Below, one piece after another: positions 1 to 64,000 of a stretch of 64,000 nucleotides of DNA (position 1 is its first letter; each line of letters opens with the position of its first letter). The translations under genes and the position numbers were made by a program. The notes beneath the pieces are model-generated. The model made no database searches. It had not been told where the DNA came from and saw only the letters and a program-made list of their open reading frames with translations. The stretch comes from Candidatus Limiplasma pullicola (lineage in GTDB: Bacteria > Bacillota > Clostridia > Christensenellales > Aristaeellaceae). The stretch covers positions 1 through 64,000 of the forward strand of contig DVIV01000023.1 of NCBI GenBank assembly GCA_018710985.1, written 5' to 3'.

Positions 1-154
1 AGCTTAAGAAATGTTTGCGCCCAGGGGCGCAAACTCCCCGCCCGCCCGGCAAAGCCGGGCGATACGAATTCACTTTGGAGGACCTGCGGGTCCTCCAAAC
101 CTCCCCAAATGGGTTATTTGACAGTCTGAGGGCTGCCTGAAAAAGGCGGCCCTG
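1..154 (-). mobile_element. Diverged copy of the multi-hairpin element, cut by the left edge
   Basis: Read on the minus strand from 128, it starts with CAGACTGTCAAATAACCC, the same terminus as the copies at 28.5 and 56.9 kb. A perfect hairpin follows at 74-100 (TTTGGAGGACC arms), at the place of the first hairpin of the other copies. Further in, the hairpins at 41-61 and 14-35 occupy similar places but have unrelated sequence. The terminus is bordered at 129-154 by a 9-bp stem-loop (AGGGCTGCC arm), which corresponds to the flanking palindrome of the full copies; its partner would lie left of the window. The stem-loop is followed on the plus strand by TTTTT, so it may also end a plus-strand transcript from outside. 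Confidence 0.55.
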
Positions 155-160
155 TTTTTG

Positions 161-1246
161 TTACCGGCGCTCCTCCAGCGCCCCTTCGCGGGCCTTGCCG
201 GTGGACGAACGCACGATGAGCTGGGGGGTATATTCGATTTTGTTGACAAAGGGCCCCGGGAGGGCGGAGGGGGCCGGCCGGGAGAGAATCATGTCCACGG
301 CGGCCTGGCAGCGGGTGCGCAGATGATGGTCGATGGTGGTGAGGCTGGGGGTGGTGATGGCCGAGGAAAAGATGTTGTCAAACCCGCACACCGATACGTC
401 GCCGGGCACGTGGATGCCGCGCGCGGCCAGCTCGGCAAGGATGCCGAGGGCGGTCATGTCGTTCACCCCGATGAAGGCGGTGGCGCGGCTGTGGCGGCGG
501 ATGAGCTCGGCGGTGAGGGCGCGCCCCACGTTGTATTCGTAGGGCAGGCCGTCGGAGAGGGCATCGGCCTCGGCGCTGCGCTCGGCCGACAGCACCTCCA
601 GCCCGTCGCGGATGCCGTGGGATTCCAGCTGCCGGCGAATGCCCTCCAACCGCTGGCTGCGCGCCAGGGAAAGCTGGTTGAAGGGCGTGGAGATAAACAC
701 CAGGCGGCGGTGGCCCAGCTGATAGAGGTGCTCGGCCAGCAGCGCGCCGGCGGCCACGTTTCTCAGCTCGATGGAGCACACGCTCAGCTCGTCCTGCTTT
801 TCGCCGATGAGCACGGTGGGCAGGGTGTCGGCGATCTTCTCCACCATCCGGGGAAAGCTGGGCAAAAACGTGTAGATGATGCCGTCCACGTGCGCGTCCA
901 CGAAGGTGTTGAGATAGAACTTCTCCAGCTCGGGCTTGCGGAAGGTGTTGCACACGATGACGCGGTAATCCAGGCTGTCGGCGTACTGCTCAAGGGTCTG
1001 GATGATTTCGGAATAATACTGGTTGGTCAGCGTGGGCGTGAGCACCAGCAGCATGCGCGAGCCCGTCTGCGCGCTGGCCTTCTTGCGCGCGGGCAGCTGG
1101 TAGTTGAGCTGCCGGGCGGCGGCCAGCACGCGCTCGCGCGTTTCGCTGCTGAAGGTGATTTTGCTGCTGTTGTTGAGAATCAGGGATACTGTGGCCTGCG
1201 ATACGCCCGCCAGCGCTGCCACATCCTGGGAGGTTGCCTTTTTCAT
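161..1246 (-). CDS. LacI-family transcriptional regulator
   Basis: A 361-residue DNA-binding repressor. The N-terminal helix-turn-helix (TSQDVAALAGVSQATVSLIL, residues 5-24) is followed by a periplasmic-binding-protein-like effector domain (from about 62) ending in the usual VCGFDNIFSSAITTPSLTTI region. The length is normal for the family. ATG 1246 is chosen because GGAGGAG lies 8 bases upstream and the HTH begins at once; a longer in-frame extension is promoter DNA. It diverges from a PfkB kinase operon, and both have good sigma-A promoters. The AT-rich palindrome at 1422-1436 is its likely operator and recurs at 12.0 and 12.2 kb. The ligand is probably a sugar acid or sugar phosphate; this is inference. 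Confidence 0.93.
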   Translation of the reverse strand: MKKATSQDVAALAGVSQATVSLILNNSSKITFSSETRERVLAAARQLNYQLPARKKASAQTGSRMLLVLTPTLTNQYYSEIIQTLEQYADSLDYRVIVCNTFRKPELEKFYLNTFVDAHVDGIIYTFLPSFPRMVEKIADTLPTVLIGEKQDELSVCSIELRNVAAGALLAEHLYQLGHRRLVFISTPFNQLSLARSQRLEGIRRQLESHGIRDGLEVLSAERSAEADALSDGLPYEYNVGRALTAELIRRHSRATAFIGVNDMTALGILAELAARGIHVPGDVSVCGFDNIFSSAITTPSLTTIDHHLRTRCQAAVDMILSRPAPSALPGPFVNKIEYTPQLIVRSSTGKAREGALEERR

Positions 1247-1277
1247 CGTCTTTCGCTCCTCCAATTTCATCACTAAT

Positions 1278-1305
1278 ATTATATCGCAAAAATCGCGCCT
1301 GTCAA
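1278..1305 (-). promoter_or_regulatory. Sigma-A promoter of the LacI gene
   Basis: On the minus strand TTGACA (1300-1305) is separated by 16 bases from TATAAT (1278-1283). Transcription would start near 1271, about 25 bases before ATG 1246. A half-site ATTAGTG directly follows the -10 box, so autoregulation is possible. Confidence 0.75.
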
Positions 1306-1362
1306 CCGGAGAGCCGGCCGGGGAAAGCGGCATTTTTCCGAGCCGGATATATACGATTTTTC

Positions 1363-1391
1363 TTGACATTTCGGCGCTTGTCGGATATACT
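1363..1391 (+). promoter_or_regulatory. Sigma-A promoter of the kinase/aldolase operon
   Basis: TTGACA (1363-1368), a 17-base spacer and TATACT (1386-1391). The predicted start near 1398 lies upstream of the palindrome at 1422-1436, so a repressor bound there would block elongation or initiation. Confidence 0.8.
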
Positions 1392-1421
1392 GATGACGCT
1401 GGATATTATTTATATTTAATC

Positions 1422-1436
1422 TTTATTACTAATAAA
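1422..1436. promoter_or_regulatory. Putative LacI operator, perfect 15-bp palindrome
   Basis: TTTATTACTAATAAA is a perfect inverted repeat around one central base in an otherwise G+C-rich genome. It sits between the promoter at 1363-1391 and the kinase start. Variants occur in front of the ABC operon at 12.0-12.2 kb. Confidence 0.65.
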
Positions 1437-1460
1437 CAATGTCGGGACAGGAAGAAAGTG

Positions 1461-2486
1461 GTGCGATCCTATATGGAAATGGAACGATCCAACGCCAGCC
1501 CGCTTACCCGGAAACCGATCCTGGCCCTTGGCGAGCTGCTCGTTGACCTGGTGCCCGAGCGCACCGGCATGCGCCTGGAGGACGCCGGCGCGGTGATCAA
1601 AACCGCCAGCGGATCTGCGGGTATCTTCGCGTGCGCGGCGGCGCTGCTGGGGGCACGCAGCGGCTTTATCGGCAAGGTGGGCCGGGACAGCCTCAGCCGC
1701 ATGGTCACGCGCACGCTGGAGGAGCAGGGGGTGGACCTGAGCCGCGTAACCGTTTCGGACCAGGGGCAAATTGGCCTGGCCTTTCTGGAATACCTGCCCG
1801 GCGGCGGCAGAAATTATCAGTACTACCGCAGAAACTCGGTCGGCAGCCTGCTGGATGCCGGCGAGCTGGACGAGGCGGACATCGCGGACGCCTACGCGGT
1901 GCACTTTCCGGGCATGCTGCTGGAGCTGACCCCCCAGATGCGGGGCGCGTGCGAGCGGCTGGTGCGCATCGCCCGGTCAAGCGGCGTGCTGGTATCCTTT
2001 GACCCCAACATCCGCCAGGAGCTGGCCAGCGGTTCGGAGGCGCTTCGGCGCCTGCAATGGGCCGTGGAGCAGGCGGATGTGGTGGCGCCCACGCTCGCGG
2101 AGGGCCGCTTCCTCACCGGGGAAACCACCGTGGGCAACGTGCTGCGCGCGCTGCACCGCATGGGGCCGCGCGTGGTGGCGCTCACCCGCGACAAGGACGG
2201 GGCCGTGCTCAGCATGGACGGGCAGGTGGCGGTGGCCGAGGGCATCGACATGGAGGCCGTGGACCCCACCGGCGCGGGGGATACGCTGGCGGCGGCGCTG
2301 TGCGTGGGATTGCAGGAGGATATGCCGCTTGCGCGGCTGGCGGCGTTCTGCAACAGCGCGGGCACGCTGGTGATCACGCGGCGGGGAGCCATCGGCATGG
2401 CCCTGCCCCGGCGCGCGCAGGTGGAGGCGCTGGCCGCCTCGGACGCCTGCAGGGTGCGGCTGACGGCGCTTGACAGCGTTCCCTGA
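1461..2486 (+). CDS. PfkB-family sugar kinase (2-keto-3-deoxygluconate kinase or fructokinase-like)
   Basis: A ribokinase-fold cytosolic kinase of about 341 residues. It has the N-terminal GELLVDLVP strand, the SGSAG substrate segment (about residue 50), and the C-terminal signature DPTGAGDTLAAAL with the catalytic Asp of GAGD near residue 274. GTG 1461 is preferred because AGGAAG lies 6 bases upstream; ATG 1473 is the alternative but sits too far from that site. It is the first gene of an operon with an HpcH-type aldolase and a 2-hydroxyacid dehydrogenase. That context suits phosphorylation of a 2-keto-3-deoxy sugar acid, yet the aldolase family usually acts on unphosphorylated acids, so the exact substrate is open. 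Confidence 0.88.
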   Translation: MRSYMEMERSNASPLTRKPILALGELLVDLVPERTGMRLEDAGAVIKTASGSAGIFACAAALLGARSGFIGKVGRDSLSRMVTRTLEEQGVDLSRVTVSDQGQIGLAFLEYLPGGGRNYQYYRRNSVGSLLDAGELDEADIADAYAVHFPGMLLELTPQMRGACERLVRIARSSGVLVSFDPNIRQELASGSEALRRLQWAVEQADVVAPTLAEGRFLTGETTVGNVLRALHRMGPRVVALTRDKDGAVLSMDGQVAVAEGIDMEAVDPTGAGDTLAAALCVGLQEDMPLARLAAFCNSAGTLVITRRGAIGMALPRRAQVEALAASDACRVRLTALDSVP

Positions 2487-2534
2487 CGGACCCTGGCAGC
2501 GAAAACAGCCATTTACGAAAGGAAGGACGACGGC

Positions 2535-3305
2535 ATGACATCCCTCAAGCAACGGCTGCGCAACGGCGAGCAGGTGCTGGGCACCATGGTGGCCACCTTC
2601 GCCAGCCCCGACATCGGCAAAATCCTCAAAAGCTGCGGCTTTGACTTTTTCATCATCGACTGCGAGCACGGCTCCTTCACCACGCGCGAGGCGGCCAACA
2701 TCATCGCCGTGGCGCGGGGCGCGGAGATTCCCGCGCTGGTGCGCATCCCCGAGATGCGGCGCGAGCACGCGCTCAAGTTCATGGAGATGGGCGCAAGCGG
2801 CCTGCTTTTGCCCAACACCGAAACCGCCGAGCAGGCGCGCATGCTGGTGGACTGCGCCAAGTACGCGCCGCTGGGGCATCGCGGGGTGTCGCTGTCGCGG
2901 CCGCACACGGACTTTTGCAAGGTCAGCGGCGCGCAGTACATGCCGCGCGCCAACGACGAAACGCTGCTGATGTGCCAGATCGAGTCCCGCCGCGGCGTGG
3001 AGAACATCGGGGAGATCCTGGCGGTCGAGGGCATCGACGTGGGCTTCATCGGCCCCAACGACATGACGCAGGACTACGGCATCCTGGGGCAGTTCGACCA
3101 TCCCGACATCGTGGCCGCCTTCGAGCGGGTGATCGCGGCGGCCCGGGCCAACGGCAAGTGGTCCGGGGTGCATTTCGGCTCCGCGGGGCCGCTGGTTACG
3201 TGGCTGTCGCGCGGCATGCAGATCAACATGTGCGGCAGCGACAACGGCCTTCTGGCCCTGGGCGCGGCCGCGATGCGCGGGCAGCTGGAAGGAGGACGGG
3301 CATGA
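2535..3305 (+). CDS. HpcH/HpaI-family class II aldolase (2-keto-3-deoxy acid aldolase type)
   Basis: A 256-residue TIM-barrel aldolase. Family hallmarks are FDFFIIDCEHGSF (about 36-48), LLLPNTETAEQA, the metal-ligand region MCQIESRRGVENI and VGFIGPNDMTQDYG. Members cleave 4-hydroxy-2-oxo acids, such as 2-keto-3-deoxy-L-rhamnonate, to pyruvate and an aldehyde using a divalent metal. AAGGAAGG stands upstream of ATG 2535. Its stop overlaps the next start (ATGA), so it is translationally coupled to the dehydrogenase. The pathway role as the carbon-splitting step is inferred from family and neighbours. Confidence 0.9.
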   Translation: MTSLKQRLRNGEQVLGTMVATFASPDIGKILKSCGFDFFIIDCEHGSFTTREAANIIAVARGAEIPALVRIPEMRREHALKFMEMGASGLLLPNTETAEQARMLVDCAKYAPLGHRGVSLSRPHTDFCKVSGAQYMPRANDETLLMCQIESRRGVENIGEILAVEGIDVGFIGPNDMTQDYGILGQFDHPDIVAAFERVIAAARANGKWSGVHFGSAGPLVTWLSRGMQINMCGSDNGLLALGAAAMRGQLEGGRA

Positions 3306-4267
3306 AAATCGTCGTGCTGGACGGATATACCGAAAACCCGGGGGATCTGAGCTGGGAGGGCCTTGAGGCGCTGGGCGACCTCACGGTGTATGACCGCACC
3401 CCCTTTGCGCAGGGCAATGACGAGATCCTGCGCCGCGCCAAAGGCGCGGAGGCGGTCATCGTGAACAAGACGCCGCTTTCCGCCGAAACCATCGGGGCGC
3501 TGCTGCCGCAGCTTCGCTACATCGGCGTGCTGGCCACGGGCTTCAACGTGGTGGACATCGCCGCCGCCAAGGCCGCGGGCATCCCCGTGTGCAACATCCC
3601 CACCTACGGCACCACGGCGGTGGCGCAGTTCGCCATGGCGCTGCTGCTGGAACTGTGCCATCACGTGGCCGACCACAGCCGCTCCGTCAAGGCGGGCGAC
3701 TGGAGCCGCTGCCCGGATTTCTGCTACTGGAACGCGCCGCTCATCGAGCTGGCGGGCAAGACCTTCGGCGTCATCGGCTACGGGCGCATCGGGCAGGCCA
3801 CGGCGAAGCTGGCCGCGGCCTTCGGCATGGAGGTGCTGGCCTGTGACGCCTATGCGAAGGCCTGCCCGCCCGCGCGCCTGACCACGCTGGAGGAGCTGCT
3901 GGAAAAGAGCGACGTGATCAGCCTGCACTGCCCCCTCACGCCCGAGACGCAGGGCATCATCAACCGCGACACCCTCGCGCGCATGAAGGACGGGGTGTTC
4001 CTGCTCAACACCTCGCGCGGGCCGCTGGTGGACGAGGCGGCGCTCGCCGAGGCCCTCGCGGGCGGCAAGGTCGCGGGCGCGGCGCTGGACGTGCTCGCCG
4101 TGGAGCCGCCGCTCGCGGACAACCCGCTCATGGCGCAGCCAAACTGCCTCATCACGCCGCACATCGCCTGGGCGCCCAAAGAGAGCCGCCAGCGGCTGAT
4201 GGACGTGGCCGTGGCCAACCTCCGGGCATGGCTGGACGGCGCGCCGCAGAACGTGGTCAACCCGTAA
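3302..4267 (+). CDS. D-isomer-specific 2-hydroxyacid dehydrogenase (glycerate dehydrogenase-like)
   Basis: A 321-residue NAD(P)-dependent reductase. The Rossmann motif GVIGYGRIGQ sits near residue 153. The catalytic triad is visible: Arg in NTSRGPLVDE (about 238), Glu in AVEPP (about 267) and His in ITPHIAW (about 286). Proteins of this subgroup interconvert hydroxypyruvate or glyoxylate with glycerate or glycolate. In this operon it could reduce the aldehyde or keto product that the HpcH-type aldolase releases after further oxidation, which is inference. The start overlaps the aldolase stop by four bases. Confidence 0.9.
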   Translation: MKIVVLDGYTENPGDLSWEGLEALGDLTVYDRTPFAQGNDEILRRAKGAEAVIVNKTPLSAETIGALLPQLRYIGVLATGFNVVDIAAAKAAGIPVCNIPTYGTTAVAQFAMALLLELCHHVADHSRSVKAGDWSRCPDFCYWNAPLIELAGKTFGVIGYGRIGQATAKLAAAFGMEVLACDAYAKACPPARLTTLEELLEKSDVISLHCPLTPETQGIINRDTLARMKDGVFLLNTSRGPLVDEAALAEALAGGKVAGAALDVLAVEPPLADNPLMAQPNCLITPHIAWAPKESRQRLMDVAVANLRAWLDGAPQNVVNP

Positions 4268-4280
4268 GCGGATACGGAAA

Positions 4281-4329
4281 GGGGCCGCGCCCTCCCCCCC
4301 GAAAGACGGGGAGGGCGCGGCCCCTTTTT
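4281..4329. terminator. Bidirectional rho-independent terminator
   Basis: Arms GGGGCCGCGCCCTCCCC and its complement form a perfect 17-bp stem, followed on the plus strand by TTTTT. It lies between converging operons (stops at 4267 plus and 4338 minus) and can serve both. Confidence 0.9.
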
Positions 4330-4337
4330 GCGCGCCG

Positions 4338-5468
4338 TCAGAGCGTCACCACGCGCCGCTGCTCATAGGCTTCCAGCGCGCCGGTGAGCAGGCGGTGGCT
4401 CATCTCCGCCTCGGCGGGCGTGAAGCAGCCGAAACCGCAGGGCAGGCCGCGCAGCTCGCTCACGTACGCGGCGAACATCTGCAGCAGCGAATCCGAGAAC
4501 CCGAACTCGAAGATGCCCCCCGTGATGACGGGGTAGAGCGTCTTTTGCCCCACGACCAGCCGCGCCCACGCCTGCTCGCGGCCCACGGCCTGCGTGTAGC
4601 GCACGGCGTTGGGGTCGTCGGTGGTGAAGCGGGCGGACAGGTTCAGGCCGTAGATCTCGTATTCGACGGTGTTGGTGCAGCCGGGGGCCATGCGCTTCAT
4701 CTCCATCTGCATGGGGAAGCGGTCGCCGGCGGCGTTCTCGGCCTCGCAGAGCAGAATCGCGTTGTCCCACGTCTCGCAGGGCACGGGCGCGCCGTCGGGG
4801 CCGGGGCGCTCGGGCACGAGGTTGGCCAGCTGGGCGCTCACCGTCAGCGGGCGGATGCCCAGATGGAAGGGCAGGTGCTGGGTGTGGATGCCCAGATCGC
4901 CCATGCAGCCGTAGTCGCCGTTGACAGCGCGCATGCGCTTCCAGTTGATGGGCTTGTTCAGGTCCATGTCCGAGGAATGGCGGATGGCGAAGCGCGCCTC
5001 GATGATGCGGCCGAAGGCCCCCTCGCGGTACCATTTCACCATCTGCTGCACGGCGGGATAGTAGGGAAACTCGCTGGTGCAGCGCACGAACACCTCCGGG
5101 TGTTCCGCCATGGCGGCCTTGATCCTGAGAAAGCCCGCCAGGTCCATGCCGAAGGGCTTTTCGCCCAGAAGGTGCTTGCCCGCGCGGATCACGTCAGCGT
5201 AGACCTGCGCGTGCAGGTTGTGGGGCACGGCGCAGTACACCGCCTCCACCTCGGGGTTTTCCAGAAGCTCATGGTAATCCTGATAAAAATACCGGGTTTC
5301 CGGCACGCGCTCAAACCACGCGAGCCGCTCGGGCGAGGAATCGCATGCCGCCACGATCACGGGGCGGGGCAGGTCGCCCGTCAGGTGCAGCCAGCGCATG
5401 GACACGCTGGCGAATTCCCGTCCCATCAGCCCGCAGCCGATGATGCCGAAGCGTACCTCCGCGCTCAT
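4338..5468 (-). CDS. Gfo/Idh/MocA-family oxidoreductase (distal gene)
   Basis: A 376-residue NAD(P)-dependent sugar dehydrogenase candidate. The N-terminal Rossmann fold has GIIGCGLMG (residues 8-16), and the catalytic EKP motif (GEKPFG) is near residue 102. A C-terminal alpha/beta domain with GDLGIHTQHLPFHLG carries the usual His. It is the last gene of a six-gene minus-strand operon and overlaps the aminotransferase by four bases. It is unlike the other Gfo/Idh protein at 10.8 kb, so the operon seems to make two separate oxidations or reductions. The substrate is unknown. Confidence 0.9.
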   Translation of the reverse strand: MSAEVRFGIIGCGLMGREFASVSMRWLHLTGDLPRPVIVAACDSSPERLAWFERVPETRYFYQDYHELLENPEVEAVYCAVPHNLHAQVYADVIRAGKHLLGEKPFGMDLAGFLRIKAAMAEHPEVFVRCTSEFPYYPAVQQMVKWYREGAFGRIIEARFAIRHSSDMDLNKPINWKRMRAVNGDYGCMGDLGIHTQHLPFHLGIRPLTVSAQLANLVPERPGPDGAPVPCETWDNAILLCEAENAAGDRFPMQMEMKRMAPGCTNTVEYEIYGLNLSARFTTDDPNAVRYTQAVGREQAWARLVVGQKTLYPVITGGIFEFGFSDSLLQMFAAYVSELRGLPCGFGCFTPAEAEMSHRLLTGALEAYEQRRVVTL

Positions 5469-7012
5469 GCCTCCGCCTCCTCTCCCTCCAGCGCCGCCTC
5501 AAACAGCGCCACCAGCCCGCGCGCCATGCCGGGTGTGGTGATCAGCGGCAGCTTGGTCAGCGCCGCGGGCGGGCAGTTGGGCTTGTAGGTCTGGGCGCTG
5601 ATGTCCACGCAATACGTCTGGGTCATGCGGCGGCAGAACGCCGTGGCGTCCTCGACCCGGTGAAAGTGCAGCGCCGTCATGTGCGCGTCGCCCGCCGTGC
5701 CCACGCACAGGTCCGGGTGCCGCGCGGCGAGCCCTTGCATCTCCTCGTGGTACAGGCGGCCCGTATCGCGGATGTGCGGCCCGTTGGCCTCGATGAAGGT
5801 CATCGTAATCAGGTAGGCGAGGCTCGCCAGCTCCTCCTGCCCGTTGGTGACCAGCGCGCCGAACTGGCTCAGGTTGTCAAACGCGCCGCTGCTGAGCAGG
5901 CGGCTGGCGGGGTACACGCCGCCGGGGAAGCCCTTGCCCACGGACACGAAGTCCGGCGCAAGCCCGTACTGCCGAAACAGGAACAGCCCCTCGTACCACG
6001 CGCAGGACTGGATCTCGTCGCACAGGACCGGCGTGTCGCTCCCGCGGCAGAGGCGGTAGGCGGCCTGAAGATACGCTTCCTCCAGCCGGATGGCCCCGTA
6101 GTTCATCATGATGATCTCATGGCAGAAGCCCGCGGTCTTGTAGGGCGGGGTGTTCCACGTTTCGACGGCCTGCCGGAAGCCCTCCGCGTCGTTGATGGGC
6201 ACGGAGACCACGCGGTAGATGCCCGCGTCCTCTATTTTCCGGGTCAGCTCGGGCCACAGGCCGCGCAGGGTCTGGGCCACGACGGTGGTGCCGTGGTAGT
6301 TGCCCGCCAGCCCGCCGGCCTGATCCGCCATGACCAGAAACACGGGGATGCGCCCCGCGTAGGGCGCGGGCGCGCCGTCGAGGCTGTAAAAGCGCGCCAG
6401 CATCATCTTCAGCGCCGCCTCCACCGCCAGCGACCCCGTCTCCAGGTTGATGACCCGGCTGAGCACGCCCGGCTCCCGGGAGGCGATCACGCCCTCCAGC
6501 GCCGGGTCGTCGGGGCGCAGGCCGTTGGCCGCGGCGATCAGGCGGCGCTCCAGCGTGCGGGTGATGAAGCCGCGGGTGTTGTTGTGCGTGGCGTTGGGAA
6601 TGCCCAGCGCGCGGGCGCGGCCCACCAGCGCGTAGCCGGGGAAGTCATGGCCCAGCGGAATCTGATAGTGCTCGCTCTTGCCGGTGAAGTACAGGCGCCC
6701 GTCCTCGCCCACGCGGAAGGCCCCCAGCGCCGACAGCGGCGCGGCCCCGCTGTGCTGCGCCGCCCGGTAGGAATCCGTGGGCGCGCCCGCCTCGCCATTG
6801 GCAAAGCCGTCCGTCACGCGGCTGCCCACCTTTTCCATCAGCGCCTCCTGACGGCGGGCGAAGGCCTCGGGGTACCAGTCGATCTTCCCGTCGGCCAGGG
6901 CGCGCAGCGCCTCCGGGCTTTCGCCCGTGAGCAGCGCGCGCGCCTCGCACACCGCCCGCGTGTAGTCCGCGCCCAGCAGATCGGTCAGGGACAGGCGAAG
7001 GTTTTCCATCAT
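5465..7012 (-). CDS. Class III PLP-dependent aminotransferase
   Basis: A 515-residue protein with the class III aminotransferase core. VLCDEIQSCAWYEG supplies the PLP-binding Asp, and FVSVGKGFPGGVYP supplies the Schiff-base Lys. An extra N-terminal segment of about 90 residues precedes the fold. Start ATG 7012 (or 7009) has GGAGG about 8 bases upstream. It is embedded between an AraA-like isomerase and a Gfo/Idh dehydrogenase, and an aminotransferase is unusual in a sugar isomerase/kinase/aldolase operon. It may remove an amino group from an amino sugar or aminate a keto sugar; neither can be decided from sequence. Confidence 0.88.
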   Translation of the reverse strand: MMENLRLSLTDLLGADYTRAVCEARALLTGESPEALRALADGKIDWYPEAFARRQEALMEKVGSRVTDGFANGEAGAPTDSYRAAQHSGAAPLSALGAFRVGEDGRLYFTGKSEHYQIPLGHDFPGYALVGRARALGIPNATHNNTRGFITRTLERRLIAAANGLRPDDPALEGVIASREPGVLSRVINLETGSLAVEAALKMMLARFYSLDGAPAPYAGRIPVFLVMADQAGGLAGNYHGTTVVAQTLRGLWPELTRKIEDAGIYRVVSVPINDAEGFRQAVETWNTPPYKTAGFCHEIIMMNYGAIRLEEAYLQAAYRLCRGSDTPVLCDEIQSCAWYEGLFLFRQYGLAPDFVSVGKGFPGGVYPASRLLSSGAFDNLSQFGALVTNGQEELASLAYLITMTFIEANGPHIRDTGRLYHEEMQGLAARHPDLCVGTAGDAHMTALHFHRVEDATAFCRRMTQTYCVDISAQTYKPNCPPAALTKLPLITTPGMARGLVALFEAALEGEEAEA

Positions 7013-7033
7013 TCAGCATGCCTCCTTTGCAGG

Positions 7034-8431
7034 TTACACCCGCACAAATTCGATGCCCGCCAGCCGGCACCACAGCCGGACGCGCTCCTGAGGCGCGCCC
7101 TCCACGATCACCTCATGATGCGTGCCGCCCTGCTCCAGCCACGACTTGACGCAGGCGCGCACGCCGCTCTGCGGCCGGAAGAACAGATACGGCATGTCGC
7201 AGCGCCGCAGGTCGGCCTTGTCCAGCACCTCGCCCGGCGCGTACACCAGGCGGAAGCGGTCGCCGCCCAGGTGCGCAAGGCTCATCACCGCCGCGGGCCC
7301 CGGCTGCTGGGCGAAGATCAGCGTCGGCGGGTTGTCCAGCCCGCCCTCGCCGAACACGCGGTCCATCAGGAAGGGCTTTCGGTCCGTGCGGGCCATGGCC
7401 CAGTTGCCCTCGCCCGCGTGGCACATCAGGATGGCCTCGCGCGCCAGGTCCATCATGTACATCTCGCTGAAGTTGGCGCGGCCGCACAGGCGGATCATCG
7501 CGGCCATGAGCATGGCGCAGGTGGCGTCGCCCTCGGCGGCGTAGCCGTAGCCCCCGGCCATGAGGTTGGACGCGGCCAGGAAGGGCAGGTGGATGAAGCG
7601 CCCGTCCGCGCCCAGCTCGTCAAAGTGGAGGGTGTAGCCCGCGTAGCCGCCCGCCTCCAGCCAGGCGCGGATGCCCAGGTACATGCGCACCGACTCGGCG
7701 TGCCGCTCCGGCGGCATGCGCGGGTCCACGTCGAAGCGCTCGCGGTCCAGCGCCACCAGCCGCGCGATCTCCCCTTCGTCCGCTTCGGCGCACAGCCGCC
7801 GCACCGTGCCGATGGAATCGTACACGAATTCCGGCCCCAGCGCGCGGTAGACCGCCATGTCGTCGGTCACCACGTCGCCCATGCCGGGCAGGCGGCCGAT
7901 CACGCCGATGCGCATGCGCCGCATGGCCTCCAGCGCGCGCGCCGCCGCGCCGAAGTCCCGCACGAAGGCGGCGAGCTCGCCGTTTTTGCGGCTGCCCGCG
8001 AAGAAGGCGCAGGGGATGCCCGCGCGCAGGAGGCAGTTGGCGTTGTCCTGCGAGCCGTGGATGCCCTGGTTGACGGTGAGCTCCAGCTCCTCAAAATCGT
8101 CGCCCACGGTTTCGTCGGGCTGCACCAGCGCCAGCGCCAGCGGGAGCGCATTGCGCTGCATGGCGTGTACCAGGTACTGCCCCTGCGAATAGGTGAGCAG
8201 CAGCATCAGGATGCCGTCCAGCCCCTGCGCGTTGAACCCGGCCACGATGGCCTCGATGTCGGCGCGGCTCAGCGCCACACGGGGAAAGACGCACTCCGCC
8301 ACCTCCGAAAGCGACGAAACGACCTCCTCCACATAGGCGTGCTGCCGGGCCGTGATGCCCGGAAACAGCGGCTCGTATCCCTCCAGCATCAGCGCCAGCA
8401 CGCCGAGGCGGGGTTTGCTCTGAGCTTCCAT
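7034..8431 (-). CDS. L-arabinose isomerase-like sugar isomerase
   Basis: A 465-residue member of the AraA/FucI-like isomerase superfamily. Matches to the AraA active site are GGYGYAAEGDATC (first Glu), the SEMYMMD region and the following CHAGEGN (second Glu and His), and GTHHEVIVEG (C-terminal His pair). It is clearly different from the true AraA at 44.4 kb and a little shorter. These enzymes convert an aldose to a ketose with a divalent metal. Followed in the pathway by the FGGY kinase and class II aldolase encoded just upstream, it fits the classical isomerase-kinase-aldolase scheme for a rare sugar. Confidence 0.82.
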   Translation of the reverse strand: MEAQSKPRLGVLALMLEGYEPLFPGITARQHAYVEEVVSSLSEVAECVFPRVALSRADIEAIVAGFNAQGLDGILMLLLTYSQGQYLVHAMQRNALPLALALVQPDETVGDDFEELELTVNQGIHGSQDNANCLLRAGIPCAFFAGSRKNGELAAFVRDFGAAARALEAMRRMRIGVIGRLPGMGDVVTDDMAVYRALGPEFVYDSIGTVRRLCAEADEGEIARLVALDRERFDVDPRMPPERHAESVRMYLGIRAWLEAGGYAGYTLHFDELGADGRFIHLPFLAASNLMAGGYGYAAEGDATCAMLMAAMIRLCGRANFSEMYMMDLAREAILMCHAGEGNWAMARTDRKPFLMDRVFGEGGLDNPPTLIFAQQPGPAAVMSLAHLGGDRFRLVYAPGEVLDKADLRRCDMPYLFFRPQSGVRACVKSWLEQGGTHHEVIVEGAPQERVRLWCRLAGIEFVRV

Positions 8432-8444
8432 TGCGATACCTCCT

Positions 8445-9941
8445 TCACTGCGATGTCTCGTCGGAAAACAGCGGTTTGAGCGCCGCGTACAATCGGCGGT
8501 AGCGGCGGTAGGCGGCCTCCGCCCGCGCGGCGAGGGCGGGGGTGGGCGCGTAGGCCGCCGCCTCGCGCGGCGGGGGGACCTCGCCGCGGGCGATCAGGCC
8601 GCTCCCCCAGCCCGCCAGCAGCGCCGCGCCCTGCGCGGCGGCCTCGGTGCAGGCGGGCACGCGGAAGGCGCGGCCGCAGATGTCGGCCTTCATTTGCAGC
8701 CAGACGGCGCTTCGCGCGCCGCCGCCCAGCGAGCGCACCTCCCGCGCCGGGCAGCCCAGCCGCTCCAGATCGGCAAGAAAGTCGCGGATCATGAACGCCG
8801 CCGACTCCATCACGCTGCGCGCCAGATGCGCCCGCGTGGTGGACAGCCGCGCGCCGTAGAACGCCCCGCGCGCGCCGGGGCATTCGTCCTGATCGGGCGC
8901 GCCCGCCAGGAAGGGCAGAAACGTCACGCCCTCGCAGCCCAGGGGCACGGCGGCGGCCTCGCGGTCCAGCGCGGCATAGCCCTCGCCCCCGGCGGGCAGG
9001 TCCGGGCAGCACACGTCCCGAAACCAGCGCAGCGCCATGCCCGCCGTGTTGCCGATGGGCAGGTACAGGTACCGGCCCGGCAGCGCGTGGCGGTACACCG
9101 TCACGCGGCCCTCCGGCGGGAAGGCCGGGGTTTCGGTGCAGGCGGCCATCACCAGCGCGGTGCCCGTGGTTTCCGTGACCACGCCCGGCTCCGCGGCCCC
9201 GGCGGCCAGCGCGGCGGCGGTCTGGTCCATGGCCCCCGCCGCCACGGGGATGCCCGCCGGCAGCCCCAGCAGCTGCGCCGCCTCGCGGACGAGCGGCCCC
9301 ACGCTTTCCCCGCAGGGCACGCATTCCGGCAGCAGCCGCGCGGGAAGCCCGGCGGTTTCCAGCGCCTCGGGCCACCAGCGGTCCCGGCGGATGTCGTACC
9401 AGCCGGTGGAGGTCTGCACCGCGGGCTCGGTGACCGCGCGGCCCGTAAACCGGCCCAGCAGATAGTCCTCCAGCAGCAGCAGCCGGTCGGCCCGGCGCAT
9501 GAGGTCCGGCTCGTTTTCCAGCAGCCACATCGCCTTGGCCAGCGGCGTGGCGCCGCTCAGCTGCGGCAGGCCCGTCGTCTCATAAAAGCGCTGGCCTCCC
9601 AGACGCGCCTCCAGCGCCGCGGCCTGCGCCCCTCCGCGGTCGTCCAGCCATACCAGAAAGGGCCGCAGCGCCTCGCCCCGCGCATCCGCGGGGACCATCG
9701 TCTCGCCCTGCGTGGTCAGGCCCAGCGCCCCGGGACGACAGCCGGGCGCGGCGGCCAGCGCGGCGCGCATGGCGTCCCGCGCCGCCGCAAGGTAGGTTTC
9801 CGGCCGCGCCTCCACCCGCCCGCCGCGCGTATCAAGCGCGTACTCCTGCACGCGGCAGGCGATCAGCTCCATTTCCGGCGTAAACACGCACGCCTTGACG
9901 GACGTGGTGCCCACGTCCAGCGCCGCGATGCAGGGCCGCAC
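8445..9941 (-). CDS. FGGY-family carbohydrate kinase
   Basis: A 498-residue kinase. The N-terminal ATPase strand ALDVGTTSVKACVF (residues 7-20), LTTQGETMVP, the MDQTAAALAAGA region and GTALV follow the FGGY pattern, and the C-terminal domain has SLGGGARSAVWLQMKADICG. It starts with GTG 9941, two bases after the aldolase stop, so the two are coupled. The family phosphorylates ketoses or polyols such as xylulose, fuculose and ribulose. The likely substrate is the ketose made by the adjacent isomerase. Confidence 0.9.
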   Translation of the reverse strand: MRPCIAALDVGTTSVKACVFTPEMELIACRVQEYALDTRGGRVEARPETYLAAARDAMRAALAAAPGCRPGALGLTTQGETMVPADARGEALRPFLVWLDDRGGAQAAALEARLGGQRFYETTGLPQLSGATPLAKAMWLLENEPDLMRRADRLLLLEDYLLGRFTGRAVTEPAVQTSTGWYDIRRDRWWPEALETAGLPARLLPECVPCGESVGPLVREAAQLLGLPAGIPVAAGAMDQTAAALAAGAAEPGVVTETTGTALVMAACTETPAFPPEGRVTVYRHALPGRYLYLPIGNTAGMALRWFRDVCCPDLPAGGEGYAALDREAAAVPLGCEGVTFLPFLAGAPDQDECPGARGAFYGARLSTTRAHLARSVMESAAFMIRDFLADLERLGCPAREVRSLGGGARSAVWLQMKADICGRAFRVPACTEAAAQGAALLAGWGSGLIARGEVPPPREAAAYAPTPALAARAEAAYRRYRRLYAALKPLFSDETSQ

Positions 9942-9943
9942 GG

Positions 9944-10783
9944 TCAGGCCCTCCCCTCGCTGCCGAAGATGCGGATGTGGTCCATCGTCTCCTGCTTGAC
10001 GGCCTCGGTCACGAAGGGCATCAGCTCGAAGGCGCCCGTGCGCTCGGTGAAGTGGGCATGGGCGGCGCGGGCGGCGGCGAGGTTGTTGTGGGTGAAGATG
10101 TTGATTTTGGAGATGCCGCCCGCCACGCAGGCGCGGAACTGCTCCTGCGAAAGCCCGCTGCCCCCGTGCAGCACCAGCGGGCAGGGGCAGACGGCCGCGA
10201 TGGCGCCAAGGCAGTCAAGATCCAGCTTTGGCGCGGCGGCATATACGCCGTGCGCCGTGCCGATGGCCACGGCCAGCGCGTCGCAGCCGCTTTCGGCAGC
10301 GAAGCGCAGGGCGTCCTCCGGCCGGGTGTAGACGGTGCGGGCGATGTCCTCCTCGGCCGAGCCGTTGGACCCCACGTGGCCGATCTCCGCCTCCAGCGAG
10401 CAGCCCGCGGCGTGGGCCTTCCTGGCCATCTCGCGGATGCGGCGCACGTTCTCCTCGAAGGGCAGCATGCTACAGTCGTACATCACGGAGGTGAAGCCCA
10501 GCGAGATGGCCTCCTCCACCAGCTCCGGGGTGAAGCCGTGGTCGAAGTGCACGGCCACCGGCACGCTGGCGCGGCGGGCGATGCCCAGCATCATGTCGGC
10601 GTAGTCCGGCAGGGACGCGCCGGGCAGCAGGCTTTCCCCCGGCCCGATGATGACCGGCGAGCGCAGTTCCTCCGCGGCGGCGATGATGCCGCGCGTCATC
10701 TCCAGGGTGACGCAGTTGAACAGGCCCACGGCATAGCCGCCCTCGCGGGTGCCGGAGAGAATGGTTTTGAGATTGACAAGCAT
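9944..10783 (-). CDS. Class II ketose-bisphosphate aldolase (FbaA/GatY/KbaY family)
   Basis: A 279-residue zinc aldolase. It has VAVHFDHGFT (first zinc His and catalytic Asp), LEAEIGHVG (Glu and His), AVAIGTAHGVY, LHGGSGL and KINIFTHNN, which together match the class II fold including the phosphate site. The family splits a ketose 1-phosphate or 1,6-bisphosphate into dihydroxyacetone phosphate and an aldehyde. It is encoded second in the operon, upstream of the FGGY kinase. The length agrees with tagatose- or fructose-bisphosphate aldolases. Confidence 0.92.
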   Translation of the reverse strand: MLVNLKTILSGTREGGYAVGLFNCVTLEMTRGIIAAAEELRSPVIIGPGESLLPGASLPDYADMMLGIARRASVPVAVHFDHGFTPELVEEAISLGFTSVMYDCSMLPFEENVRRIREMARKAHAAGCSLEAEIGHVGSNGSAEEDIARTVYTRPEDALRFAAESGCDALAVAIGTAHGVYAAAPKLDLDCLGAIAAVCPCPLVLHGGSGLSQEQFRACVAGGISKINIFTHNNLAAARAAHAHFTERTGAFELMPFVTEAVKQETMDHIRIFGSEGRA

Positions 10784-10799
10784 GGTGCATCCTCCTCTT

Positions 10800-11942
10800 T
10801 CAGTAGTCGATGGGTATGAACCGGCCTTCCTGCGCGGCCTGACGGGCCGCGAGGCACACCGCCGCGCTTCTGAGGCCGTCGGTCAGGTCCGAGCGGGAGG
10901 GATGTCCCTCCATCACGCGCAGGAACTCCAGCGCCAGCCCCTCGTCGCCGCCGAAGTGGTTGCCGTTGGGAAAACGGAACTTACGCGTAACGGTCTGGGG
11001 GGTGAGATAGCGGTCCTCGCGGATCTGGGCCGTATAGAAGTCAAACTCGGCGCTGGCGTCGGTGCCGATGAGGCGCGCGCCGCGCCTGCCCGCGCCTTTC
11101 TTGACGGTGAAGTTGTGGCTGTAGGTGACGATCATGCCGCTTTCCATGGTCAGGATCATGGCCGCGCCGTCCTCGTTGCCGGTATCCCTGGCAAAGCAGC
11201 AGGCGTCGCCCTGCACGTCCTCCTTGAGGATGCGGCCGACCACATAGCTGCTTTCGCGGCAGGTGTGGTAGTCGGGGCAGTCCGGGCAGCGCAGGCCCGC
11301 GGGGCGGTCGCCGCGGTAGTAGAGCTTGGCGGTGACCGCGCTCACGGACACGGGTTTTTCCCCGGTCAGGAAGCACAGGTAGTCGATGTCGTGCGTGGCC
11401 TTCTGCAGAAACAGCCCGCCCGTCAGCGCCGGGTCGCGGTACCAGCTGTGGTAGTACACGCTGCCGTAGGGCACGTTGTTGACGGCCTGCGCCATGGTCA
11501 GCCGGCCCAGATTGCCGCTTTCCACGAGCTTTTTCATTTCAAGGGTGATGGTGGAAAACCTCAGCGGGAAGCTCACCACCACGCGCTTTTCCTGCCCCCT
11601 GCCCGCCTCGCGCAGCGCCTCGTACTGCTCCGGGCTGATGCACACGGGCTTTTCCAGAAACAGCGGCAACCCCGTTTTCAGCGCGCGGCAGGCCAGCGGC
11701 GTATGCAGCGGGCAGCGCGTGCCGATGAACACGCCGTCCAGGTCGTCGCGCAAAAGCAGGGCGTCCGCCTCCCCGTACCAGCGCGTGCCGGCAAAGTAGG
11801 GGTCGTCCTTTACGCCCGGCGCGATCTGCGCGTGCCGCGGATCGGCCACGGCGGCCACGCAGATATCCGCCTCCAGCGCGCGAAAGGCCCTGAGCATGGT
11901 TTCGGAGCGAAGGCCGTAGCCGATAAACCCGATTCGTTTCAT
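10800..11942 (-). CDS. Gfo/Idh/MocA-family oxidoreductase (promoter-proximal gene)
   Basis: A 380-residue NAD(P)-dependent dehydrogenase. It has GFIGYGLRSE at the N-terminus and FLEKPVC (catalytic Lys) near residue 97. A compact Cys cluster (CPDCPDYHTC, about residue 222) is unusual and could bind metal. ATG 11942 is used because GAGGT precedes it; a GTG four codons upstream abuts the same site. It is the first gene of the six-gene minus operon and diverges from the ABC-transporter operon across a region with AT-rich operators. Confidence 0.9.
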   Translation of the reverse strand: MKRIGFIGYGLRSETMLRAFRALEADICVAAVADPRHAQIAPGVKDDPYFAGTRWYGEADALLLRDDLDGVFIGTRCPLHTPLACRALKTGLPLFLEKPVCISPEQYEALREAGRGQEKRVVVSFPLRFSTITLEMKKLVESGNLGRLTMAQAVNNVPYGSVYYHSWYRDPALTGGLFLQKATHDIDYLCFLTGEKPVSVSAVTAKLYYRGDRPAGLRCPDCPDYHTCRESSYVVGRILKEDVQGDACCFARDTGNEDGAAMILTMESGMIVTYSHNFTVKKGAGRRGARLIGTDASAEFDFYTAQIREDRYLTPQTVTRKFRFPNGNHFGGDEGLALEFLRVMEGHPSRSDLTDGLRSAAVCLAARQAAQEGRFIPIDY

Positions 11943-12004
11943 GACGGAACCCACCTCTTTCAGCTGTGTTTCTTCCTCAATATAGGAGCGTTGACGGAAC
12001 CAGA

Positions 12005-12031
12005 CTAATAATTAAGTTTATTATTAGTAAA
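12005..12031. promoter_or_regulatory. AT-rich palindromic operator region for both divergent operons
   Basis: A 23-bp imperfect palindrome covers 12005-12027, with arms CTAATAATTAA and TTTATTATTAG (10 of 11 pairs). Inside it, TTTATTATTAGTAAA (12017-12031) differs at one inner base from the perfect palindrome at 1422-1436. It lies between the divergent starts 11942 and 12250. Confidence 0.55.
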
Positions 12032-12095
12032 AAACCGGGAACGGCGCTTCTTGCGGACCCAACGGGAAAAACGTGATTTCGATCTTCTTTTTCGC

Positions 12096-12124
12096 TTGAC
12101 ACCAAAAGGTTTTGCTGGTATAGT
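12096..12124 (+). promoter_or_regulatory. Sigma-A promoter of the ABC/glycan operon
   Basis: TTGACA (12096-12101), a 17-base spacer and TATAGT (12119-12124). The predicted start near 12131 gives a leader of about 120 bases containing a half-site TAATAAA (12168-12174) and the palindrome at 12212-12225. Confidence 0.75.
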
Positions 12125-12211
12125 ATAGGCAACGGATGATTTGCAGAACTATTTTGCCACAAGTACCTAATAAAAGTCAAGTGGTTCGGGAAATCCATAT
12201 TGGTGGCAATT

Positions 12212-12225
12212 TTATTAGCTAATAA
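12212..12225. promoter_or_regulatory. Putative operator, 14-bp palindrome next to the ribosome binding site
   Basis: TTATTAGCTAATAA is a perfect palindrome with the same TTATTA/TAATAA half-sites as 1422-1436 but a two-base centre. It ends 12 bases before the GGAGGG ribosome-binding site of the first permease gene. Confidence 0.55.
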
Positions 12226-12249
12226 TTGCGAGCGTCAGGAGGGTGCGGC

Positions 12250-13236
12250 ATGTCAGGACAGACAGGGGTCCCAAGGACCCGGTATTTTTCCAAAGAGCCA
12301 CGGGAAAGTCTTTTGATCCGGTTCTCTTTGGCCGTAAGGAAGTACTGGTTCATCTATCTGCTGGCGATACCGGGCTTCCTGTTTCTGGCCGTGTTCAGCT
12401 ATGCGCCCATGTATGGCGTGGTGCTGGCCTTCAAGGACTTCAAAATGAATCTGGGCGTGATGGGCAGCCCCTGGGTGGGCCTTACGCACTATCAGGAGCT
12501 GTTTGCCGACCCGGCGTTCATCCAGGCGTTCAAAAACACGGTCATCATCAACATCTATAACCTGATCTTCGGCTTTACCTTCAACGTCTTTCTCGCCCTG
12601 ATGATCAACGAGCTGCAGATGAAGCGCTTGAAAAGCGTGGTGCAGACCTGCGTCTACCTGCCCTACTTCCTTTCGTGGGTCATCTTCGCCGGTCTGGTGC
12701 AGGTGTTTTTGCAGGCGCCGGTCCCCGGCGATGTGGGCGGCGTGGTCAACCAGGTCATCCAGTCCATGGGGGGCCAGCCCATCGACTTTATGAAACAGCC
12801 CGGCATGTTCCGCGGCATTCTGGTCATCACCAACATCATCAAGACCGCCGGGTATTCCACCATCATCTATCTGGCCGCGGTCGCCGGCGTGGACCCCGCG
12901 CTCTATGAGGCCGCCGCCATCGACGGCGCCAACCGCCGCGACATGCTCTTTCACATCACCATCCCCAGGATTCTGCCCAGCGTGGCGGTGATGTTCCTGC
13001 TGAGCATCTCCCAGCTGTTCCTGTCCAACTTCGACCAGGTCTACAACCTCTACAACAACTTCGTCCTCAATACCGGCGACGTGCTTTCCACCTACATCTA
13101 CCGCATCAGCCTGGGCGGCGGGGGCGAGTTTGAGCTGTCCACCGCGGCCAACCTGCTGCTCAACGTCATGGGCCTGATCGCGCTGGTGGTTACCAACCGG
13201 TTCGTCAAAAAGCTCGATGTCATGGGCATCTTCTGA
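12250..13236 (+). CDS. ABC sugar transporter permease, LplB type
   Basis: A 328-residue inner-membrane permease with about six hydrophobic segments; the first runs WFIYLLAIPGFLFLAVF near residue 32. The EAA loop (EAAAIDGANRRDMLFHITIP) that contacts the ATPase is near residue 222. The N-terminal AIPGFLFLAVFSYAPMYG segment is typical of the LplB subgroup, which pairs with YtcP-like permeases and large binding proteins for oligosaccharides. ATG 12250 has GGAGGG just upstream. No ATPase gene is present in this operon, so a shared MsmK/MalK-type ATPase encoded elsewhere is expected. Confidence 0.92.
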   Translation: MSGQTGVPRTRYFSKEPRESLLIRFSLAVRKYWFIYLLAIPGFLFLAVFSYAPMYGVVLAFKDFKMNLGVMGSPWVGLTHYQELFADPAFIQAFKNTVIINIYNLIFGFTFNVFLALMINELQMKRLKSVVQTCVYLPYFLSWVIFAGLVQVFLQAPVPGDVGGVVNQVIQSMGGQPIDFMKQPGMFRGILVITNIIKTAGYSTIIYLAAVAGVDPALYEAAAIDGANRRDMLFHITIPRILPSVAVMFLLSISQLFLSNFDQVYNLYNNFVLNTGDVLSTYIYRISLGGGGEFELSTAANLLLNVMGLIALVVTNRFVKKLDVMGIF

Positions 13237-13249
13237 GGAGGCGAAAATC

Positions 13250-14179
13250 ATGGTCAAGGATGCGTCCAATGTCAAACAGCCCAGAAAGACGATGCAACAG
13301 GCCGTCGGCTTCAACTTCTACGATGTGTTTGTGGTGGGCTTCTGCGTCATCTTCGCAGCCATCTGCTTCTATCCCATGTGGTACGTGCTGGTGGCCTCCG
13401 TCACGCCCTATGAGCAGTTCGTCAAGGGCGGAGCGCTCCTGTGGCCCAACGGCGGGGTGGATTTTCAGTACTACAAGATGATCTTTGAAAACTCCTCCTT
13501 CGTCACCAGCCTGTGGATCTCCGCCTCCAAGACGGTGCTGGGCACGCTTTTGAGCGTCCTGGTCACCTCCACCATGGCCTATGCCGTCAGCAAGGTCCAC
13601 GTGCCGGGCATGAAGCTGCTAAACGTGCTCACGGTGTTTACCATGTTCTTTGCCGGCGGCCTCATTCCCACCTACCTGCTCTACATCGACCTCAAGCTCA
13701 TCCGCACCTACTGGGTGATGGTGCTGCCCTACGGGCTGAGCATCACGTACTTCATCATCATGCGCAACTACTTCTCCTATTCCGTGCCCCGCGAATTGGA
13801 GGACGCCGCCCGCATCGACGGCTGCAACGACGTGCGCGTGTTCTTCCAGGTGATTCTGCCCCTGTCCAAGCCCATGCTGGCGGCGGTGGGCCTGTTCATC
13901 GCCGTGGGCTTCTGGAACGACTACTACAGCTACATGATGTACATCGCCACCAAGCCCACGCTGCAGCCCTTTGCCTGGGTGCTGCGCCGGGTGCTCACCG
14001 ACTCGGCCATGATGTCGCAGATGCGCACCGGGGCCGTCGATATCGGCGCGCAGCTGCCGCCGCCCATGGCGCTTCGCATGGCGACCATCATCTGCGCCAT
14101 GGTGCCCATCATGTGCGTATACCCCTTCCTGCAAAAGCACTTCGCCAAGGGCGTGCTCATCGGCGCCGTCAAGGAATAA
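13250..14179 (+). CDS. ABC sugar transporter permease, YtcP/MalG type
   Basis: A 309-residue membrane permease. It has FYPMWYVLVASVTPYEQF near the start and the EAA-type loop ELEDAARIDGCNDVRVFFQV near residue 188. The C-terminus (FAKGVLIGAVKE) matches the YtcP pattern. ATG 13250 is preceded by GAGGAGG, 13 bases after the LplB-type gene stops. It forms the heterodimeric channel with that permease. Confidence 0.92.
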   Translation: MVKDASNVKQPRKTMQQAVGFNFYDVFVVGFCVIFAAICFYPMWYVLVASVTPYEQFVKGGALLWPNGGVDFQYYKMIFENSSFVTSLWISASKTVLGTLLSVLVTSTMAYAVSKVHVPGMKLLNVLTVFTMFFAGGLIPTYLLYIDLKLIRTYWVMVLPYGLSITYFIIMRNYFSYSVPRELEDAARIDGCNDVRVFFQVILPLSKPMLAAVGLFIAVGFWNDYYSYMMYIATKPTLQPFAWVLRRVLTDSAMMSQMRTGAVDIGAQLPPPMALRMATIICAMVPIMCVYPFLQKHFAKGVLIGAVKE

Positions 14180-14240
14180 GGATGTACGGGCCTGCTATGG
14201 CTTGACACACATATCCAATCAAAAAGGAGGAGCACAAACC

Positions 14241-15977
14241 ATGACAACAACCCTGAAAAAAGCGCTGGCGCTGGCCATGTGCCTGAGCATGCTGGTCCTT
14301 GCGGTACCCGGCTTTGCATCCGGCGAGGCCACCGGCCCCGAGGCCAACGCCGCCCGTGAGACGGTGAACATTCGTTTTTCCCAGTATGCCAACAGCGTGG
14401 ATGACCAGGAGGGCATGGCCAACGATCCCATCAAGAAGGCCATTGAACAGGCCGTGAACATCACCCTTGAGTACGACACCGGCATCGAGGGCTATGACGA
14501 CAGGCTCTCCACCGAGCTGGCCGTGGGCATGGCGCCGGACCTCTTCCCCACCTGGGGCGAGGCCACCAAGATCCGCCAGTTCGCCGAGGAGGAGGCGGTA
14601 TATGACATCGCCGCCATCATCAACGCCGAGCCGGAGCGCTACCCCATCCTTTACAAGATCATCAACACCGACGAATACAAGATGTACAACAAGATGTACA
14701 CCGGCGACGAGAACAAGGCATATGCCATCTATTCGTTCTCTGCCCGCGCCTATCCCTCCTTTGCGGGCGTGCCGGCCTACAACACCGCCATCCTTGAGGA
14801 AGTCAACGACGGCAAGGTGCCTGCCACCGTGGACGAGTTCGTGGCGTTCACCCAGAAGGCCGTGGAGGCCGGCTACTCCGGCTGGTGGCCCTACAACGCC
14901 AAGCTGACCAACTGGGCCGAGATCGACGGCACCATCGCGCGGCCCCAGGGAACGAGCCTGCGTACCCCGGCCACCTATGACTGGATGTGGACCGGCTTTG
15001 TGCCCGACGACGAGAGCAAGATCGGCACCGAGGAGGAGCACTGGACGCTCATGACCGTCTCCGACGAGAGCAAGGAGGTCATGAAGACCCTGGCCGAGAT
15101 GTATGCCAACGACGGCATCCACAACGGCGTGGGCACCCTGGTGGACGAGGATGACGGCTATGCCGCCTTCAACAACAAGACCCTCGCCTCCTACGGCTAC
15201 AGCTACGGCTACTACACCCAGTTCAAGAAGCTCTACGATTCCTGGATGAAGGCCCATCCCGACGACGGCTCCCTGGCCGACCTCACGCTGGGCACCGCCC
15301 TCACGGACAGCGAAGGCAACTGGCCGCGCGTCTATGACGTGCCCTCCTACGTGGGCGCCCACTACTTCATCCCCACCAGCTGCGCCTATCCCGACCGCGT
15401 GCTGGACCTGGTGGAGTTCCTGGCCAGCAACGAGGGGCAGAACCTGCTCTTCCGCGGCATCGAGGGCCTGACCTACACCATGGACGGCGACACTGTGGTC
15501 TACAACCTCGACGAGTTCGTCAACATCAACAAGTCCTACGGCTATCCCAACCCGGACCGCTGCCGCTACATGTGGTTCTCCTACCTGTTCTGCGCCAGCG
15601 AGATGAAGCTGGATCTGGAAAACAACGACTGGTGGGACGCCGTGACCACCCCCTATGACAACACCCTGGACTGGGCCGAGGGCGAGGCGCGCGAGTGCTA
15701 CCAGTACGCCATCGACACCGTGCAGGCCTTCGTGGACAACGTCTACGTGCAGCTGCCCTCCTACTACGGCCTGGCCGCGCTGGACGCCGAGTGGGGCAAG
15801 GTGCAGACCACCCTGTTTGAGATCACCAACCGCTATCTGTCCCAGATGCTGGGCGGCCAGCTCGATGTGGAAACCGGCTGGGAGCAGTACCGCGCCGAGT
15901 TTGAGGCGGCGGGCGGCCCCGCGCTGGAGGAGGCCGTCAACGAGGCCATCCGCGAGGCCCGGGAGAACTTCGGCTGA
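14241..15977 (+). CDS. Extracellular solute-binding protein, large family-1 type
   Basis: A 578-residue exported sugar-binding protein. The signal peptide (KK, then ALALAMCLSMLVLAVPGFA) ends in an AxA-like site and has no lipobox cysteine, so signal peptidase I cleavage is expected. The mature protein has the Asp-rich start after cleavage and Trp/Tyr-rich segments common to oligosaccharide binders. Such large proteins accompany LplB/YtcP permeases. AAGGAGG precedes ATG 14241. A membrane anchor is not visible, which is odd for a Gram-positive cell. Confidence 0.9.
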   Translation: MTTTLKKALALAMCLSMLVLAVPGFASGEATGPEANAARETVNIRFSQYANSVDDQEGMANDPIKKAIEQAVNITLEYDTGIEGYDDRLSTELAVGMAPDLFPTWGEATKIRQFAEEEAVYDIAAIINAEPERYPILYKIINTDEYKMYNKMYTGDENKAYAIYSFSARAYPSFAGVPAYNTAILEEVNDGKVPATVDEFVAFTQKAVEAGYSGWWPYNAKLTNWAEIDGTIARPQGTSLRTPATYDWMWTGFVPDDESKIGTEEEHWTLMTVSDESKEVMKTLAEMYANDGIHNGVGTLVDEDDGYAAFNNKTLASYGYSYGYYTQFKKLYDSWMKAHPDDGSLADLTLGTALTDSEGNWPRVYDVPSYVGAHYFIPTSCAYPDRVLDLVEFLASNEGQNLLFRGIEGLTYTMDGDTVVYNLDEFVNINKSYGYPNPDRCRYMWFSYLFCASEMKLDLENNDWWDAVTTPYDNTLDWAEGEARECYQYAIDTVQAFVDNVYVQLPSYYGLAALDAEWGKVQTTLFEITNRYLSQMLGGQLDVETGWEQYRAEFEAAGGPALEEAVNEAIREARENFG

Positions 15978-16014
15978 TCCCCCCGGCCGCGCATGATTTG
16001 AGCGGCTGACTCAC

Positions 16015-16049
16015 AACGCCGCCCCCTTGTCGCGCGCGGGGGCGGCGTT
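16015..16049 (+). terminator. Intercistronic hairpin after the binding-protein gene
   Basis: AACGCCGCCCCC and its exact complement form a 12-bp stem with an 11-base loop, followed by only GTT. The weak T tract suggests partial termination or 3'-end protection that keeps the binding protein more abundant than downstream gene products. Confidence 0.6.
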
Positions 16050-16081
16050 GTTCACGGAATTGCGGAAGGAGAAATGCCCCT

Positions 16082-17038
16082 ATGTCCAGAATTGATCTTC
16101 TGCCGGCGTCCTGCGGCAGCTACAAGGCCAATCTGCACTGCCATACCACCCTGTCCGACGGACGCCTGACGCCGCAGCAGGTCAAGGCGCATTATCTGGA
16201 ACACGGCTACAGCGTGGTGGCCTTCACGGACCACAACGTGCTGATCGACCACAGCGACCTCAACGACAGCCGTTTCCTGGCACTCACGGGCATCGAGGTG
16301 GATACCGACAGCTTCGTTTACGGCAAAAAGCATGAATTCAACCAGACCTGCCACCTCTGCGCCATCCTGCGCGATCCTGCCCGCCCCGTGCCCATCTACC
16401 GGGCCGAGCGGTACACGGGCGAGGCCATCCGCGCCAAGGTGGACGAGTTCCACCGCGGCGGCTACATCGTCAACTACAACCACCCCACCTGGTCGGCCGA
16501 GGGGCCGGACGAGTTCCTCACCTACGGCGACTTCGACGGCATGGAGATCTACAACCACAGCGCCGAGCTGGAAAACAACAACGGCATGAGCCAGAACGAG
16601 TTCATCCTCGCCCTGCGCATGCTGCGCCGTCCCATCCGCGTCATCGCCGCCGACGACAACCACGAGGGCCGCGGCTGCGAGGAGGACGCCTGCGGCGGCT
16701 GGGTGGTCTTCAAGGCCCCGGAGCTGAGCTATCCTGCCATCATCGAGGCGTATGACAAAATGGCGTTCTATGCCTCCACCGGGCCGGAGATCCATGGCTG
16801 CTTCATCGAGGACGGCGTGTTCCATCTGGACTGCTCGCCCGTGCGGCGCGTCCATGTGATGGGCCAGGGCATCAACCCCATCCACCGCGCCTTCTCGCCC
16901 GAAAACGCCCTGACCCACGTTGAGTTCCCCATGGACGCCGTGCCCGAAAACGCCCGCTTCCTCTGGGTGCAGCTCACCGACGGCGCGGGCCGCAAGGCGT
17001 GGATGAATCCCTGCTTCCTGCCCGGTGCAACCCCGTAA
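16082..17038 (+). CDS. PHP-domain metal-dependent phosphoesterase
   Basis: A 318-residue PHP-fold protein. Metal-ligand motifs are NLHCHTTLSDG (residues 17-27), FTDHN (about 49), the Glu of GIEVD (about 71), YNHPTW (about 138) and AADDNH (about 195). The family includes histidinol phosphatase and polymerase editing domains, but a stand-alone copy in a sugar operon suggests hydrolysis of a sugar phosphate or other small phosphoester. The neighbour downstream is a GlpT-like transporter for organophosphates, which agrees with that role. GGAAGGAG precedes ATG 16082. Confidence 0.85.
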   Translation: MSRIDLLPASCGSYKANLHCHTTLSDGRLTPQQVKAHYLEHGYSVVAFTDHNVLIDHSDLNDSRFLALTGIEVDTDSFVYGKKHEFNQTCHLCAILRDPARPVPIYRAERYTGEAIRAKVDEFHRGGYIVNYNHPTWSAEGPDEFLTYGDFDGMEIYNHSAELENNNGMSQNEFILALRMLRRPIRVIAADDNHEGRGCEEDACGGWVVFKAPELSYPAIIEAYDKMAFYASTGPEIHGCFIEDGVFHLDCSPVRRVHVMGQGINPIHRAFSPENALTHVEFPMDAVPENARFLWVQLTDGAGRKAWMNPCFLPGATP

Positions 17039-17068
17039 CCGCCCCCGCGCAGCACAGGAAAAACGCGC

Positions 17069-18352
17069 ATGAAGAAGCTCTATACACACCACAGTATCTA
17101 CCTGCTCTTTCTTGTCTGCTGGGTGAGCTACTTTTCCGCTTACCTGGGCCGGCTCAACTTTACCGCCTGCATCGCCGCCATCAATGAAACCACCAGCCTG
17201 TCCAGGGTGGAGCTGGGCCGGGTATCCGGCGCCTTTTTCATCTGCTACGGCGGCGCGCAGCTTTTCAGCGGCCTGCTGGCAGACCGTCTGCGGCCGCGCC
17301 TGCTGGTGGCGGTGGGGCTGCTGGGCGGCGCGGCGGTCAACGCGGGCATGGCGCTGAGCAGCACGGCCGGGCAAATGGTGCTTTTGTGGGCGCTCAACGG
17401 CCTGTTGCAATCGCTGATCTGGACCCCCATGATCAAGGCCGTGGCGGATCTGACGCAGGATGCGCAGTGCGCGCGCACCTGCCTCAACCTTTCCACCACG
17501 ACCCCCGCGGGCACGCTGGGCGCCTATCTGATGTGCGTTTTGTGCGTGGCGTCACCCGCCGGGTGGCGGCTGTCATTCTGGCTGGGGAGCGCGGCCATGG
17601 CCGCGGGCGGCGCCGTATGGATCTTCGGCATGCGCGCGCTGGAGCGCATCAGCGAGCGCAGCGGCATCCCGGCCGTCGCCGCCCGGGACGAAGGCGGCGC
17701 GCCCGAAAAGGCCGCGGGCGTGTGGCGGGTCCTCGTGTGCCTGGTGCCGGTCATCCTGGCCGCCATCCTGCACGGGCTGCTGCGCGACGGCATCATCACC
17801 TGGGCGCCGTCCTATCTTCAGGAGAGCTTCGGGTTTCCCGCCGCCACCTCCATCGCCCTGACCATGATTGTGCCGCCGGTCAACCTGGGGGGCGTGTACG
17901 CGTTCAACTGGCTGAAAAACCGCATGCGCTGGAGTGAGACGGCCACTGCGGCGGCGGCGTTCGCCATCTGCGGCGCGGGGCTTGCGCTGTGGACGGCCGT
18001 GGGCCGGGGCAGCGTACCGGTTACCGTCGTCATGCTCGTGGTCAGCACCACCTGCATGACGGGCGCAAGCACCATGCTGCTCAGCCTTCTGCCGCTGAGG
18101 TTTCATGCGCTGGGAATGATGGCCACGGTTACCGGGCTGCTCAACGCCTCGGCTTATGTGGGCAGCGCGCTGGCCAGCACGGGCTTTGGCGCGCTGAGCG
18201 AGCGCTGGGGATGGATGGCGGTGCTGGTGGCATGGTGCATTGCGTCGGCAGCCGGCACGGCGCTTTGCCTGCTGTCCCGCCGCGCAGGATGCGCAGGCCG
18301 CCCCTCTGCCGGCAGCCGCGCACATGAGAATTGCAAAGGAGCATCGCTATGA
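17069..18352 (+). CDS. MFS transporter, GlpT/UhpT-like organophosphate family
   Basis: A 427-residue membrane protein with about 12 hydrophobic segments. The start YLLFLVCWVSYFSAYLGRLNFT (here broken across residues 10-31) is the segment found in glycerol-3-phosphate and hexose-phosphate antiporters, with the conserved Arg of LGRLNF. A cytoplasmic loop rich in Glu/Ala lies near residue 195. It overlaps the next gene by four bases. Transport of a phosphorylated sugar or an acidic sugar is plausible; the presence of both an ABC importer and an MFS carrier implies more than one substrate. Confidence 0.85.
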   Translation: MKKLYTHHSIYLLFLVCWVSYFSAYLGRLNFTACIAAINETTSLSRVELGRVSGAFFICYGGAQLFSGLLADRLRPRLLVAVGLLGGAAVNAGMALSSTAGQMVLLWALNGLLQSLIWTPMIKAVADLTQDAQCARTCLNLSTTTPAGTLGAYLMCVLCVASPAGWRLSFWLGSAAMAAGGAVWIFGMRALERISERSGIPAVAARDEGGAPEKAAGVWRVLVCLVPVILAAILHGLLRDGIITWAPSYLQESFGFPAATSIALTMIVPPVNLGGVYAFNWLKNRMRWSETATAAAAFAICGAGLALWTAVGRGSVPVTVVMLVVSTTCMTGASTMLLSLLPLRFHALGMMATVTGLLNASAYVGSALASTGFGALSERWGWMAVLVAWCIASAAGTALCLLSRRAGCAGRPSAGSRAHENCKGASL

Positions 18353-19767
18353 AGGCTGGCGTCATCATCATCCGGGGCGCATCCCCGTGGCAAATTTTCC
18401 AGCAGGGGCCGGACGGCTCCGCGCCCATCTGCCTGGAGGGCACCTGGCATCCGGTGCGCCTGTCGCAGGAGCTGCCGCTGACCTTTTCTCCGGTTTCGCC
18501 GGCAAGGGCCACGGTGCGCGCCCGCGTGGCGCTGGAGAGCACCGGCGAATCGGTCATCCCCTGGACCGACTGTGACAGCCTTCCCGACGGGACCTGGCGC
18601 GTCACCTTCCCGGCGGTGCCCGCGGGCGGCCTGTACCGCATTGAAACCACCATGACCTACGAGGGCTGGGACGGCCTGTCCTGCACGCGCGGGGACATGG
18701 TGCACCACATCGGCGTGGGCGACGTGTTCGTCATCGCCGGACAGAGCAACGCCGCCGGCCGGGCCAGGGACCCCGTGGCGGACGATCCCGAGCCGGGCGT
18801 GAGCGTGCTGCGCCCCAGCGGGCGCTGGGACCTGGCCTCGCACCCGCTGGGCGAGACCACGGACGCGGTGTACGTGGGCCACTATGAGAACCACAACCCC
18901 GGCCACAGCCCGTGGCTGCACTTCGCCAAGCGCCTGAGGCGCGAGCTGGGCTACCCCATCGGGCTGGTGCCCTGCGCCTACGGCGGCGCGCCCCTTCGCT
19001 GGTGGAACCCGGAGGAAAACGGCGCGCTCTTTCGCAACATGCTGGACATGCTAAGCGGGCTGGTGCCCAGGGCGGTGCTGTGGTACCAGGGCGAGGCCGA
19101 GGGGTACGAAAACAGCGCGGAGACCTACCTTGCGCGCTTCGGCGCCCTTGTGCGCAATACGCGCGAGGCGCTTGGAAACCCGGAGCTGCCCTTCCTCACC
19201 GTGCAGCTCAACGCCTGCGTGGAAGGCCCCTCCGAGGCGCTGGACCGGCAGTGGGGCATGGTGCGCCAGGCCCAGCGGCAGGCGCGGTATGCCCTGCCGG
19301 GCGTGGCGGTGGTGCCCGCCAACGACCTGGCCCTCTATGATTTCATCCACAACGCCGCCGCCTCCAACCTGGTGATCGGCGAGCGGTGCGCCCGCGCGGC
19401 GCTGGCCGTGTGCTACGGGCGGGCCGTCGACTGGGAGGCGCCGGAGCCGGAGGCGGCGCGGCTCATCGCGCCGGACACCGTTGTGCTCACCTTCCGCCGC
19501 ATCCGTAACTGGCTCAACCCCTACGAGGTGCCGCCCGCCGAGCTGCCCTTCGACGCGGAGGATGAAGTAGGGCTGGTGCATCCCGGCGCGTATGTCACCG
19601 GTACGGACAGCCTGACGCTGACCTTTCCCCGCCCGCTCGTGGGCCGGGTGCGGCTGCACGGCGCGTGGCGCATGAACCCCGGCCTGGCCGTTCCCTGCGA
19701 CTGCATGCGCCTGCCCATGCTGTCCTTCTACGGCCTTGAAGTTTTGCAACAGGAGGAACGCCCGTGA
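18349..19767 (+). CDS. Sialate O-acetylesterase-like SGNH hydrolase
   Basis: A 472-residue protein with the SGNH esterase pattern. GQSNAAGRA (catalytic Ser region, about residue 130), the Gly of YGGAPLRWW, WYQGEAEGYE (about 240) and DLALYDFIHNA with the Asp-x-x-His pair (about 325). It is similar in layout to sialate O-acetylesterases and to carbohydrate acetylesterases of family 6-like groups. There is no signal peptide, so it should act on imported acetylated sugars. It begins inside the transporter stop (ATGA) and ends inside the next GTG start. Confidence 0.85.
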   Translation: MKAGVIIIRGASPWQIFQQGPDGSAPICLEGTWHPVRLSQELPLTFSPVSPARATVRARVALESTGESVIPWTDCDSLPDGTWRVTFPAVPAGGLYRIETTMTYEGWDGLSCTRGDMVHHIGVGDVFVIAGQSNAAGRARDPVADDPEPGVSVLRPSGRWDLASHPLGETTDAVYVGHYENHNPGHSPWLHFAKRLRRELGYPIGLVPCAYGGAPLRWWNPEENGALFRNMLDMLSGLVPRAVLWYQGEAEGYENSAETYLARFGALVRNTREALGNPELPFLTVQLNACVEGPSEALDRQWGMVRQAQRQARYALPGVAVVPANDLALYDFIHNAAASNLVIGERCARAALAVCYGRAVDWEAPEPEAARLIAPDTVVLTFRRIRNWLNPYEVPPAELPFDAEDEVGLVHPGAYVTGTDSLTLTFPRPLVGRVRLHGAWRMNPGLAVPCDCMRLPMLSFYGLEVLQQEERP

Positions 19768-21794
19768 GCGATCCGTTTCGCTATATCTTTCGCTTCTGCT
19801 GCGATCCCGGCTTCAATGACCGATCCGAGCTGGAATCGCTGGAGCGCTATGTCCGGGAGGCGCGCATCGACGACGTGGCGGTGTTCGCCAACGTGCAGGA
19901 GCTCAATACCGGCCACATGACAAGGGAGGAGCAGGACGTTTACCTGCGCCTGATGGAACAGGTGCGCGACCTGCTGGCCGGCATGGGCCTGACCTTTTCG
20001 GTCAATCACTGGCACAGCGTGATGCACGCGGACCTGGGCAAGCGCATGGACCCGGCGATGGGGTTCCGCCCCATGGTGGACGTGGAGGGCAACGAGGCGG
20101 CGCTGTGCGTCTGCCCCCTGTGCGAAAGGTGGCAAAAGCACATTGCCGGCCTGTATGCGCGCTACGCCGCGCTGGAGCCCTCCATCCTGTGGGTGGAGGA
20201 CGACTTTCGCCTGCACAACCACGCGCCGCTGGTCTGGGGCGGGTGCTTCTGCGAGGAGCACATGCGCCTTTACAGCGAGCGTGCGGGGAAAATGCTTACC
20301 CGTGAGGCATTTCTCAGGGGTGTGCTTCAACCCGGGCCGCCCCACCCCTACCGCAAAATCTGGCTGGACGTGAGCCGGGAAACGATGCTCTCCGCCGCGC
20401 GCGCCATCGGGCAGGCCGTGCGGCAGGTCTCGTCCACGGCGAAGGTGGGGCTGATGAGCTCCGTCCCGCACGTGCACGCCGCCGAGGGCCGCGACTGGCA
20501 CGCGCTGCTGCGCGCGCTGGCGGCGGGGCTGCCGCCGGTGGACCGCATCCACCTGCCGGGCTATCAGGAGCAGGCGCCCGGCGCGTACATGCTGGGGTTC
20601 AACCGCGTGGCCATGCTCAACCGCGCCCTTCTGCCCGGAGATACGGAGGTATACCCGGAGCTGGAAAACTTCCCCTATTCGCTCTTTTCCAAGTCCCGGC
20701 GCTTTACGCGCTTCCAGCTGCTCAGCGCCATGCCGCTCAACCTCAGCGGCATCACCATCGACCTGTATGACCTCAACGGCAACGGGATCGTCTGGGAGGA
20801 CGGCTATCAGGACATGCTGCGCAAGTTCAAGCCCTTCCTCAACCGCCTGACCGCCATGGGCGTCTTTGCGGGCGAGCGGCTGGGCGTGCGCGTGCTGTGC
20901 AGCCCGGACTCGGCCTATACGCTGCACACGGAGCGCGGCGCCTCCATGGAGGAGCTCTATCCCCACGAGACGTTCTTTGCCCAGCTGCTGCCCGCCATGG
21001 GCATTCCCGCCGCCTACTGCCTCGGCCCGGACCTCAGCGGGCAGGTGGTGGCCGCGTCGGGGCAGGTGCTGCGCAACTGGGATGCGGAAACCCTGGGCCG
21101 GCTGTTTGAAAACAACTTTGTCATCCTGGATGGCGACGCGCTGTGGACCCTTTTGGACATGGGCCTGGGCCGTCTGGCGGGGGTGGAGAGCGCGCGCTGG
21201 CTCAGGCAGGACAGCGGGGCCTGCGCCTACGAGCAGGCCGGGAAGGACCGCGTTTATGCCGGCCGTCCCGGCGCACGGGCCTCGGCCATGATTTTCTGCT
21301 CCGATGTGCTGGATGTGCGCTACCTGCCCCAGGCGCGCGTGGAGGAGTACACCGCGTTTTACGATTCCTTCCGCCGCCGCGCGGCCTGCGGGCAAACGGT
21401 GGTGGAGGGCCGGGTGATGATCTACCCCTTCGGCCACTTCGGCACGGGGGTGCCGCCCATGCTGCTTAACCGCGTGCGGCAGGAAATCATGCAGGAGGCG
21501 CTGGATGCCGCGGGCCTTGAAGCGCCCATGGTGCGGGGGCTTGCCTATGTGGAGCCATACTGCCTGCGCACGGGCGGCTCCGTGGCCCTGTACCTGATCA
21601 ATGCCAGCTCCGACGCCGCAGAGCGCATCACCCTTTCCCGCCTGCCTGGCGCAGCTGCGCGCGCCCTGCGCTCGGAGGATGCGCGGGAACAGACCCTTGC
21701 GCCGCGTCCCACGGCGGGCGGCGTGGCGCTGGACCTGAGCGTGGGCAGCCTGGAGGCGGCCCTGATTCTGTTCGACAATGCACAAGGGAGCTGA
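19764..21794 (+). CDS. Unrecognised 676-residue protein, possibly a TIM-barrel glycoside hydrolase
   Basis: I do not recognise this family with certainty. The protein starts at GTG 19764 with AGGAGG upstream, overlapping the esterase stop. It has no signal peptide. Notable features are a Cys cluster (LCVCPLCERW, about residue 115), the acidic ILWVEDDFRLHNH (about 145), WGGCFCEEH with two more Cys (about 160), then alternating strand/helix segments, and a small all-beta C-terminus (from about 610). The WVEDDFR segment, barrel-like N-terminal half and beta C-terminal cap recall clan-A glycoside hydrolases such as GH42. Its place between an esterase and a sialidase-fold protein supports intracellular glycan breakdown. 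The Cys pairs could bind zinc. Confidence 0.7.
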   Translation: MSDPFRYIFRFCCDPGFNDRSELESLERYVREARIDDVAVFANVQELNTGHMTREEQDVYLRLMEQVRDLLAGMGLTFSVNHWHSVMHADLGKRMDPAMGFRPMVDVEGNEAALCVCPLCERWQKHIAGLYARYAALEPSILWVEDDFRLHNHAPLVWGGCFCEEHMRLYSERAGKMLTREAFLRGVLQPGPPHPYRKIWLDVSRETMLSAARAIGQAVRQVSSTAKVGLMSSVPHVHAAEGRDWHALLRALAAGLPPVDRIHLPGYQEQAPGAYMLGFNRVAMLNRALLPGDTEVYPELENFPYSLFSKSRRFTRFQLLSAMPLNLSGITIDLYDLNGNGIVWEDGYQDMLRKFKPFLNRLTAMGVFAGERLGVRVLCSPDSAYTLHTERGASMEELYPHETFFAQLLPAMGIPAAYCLGPDLSGQVVAASGQVLRNWDAETLGRLFENNFVILDGDALWTLLDMGLGRLAGVESARWLRQDSGACAYEQAGKDRVYAGRPGARASAMIFCSDVLDVRYLPQARVEEYTAFYDSFRRRAACGQTVVEGRVMIYPFGHFGTGVPPMLLNRVRQEIMQEALDAAGLEAPMVRGLAYVEPYCLRTGGSVALYLINASSDAAERITLSRLPGAAARALRSEDAREQTLAPRPTAGGVALDLSVGSLEAALILFDNAQGS

Positions 21795-21797
21795 AAG

Positions 21798-22841
21798 ATG
21801 ATGAAAGCGACGATTGTAGATCGCAAATGGGTGGTGGAATGGTTTGACGAGCGCCAGTGCTATCACATGCCCAGCCTGACGCTGGCCCCCAACGGCAACC
21901 TGCTGGCCGTATGGAACGGCGGCTTTCTGCAGTGGAACGGCGACCCCATGGGCCGCGACGCCAAGGACTGGGTCTCGGTGCTGGAGCCGGGCGCGAAGGC
22001 GTGGTCCAACCCCGACGCCGTGGGCTGCGATATCCGCTACTGCTGCCACGACCCCATCTTCATCCGCAACCGCAGGGGCGAGATCATTCTGCTTTACGCC
22101 AAGTTCCTCGACACCGAGGTCAACTTCACCACCTGGTGCAACGGCCGCGACGAGCTGTGGACGCGCAGGACCACCGACGGCGGCCGGACCTGGCTGCCCG
22201 CGCGCCCGGCGAACATCCAGAGCGGCCACGCCTCCAACGACAGCGTGCTCCTGCCGGACGGCACCATCGTCTTTGCCTCCACCTCCAGCGAGATCAGGGA
22301 CCGTTACTTCGGCGCCGTGCGCATCTACCTGTCCCACGATGACGGCGAAACCTGGGAAAAGGGCGCGCTCCTCTCCGCCGCGGATGGAAACCTCATCCGC
22401 GAACCCGCGCTGTGCCTGCGGCCGGGCGGGGTCATCCGCATGTTCACGCGCACCTGCCCCGGCGCGACCGGCTGGGGCGACGGCGTGCGCTCGCTGGTTT
22501 CCTACACGGCGGAAAGCCGCGACGGAGGCGTCACCTGGTCCGATCCCGAACCCACCACCATCCTCAACAACGAATCCAAAATCGACGTGCTCAGCTGGGA
22601 TGACGATACCATCCTCATGGCCTACAACAACACGCCCGTGGCCGACTGGCACGAGCGCAGCCCCCTGACCCTCGCCTGCTCCCATGACGAGGGCCGCACC
22701 TGGCAGAATCTTCTCGACCTGGCTCCCGCGCCGGGCAACAAGTGCCAGCCCGCCATGTGCAAAGGCCCCGACGGCCGGCTCAACGTCATCTACATGCACC
22801 GCCATACCGCCATCGAGCATCTGGTGGTGGAGCTGAAATAG
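21798..22841 (+). CDS. BNR/Asp-box sialidase-superfamily protein
   Basis: A 347-residue six-bladed-propeller candidate. Four Asp boxes are visible: TDGGRTW, SHDDGETW, SRDGGVTW and SHDEGRTW, at roughly even spacing. The N-terminal MPSLTLAPNGNLLAVWNGG, the central ASNDSVLLPDGTIVFA and IREPALCLRPGGVIRMF fit the BNR_2 group of the sialidase superfamily. Not every member is a sialidase; catalytic Arg, Glu and Tyr cannot be assigned with confidence here. No signal peptide is present, so it would act in the cytosol. Last gene of the 12.2-22.8 kb operon. Confidence 0.82.
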   Translation: MMKATIVDRKWVVEWFDERQCYHMPSLTLAPNGNLLAVWNGGFLQWNGDPMGRDAKDWVSVLEPGAKAWSNPDAVGCDIRYCCHDPIFIRNRRGEIILLYAKFLDTEVNFTTWCNGRDELWTRRTTDGGRTWLPARPANIQSGHASNDSVLLPDGTIVFASTSSEIRDRYFGAVRIYLSHDDGETWEKGALLSAADGNLIREPALCLRPGGVIRMFTRTCPGATGWGDGVRSLVSYTAESRDGGVTWSDPEPTTILNNESKIDVLSWDDDTILMAYNNTPVADWHERSPLTLACSHDEGRTWQNLLDLAPAPGNKCQPAMCKGPDGRLNVIYMHRHTAIEHLVVELK

Positions 22842-23113
22842 CCCCGTCCTTCGTCCGCCGGCAGACGGGCTGCCCCGCGCCCCTGCGCCGAAGCGTCGGC
22901 ACGATTGCCGCGGCCAGGACGTGACCGCCTCTCCCGCCGGCACGGGCGCGGCGCTGACGTGACGGTACACCGTTGCCGGCCGGCGCGCGAGCGCCGCCCG
23001 CACCGGCGACGGACGCCGTACCGGCCTGGGGCCTGCTGCTCGGCGGCCTGTGCGCCGCGGGCTTCGCAGCCCGCCGCCGCGCGACCCGCCGAGCCGAATT
23101 CACCCAACGAACA
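22842..23113. other. Gene-free G+C-rich stretch with a possible remnant of a surface-protein tail
   Basis: No convincing gene. On the plus strand, about 22958-23100 reads in one frame as a Pro/Ala linker, a hydrophobic run (AWGLLLGGLCAAGFAA) and a basic tail (RRRATRR). This resembles the C-terminal anchor of a wall-bound protein, but there is no start, no sorting motif and no preceding domain. It may be a decayed fragment or chance in G+C-rich DNA. Confidence 0.3.
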
Positions 23114-23142
23114 CGCCCCCGCCCGTTTTTCGGGCGGGGGCG
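23114..23142. terminator. Terminator between converging operons
   Basis: CGCCCCCGCCCG, a TTTTT loop and the exact complement form a 12-bp stem 14 bases from the era stop. A T-rich stretch (CCCTTTTTATT) follows on the plus strand. Confidence 0.8.
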
Positions 23143-23155
23143 ACTTGCTCCCTTT

Positions 23156-24043
23156 TTATTCCCTGTCCTCGTAGCCCAAGGTCCGCAAATCCTCCGGCCG
23201 GTTGCGCCAGTCCTGACGCACCTTCACCCACAGCTGCAAATTCACCCGCATGCCCAACAGGCCCTCGATGTCCTGCCGCGCCTCCTGCCCGATGCGCCGC
23301 AGCATCGCGCCCTGTTTGCCGATGATGATGCCCTTGTGCGCCGCGCGCTCGCAGTAGATCGTGGCGTGAATCTCCATCAGGTCGCCGTGGCGCTTCATGG
23401 CCAGCATCTCAACGCCGATGCCGTGGGGCACCTCGTCGCGCAGGTGCAGCAGCGCCTTTTCGCGGATCAATTCGGCGCAGATCAGCCGTTCGGGCTGATC
23501 GGTCACCGCGTCGGGCGGGAAGTACTGCGGGCCTTCGGGCAGATAGCTCACCAGCAGCGCCCGAAGCTGCGCAAGCCCGTCCCCCGTGCGCGCGCTCACC
23601 GGCACGATGTCGTCATACCCCGCGCCGGAGAAGCTCTCCATCAGCGCGAGCAGGCTTTCGCGGGGCATGAGGTCGATCTTGTTGAGCACCAGCGCCTTTT
23701 TCACCTTCTGGCCGCTCATCTCCTCCGCGATGGCGCGGTCCTGCCTGCCCACGGCGGTCGCGTCCACCATCACCAGCAGCGCGTCGATGCCGCTGAGCGC
23801 GTCGTGCGCGGCCTTGACCATGTACTCGCCCAGACGGCTGTGCGGGGTGTGCAGGCCCGGCGTGTCCAGAAACACAATCTGGCTGTGCTCGTCCGTGCAT
23901 ACGCCCATGATGCGGTTGCGCGTGGTCTGGGGGCGGCTGGAGACAATGGCGATCTTCTCGCCAATCATGGCGTTCATCAGCGTGCTTTTGCCCACGTTGG
24001 GCCGGCCCACGATGGCCACAAATCCCGAATGAAAGGCTGGCAT
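23156..24043 (-). CDS. era: GTPase Era
   Basis: A 295-residue ribosome-assembly GTPase that binds 16S rRNA near its 3' end. G-domain motifs are GRPNVGKST (G1, residues 13-21), TTRNR (G2), DTPGLH (G3), NKID (G4) and SAR (G5). The C-terminal KH domain has IIIGKQGAMLRRIG with the GxxG loop. Length and order are normal. It lies last in the yqfC-yqfD-phoH-pgpH-ybeY/cdd-era block, the usual place in Firmicutes. Confidence 0.97.
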   Translation of the reverse strand: MPAFHSGFVAIVGRPNVGKSTLMNAMIGEKIAIVSSRPQTTRNRIMGVCTDEHSQIVFLDTPGLHTPHSRLGEYMVKAAHDALSGIDALLVMVDATAVGRQDRAIAEEMSGQKVKKALVLNKIDLMPRESLLALMESFSGAGYDDIVPVSARTGDGLAQLRALLVSYLPEGPQYFPPDAVTDQPERLICAELIREKALLHLRDEVPHGIGVEMLAMKRHGDLMEIHATIYCERAAHKGIIIGKQGAMLRRIGQEARQDIEGLLGMRVNLQLWVKVRQDWRNRPEDLRTLGYEDRE

Positions 24044-24176
24044 GAATCCTCCTCCGTATCAGCGGCGGGCCGCGCGGCGGGGCGGGCGCCATGCCCGCTT
24101 CGTCTCTCCCGCGGCTCCGCTCCGTATCAGCCGGTCCCCGGGACCGAAGCCGTGGGGGCGCGGCATAGCGCCCGTA
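24044..24176 (-). repeat. Scar of duplicated 3' gene ends downstream of ybeY/cdd
   Basis: The last codons of the deaminase (PHGFGPKDLPD then stop) recur just downstream on the minus strand as PHGFGPGDRL followed by a stop, near 24126-24157. A third TATCAG stop-region copy occurs near 24056. This looks like a partial, diverged duplication of the gene end and not a separate gene. Confidence 0.45.
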
Positions 24177-25070
24177 TCAGTCCGGCAGGTCCTTCGGCCC
24201 GAAGCCGTGCGGTAGCAGCTGCGGCAGCGTGGTTTCGTCCACCTCGCCCTCGCCCCAGGTGACCAGCACGCGCAGGCCCGGCGCAAACTCGTTGAGCGCC
24301 TGGCGGCACGCGCCGCAGGGGTAGGGCGCGGAGCCGTTTGACGCGATGGCGATGGCGGTGAAGTCCCGCGCGCCCTCGCTCACGGCCTTGAACAGCGCGG
24401 TGCGCTCGGCGCAGTTGGTCAGCCCGAAGCTGGCGTTTTCGATGTTGCAGCCCTGAAACACCCGGCCGTCGGCGCTCAGCAGCGCCGCGCCCACGGCGTA
24501 GTGGCTGTAGGGGCAGTAGCTGTTTTCCATGGCCAGGCGGGCCAGGGCCAGCAGCTCCGCGTCCGTCACGGCCGCCGGGCCCTCTCCGCGCGCGATTCCT
24601 GCCATGCCAAGAGCCTTTTCTTCCATGGCGCGCATCTCCTTTTGCTCTTCGGTTTCCATATGGTCGTAGCCCATCAGGTGGAACAGCCCGTGGGCCAGCA
24701 GATAGCACAGCTCGCGGCGCACGCTGTGGCCGTACTCCGCGGCCTGCTCCACCGCCCGCGGATAGGAAATCACGATGTCGCCGAGCATGCACGCCCCAAG
24801 GTCCGGGTCGTACTCGGCCCGCAGGCGCTTTTCACAGCCGCGCGCGGTTTTGCCCGCCGGGTAGTTCACCGTGGGAAAGCTGAGCACGTCCGTGGCGCGG
24901 TCCACGCCGCGCGTGCGCGCGTTCAGCGCGCGGATCGCCGCGTCGTCCGTCACCACCACGTGCGCCGCCAGCGGCAGCGCCACGCCCTCCGCGGCCTGGC
25001 AGCACGCCGCCACCAGCGAAAGCGGCGCGCTCTCGCTCACGCGCACGCGCTGCTCCCATTCAATCTTCAT
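24177..25070 (-). CDS. ybeY: Fusion of endoribonuclease YbeY and cytidine deaminase
   Basis: A 297-residue two-domain protein. Residues 1 to about 155 are YbeY, the rRNA-maturation metallo-endonuclease, with the zinc motif HGLFHLMGYDH (about 126-136). Residues about 165-297 are a cytidine deaminase with NCAERTALF (catalytic Glu, about 219) and PCGACRQ (zinc Cys pair, about 253). In most Firmicutes these are separate genes with dgkA (diacylglycerol kinase) between; here dgkA is absent and the two are joined by a short Ala/Gly-rich linker. There is no stop or frameshift at the join. The start overlaps the pgpH stop by four bases (ATGA). Confidence 0.95.
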   Translation of the reverse strand: MKIEWEQRVRVSESAPLSLVAACCQAAEGVALPLAAHVVVTDDAAIRALNARTRGVDRATDVLSFPTVNYPAGKTARGCEKRLRAEYDPDLGACMLGDIVISYPRAVEQAAEYGHSVRRELCYLLAHGLFHLMGYDHMETEEQKEMRAMEEKALGMAGIARGEGPAAVTDAELLALARLAMENSYCPYSHYAVGAALLSADGRVFQGCNIENASFGLTNCAERTALFKAVSEGARDFTAIAIASNGSAPYPCGACRQALNEFAPGLRVLVTWGEGEVDETTLPQLLPHGFGPKDLPD

Positions 25071-27493
25071 TTTTCCGTCTCCTCCCCGGACTTGTCGGAT
25101 GCGGGGGAGACCTCCCCGGCGGATGCGGGGGACTCCGCCGCGCTATCGCCCGTGGCCTCGCTCGCCGCGCCATCCGCCGCGCTATTGCCCGCGGCCTCGC
25201 TCGCCGCGTCATCCGCGCCGCTCTCCGTCGCGCCCTGCGCTTCGCCGTCCTCCGGCCGGATGCGGCGCAGCTCGCGCTCCTCCACGGGGCTTTCGACGGC
25301 CTCGGTCAGCCGGGCCTGGGCGGCCACGTGCGCCGCCGCCGCCGGGCTGATGGCCGGATACTCGATGCGCTCGTGGAACACGCCGTTGAGCACCGTGGCA
25401 AAGGCGTCGCAGATGCGCGTGATGTCGCGCAGGGTCAGGGGCGCGTTGTCCAGCTGGCCGTCGTCGAGCTTGCCGCGCACGAGCTTGGAGATGAACTCGC
25501 GGATCTTCTGGGGGGTGGGGTCGGGCATGCTGCGCACGGCGGCCTCCACGGTGTCGGCCAGCATGATGATGGCGCTTTCCTTGCTCTGGGGCCGGCGGCC
25601 GTCGTAGCGGAAGTCCGCGATGTCGACGGCCTGACCGTCGGCCTCCTGCAGCGCCTTGTGATAGAAGAACATGACCGGCGTGTCGCCGTGGTGCTCCACG
25701 ATGATATCCTGAATCTCCTGGGGCAGGCGGTACTGCTGGGCCATGATGAGGCCGTCGCGGGTGTGCGCGGTGACGATGGCGGCGCTCACGTAGGGGTTGG
25801 TGTGCTCGTGGGGGTTGTCGCCGATCTGGTTTTCCTTGAAATACAGGGGCCGCTTGAGCTTGCCGATGTCGTGGAAATACGCGCCCGCGCGGGCCAGCAG
25901 GGGATTGCCGCCCACGGCCTCGGCGGCGGCCTCGGCCAGGTTGGCCACGATGATGCTGTGGTGGTACGTGCCCGACGCCTCAATCAGCAGGCGGCGCAGC
26001 AGGGGATGGTTGGGGTTGCTCAGCTCCAGCAGCTTTGCGGGGGTGGCCAGGTGGAAGAAGGTCTCCACCAGCGGGTCCAGCGCGATGCACAGCACCGAGG
26101 CCAGCAGCGCGCTTCCGGCGCTCCACAGGGCGTTGGTGAACACGTCGGCGATGGAGGTATTGGTCATGAAGCCGATGGTGAGGATGATGACGATGTTGGC
26201 GATGGCCGTCAGGATGCCGCACAGAAGCACCTGCTGGCGGTAGGGCCTGCGGCGGATGATGCCCACGGCGAGCAGCCCGCTGATGAAGGCGGTGAGCAGG
26301 AGGTTGACCATGGCGGCGCCGAAGGTGGTATCGCCTCCGGCGATGAGGGCGCTGACGAGGACGCTCACGCTCAGCGCGCCCGCGACGCCCGCCCTGGCGG
26401 AGAGCAGGCCCGTGAGCATCATGGCGCTGAGCAGCGCGGGGGAGAGGTAGGTGTGGATCAGCTGGCCGAGGATGCACAGCCCCAGCGTCACGCACTGGAT
26501 GAGCATCAGGATGATGAGCCGGCGCGGGCTTTGCAGCGTCTCCCGGTCAAAGAGGTAGAGCGCCAAAAGCAGCACGGCGGTGCTCAGCGCCACCAGCAGG
26601 GCGGCGCCCACGTACATCATGATATCGACGTTGTCGTCGTCCAGCATGCCCAGGCTGCGCAGCATTTCCAGCTGGTTGGCGGTCACGCGCTCGCGGGCGA
26701 GGACGATGTTCTGCCCCTGCTTGTAGATGACCGGCTCCACGGCGGCGCGGGCCTCGTCGCGCAGCTTTTCGGTGGCCTCCTGGTCGATGACCATGTTGGG
26801 GCGGATCACCTTGCGCAAAATGGGGGTGACGACGTTCTGGAGCAGGTCGATGTCGGTCTTGTAGCCGATGATCTGCTGCAAATACTGGATGGACTCGTTC
26901 ACATACCCCTCGCGGATGGTGGTGTTGAGGGTGTTTTCAACGGCGGAGGTGATGTTTTCGTTCAGGTCGGACATCTGCTGGTCGGTGGCGCGCAGCAGGG
27001 TGTTGAGCTGATAATCCGCCAGGGTGAGCAGCGTCAGCAGCGAGCGGGCGTAGTTCAGCTCGGCCTCGGCAAAGACATATTCGGCCTGCTTCTCCGGATC
27101 ATCCGGCGCGTACTGCTCCAGCACGCGGCGGCCGTACTGCTGCACGGCGTTGACCTGCGCGAGCACGGTGGCCAGGTCCTGCATCACCTGCCCGGCCACA
27201 TCCTCCTTGAAGATGTAGCTGGGCTCGACCTGATTGGCGGCCGTTTCGCGCTGGCGGGCGGTGCTGATCTCGTCCACCACGTCCTTGCTGGCGGTGATGG
27301 TGGTGTGGGAGATATCGCCCACCTTCAGATCATACCGCTGGGGCGTGATGGCGGCCATGAACAGGATGCACAGGACCACCGCCCCGGCCAGAATCACATA
27401 GGCGCACTGGGCCGTGCGCGAGCGCAGCGAATGGCCCACAGCCTCCCAGCTGAAGGGCTTTTTCTTGCGAATGGTATGCTTATTCGGCGTCAT
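25067..27493 (-). CDS. pgpH: 7TM-HD cyclic-di-AMP phosphodiesterase PgpH family
   Basis: An 808-residue membrane protein. It has one N-terminal transmembrane segment (about 35-53), a large extracytoplasmic 7TMR-HDED domain, about seven transmembrane helices (about 300-490) and a cytosolic HD domain with GTYHHS (about 514), AYFHDIGKL (about 541) and VEHHGD. In Listeria this family hydrolyses c-di-AMP. ATG 27493 is preferred (14-base overlap with phoH); an earlier ATG lies inside phoH without a site. The C-terminal 55 residues are an Ala/Ser/Glu/Asp-rich tail coded by a 39-bp tandem repeat. Confidence 0.94.
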   Translation of the reverse strand: MTPNKHTIRKKKPFSWEAVGHSLRSRTAQCAYVILAGAVVLCILFMAAITPQRYDLKVGDISHTTITASKDVVDEISTARQRETAANQVEPSYIFKEDVAGQVMQDLATVLAQVNAVQQYGRRVLEQYAPDDPEKQAEYVFAEAELNYARSLLTLLTLADYQLNTLLRATDQQMSDLNENITSAVENTLNTTIREGYVNESIQYLQQIIGYKTDIDLLQNVVTPILRKVIRPNMVIDQEATEKLRDEARAAVEPVIYKQGQNIVLARERVTANQLEMLRSLGMLDDDNVDIMMYVGAALLVALSTAVLLLALYLFDRETLQSPRRLIILMLIQCVTLGLCILGQLIHTYLSPALLSAMMLTGLLSARAGVAGALSVSVLVSALIAGGDTTFGAAMVNLLLTAFISGLLAVGIIRRRPYRQQVLLCGILTAIANIVIILTIGFMTNTSIADVFTNALWSAGSALLASVLCIALDPLVETFFHLATPAKLLELSNPNHPLLRRLLIEASGTYHHSIIVANLAEAAAEAVGGNPLLARAGAYFHDIGKLKRPLYFKENQIGDNPHEHTNPYVSAAIVTAHTRDGLIMAQQYRLPQEIQDIIVEHHGDTPVMFFYHKALQEADGQAVDIADFRYDGRRPQSKESAIIMLADTVEAAVRSMPDPTPQKIREFISKLVRGKLDDGQLDNAPLTLRDITRICDAFATVLNGVFHERIEYPAISPAAAAHVAAQARLTEAVESPVEERELRRIRPEDGEAQGATESGADDAASEAAGNSAADGAASEATGDSAAESPASAGEVSPASDKSGEETEK
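25137..25214 (-). repeat. 39-bp tandem repeat (two units) in the pgpH tail
   Basis: Units 25137-25175 and 25176-25214 differ at three positions and encode two 13-residue copies rich in Ala and Ser. The repeat keeps the reading frame, so length variation between strains would not disrupt the protein. Confidence 0.8.
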
Positions 27494-28469
27494 TGCCTCC
27501 ACCCTTTCGCGTGCTTTCGTAGGTTTCATAGGCCCGCACCACGGTCTGCACCAGGTCGTGGCGCACCACGTCGGAGCGGTCCAGCGTCACAATGGCGATT
27601 TCGGGTATGCCGCGCAAAACCTCCAGCGCTTGCTTCAGGCCGCTCTGCTTGCCCGCGGGCAGGTCGGTCTGGGTGATGTCGCCGGTGACCACCACGCGGC
27701 TGCCCGCGCCGAAGCGGGTCAAAAACATCTTCATCTGCTCAGGCGTGGTGTTCTGCGCCTCGTCCAGGATGATGAAGCTGTCCGACAGCGTGCGGCCGCG
27801 CATGTAGGCCAGCGGGGCCACCTCCAGCACGCCGCGCTCCTGGAGGCGCTGGTAGCTCTCCGCGCCCATCATGTCATACAGCGCGTCGTAGAGGGGCCGC
27901 AGATAGGGGTCCACCTTCTGGCTCAAATCGCCGGGCAGAAAGCCCAGCTTCTCGCCCGCCTCCACCGCGGGGCGGGTGAGGACGATGCGCTCGATCTCCT
28001 TGTTGCGCAGCGCCACCACCGCCAGCGCCATGGCCAGGTACGTCTTGCCCGTGCCCGCCGGGCCGACCGCGAAGGTCAGCTCGTGCCCGCGGATGGCGCG
28101 CACGTATTCGTACTGGCCCAGGGTCTTGCAGCGCACGGGGCGGCCGCGGTGGGTGATGGCCACCACCTCAAAGGCGATGTCGTCCAGCCGGTCCAGCTGG
28201 TCCTGGCGCGCCAGCTTGGCGGCGTAGCGCAGCGTGGTGCGGTCGATCTGCGCGCCGCGGGCGCTCAGGTCCGTCAGCTTGTCCACCACCCGCGCGGCCA
28301 GCGCCGCGTCCTCCTCGCCGCCGCCGATTTCCAGGTCGGACCCCCGCACGGCGAGCGTCACGCCCAGCTCGCCCTCCAGGAGCGAAAGGTTGCGGCCATT
28401 GGCCCCGAAGATGGAAAGATAGGCGTCCATGCCCGCAAGCGGCACGCGGATGGTAGGGGTGGTTGTCAA
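27480..28469 (-). CDS. phoH: PhoH-like ATPase
   Basis: A 329-residue cytosolic P-loop protein of the PhoH/YbeZ family, linked to RNA metabolism and the YbeY partner encoded nearby. [11 protein letters not shown] (Walker A) is near residue 136; [10 protein letters not shown] is the Walker B motif. TTG 28469 is the likely start: GGAGG lies 9 bases upstream and the codon begins conserved sequence. The longer open frame upstream reads through the inserted hairpin element and should not be coding. The gene overlaps pgpH by 14 bases. Confidence 0.94.
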
Positions 28470-28482
28470 AAGCGAATGCCTC

Positions 28483-28731
28483 CGTTCATGCCGGCGCGGG
28501 GCCGGCAACTGACTGTCAAAGAACCCGTTTGGGAGGTTCGGAGGGCGAAGTCCTCCGAGCTGTATTCCGAATCCAGCGACATGTGCGGTGGATTCGGAAG
28601 CCTTGCGTAGCAAGGTTTCCCTGCGCGTTTCCCCGGCCGCGCCGCAGGCGCAGGGGAAACGTGTTCTGTCGGAAAAGATCGCCAAAGGCGAGCTTTTTCG
28701 ACAGGCGTTCATGCCGGCGCGGGGCCGGCAA
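28483..28731. mobile_element. Multi-hairpin element (copy 2) with flanking 26-bp direct repeats
   Basis: A perfect 26-bp direct repeat at 28483-28508 and 28706-28731 (each holding a TGCCGGC/GCCGGCA stem-loop) encloses 197 bp. The core starts CTGACTGTCAAAGAACCC and contains in order a CGGAGGGC hairpin, GAATCCAGCGACATGTGCGG-type dyad, GGAAGCCTTGC/GCAAGGTTTCC, a long CGTTTCCCC/GGGGAAACG hairpin and TGTCGGAAAAG/CTTTTTCGACA. No gene is visible. It sits between yqfD and phoH: the right repeat carries the yqfD stop, and the left repeat ends just before the phoH GGAGG. Confidence 0.85.
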
Positions 28732-29863
28732 TGTCCATCAGCCATTCCGCGGTGGCGGTTGCGGCCAATGTATCATCTTCTATCATACAATAATCTACCC
28801 ATTTGTCAATGATCTCATAGCCATAGAGCAGGGTTTTGAGGCGCCCCAGCGCGGCGTCGCCCGCCTCGGCGCGCACCTCGGCCTCCGGGCGGCGGGCGTA
28901 TTCGAGGCTCACCTCGCGCAGCACCGTGGTTTTGCGCCACACGGGGAAGAAGCAGCCCACCACCGGCGTCTGCGTGATGTAGGCGTTGCTGGCGAGAAAA
29001 TCGGGCGTTTCGGGCGCGGCAGGCAGCGAAAACCACGGCGTTTCGATCTGCTGCACCGCCGCCTCGCGGCCGGTTTCCTCGCTGTGGATCTCCAGCATGG
29101 ACATCTCGACCGTGTGCTCAAGCCAGCAGCGGGCGATCACCGCGCCCCGCGCGGCCACGGGCACCACGGCCCCGTCCGCGCCGCGCTCCTCCCCGCGGAT
29201 GAGCACCTGCCCCGCGCGCACCGCGTCGCCCGCCTCCACCGCCGCCGTGCCCGCGTACACCCGCACGGAATCGACGATGCCATCCCGCAGGGCGACCACG
29301 TCGCCGGGCCGGGCGGAGGGCAAATCAGGCATGGGCACGCCGAGCGTCACGTCCACCACGAGCGTCACGTTGCTCACGTAGACGTGGAACCACGCCACCT
29401 CCGGGTAGCGCAGCGTGAGGCTGCGCTCCAGCGCCGTGGCGTCCAGCGCGTCGCGCCGCGCGCCGGGTACATAGCCCGCCTCCGTGAGGTAGGCGGCGAT
29501 GTCCGCGCGGTACGGCCCCGCGCCGTTGATCTCCACCCGCCACACCAGCTGCGACAGCCACAGCGCCGCCGCCAGCGCCAGCGCGGCCCCGACCAGCGCG
29601 CCGGGCCGCCGCCGCAGCGCCAGAAAAAACGCCGCCAGCTGCGCGGGGCGCTCGCGCGTGACGCGCCAGCCCTTTTCCGCGGCCAGCCGCCTGACGCGCG
29701 GCAGGTCGCGCAGGTAGCAGGCGCATTCCAGCGTGCGCCTGTCCGCGCGCCGGGCGCCAAGCAGCGGCACGCCCTCCTTTTTCAGCGTGTTCAGGAAGCG
29801 TTCCAGGTTCAGCCCCGTCAGCGTGAAGCGGCAGGTGACAAAGGGCAATCGGGGCATGTTCAC
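28709..29863 (-). CDS. yqfD: Sporulation protein YqfD
   Basis: A 384-residue membrane protein of the YqfD family, needed for spore engulfment-stage functions in Bacillus. The N-terminal region (RLPFVTCRFTLTGLNLERFLN) and one transmembrane segment (GALVGAALALAAALWLSQLVW, about 89-109) precede an extracytoplasmic domain. GTG 29863 lies 5 bases after the yqfC stop, with AAAGGA nearby; ATG 29857 is an alternative. The last eight codons are contained in the duplicated palindrome that borders the element at 28.5 kb, so the insertion left the protein intact. Confidence 0.9.
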   Translation of the reverse strand: MNMPRLPFVTCRFTLTGLNLERFLNTLKKEGVPLLGARRADRRTLECACYLRDLPRVRRLAAEKGWRVTRERPAQLAAFFLALRRRPGALVGAALALAAALWLSQLVWRVEINGAGPYRADIAAYLTEAGYVPGARRDALDATALERSLTLRYPEVAWFHVYVSNVTLVVDVTLGVPMPDLPSARPGDVVALRDGIVDSVRVYAGTAAVEAGDAVRAGQVLIRGEERGADGAVVPVAARGAVIARCWLEHTVEMSMLEIHSEETGREAAVQQIETPWFSLPAAPETPDFLASNAYITQTPVVGCFFPVWRKTTVLREVSLEYARRPEAEVRAEAGDAALGRLKTLLYGYEIIDKWVDYCMIEDDTLAATATAEWLMDIAGPAPA

Positions 29864-29870
29864 GGCGCGG

Positions 29871-30131
29871 TCATCCTTTCGGGCGGTAGCAGAGCTTTTC
29901 GATCTTGCCGAACACGATCACCCCGTCGCGGTCGTAGCGCGCGAGGGACAGCCTTTCGCCGCTGATGACCAAGAGGCCGCACAGGGTCCTGAGCGCGACC
30001 TCGGTTTCGGTGCAGGCGAAGATGCCCTGATGCTGCTCGACGATGAGCTTTTCGTCGCCCAGCAGCACCGAGCGCGGCCAGCCCAGCACCAGCTCCTGCG
30101 GAATGTCCGCGCGTTTGAGCTTCTCCAGCAC
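29871..30131 (-). CDS. yqfC: Sporulation protein YqfC
   Basis: An 86-residue YabP/YqfC-family protein with the typical end VISGERLSLARYDRDGVIVFGKIEKL. The start is GTG 30131, preceded by the purine-rich GGAAAGGGGG. It is directly upstream of yqfD, as in other spore formers. Its presence and that of yqfD are the best evidence in the window that the organism descends from an endospore former. Confidence 0.88.
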   Translation of the reverse strand: MLEKLKRADIPQELVLGWPRSVLLGDEKLIVEQHQGIFACTETEVALRTLCGLLVISGERLSLARYDRDGVIVFGKIEKLCYRPKG

Positions 30132-30193
30132 GCCGCCGCCCCCTTTCCAAAACACGGTTTGGGGAAGGATATGCGGATGGATGGGCGGGCATG

Positions 30194-30228
30194 AAAAAAA
30201 ACCGCCCGCCCCGGAGGGGGCAGGCGGC
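30194..30228 (-). terminator. Rho-independent terminator of the FucI-like operon
   Basis: On the minus strand CCGCCTGCCCC-CTCC-GGGGCGGGCGG forms a strong stem with one mismatch and is followed by TTTTTTTT. It lies 18 bases after the stop at 30247. Confidence 0.9.
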
Positions 30229-30246
30229 AGGGCACGCGATATCCGA

Positions 30247-31725
30247 TTACGCGAACGGATTCTCCGTGGGATAGGGCAGCGACGCGGGGCGGTTGTAGGC
30301 GATATCCTGTACGCCCAGGAACTTGAACACCTCAAACAGCGCCGCGCCCACATGATGGAAGGCGACCGCGCCGTGGTGCGGGTAGCGCTTGCCCACCAGC
30401 ACGTGGCGGTAGAAGCGGCCCATTTCGGGGATGGCGAACACGCCGATGCCGCCGAAGCTGCGGGTGGCCACGTCGAGCACCTCGCCCTGAGCCACGTAGG
30501 CGCGCAGCACGCCCTCGCTGTCGCACTGGAGGCGGTAGAAGGTGATGTCGCTGGCGGCGATGTCGCCCTCCAGGGTGCCGCGGGTGAAGTCCGGCTCGCT
30601 GCCCTCCGGCTCCAGCAGGCGGTGCTGGATGAGCTGGTACTTGACGGCGCGGCTCTGGCAGAGCTTGCATTCGGGGGTGTTGCCGCAGTGGAAGCCCATG
30701 AAGGTGTCGCTGAGCTTGTAGTCGTACTTGCCCTTGATGTCCTCGTCGTAGATGTAGGCGGGCACGGTGTTGTTGATGTCGAGCAAGGTCACGGCGTCGC
30801 CCGTCACGCACAGGCCGATGTACTCGCTCAGCGCGCCGTAGATGTCCACCTCGCAGGCCACGGGGATGCCGCGCCCGGCCAGGCGGGAGTTGACGTAGCA
30901 GGGCTCAAAGCCGAACTGGCTGGGGAAGGCGGGCCAGCACTTGTTGGCGAAGGCCACGTACTGGCGGGCGCCCCTGTGGTTTTCGGCCCAGTCCAGCAGC
31001 GTCAGCTCGAACTGCGCCATGCGGCGGTTGAGGTCCTCGTAGTAGGCGCCCTCGCCCATCTGCGCGGCCATGTCGCGGCACACCTCGTCGATGCGGGGGT
31101 CGTTCTCATGCTCCTTGAAGCTGACCAGCAGGTCCAGCTCGCTGTTCTCCTCGATTTCCACGCCCAGCTCGTAGAGGCCCCTGATGGGGGCGTTGCAGGC
31201 GAAGAAGTCCTGCGGCCGGGGGCCGAAGGTGATGATCTTGAGGTTCTTCACGCCGATGATGGCGCGGGCGACGGGCAAAAAGCCACGGATGCGCTGGGCG
31301 ATCTCGTCGGCCGTGCCCACGGGGGCTTCGGGAATGTAGGCGCTGAGGTGGCGCATGCCCAGGTTGTAGGAGCAGTTGAGCAGGCCGCAGTAGGCGTCGC
31401 CGCGGCCGTTGATCATGTCGCCGTCGCCCTCGGCGGCGGCCACGTACATGCACGGGCCTTCAAAGCGCTGGGCGATCAGGGTTTCGGGGGTTTCGGGGCC
31501 GAAGTTGCCCAAAAACACCACCAGGGCGTTGCAGCCGGCGGCGCGCACGTCCTCGACGGCCTTGAGGGCGTCCTTTTCGTTTTCCACGGTGACGGGGCAC
31601 TCGTAGAGGCCCTCGCCATAGGCCTTGACGATGGCGGCGCGGCGCGCCTGGCTCAGCGCGATGGGGAAGCAGTCCCGGCTGACGGCGATGATGCCGGGCT
31701 TGACCACAGGGATGTTTTGAAGCAT
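30247..31725 (-). CDS. L-fucose/L-arabinose isomerase-superfamily sugar isomerase
   Basis: A 492-residue FucI-like protein. It opens with GIIAVSRDCFP and contains the C-terminal isomerase domain with CEVDIYGALSEYIG, the DINNTVP segment, FMGFHCGNTPECKLC and HHGAVAFHHVGAALFEV. ATG 31725 has AAAGGAGA 9 bases upstream; a GTG three codons earlier lies on the ribosome-binding site itself. It is encoded with a DUF4867 protein and a xylulokinase-like kinase, so aldose-to-ketose conversion and phosphorylation are the likely steps. Which aldose is used cannot be read from sequence. Confidence 0.87.
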   Translation of the reverse strand: MLQNIPVVKPGIIAVSRDCFPIALSQARRAAIVKAYGEGLYECPVTVENEKDALKAVEDVRAAGCNALVVFLGNFGPETPETLIAQRFEGPCMYVAAAEGDGDMINGRGDAYCGLLNCSYNLGMRHLSAYIPEAPVGTADEIAQRIRGFLPVARAIIGVKNLKIITFGPRPQDFFACNAPIRGLYELGVEIEENSELDLLVSFKEHENDPRIDEVCRDMAAQMGEGAYYEDLNRRMAQFELTLLDWAENHRGARQYVAFANKCWPAFPSQFGFEPCYVNSRLAGRGIPVACEVDIYGALSEYIGLCVTGDAVTLLDINNTVPAYIYDEDIKGKYDYKLSDTFMGFHCGNTPECKLCQSRAVKYQLIQHRLLEPEGSEPDFTRGTLEGDIAASDITFYRLQCDSEGVLRAYVAQGEVLDVATRSFGGIGVFAIPEMGRFYRHVLVGKRYPHHGAVAFHHVGAALFEVFKFLGVQDIAYNRPASLPYPTENPFA

Positions 31726-31759
31726 GGTGTCCACTCTCCTTTGCAGTTTTGAAGGGCGA

Positions 31760-32392
31760 TCAGAGGTCGCCCGAGATGTCGGTGTTTTCGCCCGAAAGGC
31801 CGATCGCCGCGCCCTGCGCGGCCTCGTCGCTGTCCGGATGGGCGAGAAGCCACTTGTTGCGCGCCCAGAGCTGGCGGTCCAGGGGGTCCGGCAGGCCGGC
31901 GAGGCGGAAATCGGTGTTGGTGCCCGCGGGCAGCGCCACCATCACGCGGAAGCCCTTTTCGGGGTCAGCGTGGCAGGGGGCGTAGTGCAGCGTGGTGGCG
32001 TAGACCTCGATCAGCACGCCCGCCGGCACGCGGAAGGCGCGCACCTTCGCGGTGTCCAGCACGCCGCCCTCCATCTCGTCCTGTTTGGCCAGGAGCAAAA
32101 TGAAGTCCCCGACGCCCAGGTTGAACTCGCTGTCGCGGTGGTATTCCAGGCAGTTGAGGCGCGTGTTGTGGCCGTTGCACCAGCCCAGCTGGAACGGCAT
32201 GCCGCCAAAGAGCGCCTCGCCGATGGCCTCCGCGCCCTCGGCGGCGTGCAGCTTGTCCTCGCGGGGGGTGTAGACCACGGCGTCAGGCAGGGGCGTGGTT
32301 TTCAGGGCCTCCATCAGCCCGCCCACGGGATAGCCCTCCACCACGCGGCCGTAGGGCCTAAAGGCGGGGTCAAACACGGAAAGAATCTCCAT
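31760..32392 (-). CDS. DUF4867-family protein
   Basis: A 210-residue cupin-like protein (CLEYHRDSEFNLG near 85, VPAGVLIEVYATTLHYAPCH near 130). The two His/Glu-containing beta segments resemble the metal sites of sugar-binding cupins such as lyxose isomerase, but the family has no fixed function that I can name. DUF4867 genes commonly stand beside FucI-like isomerases, as here. It might be a mutarotase-like or accessory isomerase. GGAG-type site upstream. Confidence 0.82.
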   Translation of the reverse strand: MEILSVFDPAFRPYGRVVEGYPVGGLMEALKTTPLPDAVVYTPREDKLHAAEGAEAIGEALFGGMPFQLGWCNGHNTRLNCLEYHRDSEFNLGVGDFILLLAKQDEMEGGVLDTAKVRAFRVPAGVLIEVYATTLHYAPCHADPEKGFRVMVALPAGTNTDFRLAGLPDPLDRQLWARNKWLLAHPDSDEAAQGAAIGLSGENTDISGDL

Positions 32393-32417
32393 GGGGTATC
32401 GCTCTCCTTTCGTCCGC

Positions 32418-33941
32418 TCACAGGGCGGCCAGCCGCCCGCAGGCGGGTTTCAATGCGGGGTAGAGGCTTTCGTAGAGCCGGTAGAAGGGCTCGTAGGCGG
32501 CGGAGCGCTCCGCGTCGGGCAGCAGCGGCTCGCCGGGCCTGACCAGCGCGGCGCATGCCGAGGGCACGTCCGAGTACACGCCCGCGGCCACGCCCGCCAG
32601 AATCGCCGCGCCCAGCGCCGGGCTTTCGGGCACCTGCACGGTCTGAACCGGCAGGCCGAACACGTCGGCCATCATCTGCCGCCAGAAGGGGCTGCGCGCG
32701 CCGCCGCCGCAGGCCAGCATGCTGGAGGGCCTGACGCCCATGCCGCGCAGGATGTCGAGGTTCTGCCGCTGGGAGTAGATCACGCCCTCCATCACCGCGC
32801 GCAGCAGGTCGCGCCGGGTGTGGATGGCGCTCAGCCCGATGAACGCGCCGCGCGCGTTTGCGTCCAAAAGCGGGCTGCGCTCGCCCATCAGGTAGGGCAG
32901 AAACAGCAGCCGGTTCGCACCGATGGGGCTTTGCGCGGCCTCGCGGTTCATCAGCTCGTAGGGATCGACGCCCATCTGGGCCGCGGCCTCGCGCTCGGCC
33001 TGGCAGAACTGGTCGCGGTACCATTTCAGCGACAGGCCCGCCGCCAGCGTGCAGCTCATGTTCGTGTACGCGCCGGGCACCGCGGCGCAGAAGGTGTGCA
33101 CCCGGCCCTCGGGGTCGATGCTCACGGCGTCGGAGTGGGCGAACACCACGCCGCTGGTGCCGATGGTGGTGAACGCCTTGCCGCTCTCCGCGACGCCCGT
33201 TCCGATGGCGGCGGCCATGTTGTCGCCCGCGCCGCCGGCCACGACCGTGCCCGCGCGAAGCCCCGTCAGCGCCGCCGCTTCCGGTGTGATCGTGCCCGCC
33301 GCCTCGCAGCTTTCCACCAGCGGGGGCAAAAGGTCCATGTCAAGCCCCAATTTGTCCATGATTTCAGCCGACCAGCGCCGCGCCGGCACGTCCAGCAGGT
33401 TGGTGCCGCTGGCGTCGCTGATCTCCTGGGCGATGACGCCGGTGAGGCGGTAGCGCACGTAGTCCTTGGGCAACAGCGCGTGCCGCGCGCGTGCGAACAG
33501 CTCCGGCTGATGCCGGCGCACCCAGAGGATCTTGCCCGCGGTAAAGCCCGTCAGCGCCGGGTTGGCCGCGATCTCGATGAGGCGCTTCGCCCCCACGGCC
33601 TGCGTGATTTCGTCGCATTCCCGCTGGGTGCGGCCGTCGCACCACAGGAGGGACCGGCCCAAAGGCTCGCCCCTTTCGTCCAGCAGCACCAGCCCGTGCA
33701 TCTGCCCGCTGATGCCCAGGCCCCTGACCTCGCCGGGGGCGACGCCGCTTGCTTCCAGCACGCCCCGGATGGTGCCGACCGCGGCGTTCCACCAGTCCAG
33801 CGGGTCCTGCTCGGCCCAGCCGTTTTGCGGCTGGTAGAGCGGATACTCCACGCTCCGGCTGGCCACTTCGCGGCCCTCCGCGTCAAAGAGCACCGTCTTG
33901 GTGCCTGAGGTTCCCAAATCCACGCCAAGCAGATAGGTCAA
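32418..33941 (-). CDS. xylB: Xylulokinase
   Basis: A 507-residue FGGY kinase. YLLGVDLGTSGTKTVLFD (3-20) is the ATPase strand; GLGISGQMHGLVLLD (about 73-87) is the xylulokinase signature, and GAGDNMAAAIGTG (about 233) and ACGGGARSPFWRQMMAD follow. It phosphorylates D-xylulose in known members. The start is TTG 33941 with GAGGGAAG upstream. It is the first gene of the operon xylB-DUF4867-isomerase, with a good promoter and a palindromic operator candidate upstream. Confidence 0.9.
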   Translation of the reverse strand: MTYLLGVDLGTSGTKTVLFDAEGREVASRSVEYPLYQPQNGWAEQDPLDWWNAAVGTIRGVLEASGVAPGEVRGLGISGQMHGLVLLDERGEPLGRSLLWCDGRTQRECDEITQAVGAKRLIEIAANPALTGFTAGKILWVRRHQPELFARARHALLPKDYVRYRLTGVIAQEISDASGTNLLDVPARRWSAEIMDKLGLDMDLLPPLVESCEAAGTITPEAAALTGLRAGTVVAGGAGDNMAAAIGTGVAESGKAFTTIGTSGVVFAHSDAVSIDPEGRVHTFCAAVPGAYTNMSCTLAAGLSLKWYRDQFCQAEREAAAQMGVDPYELMNREAAQSPIGANRLLFLPYLMGERSPLLDANARGAFIGLSAIHTRRDLLRAVMEGVIYSQRQNLDILRGMGVRPSSMLACGGGARSPFWRQMMADVFGLPVQTVQVPESPALGAAILAGVAAGVYSDVPSACAALVRPGEPLLPDAERSAAYEPFYRLYESLYPALKPACGRLAAL

Positions 33942-33991
33942 CTTCCCTCATTCCTTTCGGGACGCCCGCAAAGGGACGCTTCTTTGCCGTG

Positions 33992-34005
33992 TGTGCACGA
34001 GCACA
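33992..34005. promoter_or_regulatory. Putative operator of the xylB operon
   Basis: TGTGCACGAGCACA is a palindrome with five-base arms at about +9 to +22 of the predicted transcript. A further half-site TGCAC lies 10 bases beyond. It probably binds the LacI protein encoded at 34.0-35.1 kb. Confidence 0.5.
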
Positions 34006-34020
34006 TTTTCATCTGCACAA

Positions 34021-34049
34021 AGCATACCCCAATTTCTGGCGCTTGTCAA
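34021..34049 (-). promoter_or_regulatory. Sigma-A promoter of the xylB operon
   Basis: On the minus strand TTGACA (34044-34049), a 17-base spacer and TATGCT (34021-34026). It overlaps the stop of the preceding LacI gene by a few bases. Confidence 0.75.
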
Positions 34050-35095
34050 TCCTGAAATGGGGCGTCCCGGAGGGAGGGGGAGAGGTTTTCCAGGAGCTTG
34101 ATCTGGTTTTCCATGATGATGCGGCGGTCGTCGGTCATCTCGCCCGACAGCACCATGTCAAAGGCGGCGCGCAGCGAGCGGTAGCCCTGCTCGAAGGGCT
34201 GCTGGCACACCACCGCCCGCACGATGCCCAGCCGCATCATCTCGCGGGTGGCGGGCACGTCGTCGTAGCCCACTACGCGGATGTCCCGGGCGCGGCCCGC
34301 GTCGATGATGGCGCGGCACACCCCCTCGCACCCCGCCGTGACCACAAAGACGGCGTCGATTTCGGGATGGGTACGCAGCATGTCGTGCGTGACGGCATAG
34401 GCGCGTTCGGGCTCGTCCAGGCTGTTTTCCACGGCCACCACGGGCAGGTCCGGGCAGCGCGCCAGCCGCTTGCGAAAGCCGCGCAGCCGCGCCACATGGC
34501 CCAGCAGCGTGGGCACGCCCGCCACCACGCCCACGCGGCCGCGCGCCTGGGTGATCAGCTCCATCAGGGCGGCGGCGGTGGCGCCCCCGCTCTCATAATC
34601 GCTGCCCACATAGCAGCAGCGGCTGCTGGCGGGCAGGTCGGTATTGACGGTGACGGTGGGCACGCCGCGGGCCCTGAGCTGCTGAACGCGCGCCTCCACG
34701 CGGGGGTCGTTGACGGGCTGGAGCACCAGGGCGCTGAGGGAGGGGGCCAGCTCGTCGATCAGGGCCAGCTGGCGGTCCACGTCGTAGCCGCGCATGGCGC
34801 GCCGCTCCACCGTAACGCCGTAGGGCAGCAGCTCCTGCTCCGCGCGGGCCAGCCCCGCATACACGTCGTCAAAAAAGGGGTTGCCCTCGCTGCACAGCAC
34901 CACCCCGATCACGGGCCGGCTGCGCTTGACGCTCAGGGCGCGGCCCAGCATGCTCTTGGTGTAGCCCATGCGCTCCACCGCCTGCAGCACCATGCGCTCG
35001 GTTTCGGGGCGCACCTTGCCCCGGCGGTTGATGACGCGGTCCACCGTGCCGCGGCTGACGCCGCAGATTTGCGCGATCTCCTTGATGGTGGCCAT
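34046..35095 (-). CDS. LacI-family transcriptional regulator
   Basis: A 349-residue repressor. The HTH (ATIKEIAQICGVSRGTVDRV, residues 2-21) and hinge (GYTKSMLGRALS) are followed by a ribose-binding-like effector domain with NTDLP and GYDDVPATREMM. This HTH (GTVDRVINRRGKV) is unlike that of the LacI protein at 0.2-1.2 kb, so different operators are expected. ATG 35095 has AAGGAGG 7 bases upstream. It lies directly upstream of xylB on the same strand and likely regulates it. Confidence 0.93.
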   Translation of the reverse strand: MATIKEIAQICGVSRGTVDRVINRRGKVRPETERMVLQAVERMGYTKSMLGRALSVKRSRPVIGVVLCSEGNPFFDDVYAGLARAEQELLPYGVTVERRAMRGYDVDRQLALIDELAPSLSALVLQPVNDPRVEARVQQLRARGVPTVTVNTDLPASSRCCYVGSDYESGGATAAALMELITQARGRVGVVAGVPTLLGHVARLRGFRKRLARCPDLPVVAVENSLDEPERAYAVTHDMLRTHPEIDAVFVVTAGCEGVCRAIIDAGRARDIRVVGYDDVPATREMMRLGIVRAVVCQQPFEQGYRSLRAAFDMVLSGEMTDDRRIIMENQIKLLENLSPSLRDAPFQD

Positions 35096-35128
35096 GGGCC
35101 GCCCTCCTTTCCAAGCGGGATCAGGCCC

Positions 35129-35157
35129 AGTATACCACGCCGGGCGGGACGCATCAA
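35129..35157 (-). promoter_or_regulatory. Sigma-A promoter of the second LacI gene
   Basis: On the minus strand TTGATG (35152-35157), a 17-base spacer and TATACT (35129-35134). The leader would be about 27 bases. Confidence 0.65.
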
Positions 35158-35169
35158 GGCGGGCGGCGG

Positions 35170-35195
35170 AAAAGCCCGGCGTCCGCCGGGCTTTT
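35170..35195. terminator. Symmetrical hairpin with A/T-rich ends
   Basis: AAAAGCCCGGC, GTCC and GCCGGGCTTTT give an 11-bp perfect stem that can end transcription in either direction. It stands in tandem with the stronger hairpin at 35203-35233 and insulates the LacI gene from the flavoprotein gene. Confidence 0.7.
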
Positions 35196-35202
35196 GCCAT
35201 AC

Positions 35203-35233
35203 AAAAAGCCCCGCGCGGCAAGCCGTGCGGGGC
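35203..35233 (-). terminator. Rho-independent terminator of the flavoprotein gene
   Basis: On the minus strand GCCCCGCACGGC-TT-GCCGCGCGGGGC forms a 12-bp stem with one mismatch, followed by TTTTT. It starts 27 bases after the stop codon. Confidence 0.88.
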
Positions 35234-35259
35234 AGGGCCTTGCGGCCCGGGGGGGGGAC

Positions 35260-37173
35260 TTATTCAGCGAAAGCCTGGATCAGCGCGGTGGCGATGGCCT
35301 GGCAGTCGACGGTGGCGCCGGCGATGACGTCCACTTCGGTGCTCTGGCTGTCGATCACGGAGTTCACATACTCGGCCAGCTGCTCGTCGGTGATGATCAT
35401 CTCGGAGCGGCCCTCGCCGATGGTGATGGCGGTCAGCTTGCCGCCCTCAACGGTCATCTTGACCTCGATCTTGTCGTGGAGGCCGTCCACAACCGCGGTG
35501 TACTCGCCGTCAGCGGCGTCAGCCCACGCGGGACCGGTCTTTTCTTCCTTCACGACTTCCTCGAACTGGCTCTCGCCGCCGAAAGCGGTCTGGGCCGCGG
35601 TGCGGCCGGAGAGCATGGCCTCGGAGAGGAACACGCCGTTCTGGTACAGGTTGGACACGTAGCTGCCCAGCTCGCCCGCCTCATACAGGCCGGGGATGGG
35701 GTTCTCGTTCCAGTCCAGCACGCGGCCGTCGGTATCGCGCTTGGCGCCGCCGGTGGTGGCCACGAGGGTGGGGGTCAGAGACACGGCGTAGAAGGGCGCC
35801 TTCTCGATGGGAGCCATGGTGGCGGGATCGCGGCCGAAGTCCTCGTCCACGCCCTTTTCGCACATCTCGTTGTAGCGGTCGATGGTGGCCTGCAGCTCGA
35901 CGGGGTCGCGGCCGATCTTCTCAGCCAGCTCCTCGATGGTGTCGGCCTTGATGATCCAGCCCTTTTCGATTTCGGCCAGGTTGTCGTTGGACCAGGTGTA
36001 GCCCTCGGTGGTGGTGGGCCAGCTGAGCCACTGGCTGGCGATGGAGCCGGCCTCGCGGGTGGACTCGTCGAAGATCAGGTGCACGGGCAGGGCGCGCTCG
36101 TGAGGCAGGTCAACATAGCGGCCGTACTCCATGTACTTCATGTGCTGGCGGTGATAGCCGTAGGACTCGTTGTAGAAGCGGGTGTTGTCGGAGGCAATCT
36201 CGATCCAGGAGTTGCCGGGCATGTCGAAGTTGCGCATGAAGGTGGATTCGTACTCGGGAACCTTGATGCCCAGCCAGAAGCCGCCGGACTGGGTCTGGTT
36301 CTTCATGTGCCAGATCTTGGCGCCGGCTTCCATGAGCATCTTGATGCCGTCGCCGGTGTTGCCGGGGGTGCCGGCGGTGTAGACCTCGTCCATGCCGTGG
36401 AAGTCACGCTGCATTTCGAGGTTGTTCTCGTAGCCGCCGCAGGCCAGGAGCACGCCCTTGGCGCTCTTGATGGTGTATTCGTTGCCCTCGGCGTCGGTGG
36501 CGACCACGCCGCTGACCTCACGGGTCACGGGGTCCTGCACCAGGGCGATGGCGGGGTTCTCATAGCGCACTTCGATGCCGCGGACCTTGGCGGCCTCGGC
36601 GAAGCAGCGCCACACGCCGCCGTTTTCAAACGCGCCGGAGTTCTTCTTGCGCAGGTGAGCGCTGGTGCCCTCAAACACGCTGCCGGGGAAGGTGTCGAAC
36701 TCGACCACCAGGCTGCCCCACTGCAGGTCGCCGCCGCCCACGTAACCGGCCTCATAGCCGGCGCTCTCGGCAACGCTCTCGATCCAGGGCAGCTGCTCGG
36801 CAAAGCCGTTGACCAGCCAGTCCAGGTACTCGTCGGGAATGGGGTTGGGCTCGTTGCAGGCCTCCAGGTACTTGCGGAACTCGGGCACGCCGTTTTCGGA
36901 AGGCACGATGAAGGTCTGGCCGGAGGCGATGGAGTTGCCGCCCGCCAGGGTTTCGGGCATCTTCTCCAGCACGACCACCTTGGCTTCGGGGTCGATGTCG
37001 TGGGCTTCCACGGCCGCGGCGGCGCCCGCCAGGCCGAAGCCGACGATTACGAAATCAGCTTCCTCATCCCAGGTTTCCACGGTCTGAACGGGACGCACCC
37101 ACTCAGCCGACGCAGTGACGGCCACGCTCATCAGCAGCGCTACCGTCATAAGCAGTGCCAACAGTTTCCTCAT
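35260..37173 (-). CDS. Exported FAD-dependent reductase with C-terminal FMN-binding domain
   Basis: A 637-residue flavoprotein. A signal peptide (LLALLMTVALLMSVAVTASA, AxA cleavage) is followed by an FAD_binding_2 domain of the fumarate reductase type, with VIVGFGLAGAAAAVEA (about 43-58), ALACGG-like and AGELGSYVSNLYQNG segments. An FMN_bind domain occupies about 555-637 and contains DVIAGAT, the flavinylation motif whose Thr carries covalent FMN in related proteins. Such secreted reductases use organic electron acceptors (fumarate, urocanate, cinnamates) in extracellular electron transfer. No multihaem partner is present here. A MerR regulator diverges from it. Confidence 0.92.
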   Translation of the reverse strand: MRKLLALLMTVALLMSVAVTASAEWVRPVQTVETWDEEADFVIVGFGLAGAAAAVEAHDIDPEAKVVVLEKMPETLAGGNSIASGQTFIVPSENGVPEFRKYLEACNEPNPIPDEYLDWLVNGFAEQLPWIESVAESAGYEAGYVGGGDLQWGSLVVEFDTFPGSVFEGTSAHLRKKNSGAFENGGVWRCFAEAAKVRGIEVRYENPAIALVQDPVTREVSGVVATDAEGNEYTIKSAKGVLLACGGYENNLEMQRDFHGMDEVYTAGTPGNTGDGIKMLMEAGAKIWHMKNQTQSGGFWLGIKVPEYESTFMRNFDMPGNSWIEIASDNTRFYNESYGYHRQHMKYMEYGRYVDLPHERALPVHLIFDESTREAGSIASQWLSWPTTTEGYTWSNDNLAEIEKGWIIKADTIEELAEKIGRDPVELQATIDRYNEMCEKGVDEDFGRDPATMAPIEKAPFYAVSLTPTLVATTGGAKRDTDGRVLDWNENPIPGLYEAGELGSYVSNLYQNGVFLSEAMLSGRTAAQTAFGGESQFEEVVKEEKTGPAWADAADGEYTAVVDGLHDKIEVKMTVEGGKLTAITIGEGRSEMIITDEQLAEYVNSVIDSQSTEVDVIAGATVDCQAIATALIQAFAE

Positions 37174-37346
37174 GATGAATTACCCCCCAGATGGATGTAT
37201 TTATGACGCGCGCGCAACTTTGCGCGATGTCATCCCTCCGTACTTCCCCGCAGCGAATTGATACAAATTTCACAACCGTGGGCCAAAAAAAGCGCCATCC
37301 GCCCTCCGGCGGGCTTGTCTTTTTCCCCTGCATCGTGTACACTTAC

Positions 37347-37377
37347 AGTATAAAGGCTCAAGCGGCTTGACTGTCAA
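37347..37377 (-). promoter_or_regulatory. MerR-type promoter with 19-bp spacer and internal dyad
   Basis: On the minus strand TTGACA (37372-37377) and TATACT (37347-37352) are separated by 19 bases, longer than the optimal 17. The spacer holds TCAAGCGGCTTGA (37358-37370 on the plus strand), a 13-bp palindrome close to its centre. This is the classical arrangement in which a MerR protein untwists DNA to activate. It drives the flavoprotein gene with a leader of about 165 bases. Confidence 0.78.
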
Positions 37378-37423
37378 GGGGGTTCTTCCTGCAAGCCGCC
37401 ACGATTTTTTCAGGGGGAAAAGG

Positions 37424-38245
37424 ATGAAGATTTCCATAGGAACGCTGTCCAGGGCGTTTGGCCTGAGCGACGAGGCGCTGCGCTTCTACGAAAAGAAGGG
37501 GCTTTTGCATCCGCGGCGCGAAAACGGCAACGGGTACCGTGTCTTTGAGCTGGCGGACATCCAGCGCATCTCCAACATTCAGCGGCTCAAGAGCCAGGGC
37601 TTCACCCTGGAGGAGATCCAGCGCGTCTATTCGGCGGGCGGGGAGCGGGAGCTTGCGGGGCTGTACGGGCGCAAGATCGGGGAGATGGAGCGCAAGATCG
37701 CCTACGACCGGCACGTGCTGGCCCGCATGCGCACGACCGCCCGCACGCTCAAGACGGCGCAGAAGCAGCTGATGCAGCCGCAGCGCGTGTCGCTGGGGCG
37801 GGTGTACCTGCTGGAGTACCCGTCCGTGCCGGACATGTGGGCGCGGGTGGAGAAGGAACCGCTGCTCAAGCGGCTTTTCGGGGCGCTGCCGCTGACGGCG
37901 TACACGACGCTCATCGGCCGGGAGGCGATGACGGGCGCGCGTAGCCGGATGACCAAGGGCGTGCTGTTTTATGAAAACGACGCGGAGGTGCTGGACCTGA
38001 CGCCGGAGGGATTCCGCTTAATCGACGCGACCAGCGCGGTGGGGTGCCTGTTCCGGCTGGAGAACGGCGGCTTTGACGCCGCGGAGATGCTGGAGCGGCT
38101 CTCCGCCTACATGAGCGCGCGCCGCCTGACCGCCTCGGACGACCTGTTCACGCAGCAGCTGGTGAGCTATGTGGACGACGGCGGCAACGCCATTCACTAC
38201 GCCCGCATGATCGTGCCCATCGAGGCGGCGCAGCCCGCCGACTGA
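37424..38245 (+). CDS. MerR-family transcriptional regulator
   Basis: A 273-residue regulator. The winged HTH (SIGTLSRAFGLSDEALRFYEKKGLL, broken across residues 4-28) and GNGYRVFELADIQRI are canonical, followed by a dimerisation coiled coil (about 75-115) and a C-terminal effector-binding domain resembling GyrI/BmrR sensors. That layout usually recognises small hydrophobic or aromatic molecules, which would fit regulation of an extracellular organic-acid reductase. ATG 37424 has AGGGGG about 8 bases upstream. The binding site is predicted in the divergent promoter. Confidence 0.92.
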   Translation: MKISIGTLSRAFGLSDEALRFYEKKGLLHPRRENGNGYRVFELADIQRISNIQRLKSQGFTLEEIQRVYSAGGERELAGLYGRKIGEMERKIAYDRHVLARMRTTARTLKTAQKQLMQPQRVSLGRVYLLEYPSVPDMWARVEKEPLLKRLFGALPLTAYTTLIGREAMTGARSRMTKGVLFYENDAEVLDLTPEGFRLIDATSAVGCLFRLENGGFDAAEMLERLSAYMSARRLTASDDLFTQQLVSYVDDGGNAIHYARMIVPIEAAQPAD

Positions 38246-38282
38246 CGGGAGGCAGGGAGCGTGGGTGGCCCCCGCCTGACGC

Positions 38283-38417
38283 GCGGCACACGCCGCCCGC
38301 CCGCTCCCCAAGGCGCGCGGCCCCCGCGGCACACGCCGCCCGCCCGCTTCCCAAGGCGCGCGGCCCCCGCGGCACACGCCGCCCGCCCGCTCCAAGGTGC
38401 GCGGCCCCCGCGGCACA
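38283..38417. repeat. 43-bp intergenic tandem repeat (three units and a fragment)
   Basis: Units at 38283-38325, 38326-38368 and 38369-38409 (two bases shorter) are followed by an 8-base start of a fourth unit. Each holds GGCACACGCCGCCCGCC and an inverted GCGCGGCC/GGCGCGC segment. The array ends immediately before the ribosome-binding site of the next gene, so it is within its leader. Confidence 0.85.
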
Positions 38418-38432
38418 AAAGGAGGTCGAAGG

Positions 38433-38996
38433 ATGGCCCTCATCGCTGTGTGGTATCTGGCGGTCAATGCCGCCGCCTTTGCCCTGTGCGCGCTGCGCAA
38501 GCCCGCCGGGGCACCCGGGGCGCTTCTGCGGCTCATGGTCGTTATCGGGGGCGCGCCCGGCATGCTGCTCTCCCGCGCGCTTTTCAGGCGCGGCCCCCGC
38601 GAAACCGGCCCGCTGGCCCTGGCCTATCCGCTGATCTGGCTGGCGCTGCACCTGGCCGTGCTCGCGGCCCTCATCGACCGCGCGGGCGGCGGCGCGGGCG
38701 GCTGGCTGGCCGCGCTGGGCCGCGTGCCGGGCCTTGGCCTGTACCTGGCCTGCATCAACGCCGCCGCGTTTTTCGCCTTTGCCGCCGACAAGGCCAGGGC
38801 GGCGCTGGGCCGCTGGCGCGTGCGCGAGGCGGCGCTTCTGGCGCTGGCGCTGGCGGGCGGCGCGGCGGGCGCCCTGGCGGCCATGGACCTGTGCCGCCAC
38901 AAGATCCGCACCCCTCGCTTCGCGTGGGGCGTGCCCGCCCTGCTGGCGGCGCAGTGCGCGCTGCTGGCCTGGGCGAGCGCGATGGGATGGGCGTGA
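38433..38996 (+). CDS. Membrane protein with two tandem DUF1294 units
   Basis: A 187-residue membrane protein. The second half (INAAAFFAFAADKARAALGRWRVRE then LCRHKIRTPRFAWG) matches DUF1294 well, with the DK and HK residues. The first half (VNAAAFALCALRKPAG, RPRET-like end, PLALAYPLIW) repeats the same order of segments in a decayed form, suggesting an internal duplication. DUF1294 proteins are normally about 90 residues with two helices; this one has about five. Function is unknown. GGAGG precedes ATG 38433. Confidence 0.8.
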   Translation: MALIAVWYLAVNAAAFALCALRKPAGAPGALLRLMVVIGGAPGMLLSRALFRRGPRETGPLALAYPLIWLALHLAVLAALIDRAGGGAGGWLAALGRVPGLGLYLACINAAAFFAFAADKARAALGRWRVREAALLALALAGGAAGALAAMDLCRHKIRTPRFAWGVPALLAAQCALLAWASAMGWA

Positions 38997-39051
38997 GCCG
39001 GATGCCGAAAAAGCGAAGGGGTGGCCCCGAAAGTCCACCCGCACAGGAAAT

Positions 39052-39101
39052 CGGCCCCCGAAGGAAGCCAGACCGCTTCTTTCGGGGGCCGGTTCGTTTT
39101 G
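39052..39101. terminator. Terminator between the DUF1294 and 5'-nucleotidase genes
   Basis: CGGCCCCCGAA and its exact complement form an 11-bp stem around an 18-base loop, followed on the plus strand by GTTCGTTTT. It lies between converging genes. Confidence 0.7.
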
Positions 39102-39155
39102 CCGGTTGCCTGCGCGAGCCGCCGCATCCGGCGGCCCGCGCCGTGTCCGCCGGCG

Positions 39156-42100
39156 TCACTCGGTCACGATCTGCCAGGTGGTGTCAAACCCGTGGGATAC
39201 GGGGTCGTCCGGGGTCACGGTGCCCATGTGGGCCACGTACTCGCCCAGCTGCGTGGGCACCGGCGCGCGGTCCGCGCCCAGGTACTGGCTGGCGGTCCAG
39301 CAGCAGTCGGCCTCGGTCAGGCCCGTGGCCTCCAGGAAGCCGTAGCCGCCGGAGAGGCGGTAGCTGTTGAGCGTCACGCGGATGACGCCGTCCATCTCCA
39401 GCAGGTCCGTGCCGTCGATGGAGGCGGCGGTCACGCGCTCGCCCAGGGGCCTGGTCAGGTCGAAGGTGTAGTCGATGCCATAGAAGCTGTCCACGCCGTA
39501 GATGGACACGTCCGGCCCCAGCGCAGGCTGGCCGTCCTCGCCAATCACCAGCATGTCGGCCACGGCGCTCATCCAGTTGTAGAGCTGCTGCGGGGTCATG
39601 TCGATGGCGCACAGGAGGTTGTTGGAATAGCGGTAGAGCTTGCTCAGCTCCAGGGTGGAAATGGTGTCGCCGTCCTTGGGCACGAAGGAGAGGGTGTTGT
39701 CCGCGCCCTTGCCGAACACCGGCGAGGCGATGGACACCGTCGCGCCCTCGATGCCCTCGCTCTCAAAGGACTGCCACGAGCACCAGATCTGGCCCTTGTG
39801 CACGAAGTCAAGCAGATGCGTCTGGCTGAGGACCATGTCGTCGTTGGTCTTGCCCTCGGCCTCGGCGGTCAGGTCGGTCCAGCCGTTGTCGAAGGTGCCC
39901 AGCGGCTCGCTGGCCCAGGCGTAGGTGTCGTCATACCAGGGCTGGAGGGCCGCGGCGAGCGTCTCGTCGCCCGCGACGGCGCTCAGGGCCAGGTTGACGT
40001 TCTGCCGGATGGTAAAGCCCTCGAAGGCCCCGTCCTCGTCAAACGTGAGGTCAAACACGCTCTTGGTCACATGGGTGCCGCCGCCGTTGACGATGGGCAC
40101 GGCCTTGCCGTCCGCGTCGGTGAGGGTTTCGATGTTGGCGGTGTGGTCATGGCCGTAGATGACCAGATCGACCCCGCTGGAGCCCTGCACGCCGCTGACC
40201 ACCTGGGATTCGAGCAGGAAGCCGTCGGTTTCCACGCCGTCGTCGGTGCCCTTGCCGCTGTGCACGCTGACGATCACGATGTCGGCCAGGTCGTTGTCGC
40301 GGATCTCGGCCGCCCACTTGTTGATCTCAAAGGCCAGCAGGCCGTCGGGGTTGTCCAGGCTTGAGAACTGCATGTTGGGGTAGTTGGTGGCCAGGTCCCA
40401 GGTGTGGTTGGCCGCGTTGCTCAGGCCGATGACGGCCACGCGCACGGTCCGGCCCTCGCCGAAGTCGTAGGTCTTGATCACGTAGGGATCGTAGAACGGA
40501 TCGCCCGCGGCCTTCTCCTCGCCGCGGAAGTCGGTGCCGTCCTCCACCAGCACGATGTTGCCGCTGATGACCGCGATGCCGGCCTCATCGGCCTTTCGCG
40601 TCTGGGCGTCGCGCCGCTCGGGGGTGAAGTTGAACTCATGGTTGCCCATGACCCATGCGTCATAGCCGATGTAGTCCAGGGCCGTGATCATGGGGTTCTC
40701 CTCGTCGGGCCTGAGGTTGATGGCGTACTGCGCCACCAGCGTGCCCTGGATGGTGTCGCCGTTGTCCACCAGCAGCACCTTGTCGCCGAAGGCCTCGCGC
40801 TCCTGCAGCACCGCGGAGGCGACGCGCTCCATGGAGGCGGCGTCCTCGGTCTGGGTGGCCACGTCCTGGAGCGTGGCGCGGCCGTGCATGTCGGTGGTGG
40901 AGAGCACGGCCAGCTGAAGCGTGCCCAGGTCCTCAAGCGACCAGTCGGAGGAGATCTCCGGGTCGATGGTGCCGGCCAGGGTGATGTAGTTGGCCAGGAG
41001 GTTGCGGGCCTGGCCCATGTCCTCGCCCTGCATCATGTCGTACTGGGTGGAGTAGATGATGCGCTCGGGGTCGTTGGGGGTGAAGGCGCAGCCGTGCGCG
41101 TTGAGGTAGGCGATGTAGTTGCCGCCGCCGTTGTAGCGGTAGTTGTTGACCACGACGGTGAAGGTATCCTCATCGGCGACCTCCGCGCCCTCGTAGGTCA
41201 TGGAGGCCACGCGGCTGCCGGGCGCGGCGCTGTAATCCAGCACGTAGGAGAAGCCGTCGCCGTAGATCACGTCGTAATAGGTCAGGTCCTCGGCGCTCAC
41301 GAACGGGCCGTTTTCGTCCACCTGGATCTTGGTGGCGGCGAACTCCAGCCACGCGCGCAGCTCCTTGCCGCTCATGGTGATCTGGTAGAACCAGTTTTCG
41401 TAGCGGTAGAGGCCGAACATGTCGCCCAGGACGATCTCGCCCTCAGGAATCAGGTTTTCCTTGTCGCCGGAGGTCAGCGGGGCCGAGATGGACAGCTGCG
41501 CCGGCGTGTCGTCCGTGGGATCGTCGGGGGTGTTTTCGCCGGTGTTGTCATACGCGCCCCAGATCTGCACGCGGTTGATCAGGTCCATGAAGGCCGAGGG
41601 CGCGGTGCCCAGGTTCGCCGCCGGGAAGTCGCCCGTGGCGGTGCCGATGGGCTGGAGCATGTACTCGTCCCAGGCGGCCTCCTCGTAGGGCTTGAGGGCG
41701 GCCTCGAGCGCCTCGTCCACGGCGTAGCCCTCCATGTCCACGGTCTCGGCCTCGATGGTGAAGTCCCCGTCCGCCTTGTCGTAGGTCACCAGCGCCTGGC
41801 CGATCATGGCGCACTTGGTATCGGGCGAGACCACGGGCACCACGTCGCCCGCCGCGTCGGTGATCTCGGTCACGGCGTTGAGGTGCTCATGCCCGGCGAA
41901 CACCAGGTCGATGGTGTCCGTCTGCTCGACCAGCCGGCGGATGAAGTCGGACTCCGCGTCCGTGTCGATGCCGCTGTGGCTGTAGAGCACGATCAGGTCG
42001 GAGGCCTCGTCCATCTCCTCCTCGTAGTGCAGGTAGGTGTCGATCACGTTCGCGAAGTAGATGCCCTCCCAGTTGGCGGGCACGTCCCACTTGGGGATGT

Positions 42101-42707
42101 TGGGGTTGCCGATGCCCATGACGGCCACCTTCACCCCGTCATAGTCAAAGACGCGGTAGGGGTCGTAGCCGTTCCAGGTGGCCCAGTCCTTCGATTCGTC
42201 GGAGTTGGTGGCGGCGTCCAGGTAATCGGCCATGGAGACCCACACCTCGTCCTCGCCCCCGGCGGCGGGCGCGGTCAGGTCGCCCAGCTGGCGGTTGAGG
42301 ATGTCCAGGCCGTAGTTGTATTCGTGGTTGCCGGTCACGAACAGGTCATAGTCCATCATGCGCAGCGCCTTCATGGCCGGGTCCTGCGCGTCGGGCTGAT
42401 AGAAGGCGTAGTAGTACGTCAGCGGCGTGCCCTGCACCAGGTCGCCGCAGTCGCCCAGGAACACGTTTTCGTACTGTGCGCGCTGCTCCTTCACATAGGT
42501 GGCCACGCGCGTCAGGCCCTGTCCGTACTGGCCCGATTGCGTCACGTCCGCCGTGTAGTCGGTCGCATAGAGCTGTCCATGAACGTCCGAGGTGCCCAGG
42601 AAGAGGATCTCGACCGTATCCCCCGCCGCCTCGCCGAAGGCCCATACCGGCATGAGCAGGCACAGAACCAACAGGAGCGACAGCACAGTTGCGCTTCGAT
42701 GCTTCAT
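39156..42707 (-). CDS. Exported tandem bifunctional 5'-nucleotidase / 2',3'-cyclic phosphodiesterase
   Basis: A 1183-residue protein, about twice the usual size, holding two complete 5'-nucleotidases. Unit 1 has TSDVHG, GDCGDLVQG, TGNHEYN and GHEHLN metal sites plus a C-terminal substrate domain. Unit 2 (from about 610) has TTDMHG, DNGDTIQG, MGNHEFN and GHDHTAN plus its own substrate domain. Both appear catalytically intact. A signal peptide (VLSLLLVLCLLMPVWAFG) is present; no wall-anchor or membrane segment ends the protein. The role is extracellular release of nucleosides and phosphate. ATG 42707 has AAAGGAG upstream. Confidence 0.93.
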   Translation of the reverse strand: MKHRSATVLSLLLVLCLLMPVWAFGEAAGDTVEILFLGTSDVHGQLYATDYTADVTQSGQYGQGLTRVATYVKEQRAQYENVFLGDCGDLVQGTPLTYYYAFYQPDAQDPAMKALRMMDYDLFVTGNHEYNYGLDILNRQLGDLTAPAAGGEDEVWVSMADYLDAATNSDESKDWATWNGYDPYRVFDYDGVKVAVMGIGNPNIPKWDVPANWEGIYFANVIDTYLHYEEEMDEASDLIVLYSHSGIDTDAESDFIRRLVEQTDTIDLVFAGHEHLNAVTEITDAAGDVVPVVSPDTKCAMIGQALVTYDKADGDFTIEAETVDMEGYAVDEALEAALKPYEEAAWDEYMLQPIGTATGDFPAANLGTAPSAFMDLINRVQIWGAYDNTGENTPDDPTDDTPAQLSISAPLTSGDKENLIPEGEIVLGDMFGLYRYENWFYQITMSGKELRAWLEFAATKIQVDENGPFVSAEDLTYYDVIYGDGFSYVLDYSAAPGSRVASMTYEGAEVADEDTFTVVVNNYRYNGGGNYIAYLNAHGCAFTPNDPERIIYSTQYDMMQGEDMGQARNLLANYITLAGTIDPEISSDWSLEDLGTLQLAVLSTTDMHGRATLQDVATQTEDAASMERVASAVLQEREAFGDKVLLVDNGDTIQGTLVAQYAINLRPDEENPMITALDYIGYDAWVMGNHEFNFTPERRDAQTRKADEAGIAVISGNIVLVEDGTDFRGEEKAAGDPFYDPYVIKTYDFGEGRTVRVAVIGLSNAANHTWDLATNYPNMQFSSLDNPDGLLAFEINKWAAEIRDNDLADIVIVSVHSGKGTDDGVETDGFLLESQVVSGVQGSSGVDLVIYGHDHTANIETLTDADGKAVPIVNGGGTHVTKSVFDLTFDEDGAFEGFTIRQNVNLALSAVAGDETLAAALQPWYDDTYAWASEPLGTFDNGWTDLTAEAEGKTNDDMVLSQTHLLDFVHKGQIWCSWQSFESEGIEGATVSIASPVFGKGADNTLSFVPKDGDTISTLELSKLYRYSNNLLCAIDMTPQQLYNWMSAVADMLVIGEDGQPALGPDVSIYGVDSFYGIDYTFDLTRPLGERVTAASIDGTDLLEMDGVIRVTLNSYRLSGGYGFLEATGLTEADCCWTASQYLGADRAPVPTQLGEYVAHMGTVTPDDPVSHGFDTTWQIVTE

Positions 42708-42764
42708 TTTCACGACTCCTTTTTTCATGTGTGGTTGTACGTACGGTTCAAACACTGTACTTTG

Positions 42765-42773
42765 ATTATATCA
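42765..42773 (-). promoter_or_regulatory. Extended -10 promoter of the 5'-nucleotidase gene
   Basis: On the minus strand TGATATAAT is a consensus extended -10 box, in a locally AT-rich region; the -35 region is weak. The leader is about 50 bases. Confidence 0.6.
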
Positions 42774-42808
42774 TAACAAAGAAGGAAAGAGAATACATTC
42801 TGCATAAA

Positions 42809-42837
42809 TTGCGAACGCCATTTTCGGCATATATAAC
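42809..42837 (+). promoter_or_regulatory. Candidate promoter of the small exported protein
   Basis: TTGCGA (42809-42814), 17 bases and TATAAC (42832-42837). The remaining stretch to 43010 holds a small CCATCA/TGATGG hairpin (42851-42870) and no gene. Confidence 0.5.
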
Positions 42838-43010
42838 AAAATAATGAATGCTTCCATCAAAATATCTGATGGTTTCCGAAAGGAAGCCCGCGCGGCGCCG
42901 TACATCATTTTCATGTGCAGGAAAAAGGAGGCAGGCTTTTCGCCCGCCCCGTTCGTTGTATGCATGGCGGGTTTCCGCACAAACGGGAAAACAAAGGAGG
43001 ATTTGAAAAC

Positions 43011-43562
43011 ATGAAACGAAGCATCTGCGCGCTTTTGGCGGCGCTGCTGCTCTTTGGGGCGGCGTCGGCGGCGGCCCTGCCGGAGACGTATCTGGCCGCG
43101 TGCCGGGTGGAGGGGGAGACCACCGGGGGCGTGACGTTTGCCGTGACGCAGGCGGCGTATGACGGGGCGGTTCTCACCCTTGAGGTGCTTCTGACGCCCA
43201 ACGACGAGGACACGGCCCTCATGGACAACCAGGTGGAGCTGCCGCCGGAGGACAGCTGGTTCCTCCAGGAAAAGGAGACGGCGGCCGCGCTGGGCGACAG
43301 GGTGCTGGGCGTGGTGTGCGACATCTGCGGCCTCACGGACGAAAAGGGCGGCAATCTCGCCATGGAGTACCGCTGCACGACCGCGCGCAGGGGCCGGAGC
43401 ATGACCTACACCTTCGAGGTGCCCGTCGATAGCGCGTTCGGGGAGGCGCAGGTGGAACTGTATTTCGGCGTCAACGAGGACCTGGGCTTCCGCTTCGAGC
43501 AGGACGCGTGCCTGCTGCTGCGCGTGCCCCTCCTCGCCCTCGTTCCCCTGACGGCGGACTGA
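43011..43562 (+). CDS. Small exported protein of unknown function
   Basis: A 183-residue protein with a signal peptide (MKRSICALLAALLLFGAASAAA). The mature part is acidic and looks all-beta: alternating segments such as GVTFAVTQAAYDGAVLTLEV and SMTYTFEVPV resemble an immunoglobulin-like sandwich. It has several Cys, including CDICG, that could form disulphides. No family is recognised. AAAGGAGG precedes ATG 43011. It stands alone between a promoter candidate and a strong terminator. Confidence 0.75.
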   Translation: MKRSICALLAALLLFGAASAAALPETYLAACRVEGETTGGVTFAVTQAAYDGAVLTLEVLLTPNDEDTALMDNQVELPPEDSWFLQEKETAAALGDRVLGVVCDICGLTDEKGGNLAMEYRCTTARRGRSMTYTFEVPVDSAFGEAQVELYFGVNEDLGFRFEQDACLLLRVPLLALVPLTAD

Positions 43563-43565
43563 CGC

Positions 43566-43615
43566 AAAAAACCCCCGCCTCCGCGCAGAACGCGCGGGAG
43601 ACGGGGGCCTTTTTT
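43566..43615. terminator. Bidirectional terminator before araD
   Basis: AAAAAACCCCCGCCTCCGCGC pairs with GCGCGGGAG-A-CGGGGG and TTTTTT, giving a 15-bp stem with one bulge. T tracts exist on both strands, so it serves the small exported protein gene and the arabinose operon. Confidence 0.88.
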
Positions 43616-43619
43616 GCGT

Positions 43620-44315
43620 TTACCGCTGCCCGTAATAGGCGTTGGGGCCGTGCTTGCGCTGGAAGTGCTTCTCCAGCACATGCGCGGGGGCGGGGGCGGC
43701 CTGGGGGTCCACCTGCACGGTGTAGAGGGCCATGCGGGCGACCTCTTCCAGCACGACGGCGTGGTACACGGCCTGCGCCGCGTCCTTGCCCCAGGCGAAG
43801 GGGCCGTGGTTGCGGCAGATCACGCCGGGCACGTGGACGGGGTTGATGTTTCGGGTCTGGAAGGTCTCCACGATGACCACGCCGGTGTTGTGCTCGTAGC
43901 CCGCGTCGACCTCCTCAGGGGTCAGGCTGCGGGCGCAGGGCACGGGGCCGTAAAAGTAGTCGGCGTGGGTGGTGCCGTAGCAGGGGATGTCGCGGCCGGC
44001 CTGCGCCCAGCCCACCGCATGGGGGCTGTGGGTGTGCACGATGCCGCCCAGCTCGGGAAACGCCCTGTAGAGCACCAGATGGGTCTTGGTGTCGGAGGAG
44101 GGGTTGAGGGTGCCCTCAACGACCTCGCCGTCCAGGGAGAGCACGACCAGCTTGTCGGGGGTCAGGTCCTCGTAGGATACGCCGGAGGGCTTGATGACCA
44201 CCAGCCCTTTCTCCCGGTCGATGCCGGATACGTTGCCCCAGGTGTAGGTGACAAGGCCCCGGCGGGGCAGTTCCATGTTGGCCTCATAGACGGCCTGTTT
44301 CAGGGATTCTAGCAT
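43620..44315 (-). CDS. araD: L-ribulose-5-phosphate 4-epimerase
   Basis: A 231-residue class II aldolase-fold epimerase. [20 protein letters not shown] (about 27-46), the zinc motif [14 protein letters not shown] (about 95) and the C-terminal His region [11 protein letters not shown] (about 170) agree with AraD. It converts L-ribulose 5-phosphate to D-xylulose 5-phosphate, the last step to the pentose phosphate pathway. It is last in the arabinose operon, after araA. Confidence 0.95.
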
Positions 44316-44334
44316 AAAAGCCTCCTGCGATGTT

Positions 44335-44380
44335 GTCCGGACGCGCCGCCGGGGGAAGGGCCCGGCGGGCGCGTCCGGAC
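44335..44380 (-). ncRNA. Long intercistronic hairpin between araA and araD
   Basis: GTCCGGACGCGCC-GCCGGG pairs with CCCGGC-G-GGCGCGTCCGGAC, a 19-bp stem with one bulged base and a 7-base loop. There is no following T tract on the minus strand. It is probably an mRNA processing or stability element in the intergenic RNA. Confidence 0.55.
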
Positions 44381-44405
44381 AGGTAAAAAAGTGGGGCTGG
44401 AACCG

Positions 44406-45881
44406 TTATTTCAGCTTCCACGCGAGGTCGGAGAGGAACAGGTCATGCTCCAGCCCCTCCACGGTGGTGTCCTTGGTGATGTGCACAAACTCGATGTCCA
44501 TCATGCGGGCCCAGTCGCGCATCTGCTCGGCGGTCACGTCGTAGCTCAGTACCGTGTGGTGCGCGCCGCCGGCGGTGATCCAGCAGGTCAGGCCGGTGGT
44601 GAGGTCGGGCATGGCGCGCCACATGACGCGGGCCACGGGCAGGTTGGGCATGTCCATGATGGGCTTGACGCATTCGATGTCCTGGCAGATCAGGCGCAGG
44701 CGGCCGCCCATGTCGATGAGGCTGACCACGATGGCCTTGCCCGCGTGCCCCTCAAAGACCAGACGGGCGGGCGGCTCGCGGTCGCCGATGCCCAGGGGAT
44801 GCACCTCGATGCGGGGCTTCTCGGCCGCCACGGAGGGGCACACCTCCAGCATGTGCGCGCCCAGGCTGTACTCCTGGCCCTCGACCAGGTGGTAGGTGTA
44901 GTCCTCCATGAAGGCGGTGCCGCCGGTCTGGCCCTCGCTCATGGCCTTGAGGATGGCGGTCATGGCGGCTACCTTCCAGTCGCCCTCGCCGCCGTAGCCG
45001 TAGCCCAGCGCCATCAGGTGCTGGCTGGCCAGGCCCGGCAGCTGCTTCATGCCGTAGAGGTCCTGGAAGGTGTTGGAGAAGGCCATGCAGCCCTCCTTGT
45101 CCAGCATCTTCTTCATGGCGATCTCCTCGCGCGCCTGGTAGCGCACGGTTTCCAGGTCGTCGGTGGCAAAGTCGTAGCTGGCGCGGTAGAGGTTCATCAG
45201 TTCGTCGATCTCCACGTCGGTGACGGCGTTCATCGTCTCCACCAGCGTGCCCACGGGCCAGGTGTTCACCTGCCAGCCCAGCTTGGCCTGCACCTCGACC
45301 TTGTCGCCCTCGGTCACGGCCACCTCGCGCATGTTGTCGCCGAAGCGCATCACCTTGAGCTGCCTGGAGAACGCCACGCCCACCGCGGCGCGCATCCAGT
45401 CGCCCAGCTGACGAAGGACCTTCTCATCCTGCCAGTAGCCCGCGATCACCTTGCGCGGCATGCGCAGGCGGGCGGCGATGAACCCGTGCTCGCGGTCGCC
45501 GTGGGCGGCCTGGTTGAGGTTCATGAAGTCCATGTCGATCTCCTCGTTGGGGATCTCGCGGTTGTACTGGGTGGCGAAGTGGCAGTAGGGCTTTTGCAGG
45601 TCCACAAAGCCGTTGATCCACATCTTGGAGGGGCTGAAGGTGTGGCACCAGGTAATGATGCCCGCGCACACGGGCTGATAGTTGGCCTCGCGCACCACGT
45701 CGGCGATCTCCTGCTGGGTCTTGGCGGTCACCTTGTAGACGACCTTGCAGGGGAGCTTGCCGGACTGGTTCATCCAGTCGGCCATCTCGGCGGCGCGGCG
45801 GGCGACGGTTTCCAGCACTTCGGGTCCGTAGAGGAACTGGCTGCCGACGACAAACCAGAATTCGTACTGCTTCATGCTCAT
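44406..45881 (-). CDS. araA: L-arabinose isomerase
   Basis: A 491-residue AraA. It has the N-terminal YEFWFVVGSQFLYGPEVL, GYGYGGEGDWK with the first catalytic Glu, TAFMEDYTYHL with the second, GAHMLEVCPS with a metal His and the final ITAGGAHHTVLSYD with the second metal His. Length is standard. It isomerises L-arabinose to L-ribulose using manganese. The gene lies between the FGGY kinase and araD, with the transporter upstream in the same operon. Confidence 0.97.
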   Translation of the reverse strand: MSMKQYEFWFVVGSQFLYGPEVLETVARRAAEMADWMNQSGKLPCKVVYKVTAKTQQEIADVVREANYQPVCAGIITWCHTFSPSKMWINGFVDLQKPYCHFATQYNREIPNEEIDMDFMNLNQAAHGDREHGFIAARLRMPRKVIAGYWQDEKVLRQLGDWMRAAVGVAFSRQLKVMRFGDNMREVAVTEGDKVEVQAKLGWQVNTWPVGTLVETMNAVTDVEIDELMNLYRASYDFATDDLETVRYQAREEIAMKKMLDKEGCMAFSNTFQDLYGMKQLPGLASQHLMALGYGYGGEGDWKVAAMTAILKAMSEGQTGGTAFMEDYTYHLVEGQEYSLGAHMLEVCPSVAAEKPRIEVHPLGIGDREPPARLVFEGHAGKAIVVSLIDMGGRLRLICQDIECVKPIMDMPNLPVARVMWRAMPDLTTGLTCWITAGGAHHTVLSYDVTAEQMRDWARMMDIEFVHITKDTTVEGLEHDLFLSDLAWKLK

Positions 45882-45923
45882 GGGGATGTTCTTCCTTTCC
45901 GTATGCAGGGAACGCGGCCCCGC

Positions 45924-47522
45924 TTATTTCAGATGGGATACGGCGGCGCGCTCGGCCTCCAGCGCCTGCGTGAAGCGCCGCGTGTAGGCCTCAAAGCCCT
46001 CGTGATCCGCGGGATCGGGATCGAGGGTGGAGCCGCTCGCGCCCGCAAAGACCTTGTTTTGGAGATACGCTTCCAGCGTCTCGCCGGCCTCGCGGCGCAC
46101 GCGGTAGGCCGCCAGCAGCGCCATGCCCCAGGGGCCGCCCTCGCCCGCGGTGGCCATCACCGACACGGGCACGTTCAGCGCCCCGGCCAGGAGCTTCTGC
46201 GCGGTGCCCGGCGTCTTGAAGAAGCCGCCGTGGCCCAGTAGCGCGTCCATGCGCACGTGCTCGGCCGCGAGGATGTCCATGCCGATCTTGAGCGTCACGA
46301 TGGCGCCGTACACCAGCGAACGCGCGAGGTTGGCAAAGGTGAGGGCGGTGTCCGGCAGGCGCACCAGCATGGGCCGCCCCTCCTCCAGCCCCGTCACCGG
46401 CTCGCCGGAGAGGTAGCCCACGTCGATCAGGCCGCCGCAGTCCTTCTCGCCCTGCATGGCGGTGTTAAACAGCGTGGTGTACACGTCGCCCTTGCCCAGC
46501 GAAACCCCCGCCGCCTTGGCAAAGCCGTGCAGCGCCTCGGCCCAGGCGTTGATGTCGCTGGTGCAGTTGTTGCAGTGCACCATGGCCACGGGCCGCCCGG
46601 TGGGGGTGGTGACCATGTCGATTTCCGGATAGACCTTGCTCAGCGGCTTTTCCAGCACCACCATGGCAAACACCGACGTGCCCGCCGATACGTTGCCCGT
46701 GCGCTCGGCCACGCTGTTGGTGGCGGCCATGCCGGTGCCCGCGTCGCCTTCCGGCGGGCACAGCGGCGCGCCCGCCTGCAGCGCGCCCGTGGGGTCCAAA
46801 AGCCGCGCGCCCGCATCGGTCAGGCACCCCGCGTCCTCGCCCGCGCCCAGCACGGCGGGCAGAATCTCGCGCAGCTTCCACGGGTAGCCCTTTGCCGCGA
46901 TCTTTTCGTCAAAGGCCGCGAGCATCCCCGCGTCGTAGTCGCCGGTTTCGCTGTCGATGGGGAACATGCCCGACGCGTCGCCCACGCCCAGCGCCTTCAC
47001 GCCCGTGAGCTTCCAGTGCACATAGCCCGCCAGCGTGGTCAGGAAGGCGATGTCCTTGACGTGCGCCTCTCCATTCAAAATCGCCTGATACAGGTGCGCG
47101 ATGCTCCAGCGCTGCGGGATGTTGAAGGAAAACAGCGCCGTCAGCTCCTCCGCGGCCCTGGCGGTCATGGTGTTGCGCCAGGTGCGGAAGGGCGCGAGCT
47201 GGTTGCCCGCCGCGTCAAAGGGCAGATAGCCGTGCATCATGGCCGAGACGCCCACGGCCTCCAGCCGGGTGAGGGGCTCGCCGCAGGTTTCCAGCGTATT
47301 GCGGGCCAGATCCGCATACGCGTCCTGAATGCCCGCCCATACGTCGTCCAGATGATAGGTCCACACCCCGTCCTCCAGACGGTTTTCCCAGTCGTGCGCG
47401 CCCATGGCCACGGGCGCGTGATCCGGTCCGATCAGCACCGCCTTGATGCGCGTGGAGCCCAGCTCGATGCCCAGCGCGCAGCGTCCCTCGCGGACCCACG
47501 CGGCCTGCTCCTGGTTTTGCAT
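45924..47522 (-). CDS. araB: FGGY-family L-ribulokinase
   Basis: A 532-residue sugar kinase. [18 protein letters not shown] (about 15-32), [33 protein letters not shown] and [20 protein letters not shown] are the FGGY segments. This longer subgroup replaces classical AraB beside araA and araD in many Clostridia, so phosphorylation of L-ribulose is the expected role by context. ATG 47522 has AAGGAGGG 8 bases upstream; longer readings extend into the intergenic hairpin. Symbol is assigned by context. Confidence 0.88.
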
Positions 47523-47602
47523 ATTCTGTTCCCTCCTTGAAAGATGGTTATCCCATATAGTATTCGATGGATACCCCCGCCGCTCCTCTTTCACAGACAG
47601 AT

Positions 47603-47627
47603 CCCCTGCGGGATCTGCCCGCAGGGG
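47603..47627 (-). ncRNA. Intercistronic hairpin between the importer and kinase genes
   Basis: CCCCTGCGGG and its exact complement form a 10-bp stem with a 5-base loop; no T tract follows on the minus strand. It is a likely mRNA stability or processing hairpin separating transporter and enzyme halves of the operon. Confidence 0.5.
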
Positions 47628-47645
47628 CATGAGGGGACCTGGGAA

Positions 47646-48692
47646 TCAGCTGCGGCGCGCCTTGACCTTGGCGAAGATCGCCTGCAGCACGATGAAGAAG
47701 CACAGAAGGAGCGCGGTGACCACGTTGGGCCAGGAGGAGCTGAGCTTGCCGTTGGTCTTGACCAGCGAGGAGATGGTGCCGTTGATGAGCACCCCGAAGA
47801 AGGAGCCAAACACGTTGCCCACGCCGCCGGTGAGGAGCGTGCCGCCGATGACGGCGGAGGAGATGGCGTCCATCTCCAGGCCCAGGGCCTGGCGGGTGGT
47901 GCCGCACATGGTATTGAGCACGTAGCAGATGGCGCCGATGGAGGTGAGCACCGAGCAGAAGATGTGGGCGCTGAAGCGGGTGCGGCGCACATCCAGGCCC
48001 ATGAGGGCGGCGCTCTGCTGGTTGCCGCCCACGGCGTAGAGGCTGCGGCCGAAGCGGGTGTAGCGCAGGATGAGGAAGGTGGCGATCAGCACCAGGATGG
48101 CGATGATCACGTAGATGCTGACGTTGGGCACCATGAGCTTGCCCTTTTTGTTGAGGTACGCGCCGATTTCAAAGGGCATGTTGAACTTCATGGTGGAAAG
48201 CTGGGTCATCAGGGGGCTGGAGGTGATGGACACCTGCTGGGTGGAGATCACGGCCGTCATGCCGCGGGCGAAGAACATGCCCGCCATGGTCACGATGAAG
48301 GGCTGGATGCCAAGGTACCCCACGCAATAGCCCTGAATGATGCCGAACACCACGCCGATGACCAGCATCAGCGGGATGAGCAGCTGGGCGGGCAGGCCCC
48401 AGGACTCCACGCCCACGGCCAGGAACATGCACTCCATGGCGATCACCGCGCCCACGGAGATGTCGATGCCGCCGGTGATCATCACGGCCGTCATGCCGCA
48501 GGTCACGCAGATGAGGCCGGCGTTGTTCTTGAGGATGTCCAGGAAGGTTTGCAGCTTGGAAAATCCCTTGTCCGCGTAGGCGATGCAGCCGGCGGCGTAC
48601 ATCACCACAAACAGGCCGATGGTGAGCAGCAGCAGAATGGTGTTACTGTTCATGCTCTTTTTTTCTTTCACAGCGGGCTTGGCGTGAATCAT
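47646..48692 (-). CDS. ABC sugar permease, YjfF/RbsC type
   Basis: A 348-residue permease of the ribose/galactofuranose class with 8-10 hydrophobic segments. GGIDISVGAVIAME, GYCVGYLGIQPFIVTMAGMFFARG and AVGGNQQSAALMGLDVRRTRF are typical. It overlaps the other permease gene by four bases. With it, YtfQ-like and YtfR-like genes, it forms a galactofuranose-type importer. Linkage to araBAD suggests arabinofuranose as substrate. Confidence 0.92.
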   Translation of the reverse strand: MIHAKPAVKEKKSMNSNTILLLLTIGLFVVMYAAGCIAYADKGFSKLQTFLDILKNNAGLICVTCGMTAVMITGGIDISVGAVIAMECMFLAVGVESWGLPAQLLIPLMLVIGVVFGIIQGYCVGYLGIQPFIVTMAGMFFARGMTAVISTQQVSITSSPLMTQLSTMKFNMPFEIGAYLNKKGKLMVPNVSIYVIIAILVLIATFLILRYTRFGRSLYAVGGNQQSAALMGLDVRRTRFSAHIFCSVLTSIGAICYVLNTMCGTTRQALGLEMDAISSAVIGGTLLTGGVGNVFGSFFGVLINGTISSLVKTNGKLSSSWPNVVTALLLCFFIVLQAIFAKVKARRS

Positions 48693-49765
48693 GCCTGCGC
48701 CTCCCTTCCGGCGGTCATCATGGCGTTTTTGACGGCGGCGCGCTTGGCGAAGTAGGCCTTGACCGCCGGGGACTGGATGGTCACGATCAGGATGACGATG
48801 ACGGCCTTGAACACCGGGGCCTGCGCCGAGGATACGCCCAGCGCGTAGAGCGTGGTGGTGATGGCCTGGATGGTGTAGGCGCCGATGATGGAGCCGGAGA
48901 GGCGGAACTTGCCGCCGCCGAGGCTGTTGCCGCCCAGGGCCACGGCCAGGATGGCGTCCATCTCAAGGTTGAGGCCGATGTTGTTGGTATCGGCGGAGTA
49001 GATGCGGCTGGTGGCCGTGATGCCCGCGATGCCCGCGAACAGGCCGCACACCACGTAGCAGATGAAGATGATCGCGGCCGACTTGTAGCCGGAGATGCGG
49101 GCGGCTTCCTTGTTGATGCCCACGGCCTGCACGTAGGTGCCCAGGGCCGTGAACTTGAGGACCAGCGCCGTCACGGCGATGCACAGCACCGTGATCAGGA
49201 TGGGCGTGGGGAAGATCCAGCAGTAGCCGCCGAAGAACTTGAAGCTTTCGACGTTGACGTAGACGATGTTGCTGTTGCAAAGCAGCAGGCCGATGGCGCG
49301 GCCGGCGGAGAAGAGGATCAGCGTTGCCACCATGGGCTGAATCTTCAGCCCGGCCACCAGGAAGCCGTTGAACGCGCCGCACAGGCAGGCCACCAGGATG
49401 CCGGCCAGCACGCCCAGCCACAGGGGGATGGCGTACTCGTTGACGTTGACGTTGCCAAACCCGGCCAACAGCACGCAGCACACGCCGCCCGCCAGCGACA
49501 TGACCGAGCCGACCGAGATGTCCGTGCCGGCGGAGGCGGAGACGACCAGCGTCATGCCCAGGGCGAGGATGGCGGCCTCGCTGCCGCGGTTCAAAATGTC
49601 GATCAGGCGGCCGTAGAGGATGCCGTTGTTGATGGAGATGGTAAAGAAGTTAAAGATCGCGTTGCCGTTGGCCACGTCGTAGATGATGTTGACCAGCATG
49701 ACCAGCACCATGGAAAACAGGGGCAGGAAGAGCTGGTTCTTGGTTACCTTTTTCACAAATGTCAT
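48689..49765 (-). CDS. ABC sugar permease, YtfT/RbsC type
   Basis: A 358-residue permease. ASAGTDISVGSVMSLAGGV, GAFNGFLVAGLKIQPMVATLI and QAVGINKEAARISGYKSAAI are the RbsC-like signature regions. It lies directly after the ATPase gene and is coupled to the second permease gene. Confidence 0.92.
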   Translation of the reverse strand: MTFVKKVTKNQLFLPLFSMVLVMLVNIIYDVANGNAIFNFFTISINNGILYGRLIDILNRGSEAAILALGMTLVVSASAGTDISVGSVMSLAGGVCCVLLAGFGNVNVNEYAIPLWLGVLAGILVACLCGAFNGFLVAGLKIQPMVATLILFSAGRAIGLLLCNSNIVYVNVESFKFFGGYCWIFPTPILITVLCIAVTALVLKFTALGTYVQAVGINKEAARISGYKSAAIIFICYVVCGLFAGIAGITATSRIYSADTNNIGLNLEMDAILAVALGGNSLGGGKFRLSGSIIGAYTIQAITTTLYALGVSSAQAPVFKAVIVILIVTIQSPAVKAYFAKRAAVKNAMMTAGREAQA

Positions 49766-49772
49766 CGTAGCC

Positions 49773-51278
<1,506 letters not shown>

Positions 51279-51368
51279 AGGGCCCCACGTCCTTTCATAA
51301 GAATAATGGAATTGATCAGATGCATCAAATCGCTCGCAGGCCGTCATGCCGGCCTGAAAACGTCGAGA

Positions 51369-51627
51369 GGGGGAGAGGCCATGCGGCCGCTCCCCGCAGC
51401 GTACGGGCACATCCCTTTTCGGGAGGTTTGGAGGGCCGCAGCCCTCCAATAAAATCCGAATCCAGCGACATGCGCGGTGGATTCGGAAGCCTTGCGCAGG
51501 CAAGGCTTCCTTGCGGAAAACCCTGGCCGAGAGCGAAGCGAACAAGGGTTTTCCGTTTCGGCGGAAAAGACCGCGAAGCGGGCTTTTTCGACGGACTAGG
51601 GGGGAGAGGCCATGCGGCCTCTCCCCG
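51369..51627. mobile_element. Multi-hairpin element (copy 3) with flanking 28-bp direct repeats
   Basis: Direct repeats 51369-51396 and 51600-51627 (27 of 28 identical) each hold a GGGGAGAGGCC stem-loop and enclose 203 bp. The core shares the CGGAGGGC-type hairpin, the GAATCCAGCGACATG dyad, the GGAAGCCTTGC hairpin and the final CGGAAAAG/CTTTTTCG hairpin with the other copies. The fourth hairpin is replaced by an unrelated one (GGAAAACCCT/AGGGTTTTCC) of similar size. The outer right palindrome sits just after the binding-protein gene, and the rest of the insertion separates it from the ATPase gene. Confidence 0.82.
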
Positions 51628-51669
51628 TTTTTTCAGGTCAGACCCCTGATGCCTTGCTGCGGGCGCTTC

Positions 51670-52650
51670 TTAGTAGGCGCGGCCGTCCAGCACTTCCTGG
51701 GTCATGGTGATGCCCAGCTCGGACTCGGTGCCGCCCGCGACGAACACGGAGTCAGGCACGTAGGTGATGGCGGGGACTTCCTCGCCGGCTTCCAGCTTGG
51801 CGATCAGGTCGGCCACGCCCTCAGCCTGCAGGGGGTTGCACTCGACGTTGCAGTTGATCTCGCCCTCGAGGGTGAGGGTCAGGCCCTGCTTGGTGGCGTC
51901 GAAGGAGATCAGGATCACGTCGCCGCCCACGCCGTAGGTGACGCCGGCAGCCTTCATGGCGTCGATGGCGCCGTAGGCTTCGTTATCGTTCTGGCACACG
52001 ACCACGTTGAACTGGTCGGGGTAGGACTTGAGGTAGCTCTCCATGACCTGCTGGCCGCCGGCCTGGGTGAAGTCGCCGGACTGGCTGTCGAGGATCTTCC
52101 ACTCGGGATGCTCGGCGGCAACCTGGTTGAAGCCCTCGGTGCGGCCGATGGCGGCGGAGGCGCCCACGGAGCCTTCGATCACCAGGATGTTGGCCTCGGC
52201 GCCGTCGAGCTGCTCAGCCAGCCACTCGCCGGCCTGCACGCCCTCAGCCTTGCTGTCGGTGCCGATGAAGCAGGAGTACAGGGAAGGATCGGCGCTCACG
52301 GTGCGGTCAGCGATGATGACGGGGATGCCCGCGTCCTGGGCCTCCTGCAGCACCACGTCCCAGCCGGCTTCCTGCACGGGGCAGATCACGATGTAGTCCA
52401 CTTCCTGCTGGATGAAGTTGCGCACGGCCTCCATCTGGGCGGTGTGGTCGTTGTCGGCGTCCACGAAGAGCAGCTCGTAGCCGTTCTCGGCGGTGAAGGT
52501 GTTCTGATAGTCGAGGGTGTTGGCGGCGCGCCAGTCGCTCTCATGGCCGACCTGGGCGAAACCGATGGTGATGACGTCCTCGGCGGCGGCGATGGAAACC
52601 ATGCCCAGCGCAAGGATCAGAGCAAGGGAGATCGCAAGGAGCTTCTTCAT
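51670..52650 (-). CDS. Sugar-binding protein, YtfQ-like
   Basis: A 326-residue periplasmic-binding-protein type I. The signal peptide (LLAISLALILALGMVSIAAA) has an AxA cleavage site and no lipobox Cys. GFAQVGHESDWRAANT near residue 30 is the hallmark of galactofuranose-binding YtfQ, and ADRTVSADPSLYSCFIGTDS, NDNEAYGAIDAMKAAG and NCNVECNPL continue the family pattern. It feeds the YtfR/T/YjfF importer. Given araBAD in the same operon, L-arabinofuranose is a plausible ligand. Confidence 0.93.
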   Translation of the reverse strand: MKKLLAISLALILALGMVSIAAAEDVITIGFAQVGHESDWRAANTLDYQNTFTAENGYELLFVDADNDHTAQMEAVRNFIQQEVDYIVICPVQEAGWDVVLQEAQDAGIPVIIADRTVSADPSLYSCFIGTDSKAEGVQAGEWLAEQLDGAEANILVIEGSVGASAAIGRTEGFNQVAAEHPEWKILDSQSGDFTQAGGQQVMESYLKSYPDQFNVVVCQNDNEAYGAIDAMKAAGVTYGVGGDVILISFDATKQGLTLTLEGEINCNVECNPLQAEGVADLIAKLEAGEEVPAITYVPDSVFVAGGTESELGITMTQEVLDGRAY

Positions 52651-52743
52651 GATATAACCTCCATTTATTCGATTGGGCTCTCGCCTCTGTGGTTAAAATT
52701 ACACCATTTTGCACAGGATGAGAATAAAGCGAATTTCCGATTT

Positions 52744-52805
52744 GGTTGGAAATCGTTCTTTTCTGCTATCCAAAATCCGCCAAAAGGTTGAATATCGTTT
52801 TACTT
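52744..52805 (-). promoter_or_regulatory. Direct repeats upstream of the binding-protein gene, candidate response-regulator sites
   Basis: GGTTGGAAATCGTTCTTTT (52744) and GGTTGAATATCGTTTTACT (52786) are similar direct repeats exactly 42 bp apart, about four helical turns. The intervening DNA is AT-rich, and no good -35 box precedes the likely start, as expected for an activated promoter. AraC-type regulators usually bind such direct repeats. Confidence 0.45.
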
Positions 52806-54365
52806 CGGTTGATTTTCGTTTTCCCTGCGGTACTCGCTGGGGGTCATGCCGACGGTTTTTTTGAACAGATAGCTGAAATAATGGGGGTCGTTGTACCCCA
52901 CGGCGAAGGCCACCTGGGAGGAGCGCATCCCGCCCAGGCGCAGAAGCTCCTTGGCCTTGCCGATGCGAAGGGCGGTGAGGTACTCGGTGAAGGTGTAGCC
53001 CGTCTCCTGGGCAAAGACGGTCGAGAGGCGGCTGTTGGACATGCAGGCGGCGCGGGCCACGTCCTGAAGCATGAGGTTGGGCTCGGCGAAGTGCTGGGAG
53101 AGGTAGGCGCGGGCCTTGGCCACGGAGGACCCGCTTCTGGGGCTGTGCTGGTCGCGGTAGCACAGGGCGGTGCGCAGCATTTCGTAGGCGGCGTCCTCGC
53201 CCGCGCCGTCGGACCATTCGGCCTTGAGCTCCTGGGCGGGGTCGCCGCCCGCCTCGCGGATGATGCGGCTGGCGGTCATCAGCGCCTCCACATGCAGGTA
53301 GTCGGCGGCCACGGCGCTGTGCAGGTCCGCCGCGCCCAAAGAGGCCACGTATTCGCCAAAGACCTGGTCCAGCTCGTCGGCGGCGGCGTACTGCAGCCGC
53401 TCGTTGAGGGGGCGCAGGTCCAGGTCCTTGAGGGCGTCGGGGGTGTCGGCGGCCTCGCGCACGCCCACGATGCGCATGGCCGCGTCCGGGCGCGCGGCCA
53501 TCAGGTGCCGGGTGTGGCGGGCCGAGCGCATGGAGAGGCGGATATCGGCAAAGCGGCTGACGATTTCGCCGATGGCCAGCAAAATGCCGGTGCAGCCGGA
53601 GCGCTCCAGCTCGTTGAGGGCGGAGCTGGCGAAGGAATAGGCGCGCTCCTCGGTGTCGTCCTCGCTGTCGCCCAGCACCAGGGCGCGCGCGCCCAGCCTG
53701 GCGGCGCACACCTGCACGATGCCGCCGCTGCTTTCGGCCAGGGCGTAGAGCGCGGCGCGCGGCACCGAGAGGGAGCCGCCGGGGCTGGAAAACGCCATGT
53801 CGATGACCGCGTAGCACTTGGCGGCCAGGTTGATGCCCAGCGTTCGCATCTGCTCGATCATGGCGGCGGCCTCGCCCTCCTCCATGGGCTCGTCGGTAAA
53901 GAGGGAGGACAGCAGCTTTTCCCGGACGAACTGGCTGCCGGAGCGCAACCGCCTGCGCATGCTGGCCATGTCCTCGCGGGCGCGGCGCTCCTCGGCGAGG
54001 CGGGCGGAGATGCGGTCGAGCACGTCCTTGAGCTCCTGGGCGGTGATGGGCTTGAGCAGGTACTCCTTTACGCCCAGGGAGATGGCCTGGCGGGCGTAGT
54101 CGAAGTCGTCGTAGCCGGAGAGGATGACCACGCCCAGCCACGGCATCTGGCGCTTGACCTCGCGGCACAGCTGCATGCCGTCCATGAAGGGCATGCGGAT
54201 GTCGGTGATGAGGATGTCGGGGTTGGCGTCGCGGATCATGGGCAGGGCGATTTCGCCGTCGGGGGCCTCGCCCACGAGCGTGTAGCCGCTTTCCTCCCAG
54301 GGAAAGGAATTGCGGATGCCCTCGCGGATCACGATTTCGTCGTCCACCAGAAAGACCTTAACCAT
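52800..54365 (-). CDS. Response regulator with AraC-type output (YesN-like)
   Basis: A 521-residue protein. The N-terminal receiver has VFLVDDE and the phospho-acceptor Asp in LITDIRMPFMDG (about 56), and KEYLLKPI. A long middle region follows, and the C-terminal AraC HTH (about 415-515) includes VARAACMSNSRLSTVFAQE and AFAVGYNDPHYFSYLFKK. ATG 54365 has AGGAG 8 bases upstream and overlaps the kinase stop by 8 bases. It should activate the arabinose importer operon that follows on the same strand. Confidence 0.93.
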   Translation of the reverse strand: MVKVFLVDDEIVIREGIRNSFPWEESGYTLVGEAPDGEIALPMIRDANPDILITDIRMPFMDGMQLCREVKRQMPWLGVVILSGYDDFDYARQAISLGVKEYLLKPITAQELKDVLDRISARLAEERRAREDMASMRRRLRSGSQFVREKLLSSLFTDEPMEEGEAAAMIEQMRTLGINLAAKCYAVIDMAFSSPGGSLSVPRAALYALAESSGGIVQVCAARLGARALVLGDSEDDTEERAYSFASSALNELERSGCTGILLAIGEIVSRFADIRLSMRSARHTRHLMAARPDAAMRIVGVREAADTPDALKDLDLRPLNERLQYAAADELDQVFGEYVASLGAADLHSAVAADYLHVEALMTASRIIREAGGDPAQELKAEWSDGAGEDAAYEMLRTALCYRDQHSPRSGSSVAKARAYLSQHFAEPNLMLQDVARAACMSNSRLSTVFAQETGYTFTEYLTALRIGKAKELLRLGGMRSSQVAFAVGYNDPHYFSYLFKKTVGMTPSEYRRENENQPK

Positions 54366-55821
54366 CCACAATCTCCTCTCGTGTTTTTCGCGGCACGCGG
54401 AAGCTCACCCGCGTGCCCTCCGGCCCGCTTTCGATGCTCAGCCCGTCCTCCTGGTCGTAGTAGAGGCGGATGCGCCGGTCCACGTTGTTCAGGCCAAAGC
54501 CCGTGCCCGCGTTGGCGTAGGGCGCGTAGGCGGGGGGCAGCTCGCCGCGCATGCGGGCGCACACGTCGCGCAGCTGCTCGGGGGTCATGCCCCGGCCCGT
54601 GTCCTGGACGCAGAAGCACAGAAAGCCGTTTTCCTCGCGGCCCGTCACGGTGATGAGGCCGCCGCCGCGCCTGTCCTTGATGCCGTGATAGATGGCGTTT
54701 TCCACCAGCGGCTGCAACAGGAGCTTGAGCACATACACCTCGCCCAGTTCCTGAGGCACGTCGATGCGGTAACTCAGGATGTCGCGGTAGCGGGCCTTCT
54801 GGATGGAGAGGTAGCCGGAGAGGTGCCTCAGCTCCTGAGCCAGGGGAATCCAGTCCGCGCCGGAGGACAGGGAGATGCGGAAGAAGTCGCTCAGCGCCCG
54901 GGTGATATGGATGACCTCGGCGCTGTGCCCGGCCTCGGCCTGCCAGACGATGGCGTCGAGCGTGTTGTAGAGAAAGTGCGGGTTGATCTGGGCCTGCAAG
55001 GTGCGCAGCTCGGATTTTCGCAGGTTTTCCTGCTCCCTGAGGCTCTGCTCCATGAGCGATTCGAGCCGGTCGGCCATGACGTTGATGCCCTCGGTGAGGT
55101 TCTTCAGCTCGCTCAGGTCCGTGGGCGGCACGCGGGCGGAGAGGTTGCCGCCGGCCATCATGCCGGCGAAGTGCTCCAGGCGCTCGATGGGGCTGCGGAT
55201 GAGGCGCGCCATGCGCCGGCCCATGCGCGCGGAGAGGAGGAGCGCGCCCAGCAGAATCAGCGCCTCCAGCGCGGCGGAGAAGAGCACCACGCGGGTCATC
55301 TGGCGGTTGCTCTGGGCCGAGAGGCTGATCTGGGCGGAGATGTAGTCCTCCAGCATCGAATCCACCAGCGCGGCCACGTCGCGCACCTCCTCCAGCACGC
55401 GCTCGCTCTCCACCACGGGCACGTTGCCGCTCAGGTTTTCCTCGATCTGGCGCACATACTGGGTCAGGGTTTCCATGGTGCGGCGGGCCACGGTCAATTC
55501 CAGGCGCGCGCCGGCCCCGTCCTTGGCGGTCATGGCGTCCAGGGCCTGGTTGACCTGCTCGATGGCCTCGTAGACGCCGCAGGTTTCAAACGTGGCGCGG
55601 CCCGAAACGGTGACCCAGACCATTTCCGGGATATCCGTGGAGACGATGGGCTTGAGCGCGGCCACCTCCTCCATGCGCGAAACCGATGCCTGGTACCACG
55701 CCGCGTTGACCAGCATCAGCGCCAGGCTGATGACCGCCGGCAGCACCAGAATCGCCGTGAGCGTGCGGGAGGCCATGTTGACCTGGCCGGTGATGCTCTG
55801 TCCGCTTCTGAGGCGCTTCAC
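54358..55821 (-). CDS. Sensor histidine kinase (YesM-like)
   Basis: A 487-residue membrane kinase. It has a transmembrane segment near 20-40, an extracytoplasmic loop, a second near 185-205, a HAMP domain and the His_kinase domain with QAQINPHFLYNTLDAIVW (His near 281). The ATP-binding domain has a Gly-rich DTGRGM and GTGFGLNNVDRRI. GTG 55821, two bases after the lipoprotein stop, is the likely start. It pairs with the response regulator next to it. The extracellular loop probably contacts the neighbouring binding lipoprotein. Confidence 0.9.
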   Translation of the reverse strand: MKRLRSGQSITGQVNMASRTLTAILVLPAVISLALMLVNAAWYQASVSRMEEVAALKPIVSTDIPEMVWVTVSGRATFETCGVYEAIEQVNQALDAMTAKDGAGARLELTVARRTMETLTQYVRQIEENLSGNVPVVESERVLEEVRDVAALVDSMLEDYISAQISLSAQSNRQMTRVVLFSAALEALILLGALLLSARMGRRMARLIRSPIERLEHFAGMMAGGNLSARVPPTDLSELKNLTEGINVMADRLESLMEQSLREQENLRKSELRTLQAQINPHFLYNTLDAIVWQAEAGHSAEVIHITRALSDFFRISLSSGADWIPLAQELRHLSGYLSIQKARYRDILSYRIDVPQELGEVYVLKLLLQPLVENAIYHGIKDRRGGGLITVTGREENGFLCFCVQDTGRGMTPEQLRDVCARMRGELPPAYAPYANAGTGFGLNNVDRRIRLYYDQEDGLSIESGPEGTRVSFRVPRKTREEIVDG

Positions 55822-55823
55822 GG

Positions 55824-56810
55824 TCAGTACCCCCGCGGCGCCAGGTCGCTCAGGTCGTCGAACTCGGTGAATACCTCTTCGTCGGGATGGCTCGTTTTGG
55901 GCACGCTTTCGCCCGCGGCGAGCTTCTTGGCCAGCTCCATGACCGCGTCGCCCAGGTTGGGGGTGCACTCGACCACGCAGTTGATTTCCCCGGCCTTGAG
56001 CAGGTCGATGGCGGCCTGCTCGCCGTCCACGGTGATGATGATGATGTCGCTGCCCGGCGCAAGCCCGTATTCGCGGATGGCGTCGATGGCGCCCAGGGTC
56101 ATGCCGTCGTTGTGGGAGTAGAGCACGTCGATGTCCTCGCCGTACTTGTCCAGGAGGTAACGCATGCACTCCTCGCCCTTGGACACGAGGAAATCGCCGG
56201 AGATGCTCTCCAGCACCGTGAAGCGCTCGTCGCCCTCGATGGTCTCATGAAAGCCCTGATGGCGCTGGCGCTGGGGCGTGGAGTCCTCGGTGCCGGTGAT
56301 CTCGACGATGTTGAGGTGGCTGGCGCCCATGGCGTCGGCCTTTTTGAGGAGGAACTCGCCCGCGCTGCGGCCCTCCTTGATGAAGTCCGCGCCCACGAAG
56401 CAGGCGTAGAGCGATTCGTCCTGCGTGGTGATGAGCCGGTCCACCAGAATGACGGGGATGCCGGCGGTTTTGGCCTCGGTGAGCACGGTGTCCCAGCCGT
56501 CCTCCACGATGGGCGCGAAGGAAATCACGTCCACCCGGTAGGAGATGAAGGAGCGGATGGCGTCGATCTGCTTTTCCTGCTTCTGGTAGGCGTTGAGCAT
56601 CATCAGGCTGACGCCGTGGCGCTCGGCGGCCTCCTCGATGCTGCGCGTGCTGCCCACGCGCCAGGCGCTTTCCGACCCCAGCTGGGAAAAGCCCAGCAGC
56701 ACGGGCGCGGCGGTGGGCGCGGCGGCCTCGGGCGCGCCGTCCGTGGGACCGCATGCGCAAAGCAGCGCCCCCAGAAGGCACACGGTCAACACGGCTTTCA
56801 TGCGTTTCAT
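55824..56810 (-). CDS. Sugar-binding lipoprotein, sensory component
   Basis: A 328-residue type I binding protein with a lipobox LCAC (Cys20), so it is membrane-anchored. Its GFSQLGSESAWRVGSTRSI matches the YtfQ-type GFxQxGxESxWR region, so it should bind the same type of sugar as the importer protein. Its gene is joined to the kinase gene (two-base gap) instead of to permeases. This suits a three-component sensor in which the lipoprotein presents the sugar to the kinase, as in other LytS/YesM-like systems. Confidence 0.9.
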   Translation of the reverse strand: MKRMKAVLTVCLLGALLCACGPTDGAPEAAAPTAAPVLLGFSQLGSESAWRVGSTRSIEEAAERHGVSLMMLNAYQKQEKQIDAIRSFISYRVDVISFAPIVEDGWDTVLTEAKTAGIPVILVDRLITTQDESLYACFVGADFIKEGRSAGEFLLKKADAMGASHLNIVEITGTEDSTPQRQRHQGFHETIEGDERFTVLESISGDFLVSKGEECMRYLLDKYGEDIDVLYSHNDGMTLGAIDAIREYGLAPGSDIIIITVDGEQAAIDLLKAGEINCVVECTPNLGDAVMELAKKLAAGESVPKTSHPDEEVFTEFDDLSDLAPRGY

Positions 56811-56850
56811 GGCGATCAGCTCCCGGCAGCGCGCAAATATCTTTTCAAAA

Positions 56851-56879
56851 AGTATAGCATTTTTTTGTCAGCTTGTCTA
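56851..56879 (-). promoter_or_regulatory. Promoter of the three-component sensor operon
   Basis: On the minus strand TAGACA (56874-56879), a 17-base spacer and TATACT (56851-56856). The start near 56844 gives a leader of about 34 bases. Confidence 0.65.
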
Positions 56880-56906
56880 TTGAGAGACTGCGGAAAGACA
56901 AAACGC

Positions 56907-57156
56907 CGGGGACGGCTTGCGCCGTCCCCGCAGCGTGTCGAAAAAGCTCGCCTGCGGCGATCTTTTCCGCCAGGACACGTTTCCCCTGCGCCTGCGGCGC
57001 GGCCGGGGAAACGTGCAAGGAAACCTTGCTGCGCAAGGCTTCCGAATCCACCGCACATGTCGCTGGATTCGGATTCCATTCGGAGGGCTGCGGCCCTCCG
57101 AGCCTCCCCAAAGGGTTTTTTGACAGTCTGCGGGGACGGCTTGCGCCGTCCCCGCA
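56907..57156. mobile_element. Multi-hairpin element (copy 4) with flanking 26-bp direct repeats
   Basis: A perfect 26-bp direct repeat at 56907-56932 and 57131-57156 (each a GGGGACGGC-TTGC stem-loop) encloses 198 bp. Read on the minus strand it is nearly identical to copy 2, with start CAGACTGTCAAAAAACCC and end CTTTTTCGACACGC, and each of the five hairpins is paired. The orientation is opposite to copies 2 and 3. It lies between the beta-CASP gene and the sensor promoter. Confidence 0.85.
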
Positions 57157-57164
57157 AGGACGCC

Positions 57165-58823
57165 TTAGTTGCGGCTGAATTTTTTGACGAGAGTGTTGAT
57201 CTGCCGGGCCAGGCGGCTCTGCTGCCTGGCGCCGCGGCCCTGCATGCGGCGGATGAGCGCGGCGAGCTTCTCGCCCGCCAGCACCAGCTGGCCGTAGGCG
57301 GTGGAGGCGTCGGGCTTTGCGGCGGCATGCGCGGGCGCTTTGCGGCCGGGCAGCGCGTCCAGCGCGGCGGCCTCGCGCGAGGGCCTGCGCAGGCGCTCGC
57401 GGTTGCCCCCGGCCAGGCAGGTCAGGGACAGCAGGTCCCAGCTTTCGCCGTTGTAGGGGGCGTTGGCCTCCAGCCCCAGCTCGCTTTGCAGGCGGCTGGC
57501 GAAGGCGGCGGCGGCCTCGTCCTCGCCGTGCACCACGAAGACGTGGCGGGGCTTTTCCTCAAAGGCGGAGATCCAGCGCATCAGCCCCGCGTCGTCGGCG
57601 TGGCCGCTGATGCCCGGCAGCGTTTCGATGCGCGCGTGAACGGCCACGGTTTCGCCGAAGAGCCGGACCTCCTTCGCGCCGTCCACGAGGCTGCGGCCCA
57701 GCGTGCCCACGCTCTGGTAGCCCGCGAAGAGCACCGTGCACTCGGGCCGCCAGAGGTTGTGCTTGAGGTGGTGGCGCACACGGCCCGCGTCGCACATGCC
57801 GCTGGAGGAGAGGATCACCTTGGGGATGGGGTCGTTGTTGATGCGCTTGCTCTCCTCGGCGCTGCGGGCGACGCGCAGGCCGTCGAAGGCCAGCGGGTTG
57901 ATCCCGGCCCTGAGCAGGGCGAGGGTCTCCTCGTCGGCGCACTCGCGGGTGTTTTCATTAAAAATGGTGGTGGCCTCGATGCCCAGCGGGCTGTCCACGT
58001 AGACGGGGAAGCCGTCATGCCCGTGCACGCGGCCCTCCTGTTTGATCTGGCGGATGAAGTAGAGCAGCTCCTGCGTGCGGCCCACCGCGAAGCTTGGGAT
58101 GACCACGTTGCCGCCCCGGTCGAAGGTCTCCTGCAGGACGCGGGCCAAAGCGCCGATGGTGTCGGGCGCGGGGCCGTGGGAGCGGCCCGCGTAGGTGGAT
58201 TCCATCACGACCAGGTCGGCGGCGGTGAGGTACTGCGGGTCGCGCAGAAGGGGCTGGTGCAGGTTTCCGATGTCGCCGGAAAAGACGATTACGCGCGTCT
58301 GCGTCCCTTCGGTCACGGTCACTTCAATGGAGGCCGAGCCCAGCAGGTGGCCCACGTCCACCATGCGGAGGCTCACGCCGGGGCACACCTCCACGCGCTG
58401 GCCGTAATGGCAGGGGCGAATGAGCCCGTGCGCGCCCAGCGCGTCCTCCTGGGTGTAGAGCGGCTCCACGGGCGGCCTGCCCTGGCGCTGGGCCTTGCGG
58501 GTTTGCCACTCGGCGTCGCTTTCCTGAATGTGGGCCGAATCCAGCAGCATGATGCGGCACAGGTCGGCGGTGGCGTCGGTGGCGAAGATGGCGCCCCGGA
58601 AGCCGTTTTTGTAAAGCAGCGGCAGGTAGCCGCTGTGGTCGATGTGCGCGTGCGTGAGAAACACATAGTCGATCCGGCTTTCGGGCACGGGCAGCGGCGC
58701 GTTTTCGTACAGGTCCGTGCCCTGCTCCATGCCGTAGTCCACCATGATGTTCTTGCCCGCGGCCTCAAGCAGAAACCGGCTGCCCGTCACCTCGCGGGCC
58801 GCGCCCAGAAAGGTGAGCTTCAT
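57165..58823 (-). CDS. Metallo-beta-lactamase/beta-CASP hydrolase
   Basis: A 552-residue protein of the RNA-processing beta-CASP branch. FLGAAREVTGS opens the fold; THAHIDHSGYLP (HAHIDH at 58-63) is the metal site; the beta-CASP module has SFAVGRTQELLYFI, VYVDSPLGIEA, ILSSSGMCDAGR and HADDAGLMRW. The C-terminal Arg/Lys-rich part (about 460-552) may bind nucleic acid. It resembles YSH1/CPSF-like exonucleases that act on RNA. Single-gene unit on the minus strand. Confidence 0.92.
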   Translation of the reverse strand: MKLTFLGAAREVTGSRFLLEAAGKNIMVDYGMEQGTDLYENAPLPVPESRIDYVFLTHAHIDHSGYLPLLYKNGFRGAIFATDATADLCRIMLLDSAHIQESDAEWQTRKAQRQGRPPVEPLYTQEDALGAHGLIRPCHYGQRVEVCPGVSLRMVDVGHLLGSASIEVTVTEGTQTRVIVFSGDIGNLHQPLLRDPQYLTAADLVVMESTYAGRSHGPAPDTIGALARVLQETFDRGGNVVIPSFAVGRTQELLYFIRQIKQEGRVHGHDGFPVYVDSPLGIEATTIFNENTRECADEETLALLRAGINPLAFDGLRVARSAEESKRINNDPIPKVILSSSGMCDAGRVRHHLKHNLWRPECTVLFAGYQSVGTLGRSLVDGAKEVRLFGETVAVHARIETLPGISGHADDAGLMRWISAFEEKPRHVFVVHGEDEAAAAFASRLQSELGLEANAPYNGESWDLLSLTCLAGGNRERLRRPSREAAALDALPGRKAPAHAAAKPDASTAYGQLVLAGEKLAALIRRMQGRGARQQSRLARQINTLVKKFSRN

Positions 58824-58883
58824 GCGTTGATCCCTCCCTTGCGGTTCAGTGCGGATGCGGCGCCCGCCGGGCGCCGGGGGTTT

Positions 58884-59342
58884 TCAGGGGGCTTCGTGCC
58901 CGTGGCCGCTGTCCGGGCAGAGCGCGGCCAGCAGCGCGGGCAGCTGCCGCGCGATGTCGCGCGCGGCGCGCTCGTAGGCGGCGGCGTCCCCGCCGTAGGG
59001 GTCGCTCACGGGCGGGTCGTCAAAGGCGCGAAGGGGCGTGCTCAGCCCCGAAAAGCGCGCGCGCAGGGCGGCGAGGTGGCTCTGCCCCATGCAAACAACC
59101 AGGTCGGCCCCCTCCAGCATTTCGCGCGTCACGGTGCGCGCCCGGTGCCCCTCCAGCCTTAGCCCGCGCCGCCGCATGGCAAAAAGCGCCCCCTCGGACG
59201 CGGGCGCGCCGTCGGGAGCGCACAGCCCAGCCGAGGCGGCGCGCACCTGCGCGCCCTGCGAGAAGGCCAACGCATGAAACAGGCATTCGGCCATGGGGCT
59301 GCGGCAGGTGTTGCCGGTGCAGACGAACAGGACGGTTTTCAT
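58884..59342 (-). CDS. Low-molecular-weight protein-tyrosine phosphatase (arsenate reductase fold)
   Basis: A 152-residue enzyme. VLFVCTGNTCRSPMAE has the catalytic C(X)5R loop (Cys8, Arg14), and VSDPYGGDAAAYERA carries the general-acid Asp. In Firmicutes such proteins dephosphorylate protein arginine or tyrosine (YwlE, Wzb types). ATG 59342 is preceded by GGGAGGAAAG. It shares a promoter region with nothing obvious and ends close to the beta-CASP start. Confidence 0.92.
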   Translation of the reverse strand: MKTVLFVCTGNTCRSPMAECLFHALAFSQGAQVRAASAGLCAPDGAPASEGALFAMRRRGLRLEGHRARTVTREMLEGADLVVCMGQSHLAALRARFSGLSTPLRAFDDPPVSDPYGGDAAAYERAARDIARQLPALLAALCPDSGHGHEAP

Positions 59343-59438
59343 GGCGTTTCTTTCCTCCCGGGACTGGCTCGAACGAGACACTTCAATCACTTATCATTTT
59401 ATCATACTTCCCCGCAGAAAGGGACAGGGAATTTGAAC

Positions 59439-59471
59439 AAAAAAACCGGACCGCCCGATCGGGCGGCCCGG
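59439..59471 (-). terminator. Rho-independent terminator of the GH127 operon
   Basis: On the minus strand CCGGGCCGCCCG and CGGGCGGTCCGG form a 12-bp stem with one G-T pair, followed by TTTTTTT, ten bases after the stop at 59482. Confidence 0.88.
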
Positions 59472-59481
59472 CGGGACGGGG

Positions 59482-61398
59482 CTATTGCAGCGGAAGCCAG
59501 ACGTCCATCTCGTCTGCACCGCGGTTGTTCCAGGCAAAATAGGGAATGGCACGCAGGCTGCAGGCCTGAGTTTCCCCGGCGTGGGACGAGTAGAGGCGGT
59601 CCGCTGCAGGGCGGCGTGCGCCGGGGCCTGTCAGGAGAACCTCGCCGGCGAGAACGCCGTCCCCCGGGACGGGCTGAAAGAGCGCATCCCGACAATAGCG
59701 CAGCCCCGACAGGCTTCCGCCGTGGTCCCTGCCCTCCAGACAGTAGACCAGCGGGCCCCTTGTCAGTGCCACACGGCCTTCCACATCCCATACGCGGGGA
59801 TCGGCCTGAATGTACTGCGCGGGCATGTCCATTTGCAGCTGCACAACATCTCCGGCCGACCAGAGGCGTTCCAGAATCAGGTAGCCTTTTTCCAGCGTTG
59901 CGGCAAAGGGGACGTTGTTGACCGACAGCGCATAGGAATCGCACCAGTCCGGCTTGCGCAGGGCGATGCGCAAGCGGCCGGATACGCCGCCGGAGAGCGT
60001 CATGCGGACCAGGCCGTCATAGGGGTAGTCGGTTTTGACGCTCAGCGTCCATAGCTGCGCGTCGTGCCGGAAGCATACGCTGCCCTGGGCATAGCCGTCC
60101 ACATAGAGCGTGTCATCCTTGGCGCCGTAAAGGTAGGTGTCCAGACGGCAGACGACGCGCAGCAGGTTGGAGGGACAGCACGCGCATTCGAACCAGGGCT
60201 GGCGCTCCAGCGCAATATGCCTGTTGTCTTCACGGTATCCGGTAACGGAGGGCTTGCAATGGAGAACATTCACGTAGAAATAACGGTTGCCCTCCAGGGA
60301 CCATCCGGCCAGCATGCCGTTGTAGAGCGCGCGCTCCATCACATCGGCAAAGCCTGCGTCGCGATCCAGCGTCAGCATGCGCCTGGCCCAGAAGCACAGC
60401 CCCACGGAGGCGCATGTCTCGGCATAGCTCCTGTCAGGGGGAAGGTCATCGTCAACCGTAAAGCGCTCGGCATAGCCCTGAGAGCCGATTGCCCCGGTTA
60501 GGTACATCCGGTGCCGTGCCATATCCTCCCATACGCTTCGGCAGGCGTTGAGCAGCGTCCCGTCGGCATCCTCGCAAAGCGCCGCCAGCTCGGCCACGGC
60601 GCTGTAAAGATAGGTGACCTTTACCGCGTGCCCGTCGGCCTTGCGCTGGAGGCGCACAGGCATGTGGGCCTGATGGTGATCGGGGCCGAACCATTTGTCG
60701 TTGGCGCCTTCGTCGTTGTCGCCCAGAAGCGCTTCGGTGAGGAAAAAGCAGGGCTGCTTTCCGCGTTCGTCCACGAAATAGCGGGCCAGATCCAGGTAGC
60801 GCCGGCAGCCTGTGGCTTCATAGAGCCGAAGCAGCCCCAGCTCGATTTCGGCATGGCCGTCATAGACGTGCTGCTGATGGGGAAGGGGGCCGATGCGCTG
60901 GCACAGCAGGTCGGCCGCCCGGCACATGGCCTCCAGAAAAGGCCGCTTTCCCGTGGCATGATAATAGGCCACGGAGGCTTCCATCAGGTGCCCCATGTTA
61001 TAAAGCTCGCAGCTGAAGGCATAGTGCTTGAGGCGGTCCTGAGGACGCAGAACCTGAAAATAGGTATTGAGATAGCCGTCGGGCATCTGCGCCCTGATCA
61101 TGAGCTCAACCAGCGCGTCGATTTCCCTTTCCAGCGCCGGGTCCTCAAAGCGCTCCAGGCTGTAGGACGCGGCCTCAATCCACTTTCCCAGTTCACTGTC
61201 GCTGTAAACGCGGCCCTGGTAAGGCCCGTCGGAAATTCCCGCGGCAATGCGGAAGTTTTCCACGACCGGGCTTGGATGCGCAAGCTCCGGCCGCTCTCCC
61301 TTGAGAATCGCCAGTTGCTCCCAGAGTACGCGGCTGGCGGCATTTTTCATCCGGCCATACCAGAATCCGCCCGTGATGCGGGTACGCTCAATGTTCAT
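59482..61398 (-). CDS. Beta-L-arabinofuranosidase, GH127 family
   Basis: A 638-residue glycoside hydrolase. VTDPR-like end aside, the diagnostic sites are YAETCASVG (about 326) and FECACCPSN (about 405), matching the Glu-Cys-Cys-Cys zinc site and the nucleophilic Cys of GH127 such as HypBA1. The GDNDEGANDKWFGPDHHQAHMPV region supplies the substrate-binding site. It lacks a signal peptide, so it acts in the cytosol on imported arabinofurano-oligosaccharides. ATG 61398 has AAAGGA 9 bases upstream. It follows two permease genes of an ABC importer. Confidence 0.95.
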   Translation of the reverse strand: MNIERTRITGGFWYGRMKNAASRVLWEQLAILKGERPELAHPSPVVENFRIAAGISDGPYQGRVYSDSELGKWIEAASYSLERFEDPALEREIDALVELMIRAQMPDGYLNTYFQVLRPQDRLKHYAFSCELYNMGHLMEASVAYYHATGKRPFLEAMCRAADLLCQRIGPLPHQQHVYDGHAEIELGLLRLYEATGCRRYLDLARYFVDERGKQPCFFLTEALLGDNDEGANDKWFGPDHHQAHMPVRLQRKADGHAVKVTYLYSAVAELAALCEDADGTLLNACRSVWEDMARHRMYLTGAIGSQGYAERFTVDDDLPPDRSYAETCASVGLCFWARRMLTLDRDAGFADVMERALYNGMLAGWSLEGNRYFYVNVLHCKPSVTGYREDNRHIALERQPWFECACCPSNLLRVVCRLDTYLYGAKDDTLYVDGYAQGSVCFRHDAQLWTLSVKTDYPYDGLVRMTLSGGVSGRLRIALRKPDWCDSYALSVNNVPFAATLEKGYLILERLWSAGDVVQLQMDMPAQYIQADPRVWDVEGRVALTRGPLVYCLEGRDHGGSLSGLRYCRDALFQPVPGDGVLAGEVLLTGPGARRPAADRLYSSHAGETQACSLRAIPYFAWNNRGADEMDVWLPLQ

Positions 61399-61403
61399 GG
61401 CCC

Positions 61404-62246
61404 TCATCCTTTCATGCCGGTCAGGTTGATGCCTTCCACGATGTAGCGCTGGCCCAGTGCAAAAAGGAGAACGCAGGGCGCAACGGACACGACCGCGGCG
61501 GCCATGAGCTGGTTCCAGGAGGTCTGATACGCCGTCATAAAGAGCTGAAGGCCGATGGAGAGCGTGTAGGAATCCTGGGTGTTGAGATAGATGATGGGAT
61601 TGAGAAAGTCGTTCCAGGACTGCATGAAGGCAAAGAGCATCACCACAATCATGACCGGCTTGGAAAGCGGAAGAATGATTCGGGCATAGATCCTCAAAAA
61701 GCCGGCGCCGTCTATGAGCGCGGATTCATCCAGCGCTTTGGGAATCGTGCGGAAGAACTGGCGCAGCAGGAAGATGTTCATTGCGCCGCCGCCGAACCAA
61801 TAGGGCACGATGAGGGGCACGTAGGTGTCGGAAAAGCCCAGCGCGCTCCATCCCAGGAACGTCGGGATCAGCGTTACGGCGGAGGGAAGAAGCATGCTGG
61901 AGAGGACGATGGTGAAAACCGTCTCGCGCCCTTTCCAGGCGATGCGGGAGAAACCGAAGGCGCACAGGGAACTGGTGAGAACCGCGCCAATGGTCGAAAG
62001 GATGGTGATAAACAGGGAGTTGAAAAGATAGCGCAACAGGGGAAAGACGGTGAAAGCAGCCGTGTAGGGCTCCAGCTGAATTTCGCGCGGGAAGTAGACA
62101 ATCGGAATTTCAAAGATGTCATCCAGGGGCATCACCGAGGTGCGCAGCATCCAATAGAAGGGGAACAGAAACAGAAGGGAAATCAGCACCATGAACAGAT
62201 AGCGCACGGCCGTGCCCGGGTGTCTTATTTTCAGGCTGTGTCTCAT
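61404..62246 (-). CDS. ABC oligosaccharide permease, MalG type
   Basis: A 280-residue permease. LLFLFPFYWMLRTSVMPLDDI opens the protein and the EAA loop DESALIDGAGFLRIYARIILP is near residue 182. It is the second permease of the importer coded with the GH127 enzyme. The stop is 5 bases before the GH127 start. Confidence 0.94.
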   Translation of the reverse strand: MRHSLKIRHPGTAVRYLFMVLISLLFLFPFYWMLRTSVMPLDDIFEIPIVYFPREIQLEPYTAAFTVFPLLRYLFNSLFITILSTIGAVLTSSLCAFGFSRIAWKGRETVFTIVLSSMLLPSAVTLIPTFLGWSALGFSDTYVPLIVPYWFGGGAMNIFLLRQFFRTIPKALDESALIDGAGFLRIYARIILPLSKPVMIVVMLFAFMQSWNDFLNPIIYLNTQDSYTLSIGLQLFMTAYQTSWNQLMAAAVVSVAPCVLLFALGQRYIVEGINLTGMKG

Positions 62247-62249
62247 CGC

Positions 62250-63167
62250 TTACTCACCACCATAATAGACCCATTTGCCGCAGATGCGGGAGAGGATCTG
62301 AGTCAAAACGAGCAAAACCACAAACATGACCCATGCGATGGCACAGGCGCCGCCCATGTTGCGGAAGGAGAAGGCCTCCCGGTACATGTAAAAGATATAA
62401 AACAGGGTGCTGTTGTTGGGGCCGCCGTTGGTGATGGAATAGGCCGGAACAAAGCACTGAATGGCGGTGACGAAGCTGACGATGCCACAGAACATTGTAG
62501 AGGGGCTGATCATCGGCAGGGTGATGAAAGCCAGCTTGTGAAGGCTGTTGCCCCCATCCACGTCCATGGCTTCATAGAGCTCCTGCGGCACATCCTGCAG
62601 GCCGGCCAGGAAAACGATCATCGTCGTTCCGCAGCCCCACATCCACATCAGCACCATCGTGGGCAGCGAGGATTCCACGCTGTAAAACCATTTGGTCTGC
62701 GGGACGATCCCCATGGCCTTAAGCGTATTGTTAATGACCCCCAGAGACGGGTCACACAGCCATTTCCAGATCAGGCAGCTGGCAATCATGGGAATAACCG
62801 CGGGAAGAAAGACGGAGAAGCGGAAAAAGCCCCGGCCGCGCTTCATGGAGTGAATCAGCAGCGCCATGGCAAGGGAAAACAGAAGGTAAACCGGGGTTCC
62901 CAGCAGCGCATACTTGGCTGTGGCGGCGACGGCTTTGGGGAAGAAGATATCGGAACCGTCAAAGAGACGGCGATAGTTGGCCAGACCGACGAAGACGGGC
63001 TGGGTGATGCCGTCAAAGCTGGTAAAGCTGTAGTAGAGGCTGATGAGCATGGGCCCGACTGTAAAAAGCAGAAAGCCGAGCGTGGCCGGCGCCGTGAACA
63101 GCCAGCCGGCCAGGGGATACTCCCTTGCGGCGCTAATCTTGCCTTCAGGCTGACGATGGGTTTTCAT
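62250..63167 (-). CDS. ABC oligosaccharide permease, MalF type
   Basis: A 305-residue permease. WLFTAPATLGFLLFTVGPML is the first transmembrane segment; the EAA-like loop is ELYEAMDVDGGNSLHKLAFITLP (here broken across about 195-217). Coupled to the MalG-type gene by a three-base gap. An ATPase gene is absent, as for the LplB/YtcP importer. Confidence 0.94.
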   Translation of the reverse strand: MKTHRQPEGKISAAREYPLAGWLFTAPATLGFLLFTVGPMLISLYYSFTSFDGITQPVFVGLANYRRLFDGSDIFFPKAVAATAKYALLGTPVYLLFSLAMALLIHSMKRGRGFFRFSVFLPAVIPMIASCLIWKWLCDPSLGVINNTLKAMGIVPQTKWFYSVESSLPTMVLMWMWGCGTTMIVFLAGLQDVPQELYEAMDVDGGNSLHKLAFITLPMISPSTMFCGIVSFVTAIQCFVPAYSITNGGPNNSTLFYIFYMYREAFSFRNMGGACAIAWVMFVVLLVLTQILSRICGKWVYYGGE

Positions 63168-63199
63168 AGTGGTCCACTTCCTTCATCGACCAGGATGGG

Positions 63200-63235
63200 G
63201 GAATGGGCAACGGGAGAATGCCCGTTGCCCATTCC
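63200..63235 (-). terminator. Intercistronic hairpin after the binding-protein gene
   Basis: GGAATGGGCAACGGG, a six-base loop and the exact complement form a perfect 15-bp stem between the binding-protein and MalF-type genes. No T tract follows, so it probably limits read-through or protects the upstream mRNA. Confidence 0.6.
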
Positions 63236-63256
63236 GCGCAGGAGACGAAAATCGGA

Positions 63257-64000
63257 TCATTTGAAGGTGATGAAGCCCTTCACCAGCGCATTGACCGGTG
63301 TGGCGATCTCCGTCAGGGCATCCTCAGCGGTCGCCTCGCCCAGCCATACGGAGTCGAGAGCGCTTTCGATGATGGCGTCGAGCTTGGCCCAGTCAACCAC
63401 GCAGCTTTCGGGCGCCAGACGGTAGTTGTAGGCGGTGTAGTTCACGGCGGAGTCGTGGAAGCCTGCCGTATGCGAGGTGGTTTCGGGATCGGCCCACTTG
63501 GCCAGCAGCTCGGCGTCATCATACCACGCCTGCATGATGGGCATCCACAGGCCGGAGGAGTAGAGATCTAGCGCGTTGGCGGGATCGCACAGGTACATCA
63601 TGAAATCCCAGGCCTCCTGAGGATGCTCGGTCGAGTTGAAGATGACGCAGGCGGAGGCGGTGGTTTCAAAGCAGTGCTCGCTGCCCATGTCCGGCAGGCA
63701 GGCTACGTCATAGTTGATGTCGATGGAGGAAAGGTCCAGGTTGGTCCAGGTGCCGTCGCAGATGACGGCCACCTGCTTGGACTGAAGCGCCGCCGTGACG
63801 CTCATGTTGCTGGTGGAAGAGGTCAGGGGATCGGGGGTAACGTGATAGACGTTGATAAGATCGCTGAGCTTCTGGATGGCGTCCACCGTTTTGGGATCGG
63901 TCATGTTGTAGGCGCTGCCGTCCTCGGTGAGGATGCTGCCGCCGTTCTGATAGACGAAGGAGCCCCAGGTCATGTTGTTCTTGGCGAAATCAAAGCCGTA
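63257..64000 (-). CDS. Sugar ABC solute-binding protein, C-terminal part
   Basis: The open frame runs off the right edge, so about 247 C-terminal residues are seen. NGGSILTEDGSAYNMTDPKTVDAI, VAVICDGTW and AWDFMMYLCDPANALD are usual in family 1 (MalE-like) binding proteins. It is the first gene in the operon with the MalF/MalG-type permeases and GH127, so arabino-oligosaccharide binding is likely. The N-terminus and any lipobox are outside the window. Confidence 0.92.
   Translation of the reverse strand, partial: YGFDFAKNNMTWGSFVYQNGGSILTEDGSAYNMTDPKTVDAIQKLSDLINVYHVTPDPLTSSTSNMSVTAALQSKQVAVICDGTWTNLDLSSIDINYDVACLPDMGSEHCFETTASACVIFNSTEHPQEAWDFMMYLCDPANALDLYSSGLWMPIMQAWYDDAELLAKWADPETTSHTAGFHDSAVNYTAYNYRLAPESCVVDWAKLDAIIESALDSVWLGEATAEDALTEIATPVNALVKGFITFK

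What the first reader, a model, noticed from the sequence alone, without database searches (positions are those of the whole stretch)
28483..57156. A family of ~200-bp multi-hairpin elements, each bounded by a locus-specific 26-28 bp palindromic direct repeat
Copies at 28483-28731, 51369-51627 and 56907-57156 share a core of 197-203 bp with conserved ends (CAGACTGTCAAA... and ...CTTTTTCGACA) and five successive hairpins. Seen directly: each copy is enclosed by a direct repeat (26, 28 and 26 bp) that is unrelated between loci, and every one is itself a stem-loop of 7-11 bp. This means the element did not bring the repeats with it; it entered an existing hairpin and duplicated it. Duplications of 26 bp are long for known transposases. 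No gene is present, so the element would be moved in trans or by an RNA-templated route. I know of no described element with this pattern.
Basis: partly seen in the sequence, partly recalled or inferred. Interest (0 to 1): 0.88.

Follow-up and report, generated by a model that had tools for sequence, protein, structure and literature searches.

The report
Mobile element that duplicates DNA hairpins
Small gene-less mobile DNA elements in an uncultured bacterium insert at the foot of existing DNA hairpins, often transcription terminators, and leave a copy of the whole hairpin on both sides; they share their ends with a known transposase family, so the mover is ordinary but the way it marks its target is unusual.

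Summary
Three ~200-bp copies in the window are each enclosed by an unrelated 26-28 bp hairpin repeat. Elsewhere in the genus, 27 of 47 copies with both flanks have a flanking repeat above the 99% null in one sample and 31 of 35 in a second. The repeat is a hairpin whose foot touches the element end. At copy 1, seven of nine relatives show one hairpin, so it was there first. The element is a MITE with imperfect ends CAGnCTGTCrAAAAA. An IS1182-family IS with such ends lies in the same genus and, cut by contig ends, in the window's own genome. Of 14 plasmid IS1182 loci fetched, nine have CAGACTG ends, and all nine lie between hairpins: identical in six (22-35 bp), different in three. Published relatives that I could read about leave 4-bp repeats or delete the hairpin (IS1272); whole-hairpin duplication appears there only as a hypothetical pathway (PMC5678879). 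I file it as an IS1182-type MITE whose target duplication length follows target secondary structure: a new variant of a known kind.

The parts
28483..28508 (.). left hairpin repeat (target duplication) of copy 1
   Evidence: a single copy at the orthologous place in G007
28509..28705 (+). MITE core, copy 1 (197 bp)
28664..28705 (+). right-end hairpin of the MITE, next to the terminal repeat
28706..28731 (.). right hairpin repeat of copy 1; holds the stop codon (28709-28711) of the minus-strand ORF 28709-29863
51369..51396 (.). left hairpin repeat of copy 2
51397..51599 (+). MITE core, copy 2, degenerate left end
51600..51627 (+). right hairpin repeat of copy 2 followed by a T tail (terminator-like)
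56907..56932 (.). hairpin repeat of copy 3, low-coordinate side
56933..57130 (-). MITE core, copy 3
57131..57156 (.). hairpin repeat of copy 3, high-coordinate side
1..128 (-). part of a second MITE (family B, 171 bp, same ends, other inner hairpins), cut by the window start
35168..35196 (.). unoccupied single hairpin; the matching hairpin in G007 is occupied by a MITE (right flank 99% identical, left flank differs)

Best explanation
The element is a MITE mobilised in trans by an IS1182-family DDE transposase. Shown by sequence: terminal inverted repeats of the same kind as in an IS1182-family IS, a hairpin at the foot of most ends, duplication of that hairpin in most copies, and single-hairpin sites in relatives. 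Inferred: the target hairpin is extruded as a cruciform; [quoted passage not shown] gap repair then copies the whole hairpin to both sides, so that duplication length follows hairpin length. Where the target is a terminator, the A tract stays with the left copy and the T tail with the right copy. Copies between two different hairpins are most likely products of intramolecular transposition or of recombination between copies (inferred; one split hairpin pair was found).
For: Flanking repeats above the 99% null in 27 of 47 and 31 of 35 copies. A stem of 8 or more pairs touches the left end in 69 of 76 and the right end in 64 of 79 distinct ends, against 17% and 23% in shuffles and 20% and 19% at random places. 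Foot-to-element gap 0 nt in 48 of these 69 and 42 of these 64; 4 or more A in the 8 nt before the left hairpin in 47 of 69, 4 or more T in the 8 nt after the right one in 36 of 64, background 7%. Repeat length follows hairpin length, r=0.77 for 52 of 82 copies (partly circular). Single hairpins at occupied sites in relatives. Partner IS with such ends; IS1182 is its best transposase model, E=8.5e-66. The MITE right end matches the transposase-proximal IS end at 33 of 47 bases; the part inside the first 9 bases scores above all 1000 shuffles. Nine of nine plasmid IS1182 loci with CAGACTG ends lie between hairpins, six of them identical. Two complete copies in G000 (L291, L295) share one hairpin, split between them.
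Against: No transposition was observed. The one long partner in the genus (L090) has a split transposase frame and lies between two different hairpins. In the window's own genome the partner is seen only at contig ends. 20 of 47 and 4 of 35 copies show no repeat above the 99% null. In the second sample one cross-locus pair scored 26, and only 17 of 35 copies exceed that. Other IS1182-family members behave differently: 4-bp repeats for MITEPye1, ISPse1 and ISCaa15, hairpin loss for IS1272, no hairpin duplication seen for L085, L336, L344 and L418. At copy 1, one of nine relatives (G016) shows no hairpin and one (G003) no clear one.
Confidence: 0.85

Rival explanations
1. RNA-templated insertion: the element is copied from RNA and inserted at hairpins, as group IIC introns do next to terminators (recalled).
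For: Inner hairpins show compensatory changes (18 of 48 pairs, 0 of 500 shuffles as high), so a structured RNA is possible; many targets are terminator-like.
Against: Terminal inverted repeats of the kind found in a DDE insertion sequence. The transposase-bearing form has the same target habit. No Rfam family reaches its gathering score in the window. Palindrome symmetry could also be kept by DNA-level template switching. A reverse transcriptase was not searched for.
Confidence: 0.04
2. The flanking hairpins travel with the element as a cassette, or spread by recombination.
For: Some copies lie between different hairpins; nested copies and longer derivatives exist.
Against: Repeats are mostly unrelated between loci: of 33 left-right hairpin pairs scoring 17 or more, 26 belong to one copy; of the other seven, by my reading of the places, five join contig-end halves, one compares G007 with G000, and one is a split pair in G000. 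Relatives keep a single, often diverged, hairpin at the same place.
Confidence: 0.03
3. Insertion with a random or fixed long duplication (as recalled for IS1634-type elements) that merely happens at terminators.
For: Long variable target duplications are known for IS1634 (recalled, not read).
Against: Hairpin feet coincide with the element ends, mostly at 0 nt; repeat length follows hairpin length (partly circular); the partner transposase scores to IS1182.
Confidence: 0.06
4. Assembly artefact: repeats of about 200 bp misjoined in draft assemblies.
For: The genomes are fragmented drafts and many copies lie at contig ends. Some two-hairpin copies could be misjoins.
Against: Matching hairpins on both sides do not follow from misjoins. 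Nine plasmid records, eight titled complete and one a circular assembly, show the same pattern, three of them the two-hairpin form.
Confidence: 0.02

Closest known systems
IS1182-family insertion sequences (transposase model NF033551)
   Same: Partner transposase scores best to this family; terminal inverted repeats; palindromic targets are noted for some members (Siguier 2015 as cited in PMC4923244 and PMC5678879).
   Different: Here the whole target hairpin is duplicated (20-46 bp in the 52 copies). Members read about here have 4-bp repeats (ISPse1, ISCaa15) or none (IS1272). Recalled, unread: ISfinder lists repeats of up to 60 bp and palindromic targets for this family, so part of the trait may be on record there.
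IS1272 / TnSha1 (Staphylococcus), stem-loop-replacing transposition
   Same: Targets hairpins, many of them terminators, with no sequence consensus (PMC4923244 passages; PMC5678879 sections 22 and 29).
   Different: IS1272 removes the hairpin wholly or partly and leaves no target duplication; here it is kept on both sides. PMC5678879 draws duplication as pathway b of a model, without an example in the parts read.
MITEPye1 of Paracoccus yeei and the ISMac2-type MITEs of Methanosarcina acetivorans (IS1182-type MITEs)
   Same: About 160 bp, no gene, ends like IS1182 elements; MITEPye1 folds into long stem-loops (PMC11578231 and PMC3852290 passages).
   Different: Direct repeats of 4 bp (MITEPye1; one ISMac2 type as I read its table row) or 0; no hairpin target reported in the passages read.
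IS110/IS1111 and other elements that target REP hairpins
   Same: Insertion at palindromic repeats (IS1111 in QMITE2, PMC10969869 passage).
   Different: A fixed repeated target sequence and no long duplication (recalled); here the targets differ from locus to locus.

Membership tests
MITE | short, no transposase gene | tested here: met
   cores of 197-203 bp in the window, too short for a transposase gene
MITE | terminal inverted repeats shared with an autonomous element | tested here: met
   left end CAGACTGTCAAAGAA of L090 is identical in copies such as L082 and has one mismatch in window copies 1 and 3; right end 33 of 47 bases to the IS end in L199, 30 to that in L090
MITE | target duplication and empty sites | tested here: met
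   single-hairpin sites
MITE | moved in trans by the partner transposase | not testable with these tools
   needs a transposition assay
IS1182 family (partner IS) | transposase scores to the family model | tested here: met
   NF033551 is the best NCBIfam model: 222.8 bits for L090 (308-aa piece of a split frame) and 207.2 for L190 (200 aa, cut by contig end, a second end group); both are below the whole-protein cut-off of 270; the 517-aa genus member L088, whose ends were not found, scores 352.8
IS1182 family (partner IS) | target repeat of 4 bp as in published members read here | tested here: not met
   hairpin-length repeats; the trait varies in the family, IS1272 has none
IS1272-type stem-loop replacement | target hairpin removed on insertion | tested here: not met
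   hairpin present on both sides
group IIC intron or other retroelement | known intron RNA in the element | tested here: not met
   no Rfam match at gathering scores in the window
group IIC intron or other retroelement | reverse transcriptase acting in trans | not tested
   no search was made

The most novel reading that the evidence does not exclude
A group of IS1182-family DDE transposases with CAGACTG-type ends, found here in Bacillota and Alphaproteobacteria and with a heavy MITE burden in one genus, reads DNA secondary structure and not sequence. It acts at the feet of an extruded cruciform, so that its target duplication has no fixed length but equals the hairpin. It can therefore insert at terminators and operon hairpins and leave both neighbours' ends intact.
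Probability: 0.55. Interest if true: 0.75.

Novelty: new variant of a known kind. Interest (0 to 1): 0.62.

Why it matters
DDE transposases normally leave a duplication of fixed length, set by the spacing of the two active sites (established knowledge). Here the length appears to be set by the folded target. If a cruciform is the substrate, these elements are natural markers of hairpin extrusion in living cells and a model for structure-guided integration. They leave a copy of the target hairpin on each side, a mild way to enter a compact genome. The same family removes hairpins in IS1272, so a comparison of the two could show what decides between loss and duplication.

Tried and rejected
Rfam search of the window found nothing at gathering scores. 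Copy 3 of the MITE has no near match in the phage records, and one 31-base stretch no exact match in viral contigs. At window copies 2 and 3 no empty site could be shown: the G007 contigs break at the hairpin, and L268 (G003) and L269 (G015) show no matching hairpin. Other IS1182-type hits in the genus (L086-L089, L091, L092) gave no matching ends, and L085 has other ends. Of order-level loci fetched, 11 of 14 were examined: L344 has other ends and no hairpin duplication, the other ten gave no convincing ends; L343, L350 and L351 were not examined. The 14 plasmid loci were picked by hand for spread, skipping most Enterococcus rows: 6 of 30 rows, 6 of 60, 2 of 30. Nine had CAGACTG ends and were counted; L332 and L333 are cut by the record end, L336 and L418 have other ends, L414 had no clear end. 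The fifth fold (35144-35180) was misplaced and is not used. The r is inflated to an unknown degree because the hairpin was sought in a region that grows with the repeat. In one search the locator missed the copy-1 spot in G007, G015, G012 and G016 and found none in G008; for these the hairpin was read by eye.

Papers: PMC5678879 outline with abstract, sections 22 and 29 (part 1) and passages; PMC4923244, PMC3852290, PMC10969869, PMC3281130, PMC9208149, PMC11578231, PMC3196728 passages only; others listing only. That whole-hairpin duplication is not in print rests on the searches in an open-access library. A 2014 review of insertion sequences was not held. I recall, unread, that ISfinder lists IS1182 repeats of up to 60 bp and palindromic targets.
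Full report
What is there. Each core of 197-203 bp lies between two copies of a hairpin, 26, 28 and 26 bp, unrelated between the loci. The window belongs to a draft genome of 2.78 Mb in 66 contigs. A same-genus genome, G003, matches by several contig lengths the record 'Candidatus Limiplasma stercoravium', class Clostridia; that the window comes from this group is an inference.

Extent of the family. A search with copy 1 matched 13 of 17 genomes of the genus (the window's own included) and, with short hits only, 2 of 43 others. Two further searches, with 40 candidates scored in most genomes, list dozens of matches each in G001, G002, G009 and G011, part of them fragments. A second family with the same ends but other inner hairpins (family B, 171 bp) is present in the window's genome. 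Of 38 loci fetched there because they had matched, 34 gave some hit to it, some at the shared ends only, six over the full length; part of one lies at window 1-128. Longer derivatives and nested copies exist.

Flanking repeats. In the first sample, 47 of 56 distinct copies of 150 bp or more had both flanks. Twenty-seven had a flanking direct repeat above the 99% point of a cross-locus null (2162 pairs) and 24 above its maximum. The second sample was 36 other places in G001, G002, G006, G009 and G011, chosen from the listings without regard to flanks; four of these genomes also gave places to the first sample. Thirty-five had both flanks, 31 exceeded the 99% null (1190 pairs) and 17 exceeded its maximum of 26. 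Copies without a repeat include truncated and mosaic ones, and some that lie between two different hairpins (by eye).

The repeat is a hairpin, and the element sits at its foot. Over both MITE families, a stem of 8 or more pairs touches the left end in 69 of 76 distinct left ends and the right end in 64 of 79 right ends, against 17% and 23% in shuffles and 20% and 19% at random places. The gap is 0 nt in 48 of these 69 and 42 of these 64. An A-rich tract precedes the left hairpin in 47 of 69 and a T-rich tract follows the right one in 36 of 64, background 7%. So many targets look like intrinsic terminators whose A tract stays on the left and whose T tail stays on the right. Repeat length follows hairpin length (r=0.77, 52 of 82 copies; within 3 nt in 35 of 52; the measure is partly circular).

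Single-hairpin sites. Nine relatives were read at the place of copy 1. G007 has one hairpin after a 97% identical left flank; its contig ends 51 bp further on and the next contig begins with the hairpin, so an occupied version in the same sample is not excluded. G015 has one diverged hairpin in an unbroken contig; G013, G004 and G005 have stems of 8, 7 and 6 pairs; G012 and G008 have short ones by eye; G003 has no clear one and G016 none. In copy 1 the right repeat holds the stop codon of one gene, and an apparent ribosome-binding site of the next gene (minus strand) follows the left repeat, so both genes seem to keep their ends. A hairpin occupied in G007 is single at window 35168-35196, though the left flanks differ there. 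Two sites occupied in G001 carry single hairpins: the first in G009, G002 and G006, the second in G011. One hairpin holds a family A copy in G007 and a longer family-B-like element in G000, where it is split over two contigs; this suggests repeated use of one target. For copies 2 and 3 no empty site could be shown.

The partner. The ends form imperfect inverted repeats, CAGnCTGTCrAAAAA. L090 in G002 is a 1493-bp insertion sequence with ends CAGACTGTCAAAGAA and TTTTTTGACAGACTG, a transposase in two frames of 308 and 160 aa, and a hairpin at each end, but two different ones. The window's own genome has related transposase starts (88-89% over 24-38 residues) at three contig ends, with ends of the same kind next to a hairpin; the hairpin is clear in L198 and L199 and has a mismatch in L196. 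The transposase scores best to the IS1182 family; the pieces are below the whole-protein cut-off. The MITE's right end resembles the transposase-proximal end of the IS over 47 bases (33 identical), and the part inside the first 9 bases scores above all 1000 single-base shuffles.

Generality. Of 14 plasmid loci fetched, nine had CAGACTG ends. All nine have a hairpin at both ends. In six the hairpins are identical: Peribacillus pB 24 bp, Cytobacillus firmus 35 bp, Rhizobium sp. Q54 25 bp, R. leguminosarum 23 bp, Macrococcoides canis 22 bp and Enterococcus faecium ISEfa7 23 bp. In three they differ. Eight of the nine records are titled complete and one is a circular assembly, so draft assembly hardly explains either form. 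For the two-hairpin form, one case of exchange was seen: two complete family B copies in G000, L291 and L295, share one hairpin, on the left of one and on the right of the other.

Inner structure. On 28 copies, 18 of 48 predicted pairs show changes on both sides (0 of 500 shuffles as high; slid versions 1-6 pairs); the number of further pair types is less striking (7 of 500 shuffles as high). The structure was derived from the same alignment and the copies are related, so the shuffles are not probabilities. The inner hairpins seem to be kept as hairpins. Whether this serves RNA, transposase binding or DNA-level symmetry is open.

Mechanism and rank. The simplest reading is transposition by a DDE enzyme that joins the element to the 5' feet of an extruded cruciform, followed by gap repair. 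PMC5678879 drew this as pathway b of a model and reported the opposite outcome, hairpin loss, for IS1272. PMC4923244 also reports hairpin targeting with partial deletion and no duplication. IS1182-type MITEs and ISs with 4-bp repeats are in print. I therefore rank the system as a new variant of a known kind. Its striking point is a target duplication whose length follows target folding. No experiment was done; cruciform recognition is inferred.

Noticed in passing
window 1-128: Part of a second MITE family (family B) with the same ends and other inner hairpins; more copies in the genome, several at contig ends.
   Followed up: partly
L283, L284, L293, L299: Longer family-B derivatives (about 400 to more than 780 bp) with extra hairpin-rich modules between the same ends; inner hairpins look exchangeable like modules.
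   Followed up: no
L190 (G000:C57), L191 (G007:C59): A second IS1182-type transposase group whose end CAGACCGTTGACAAAA follows a hairpin; both are cut by contig ends.
   Followed up: partly
L027 and L047: A MITE copy that seems inserted in the terminal hairpin of another copy (nested), upstream of what looks like the same gene in G000 and G007.
   Followed up: no
L334, L337, L412, L090, L050, L052: IS or MITE copies between two different hairpins; they may mark inversions or deletions made by intramolecular transposition or recombination.
   Followed up: partly
L291 (354-525) and L295 (299-470): Two complete family B copies in G000 share one hairpin, split left and right between them, as expected after exchange between copies.
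   Followed up: partly
L287 (G000:C63 start) and L196 (G000:C16 start): Similar hairpins next to a family B left end and an IS right end at two contig starts; the two element types may have used the same target.
   Followed up: no
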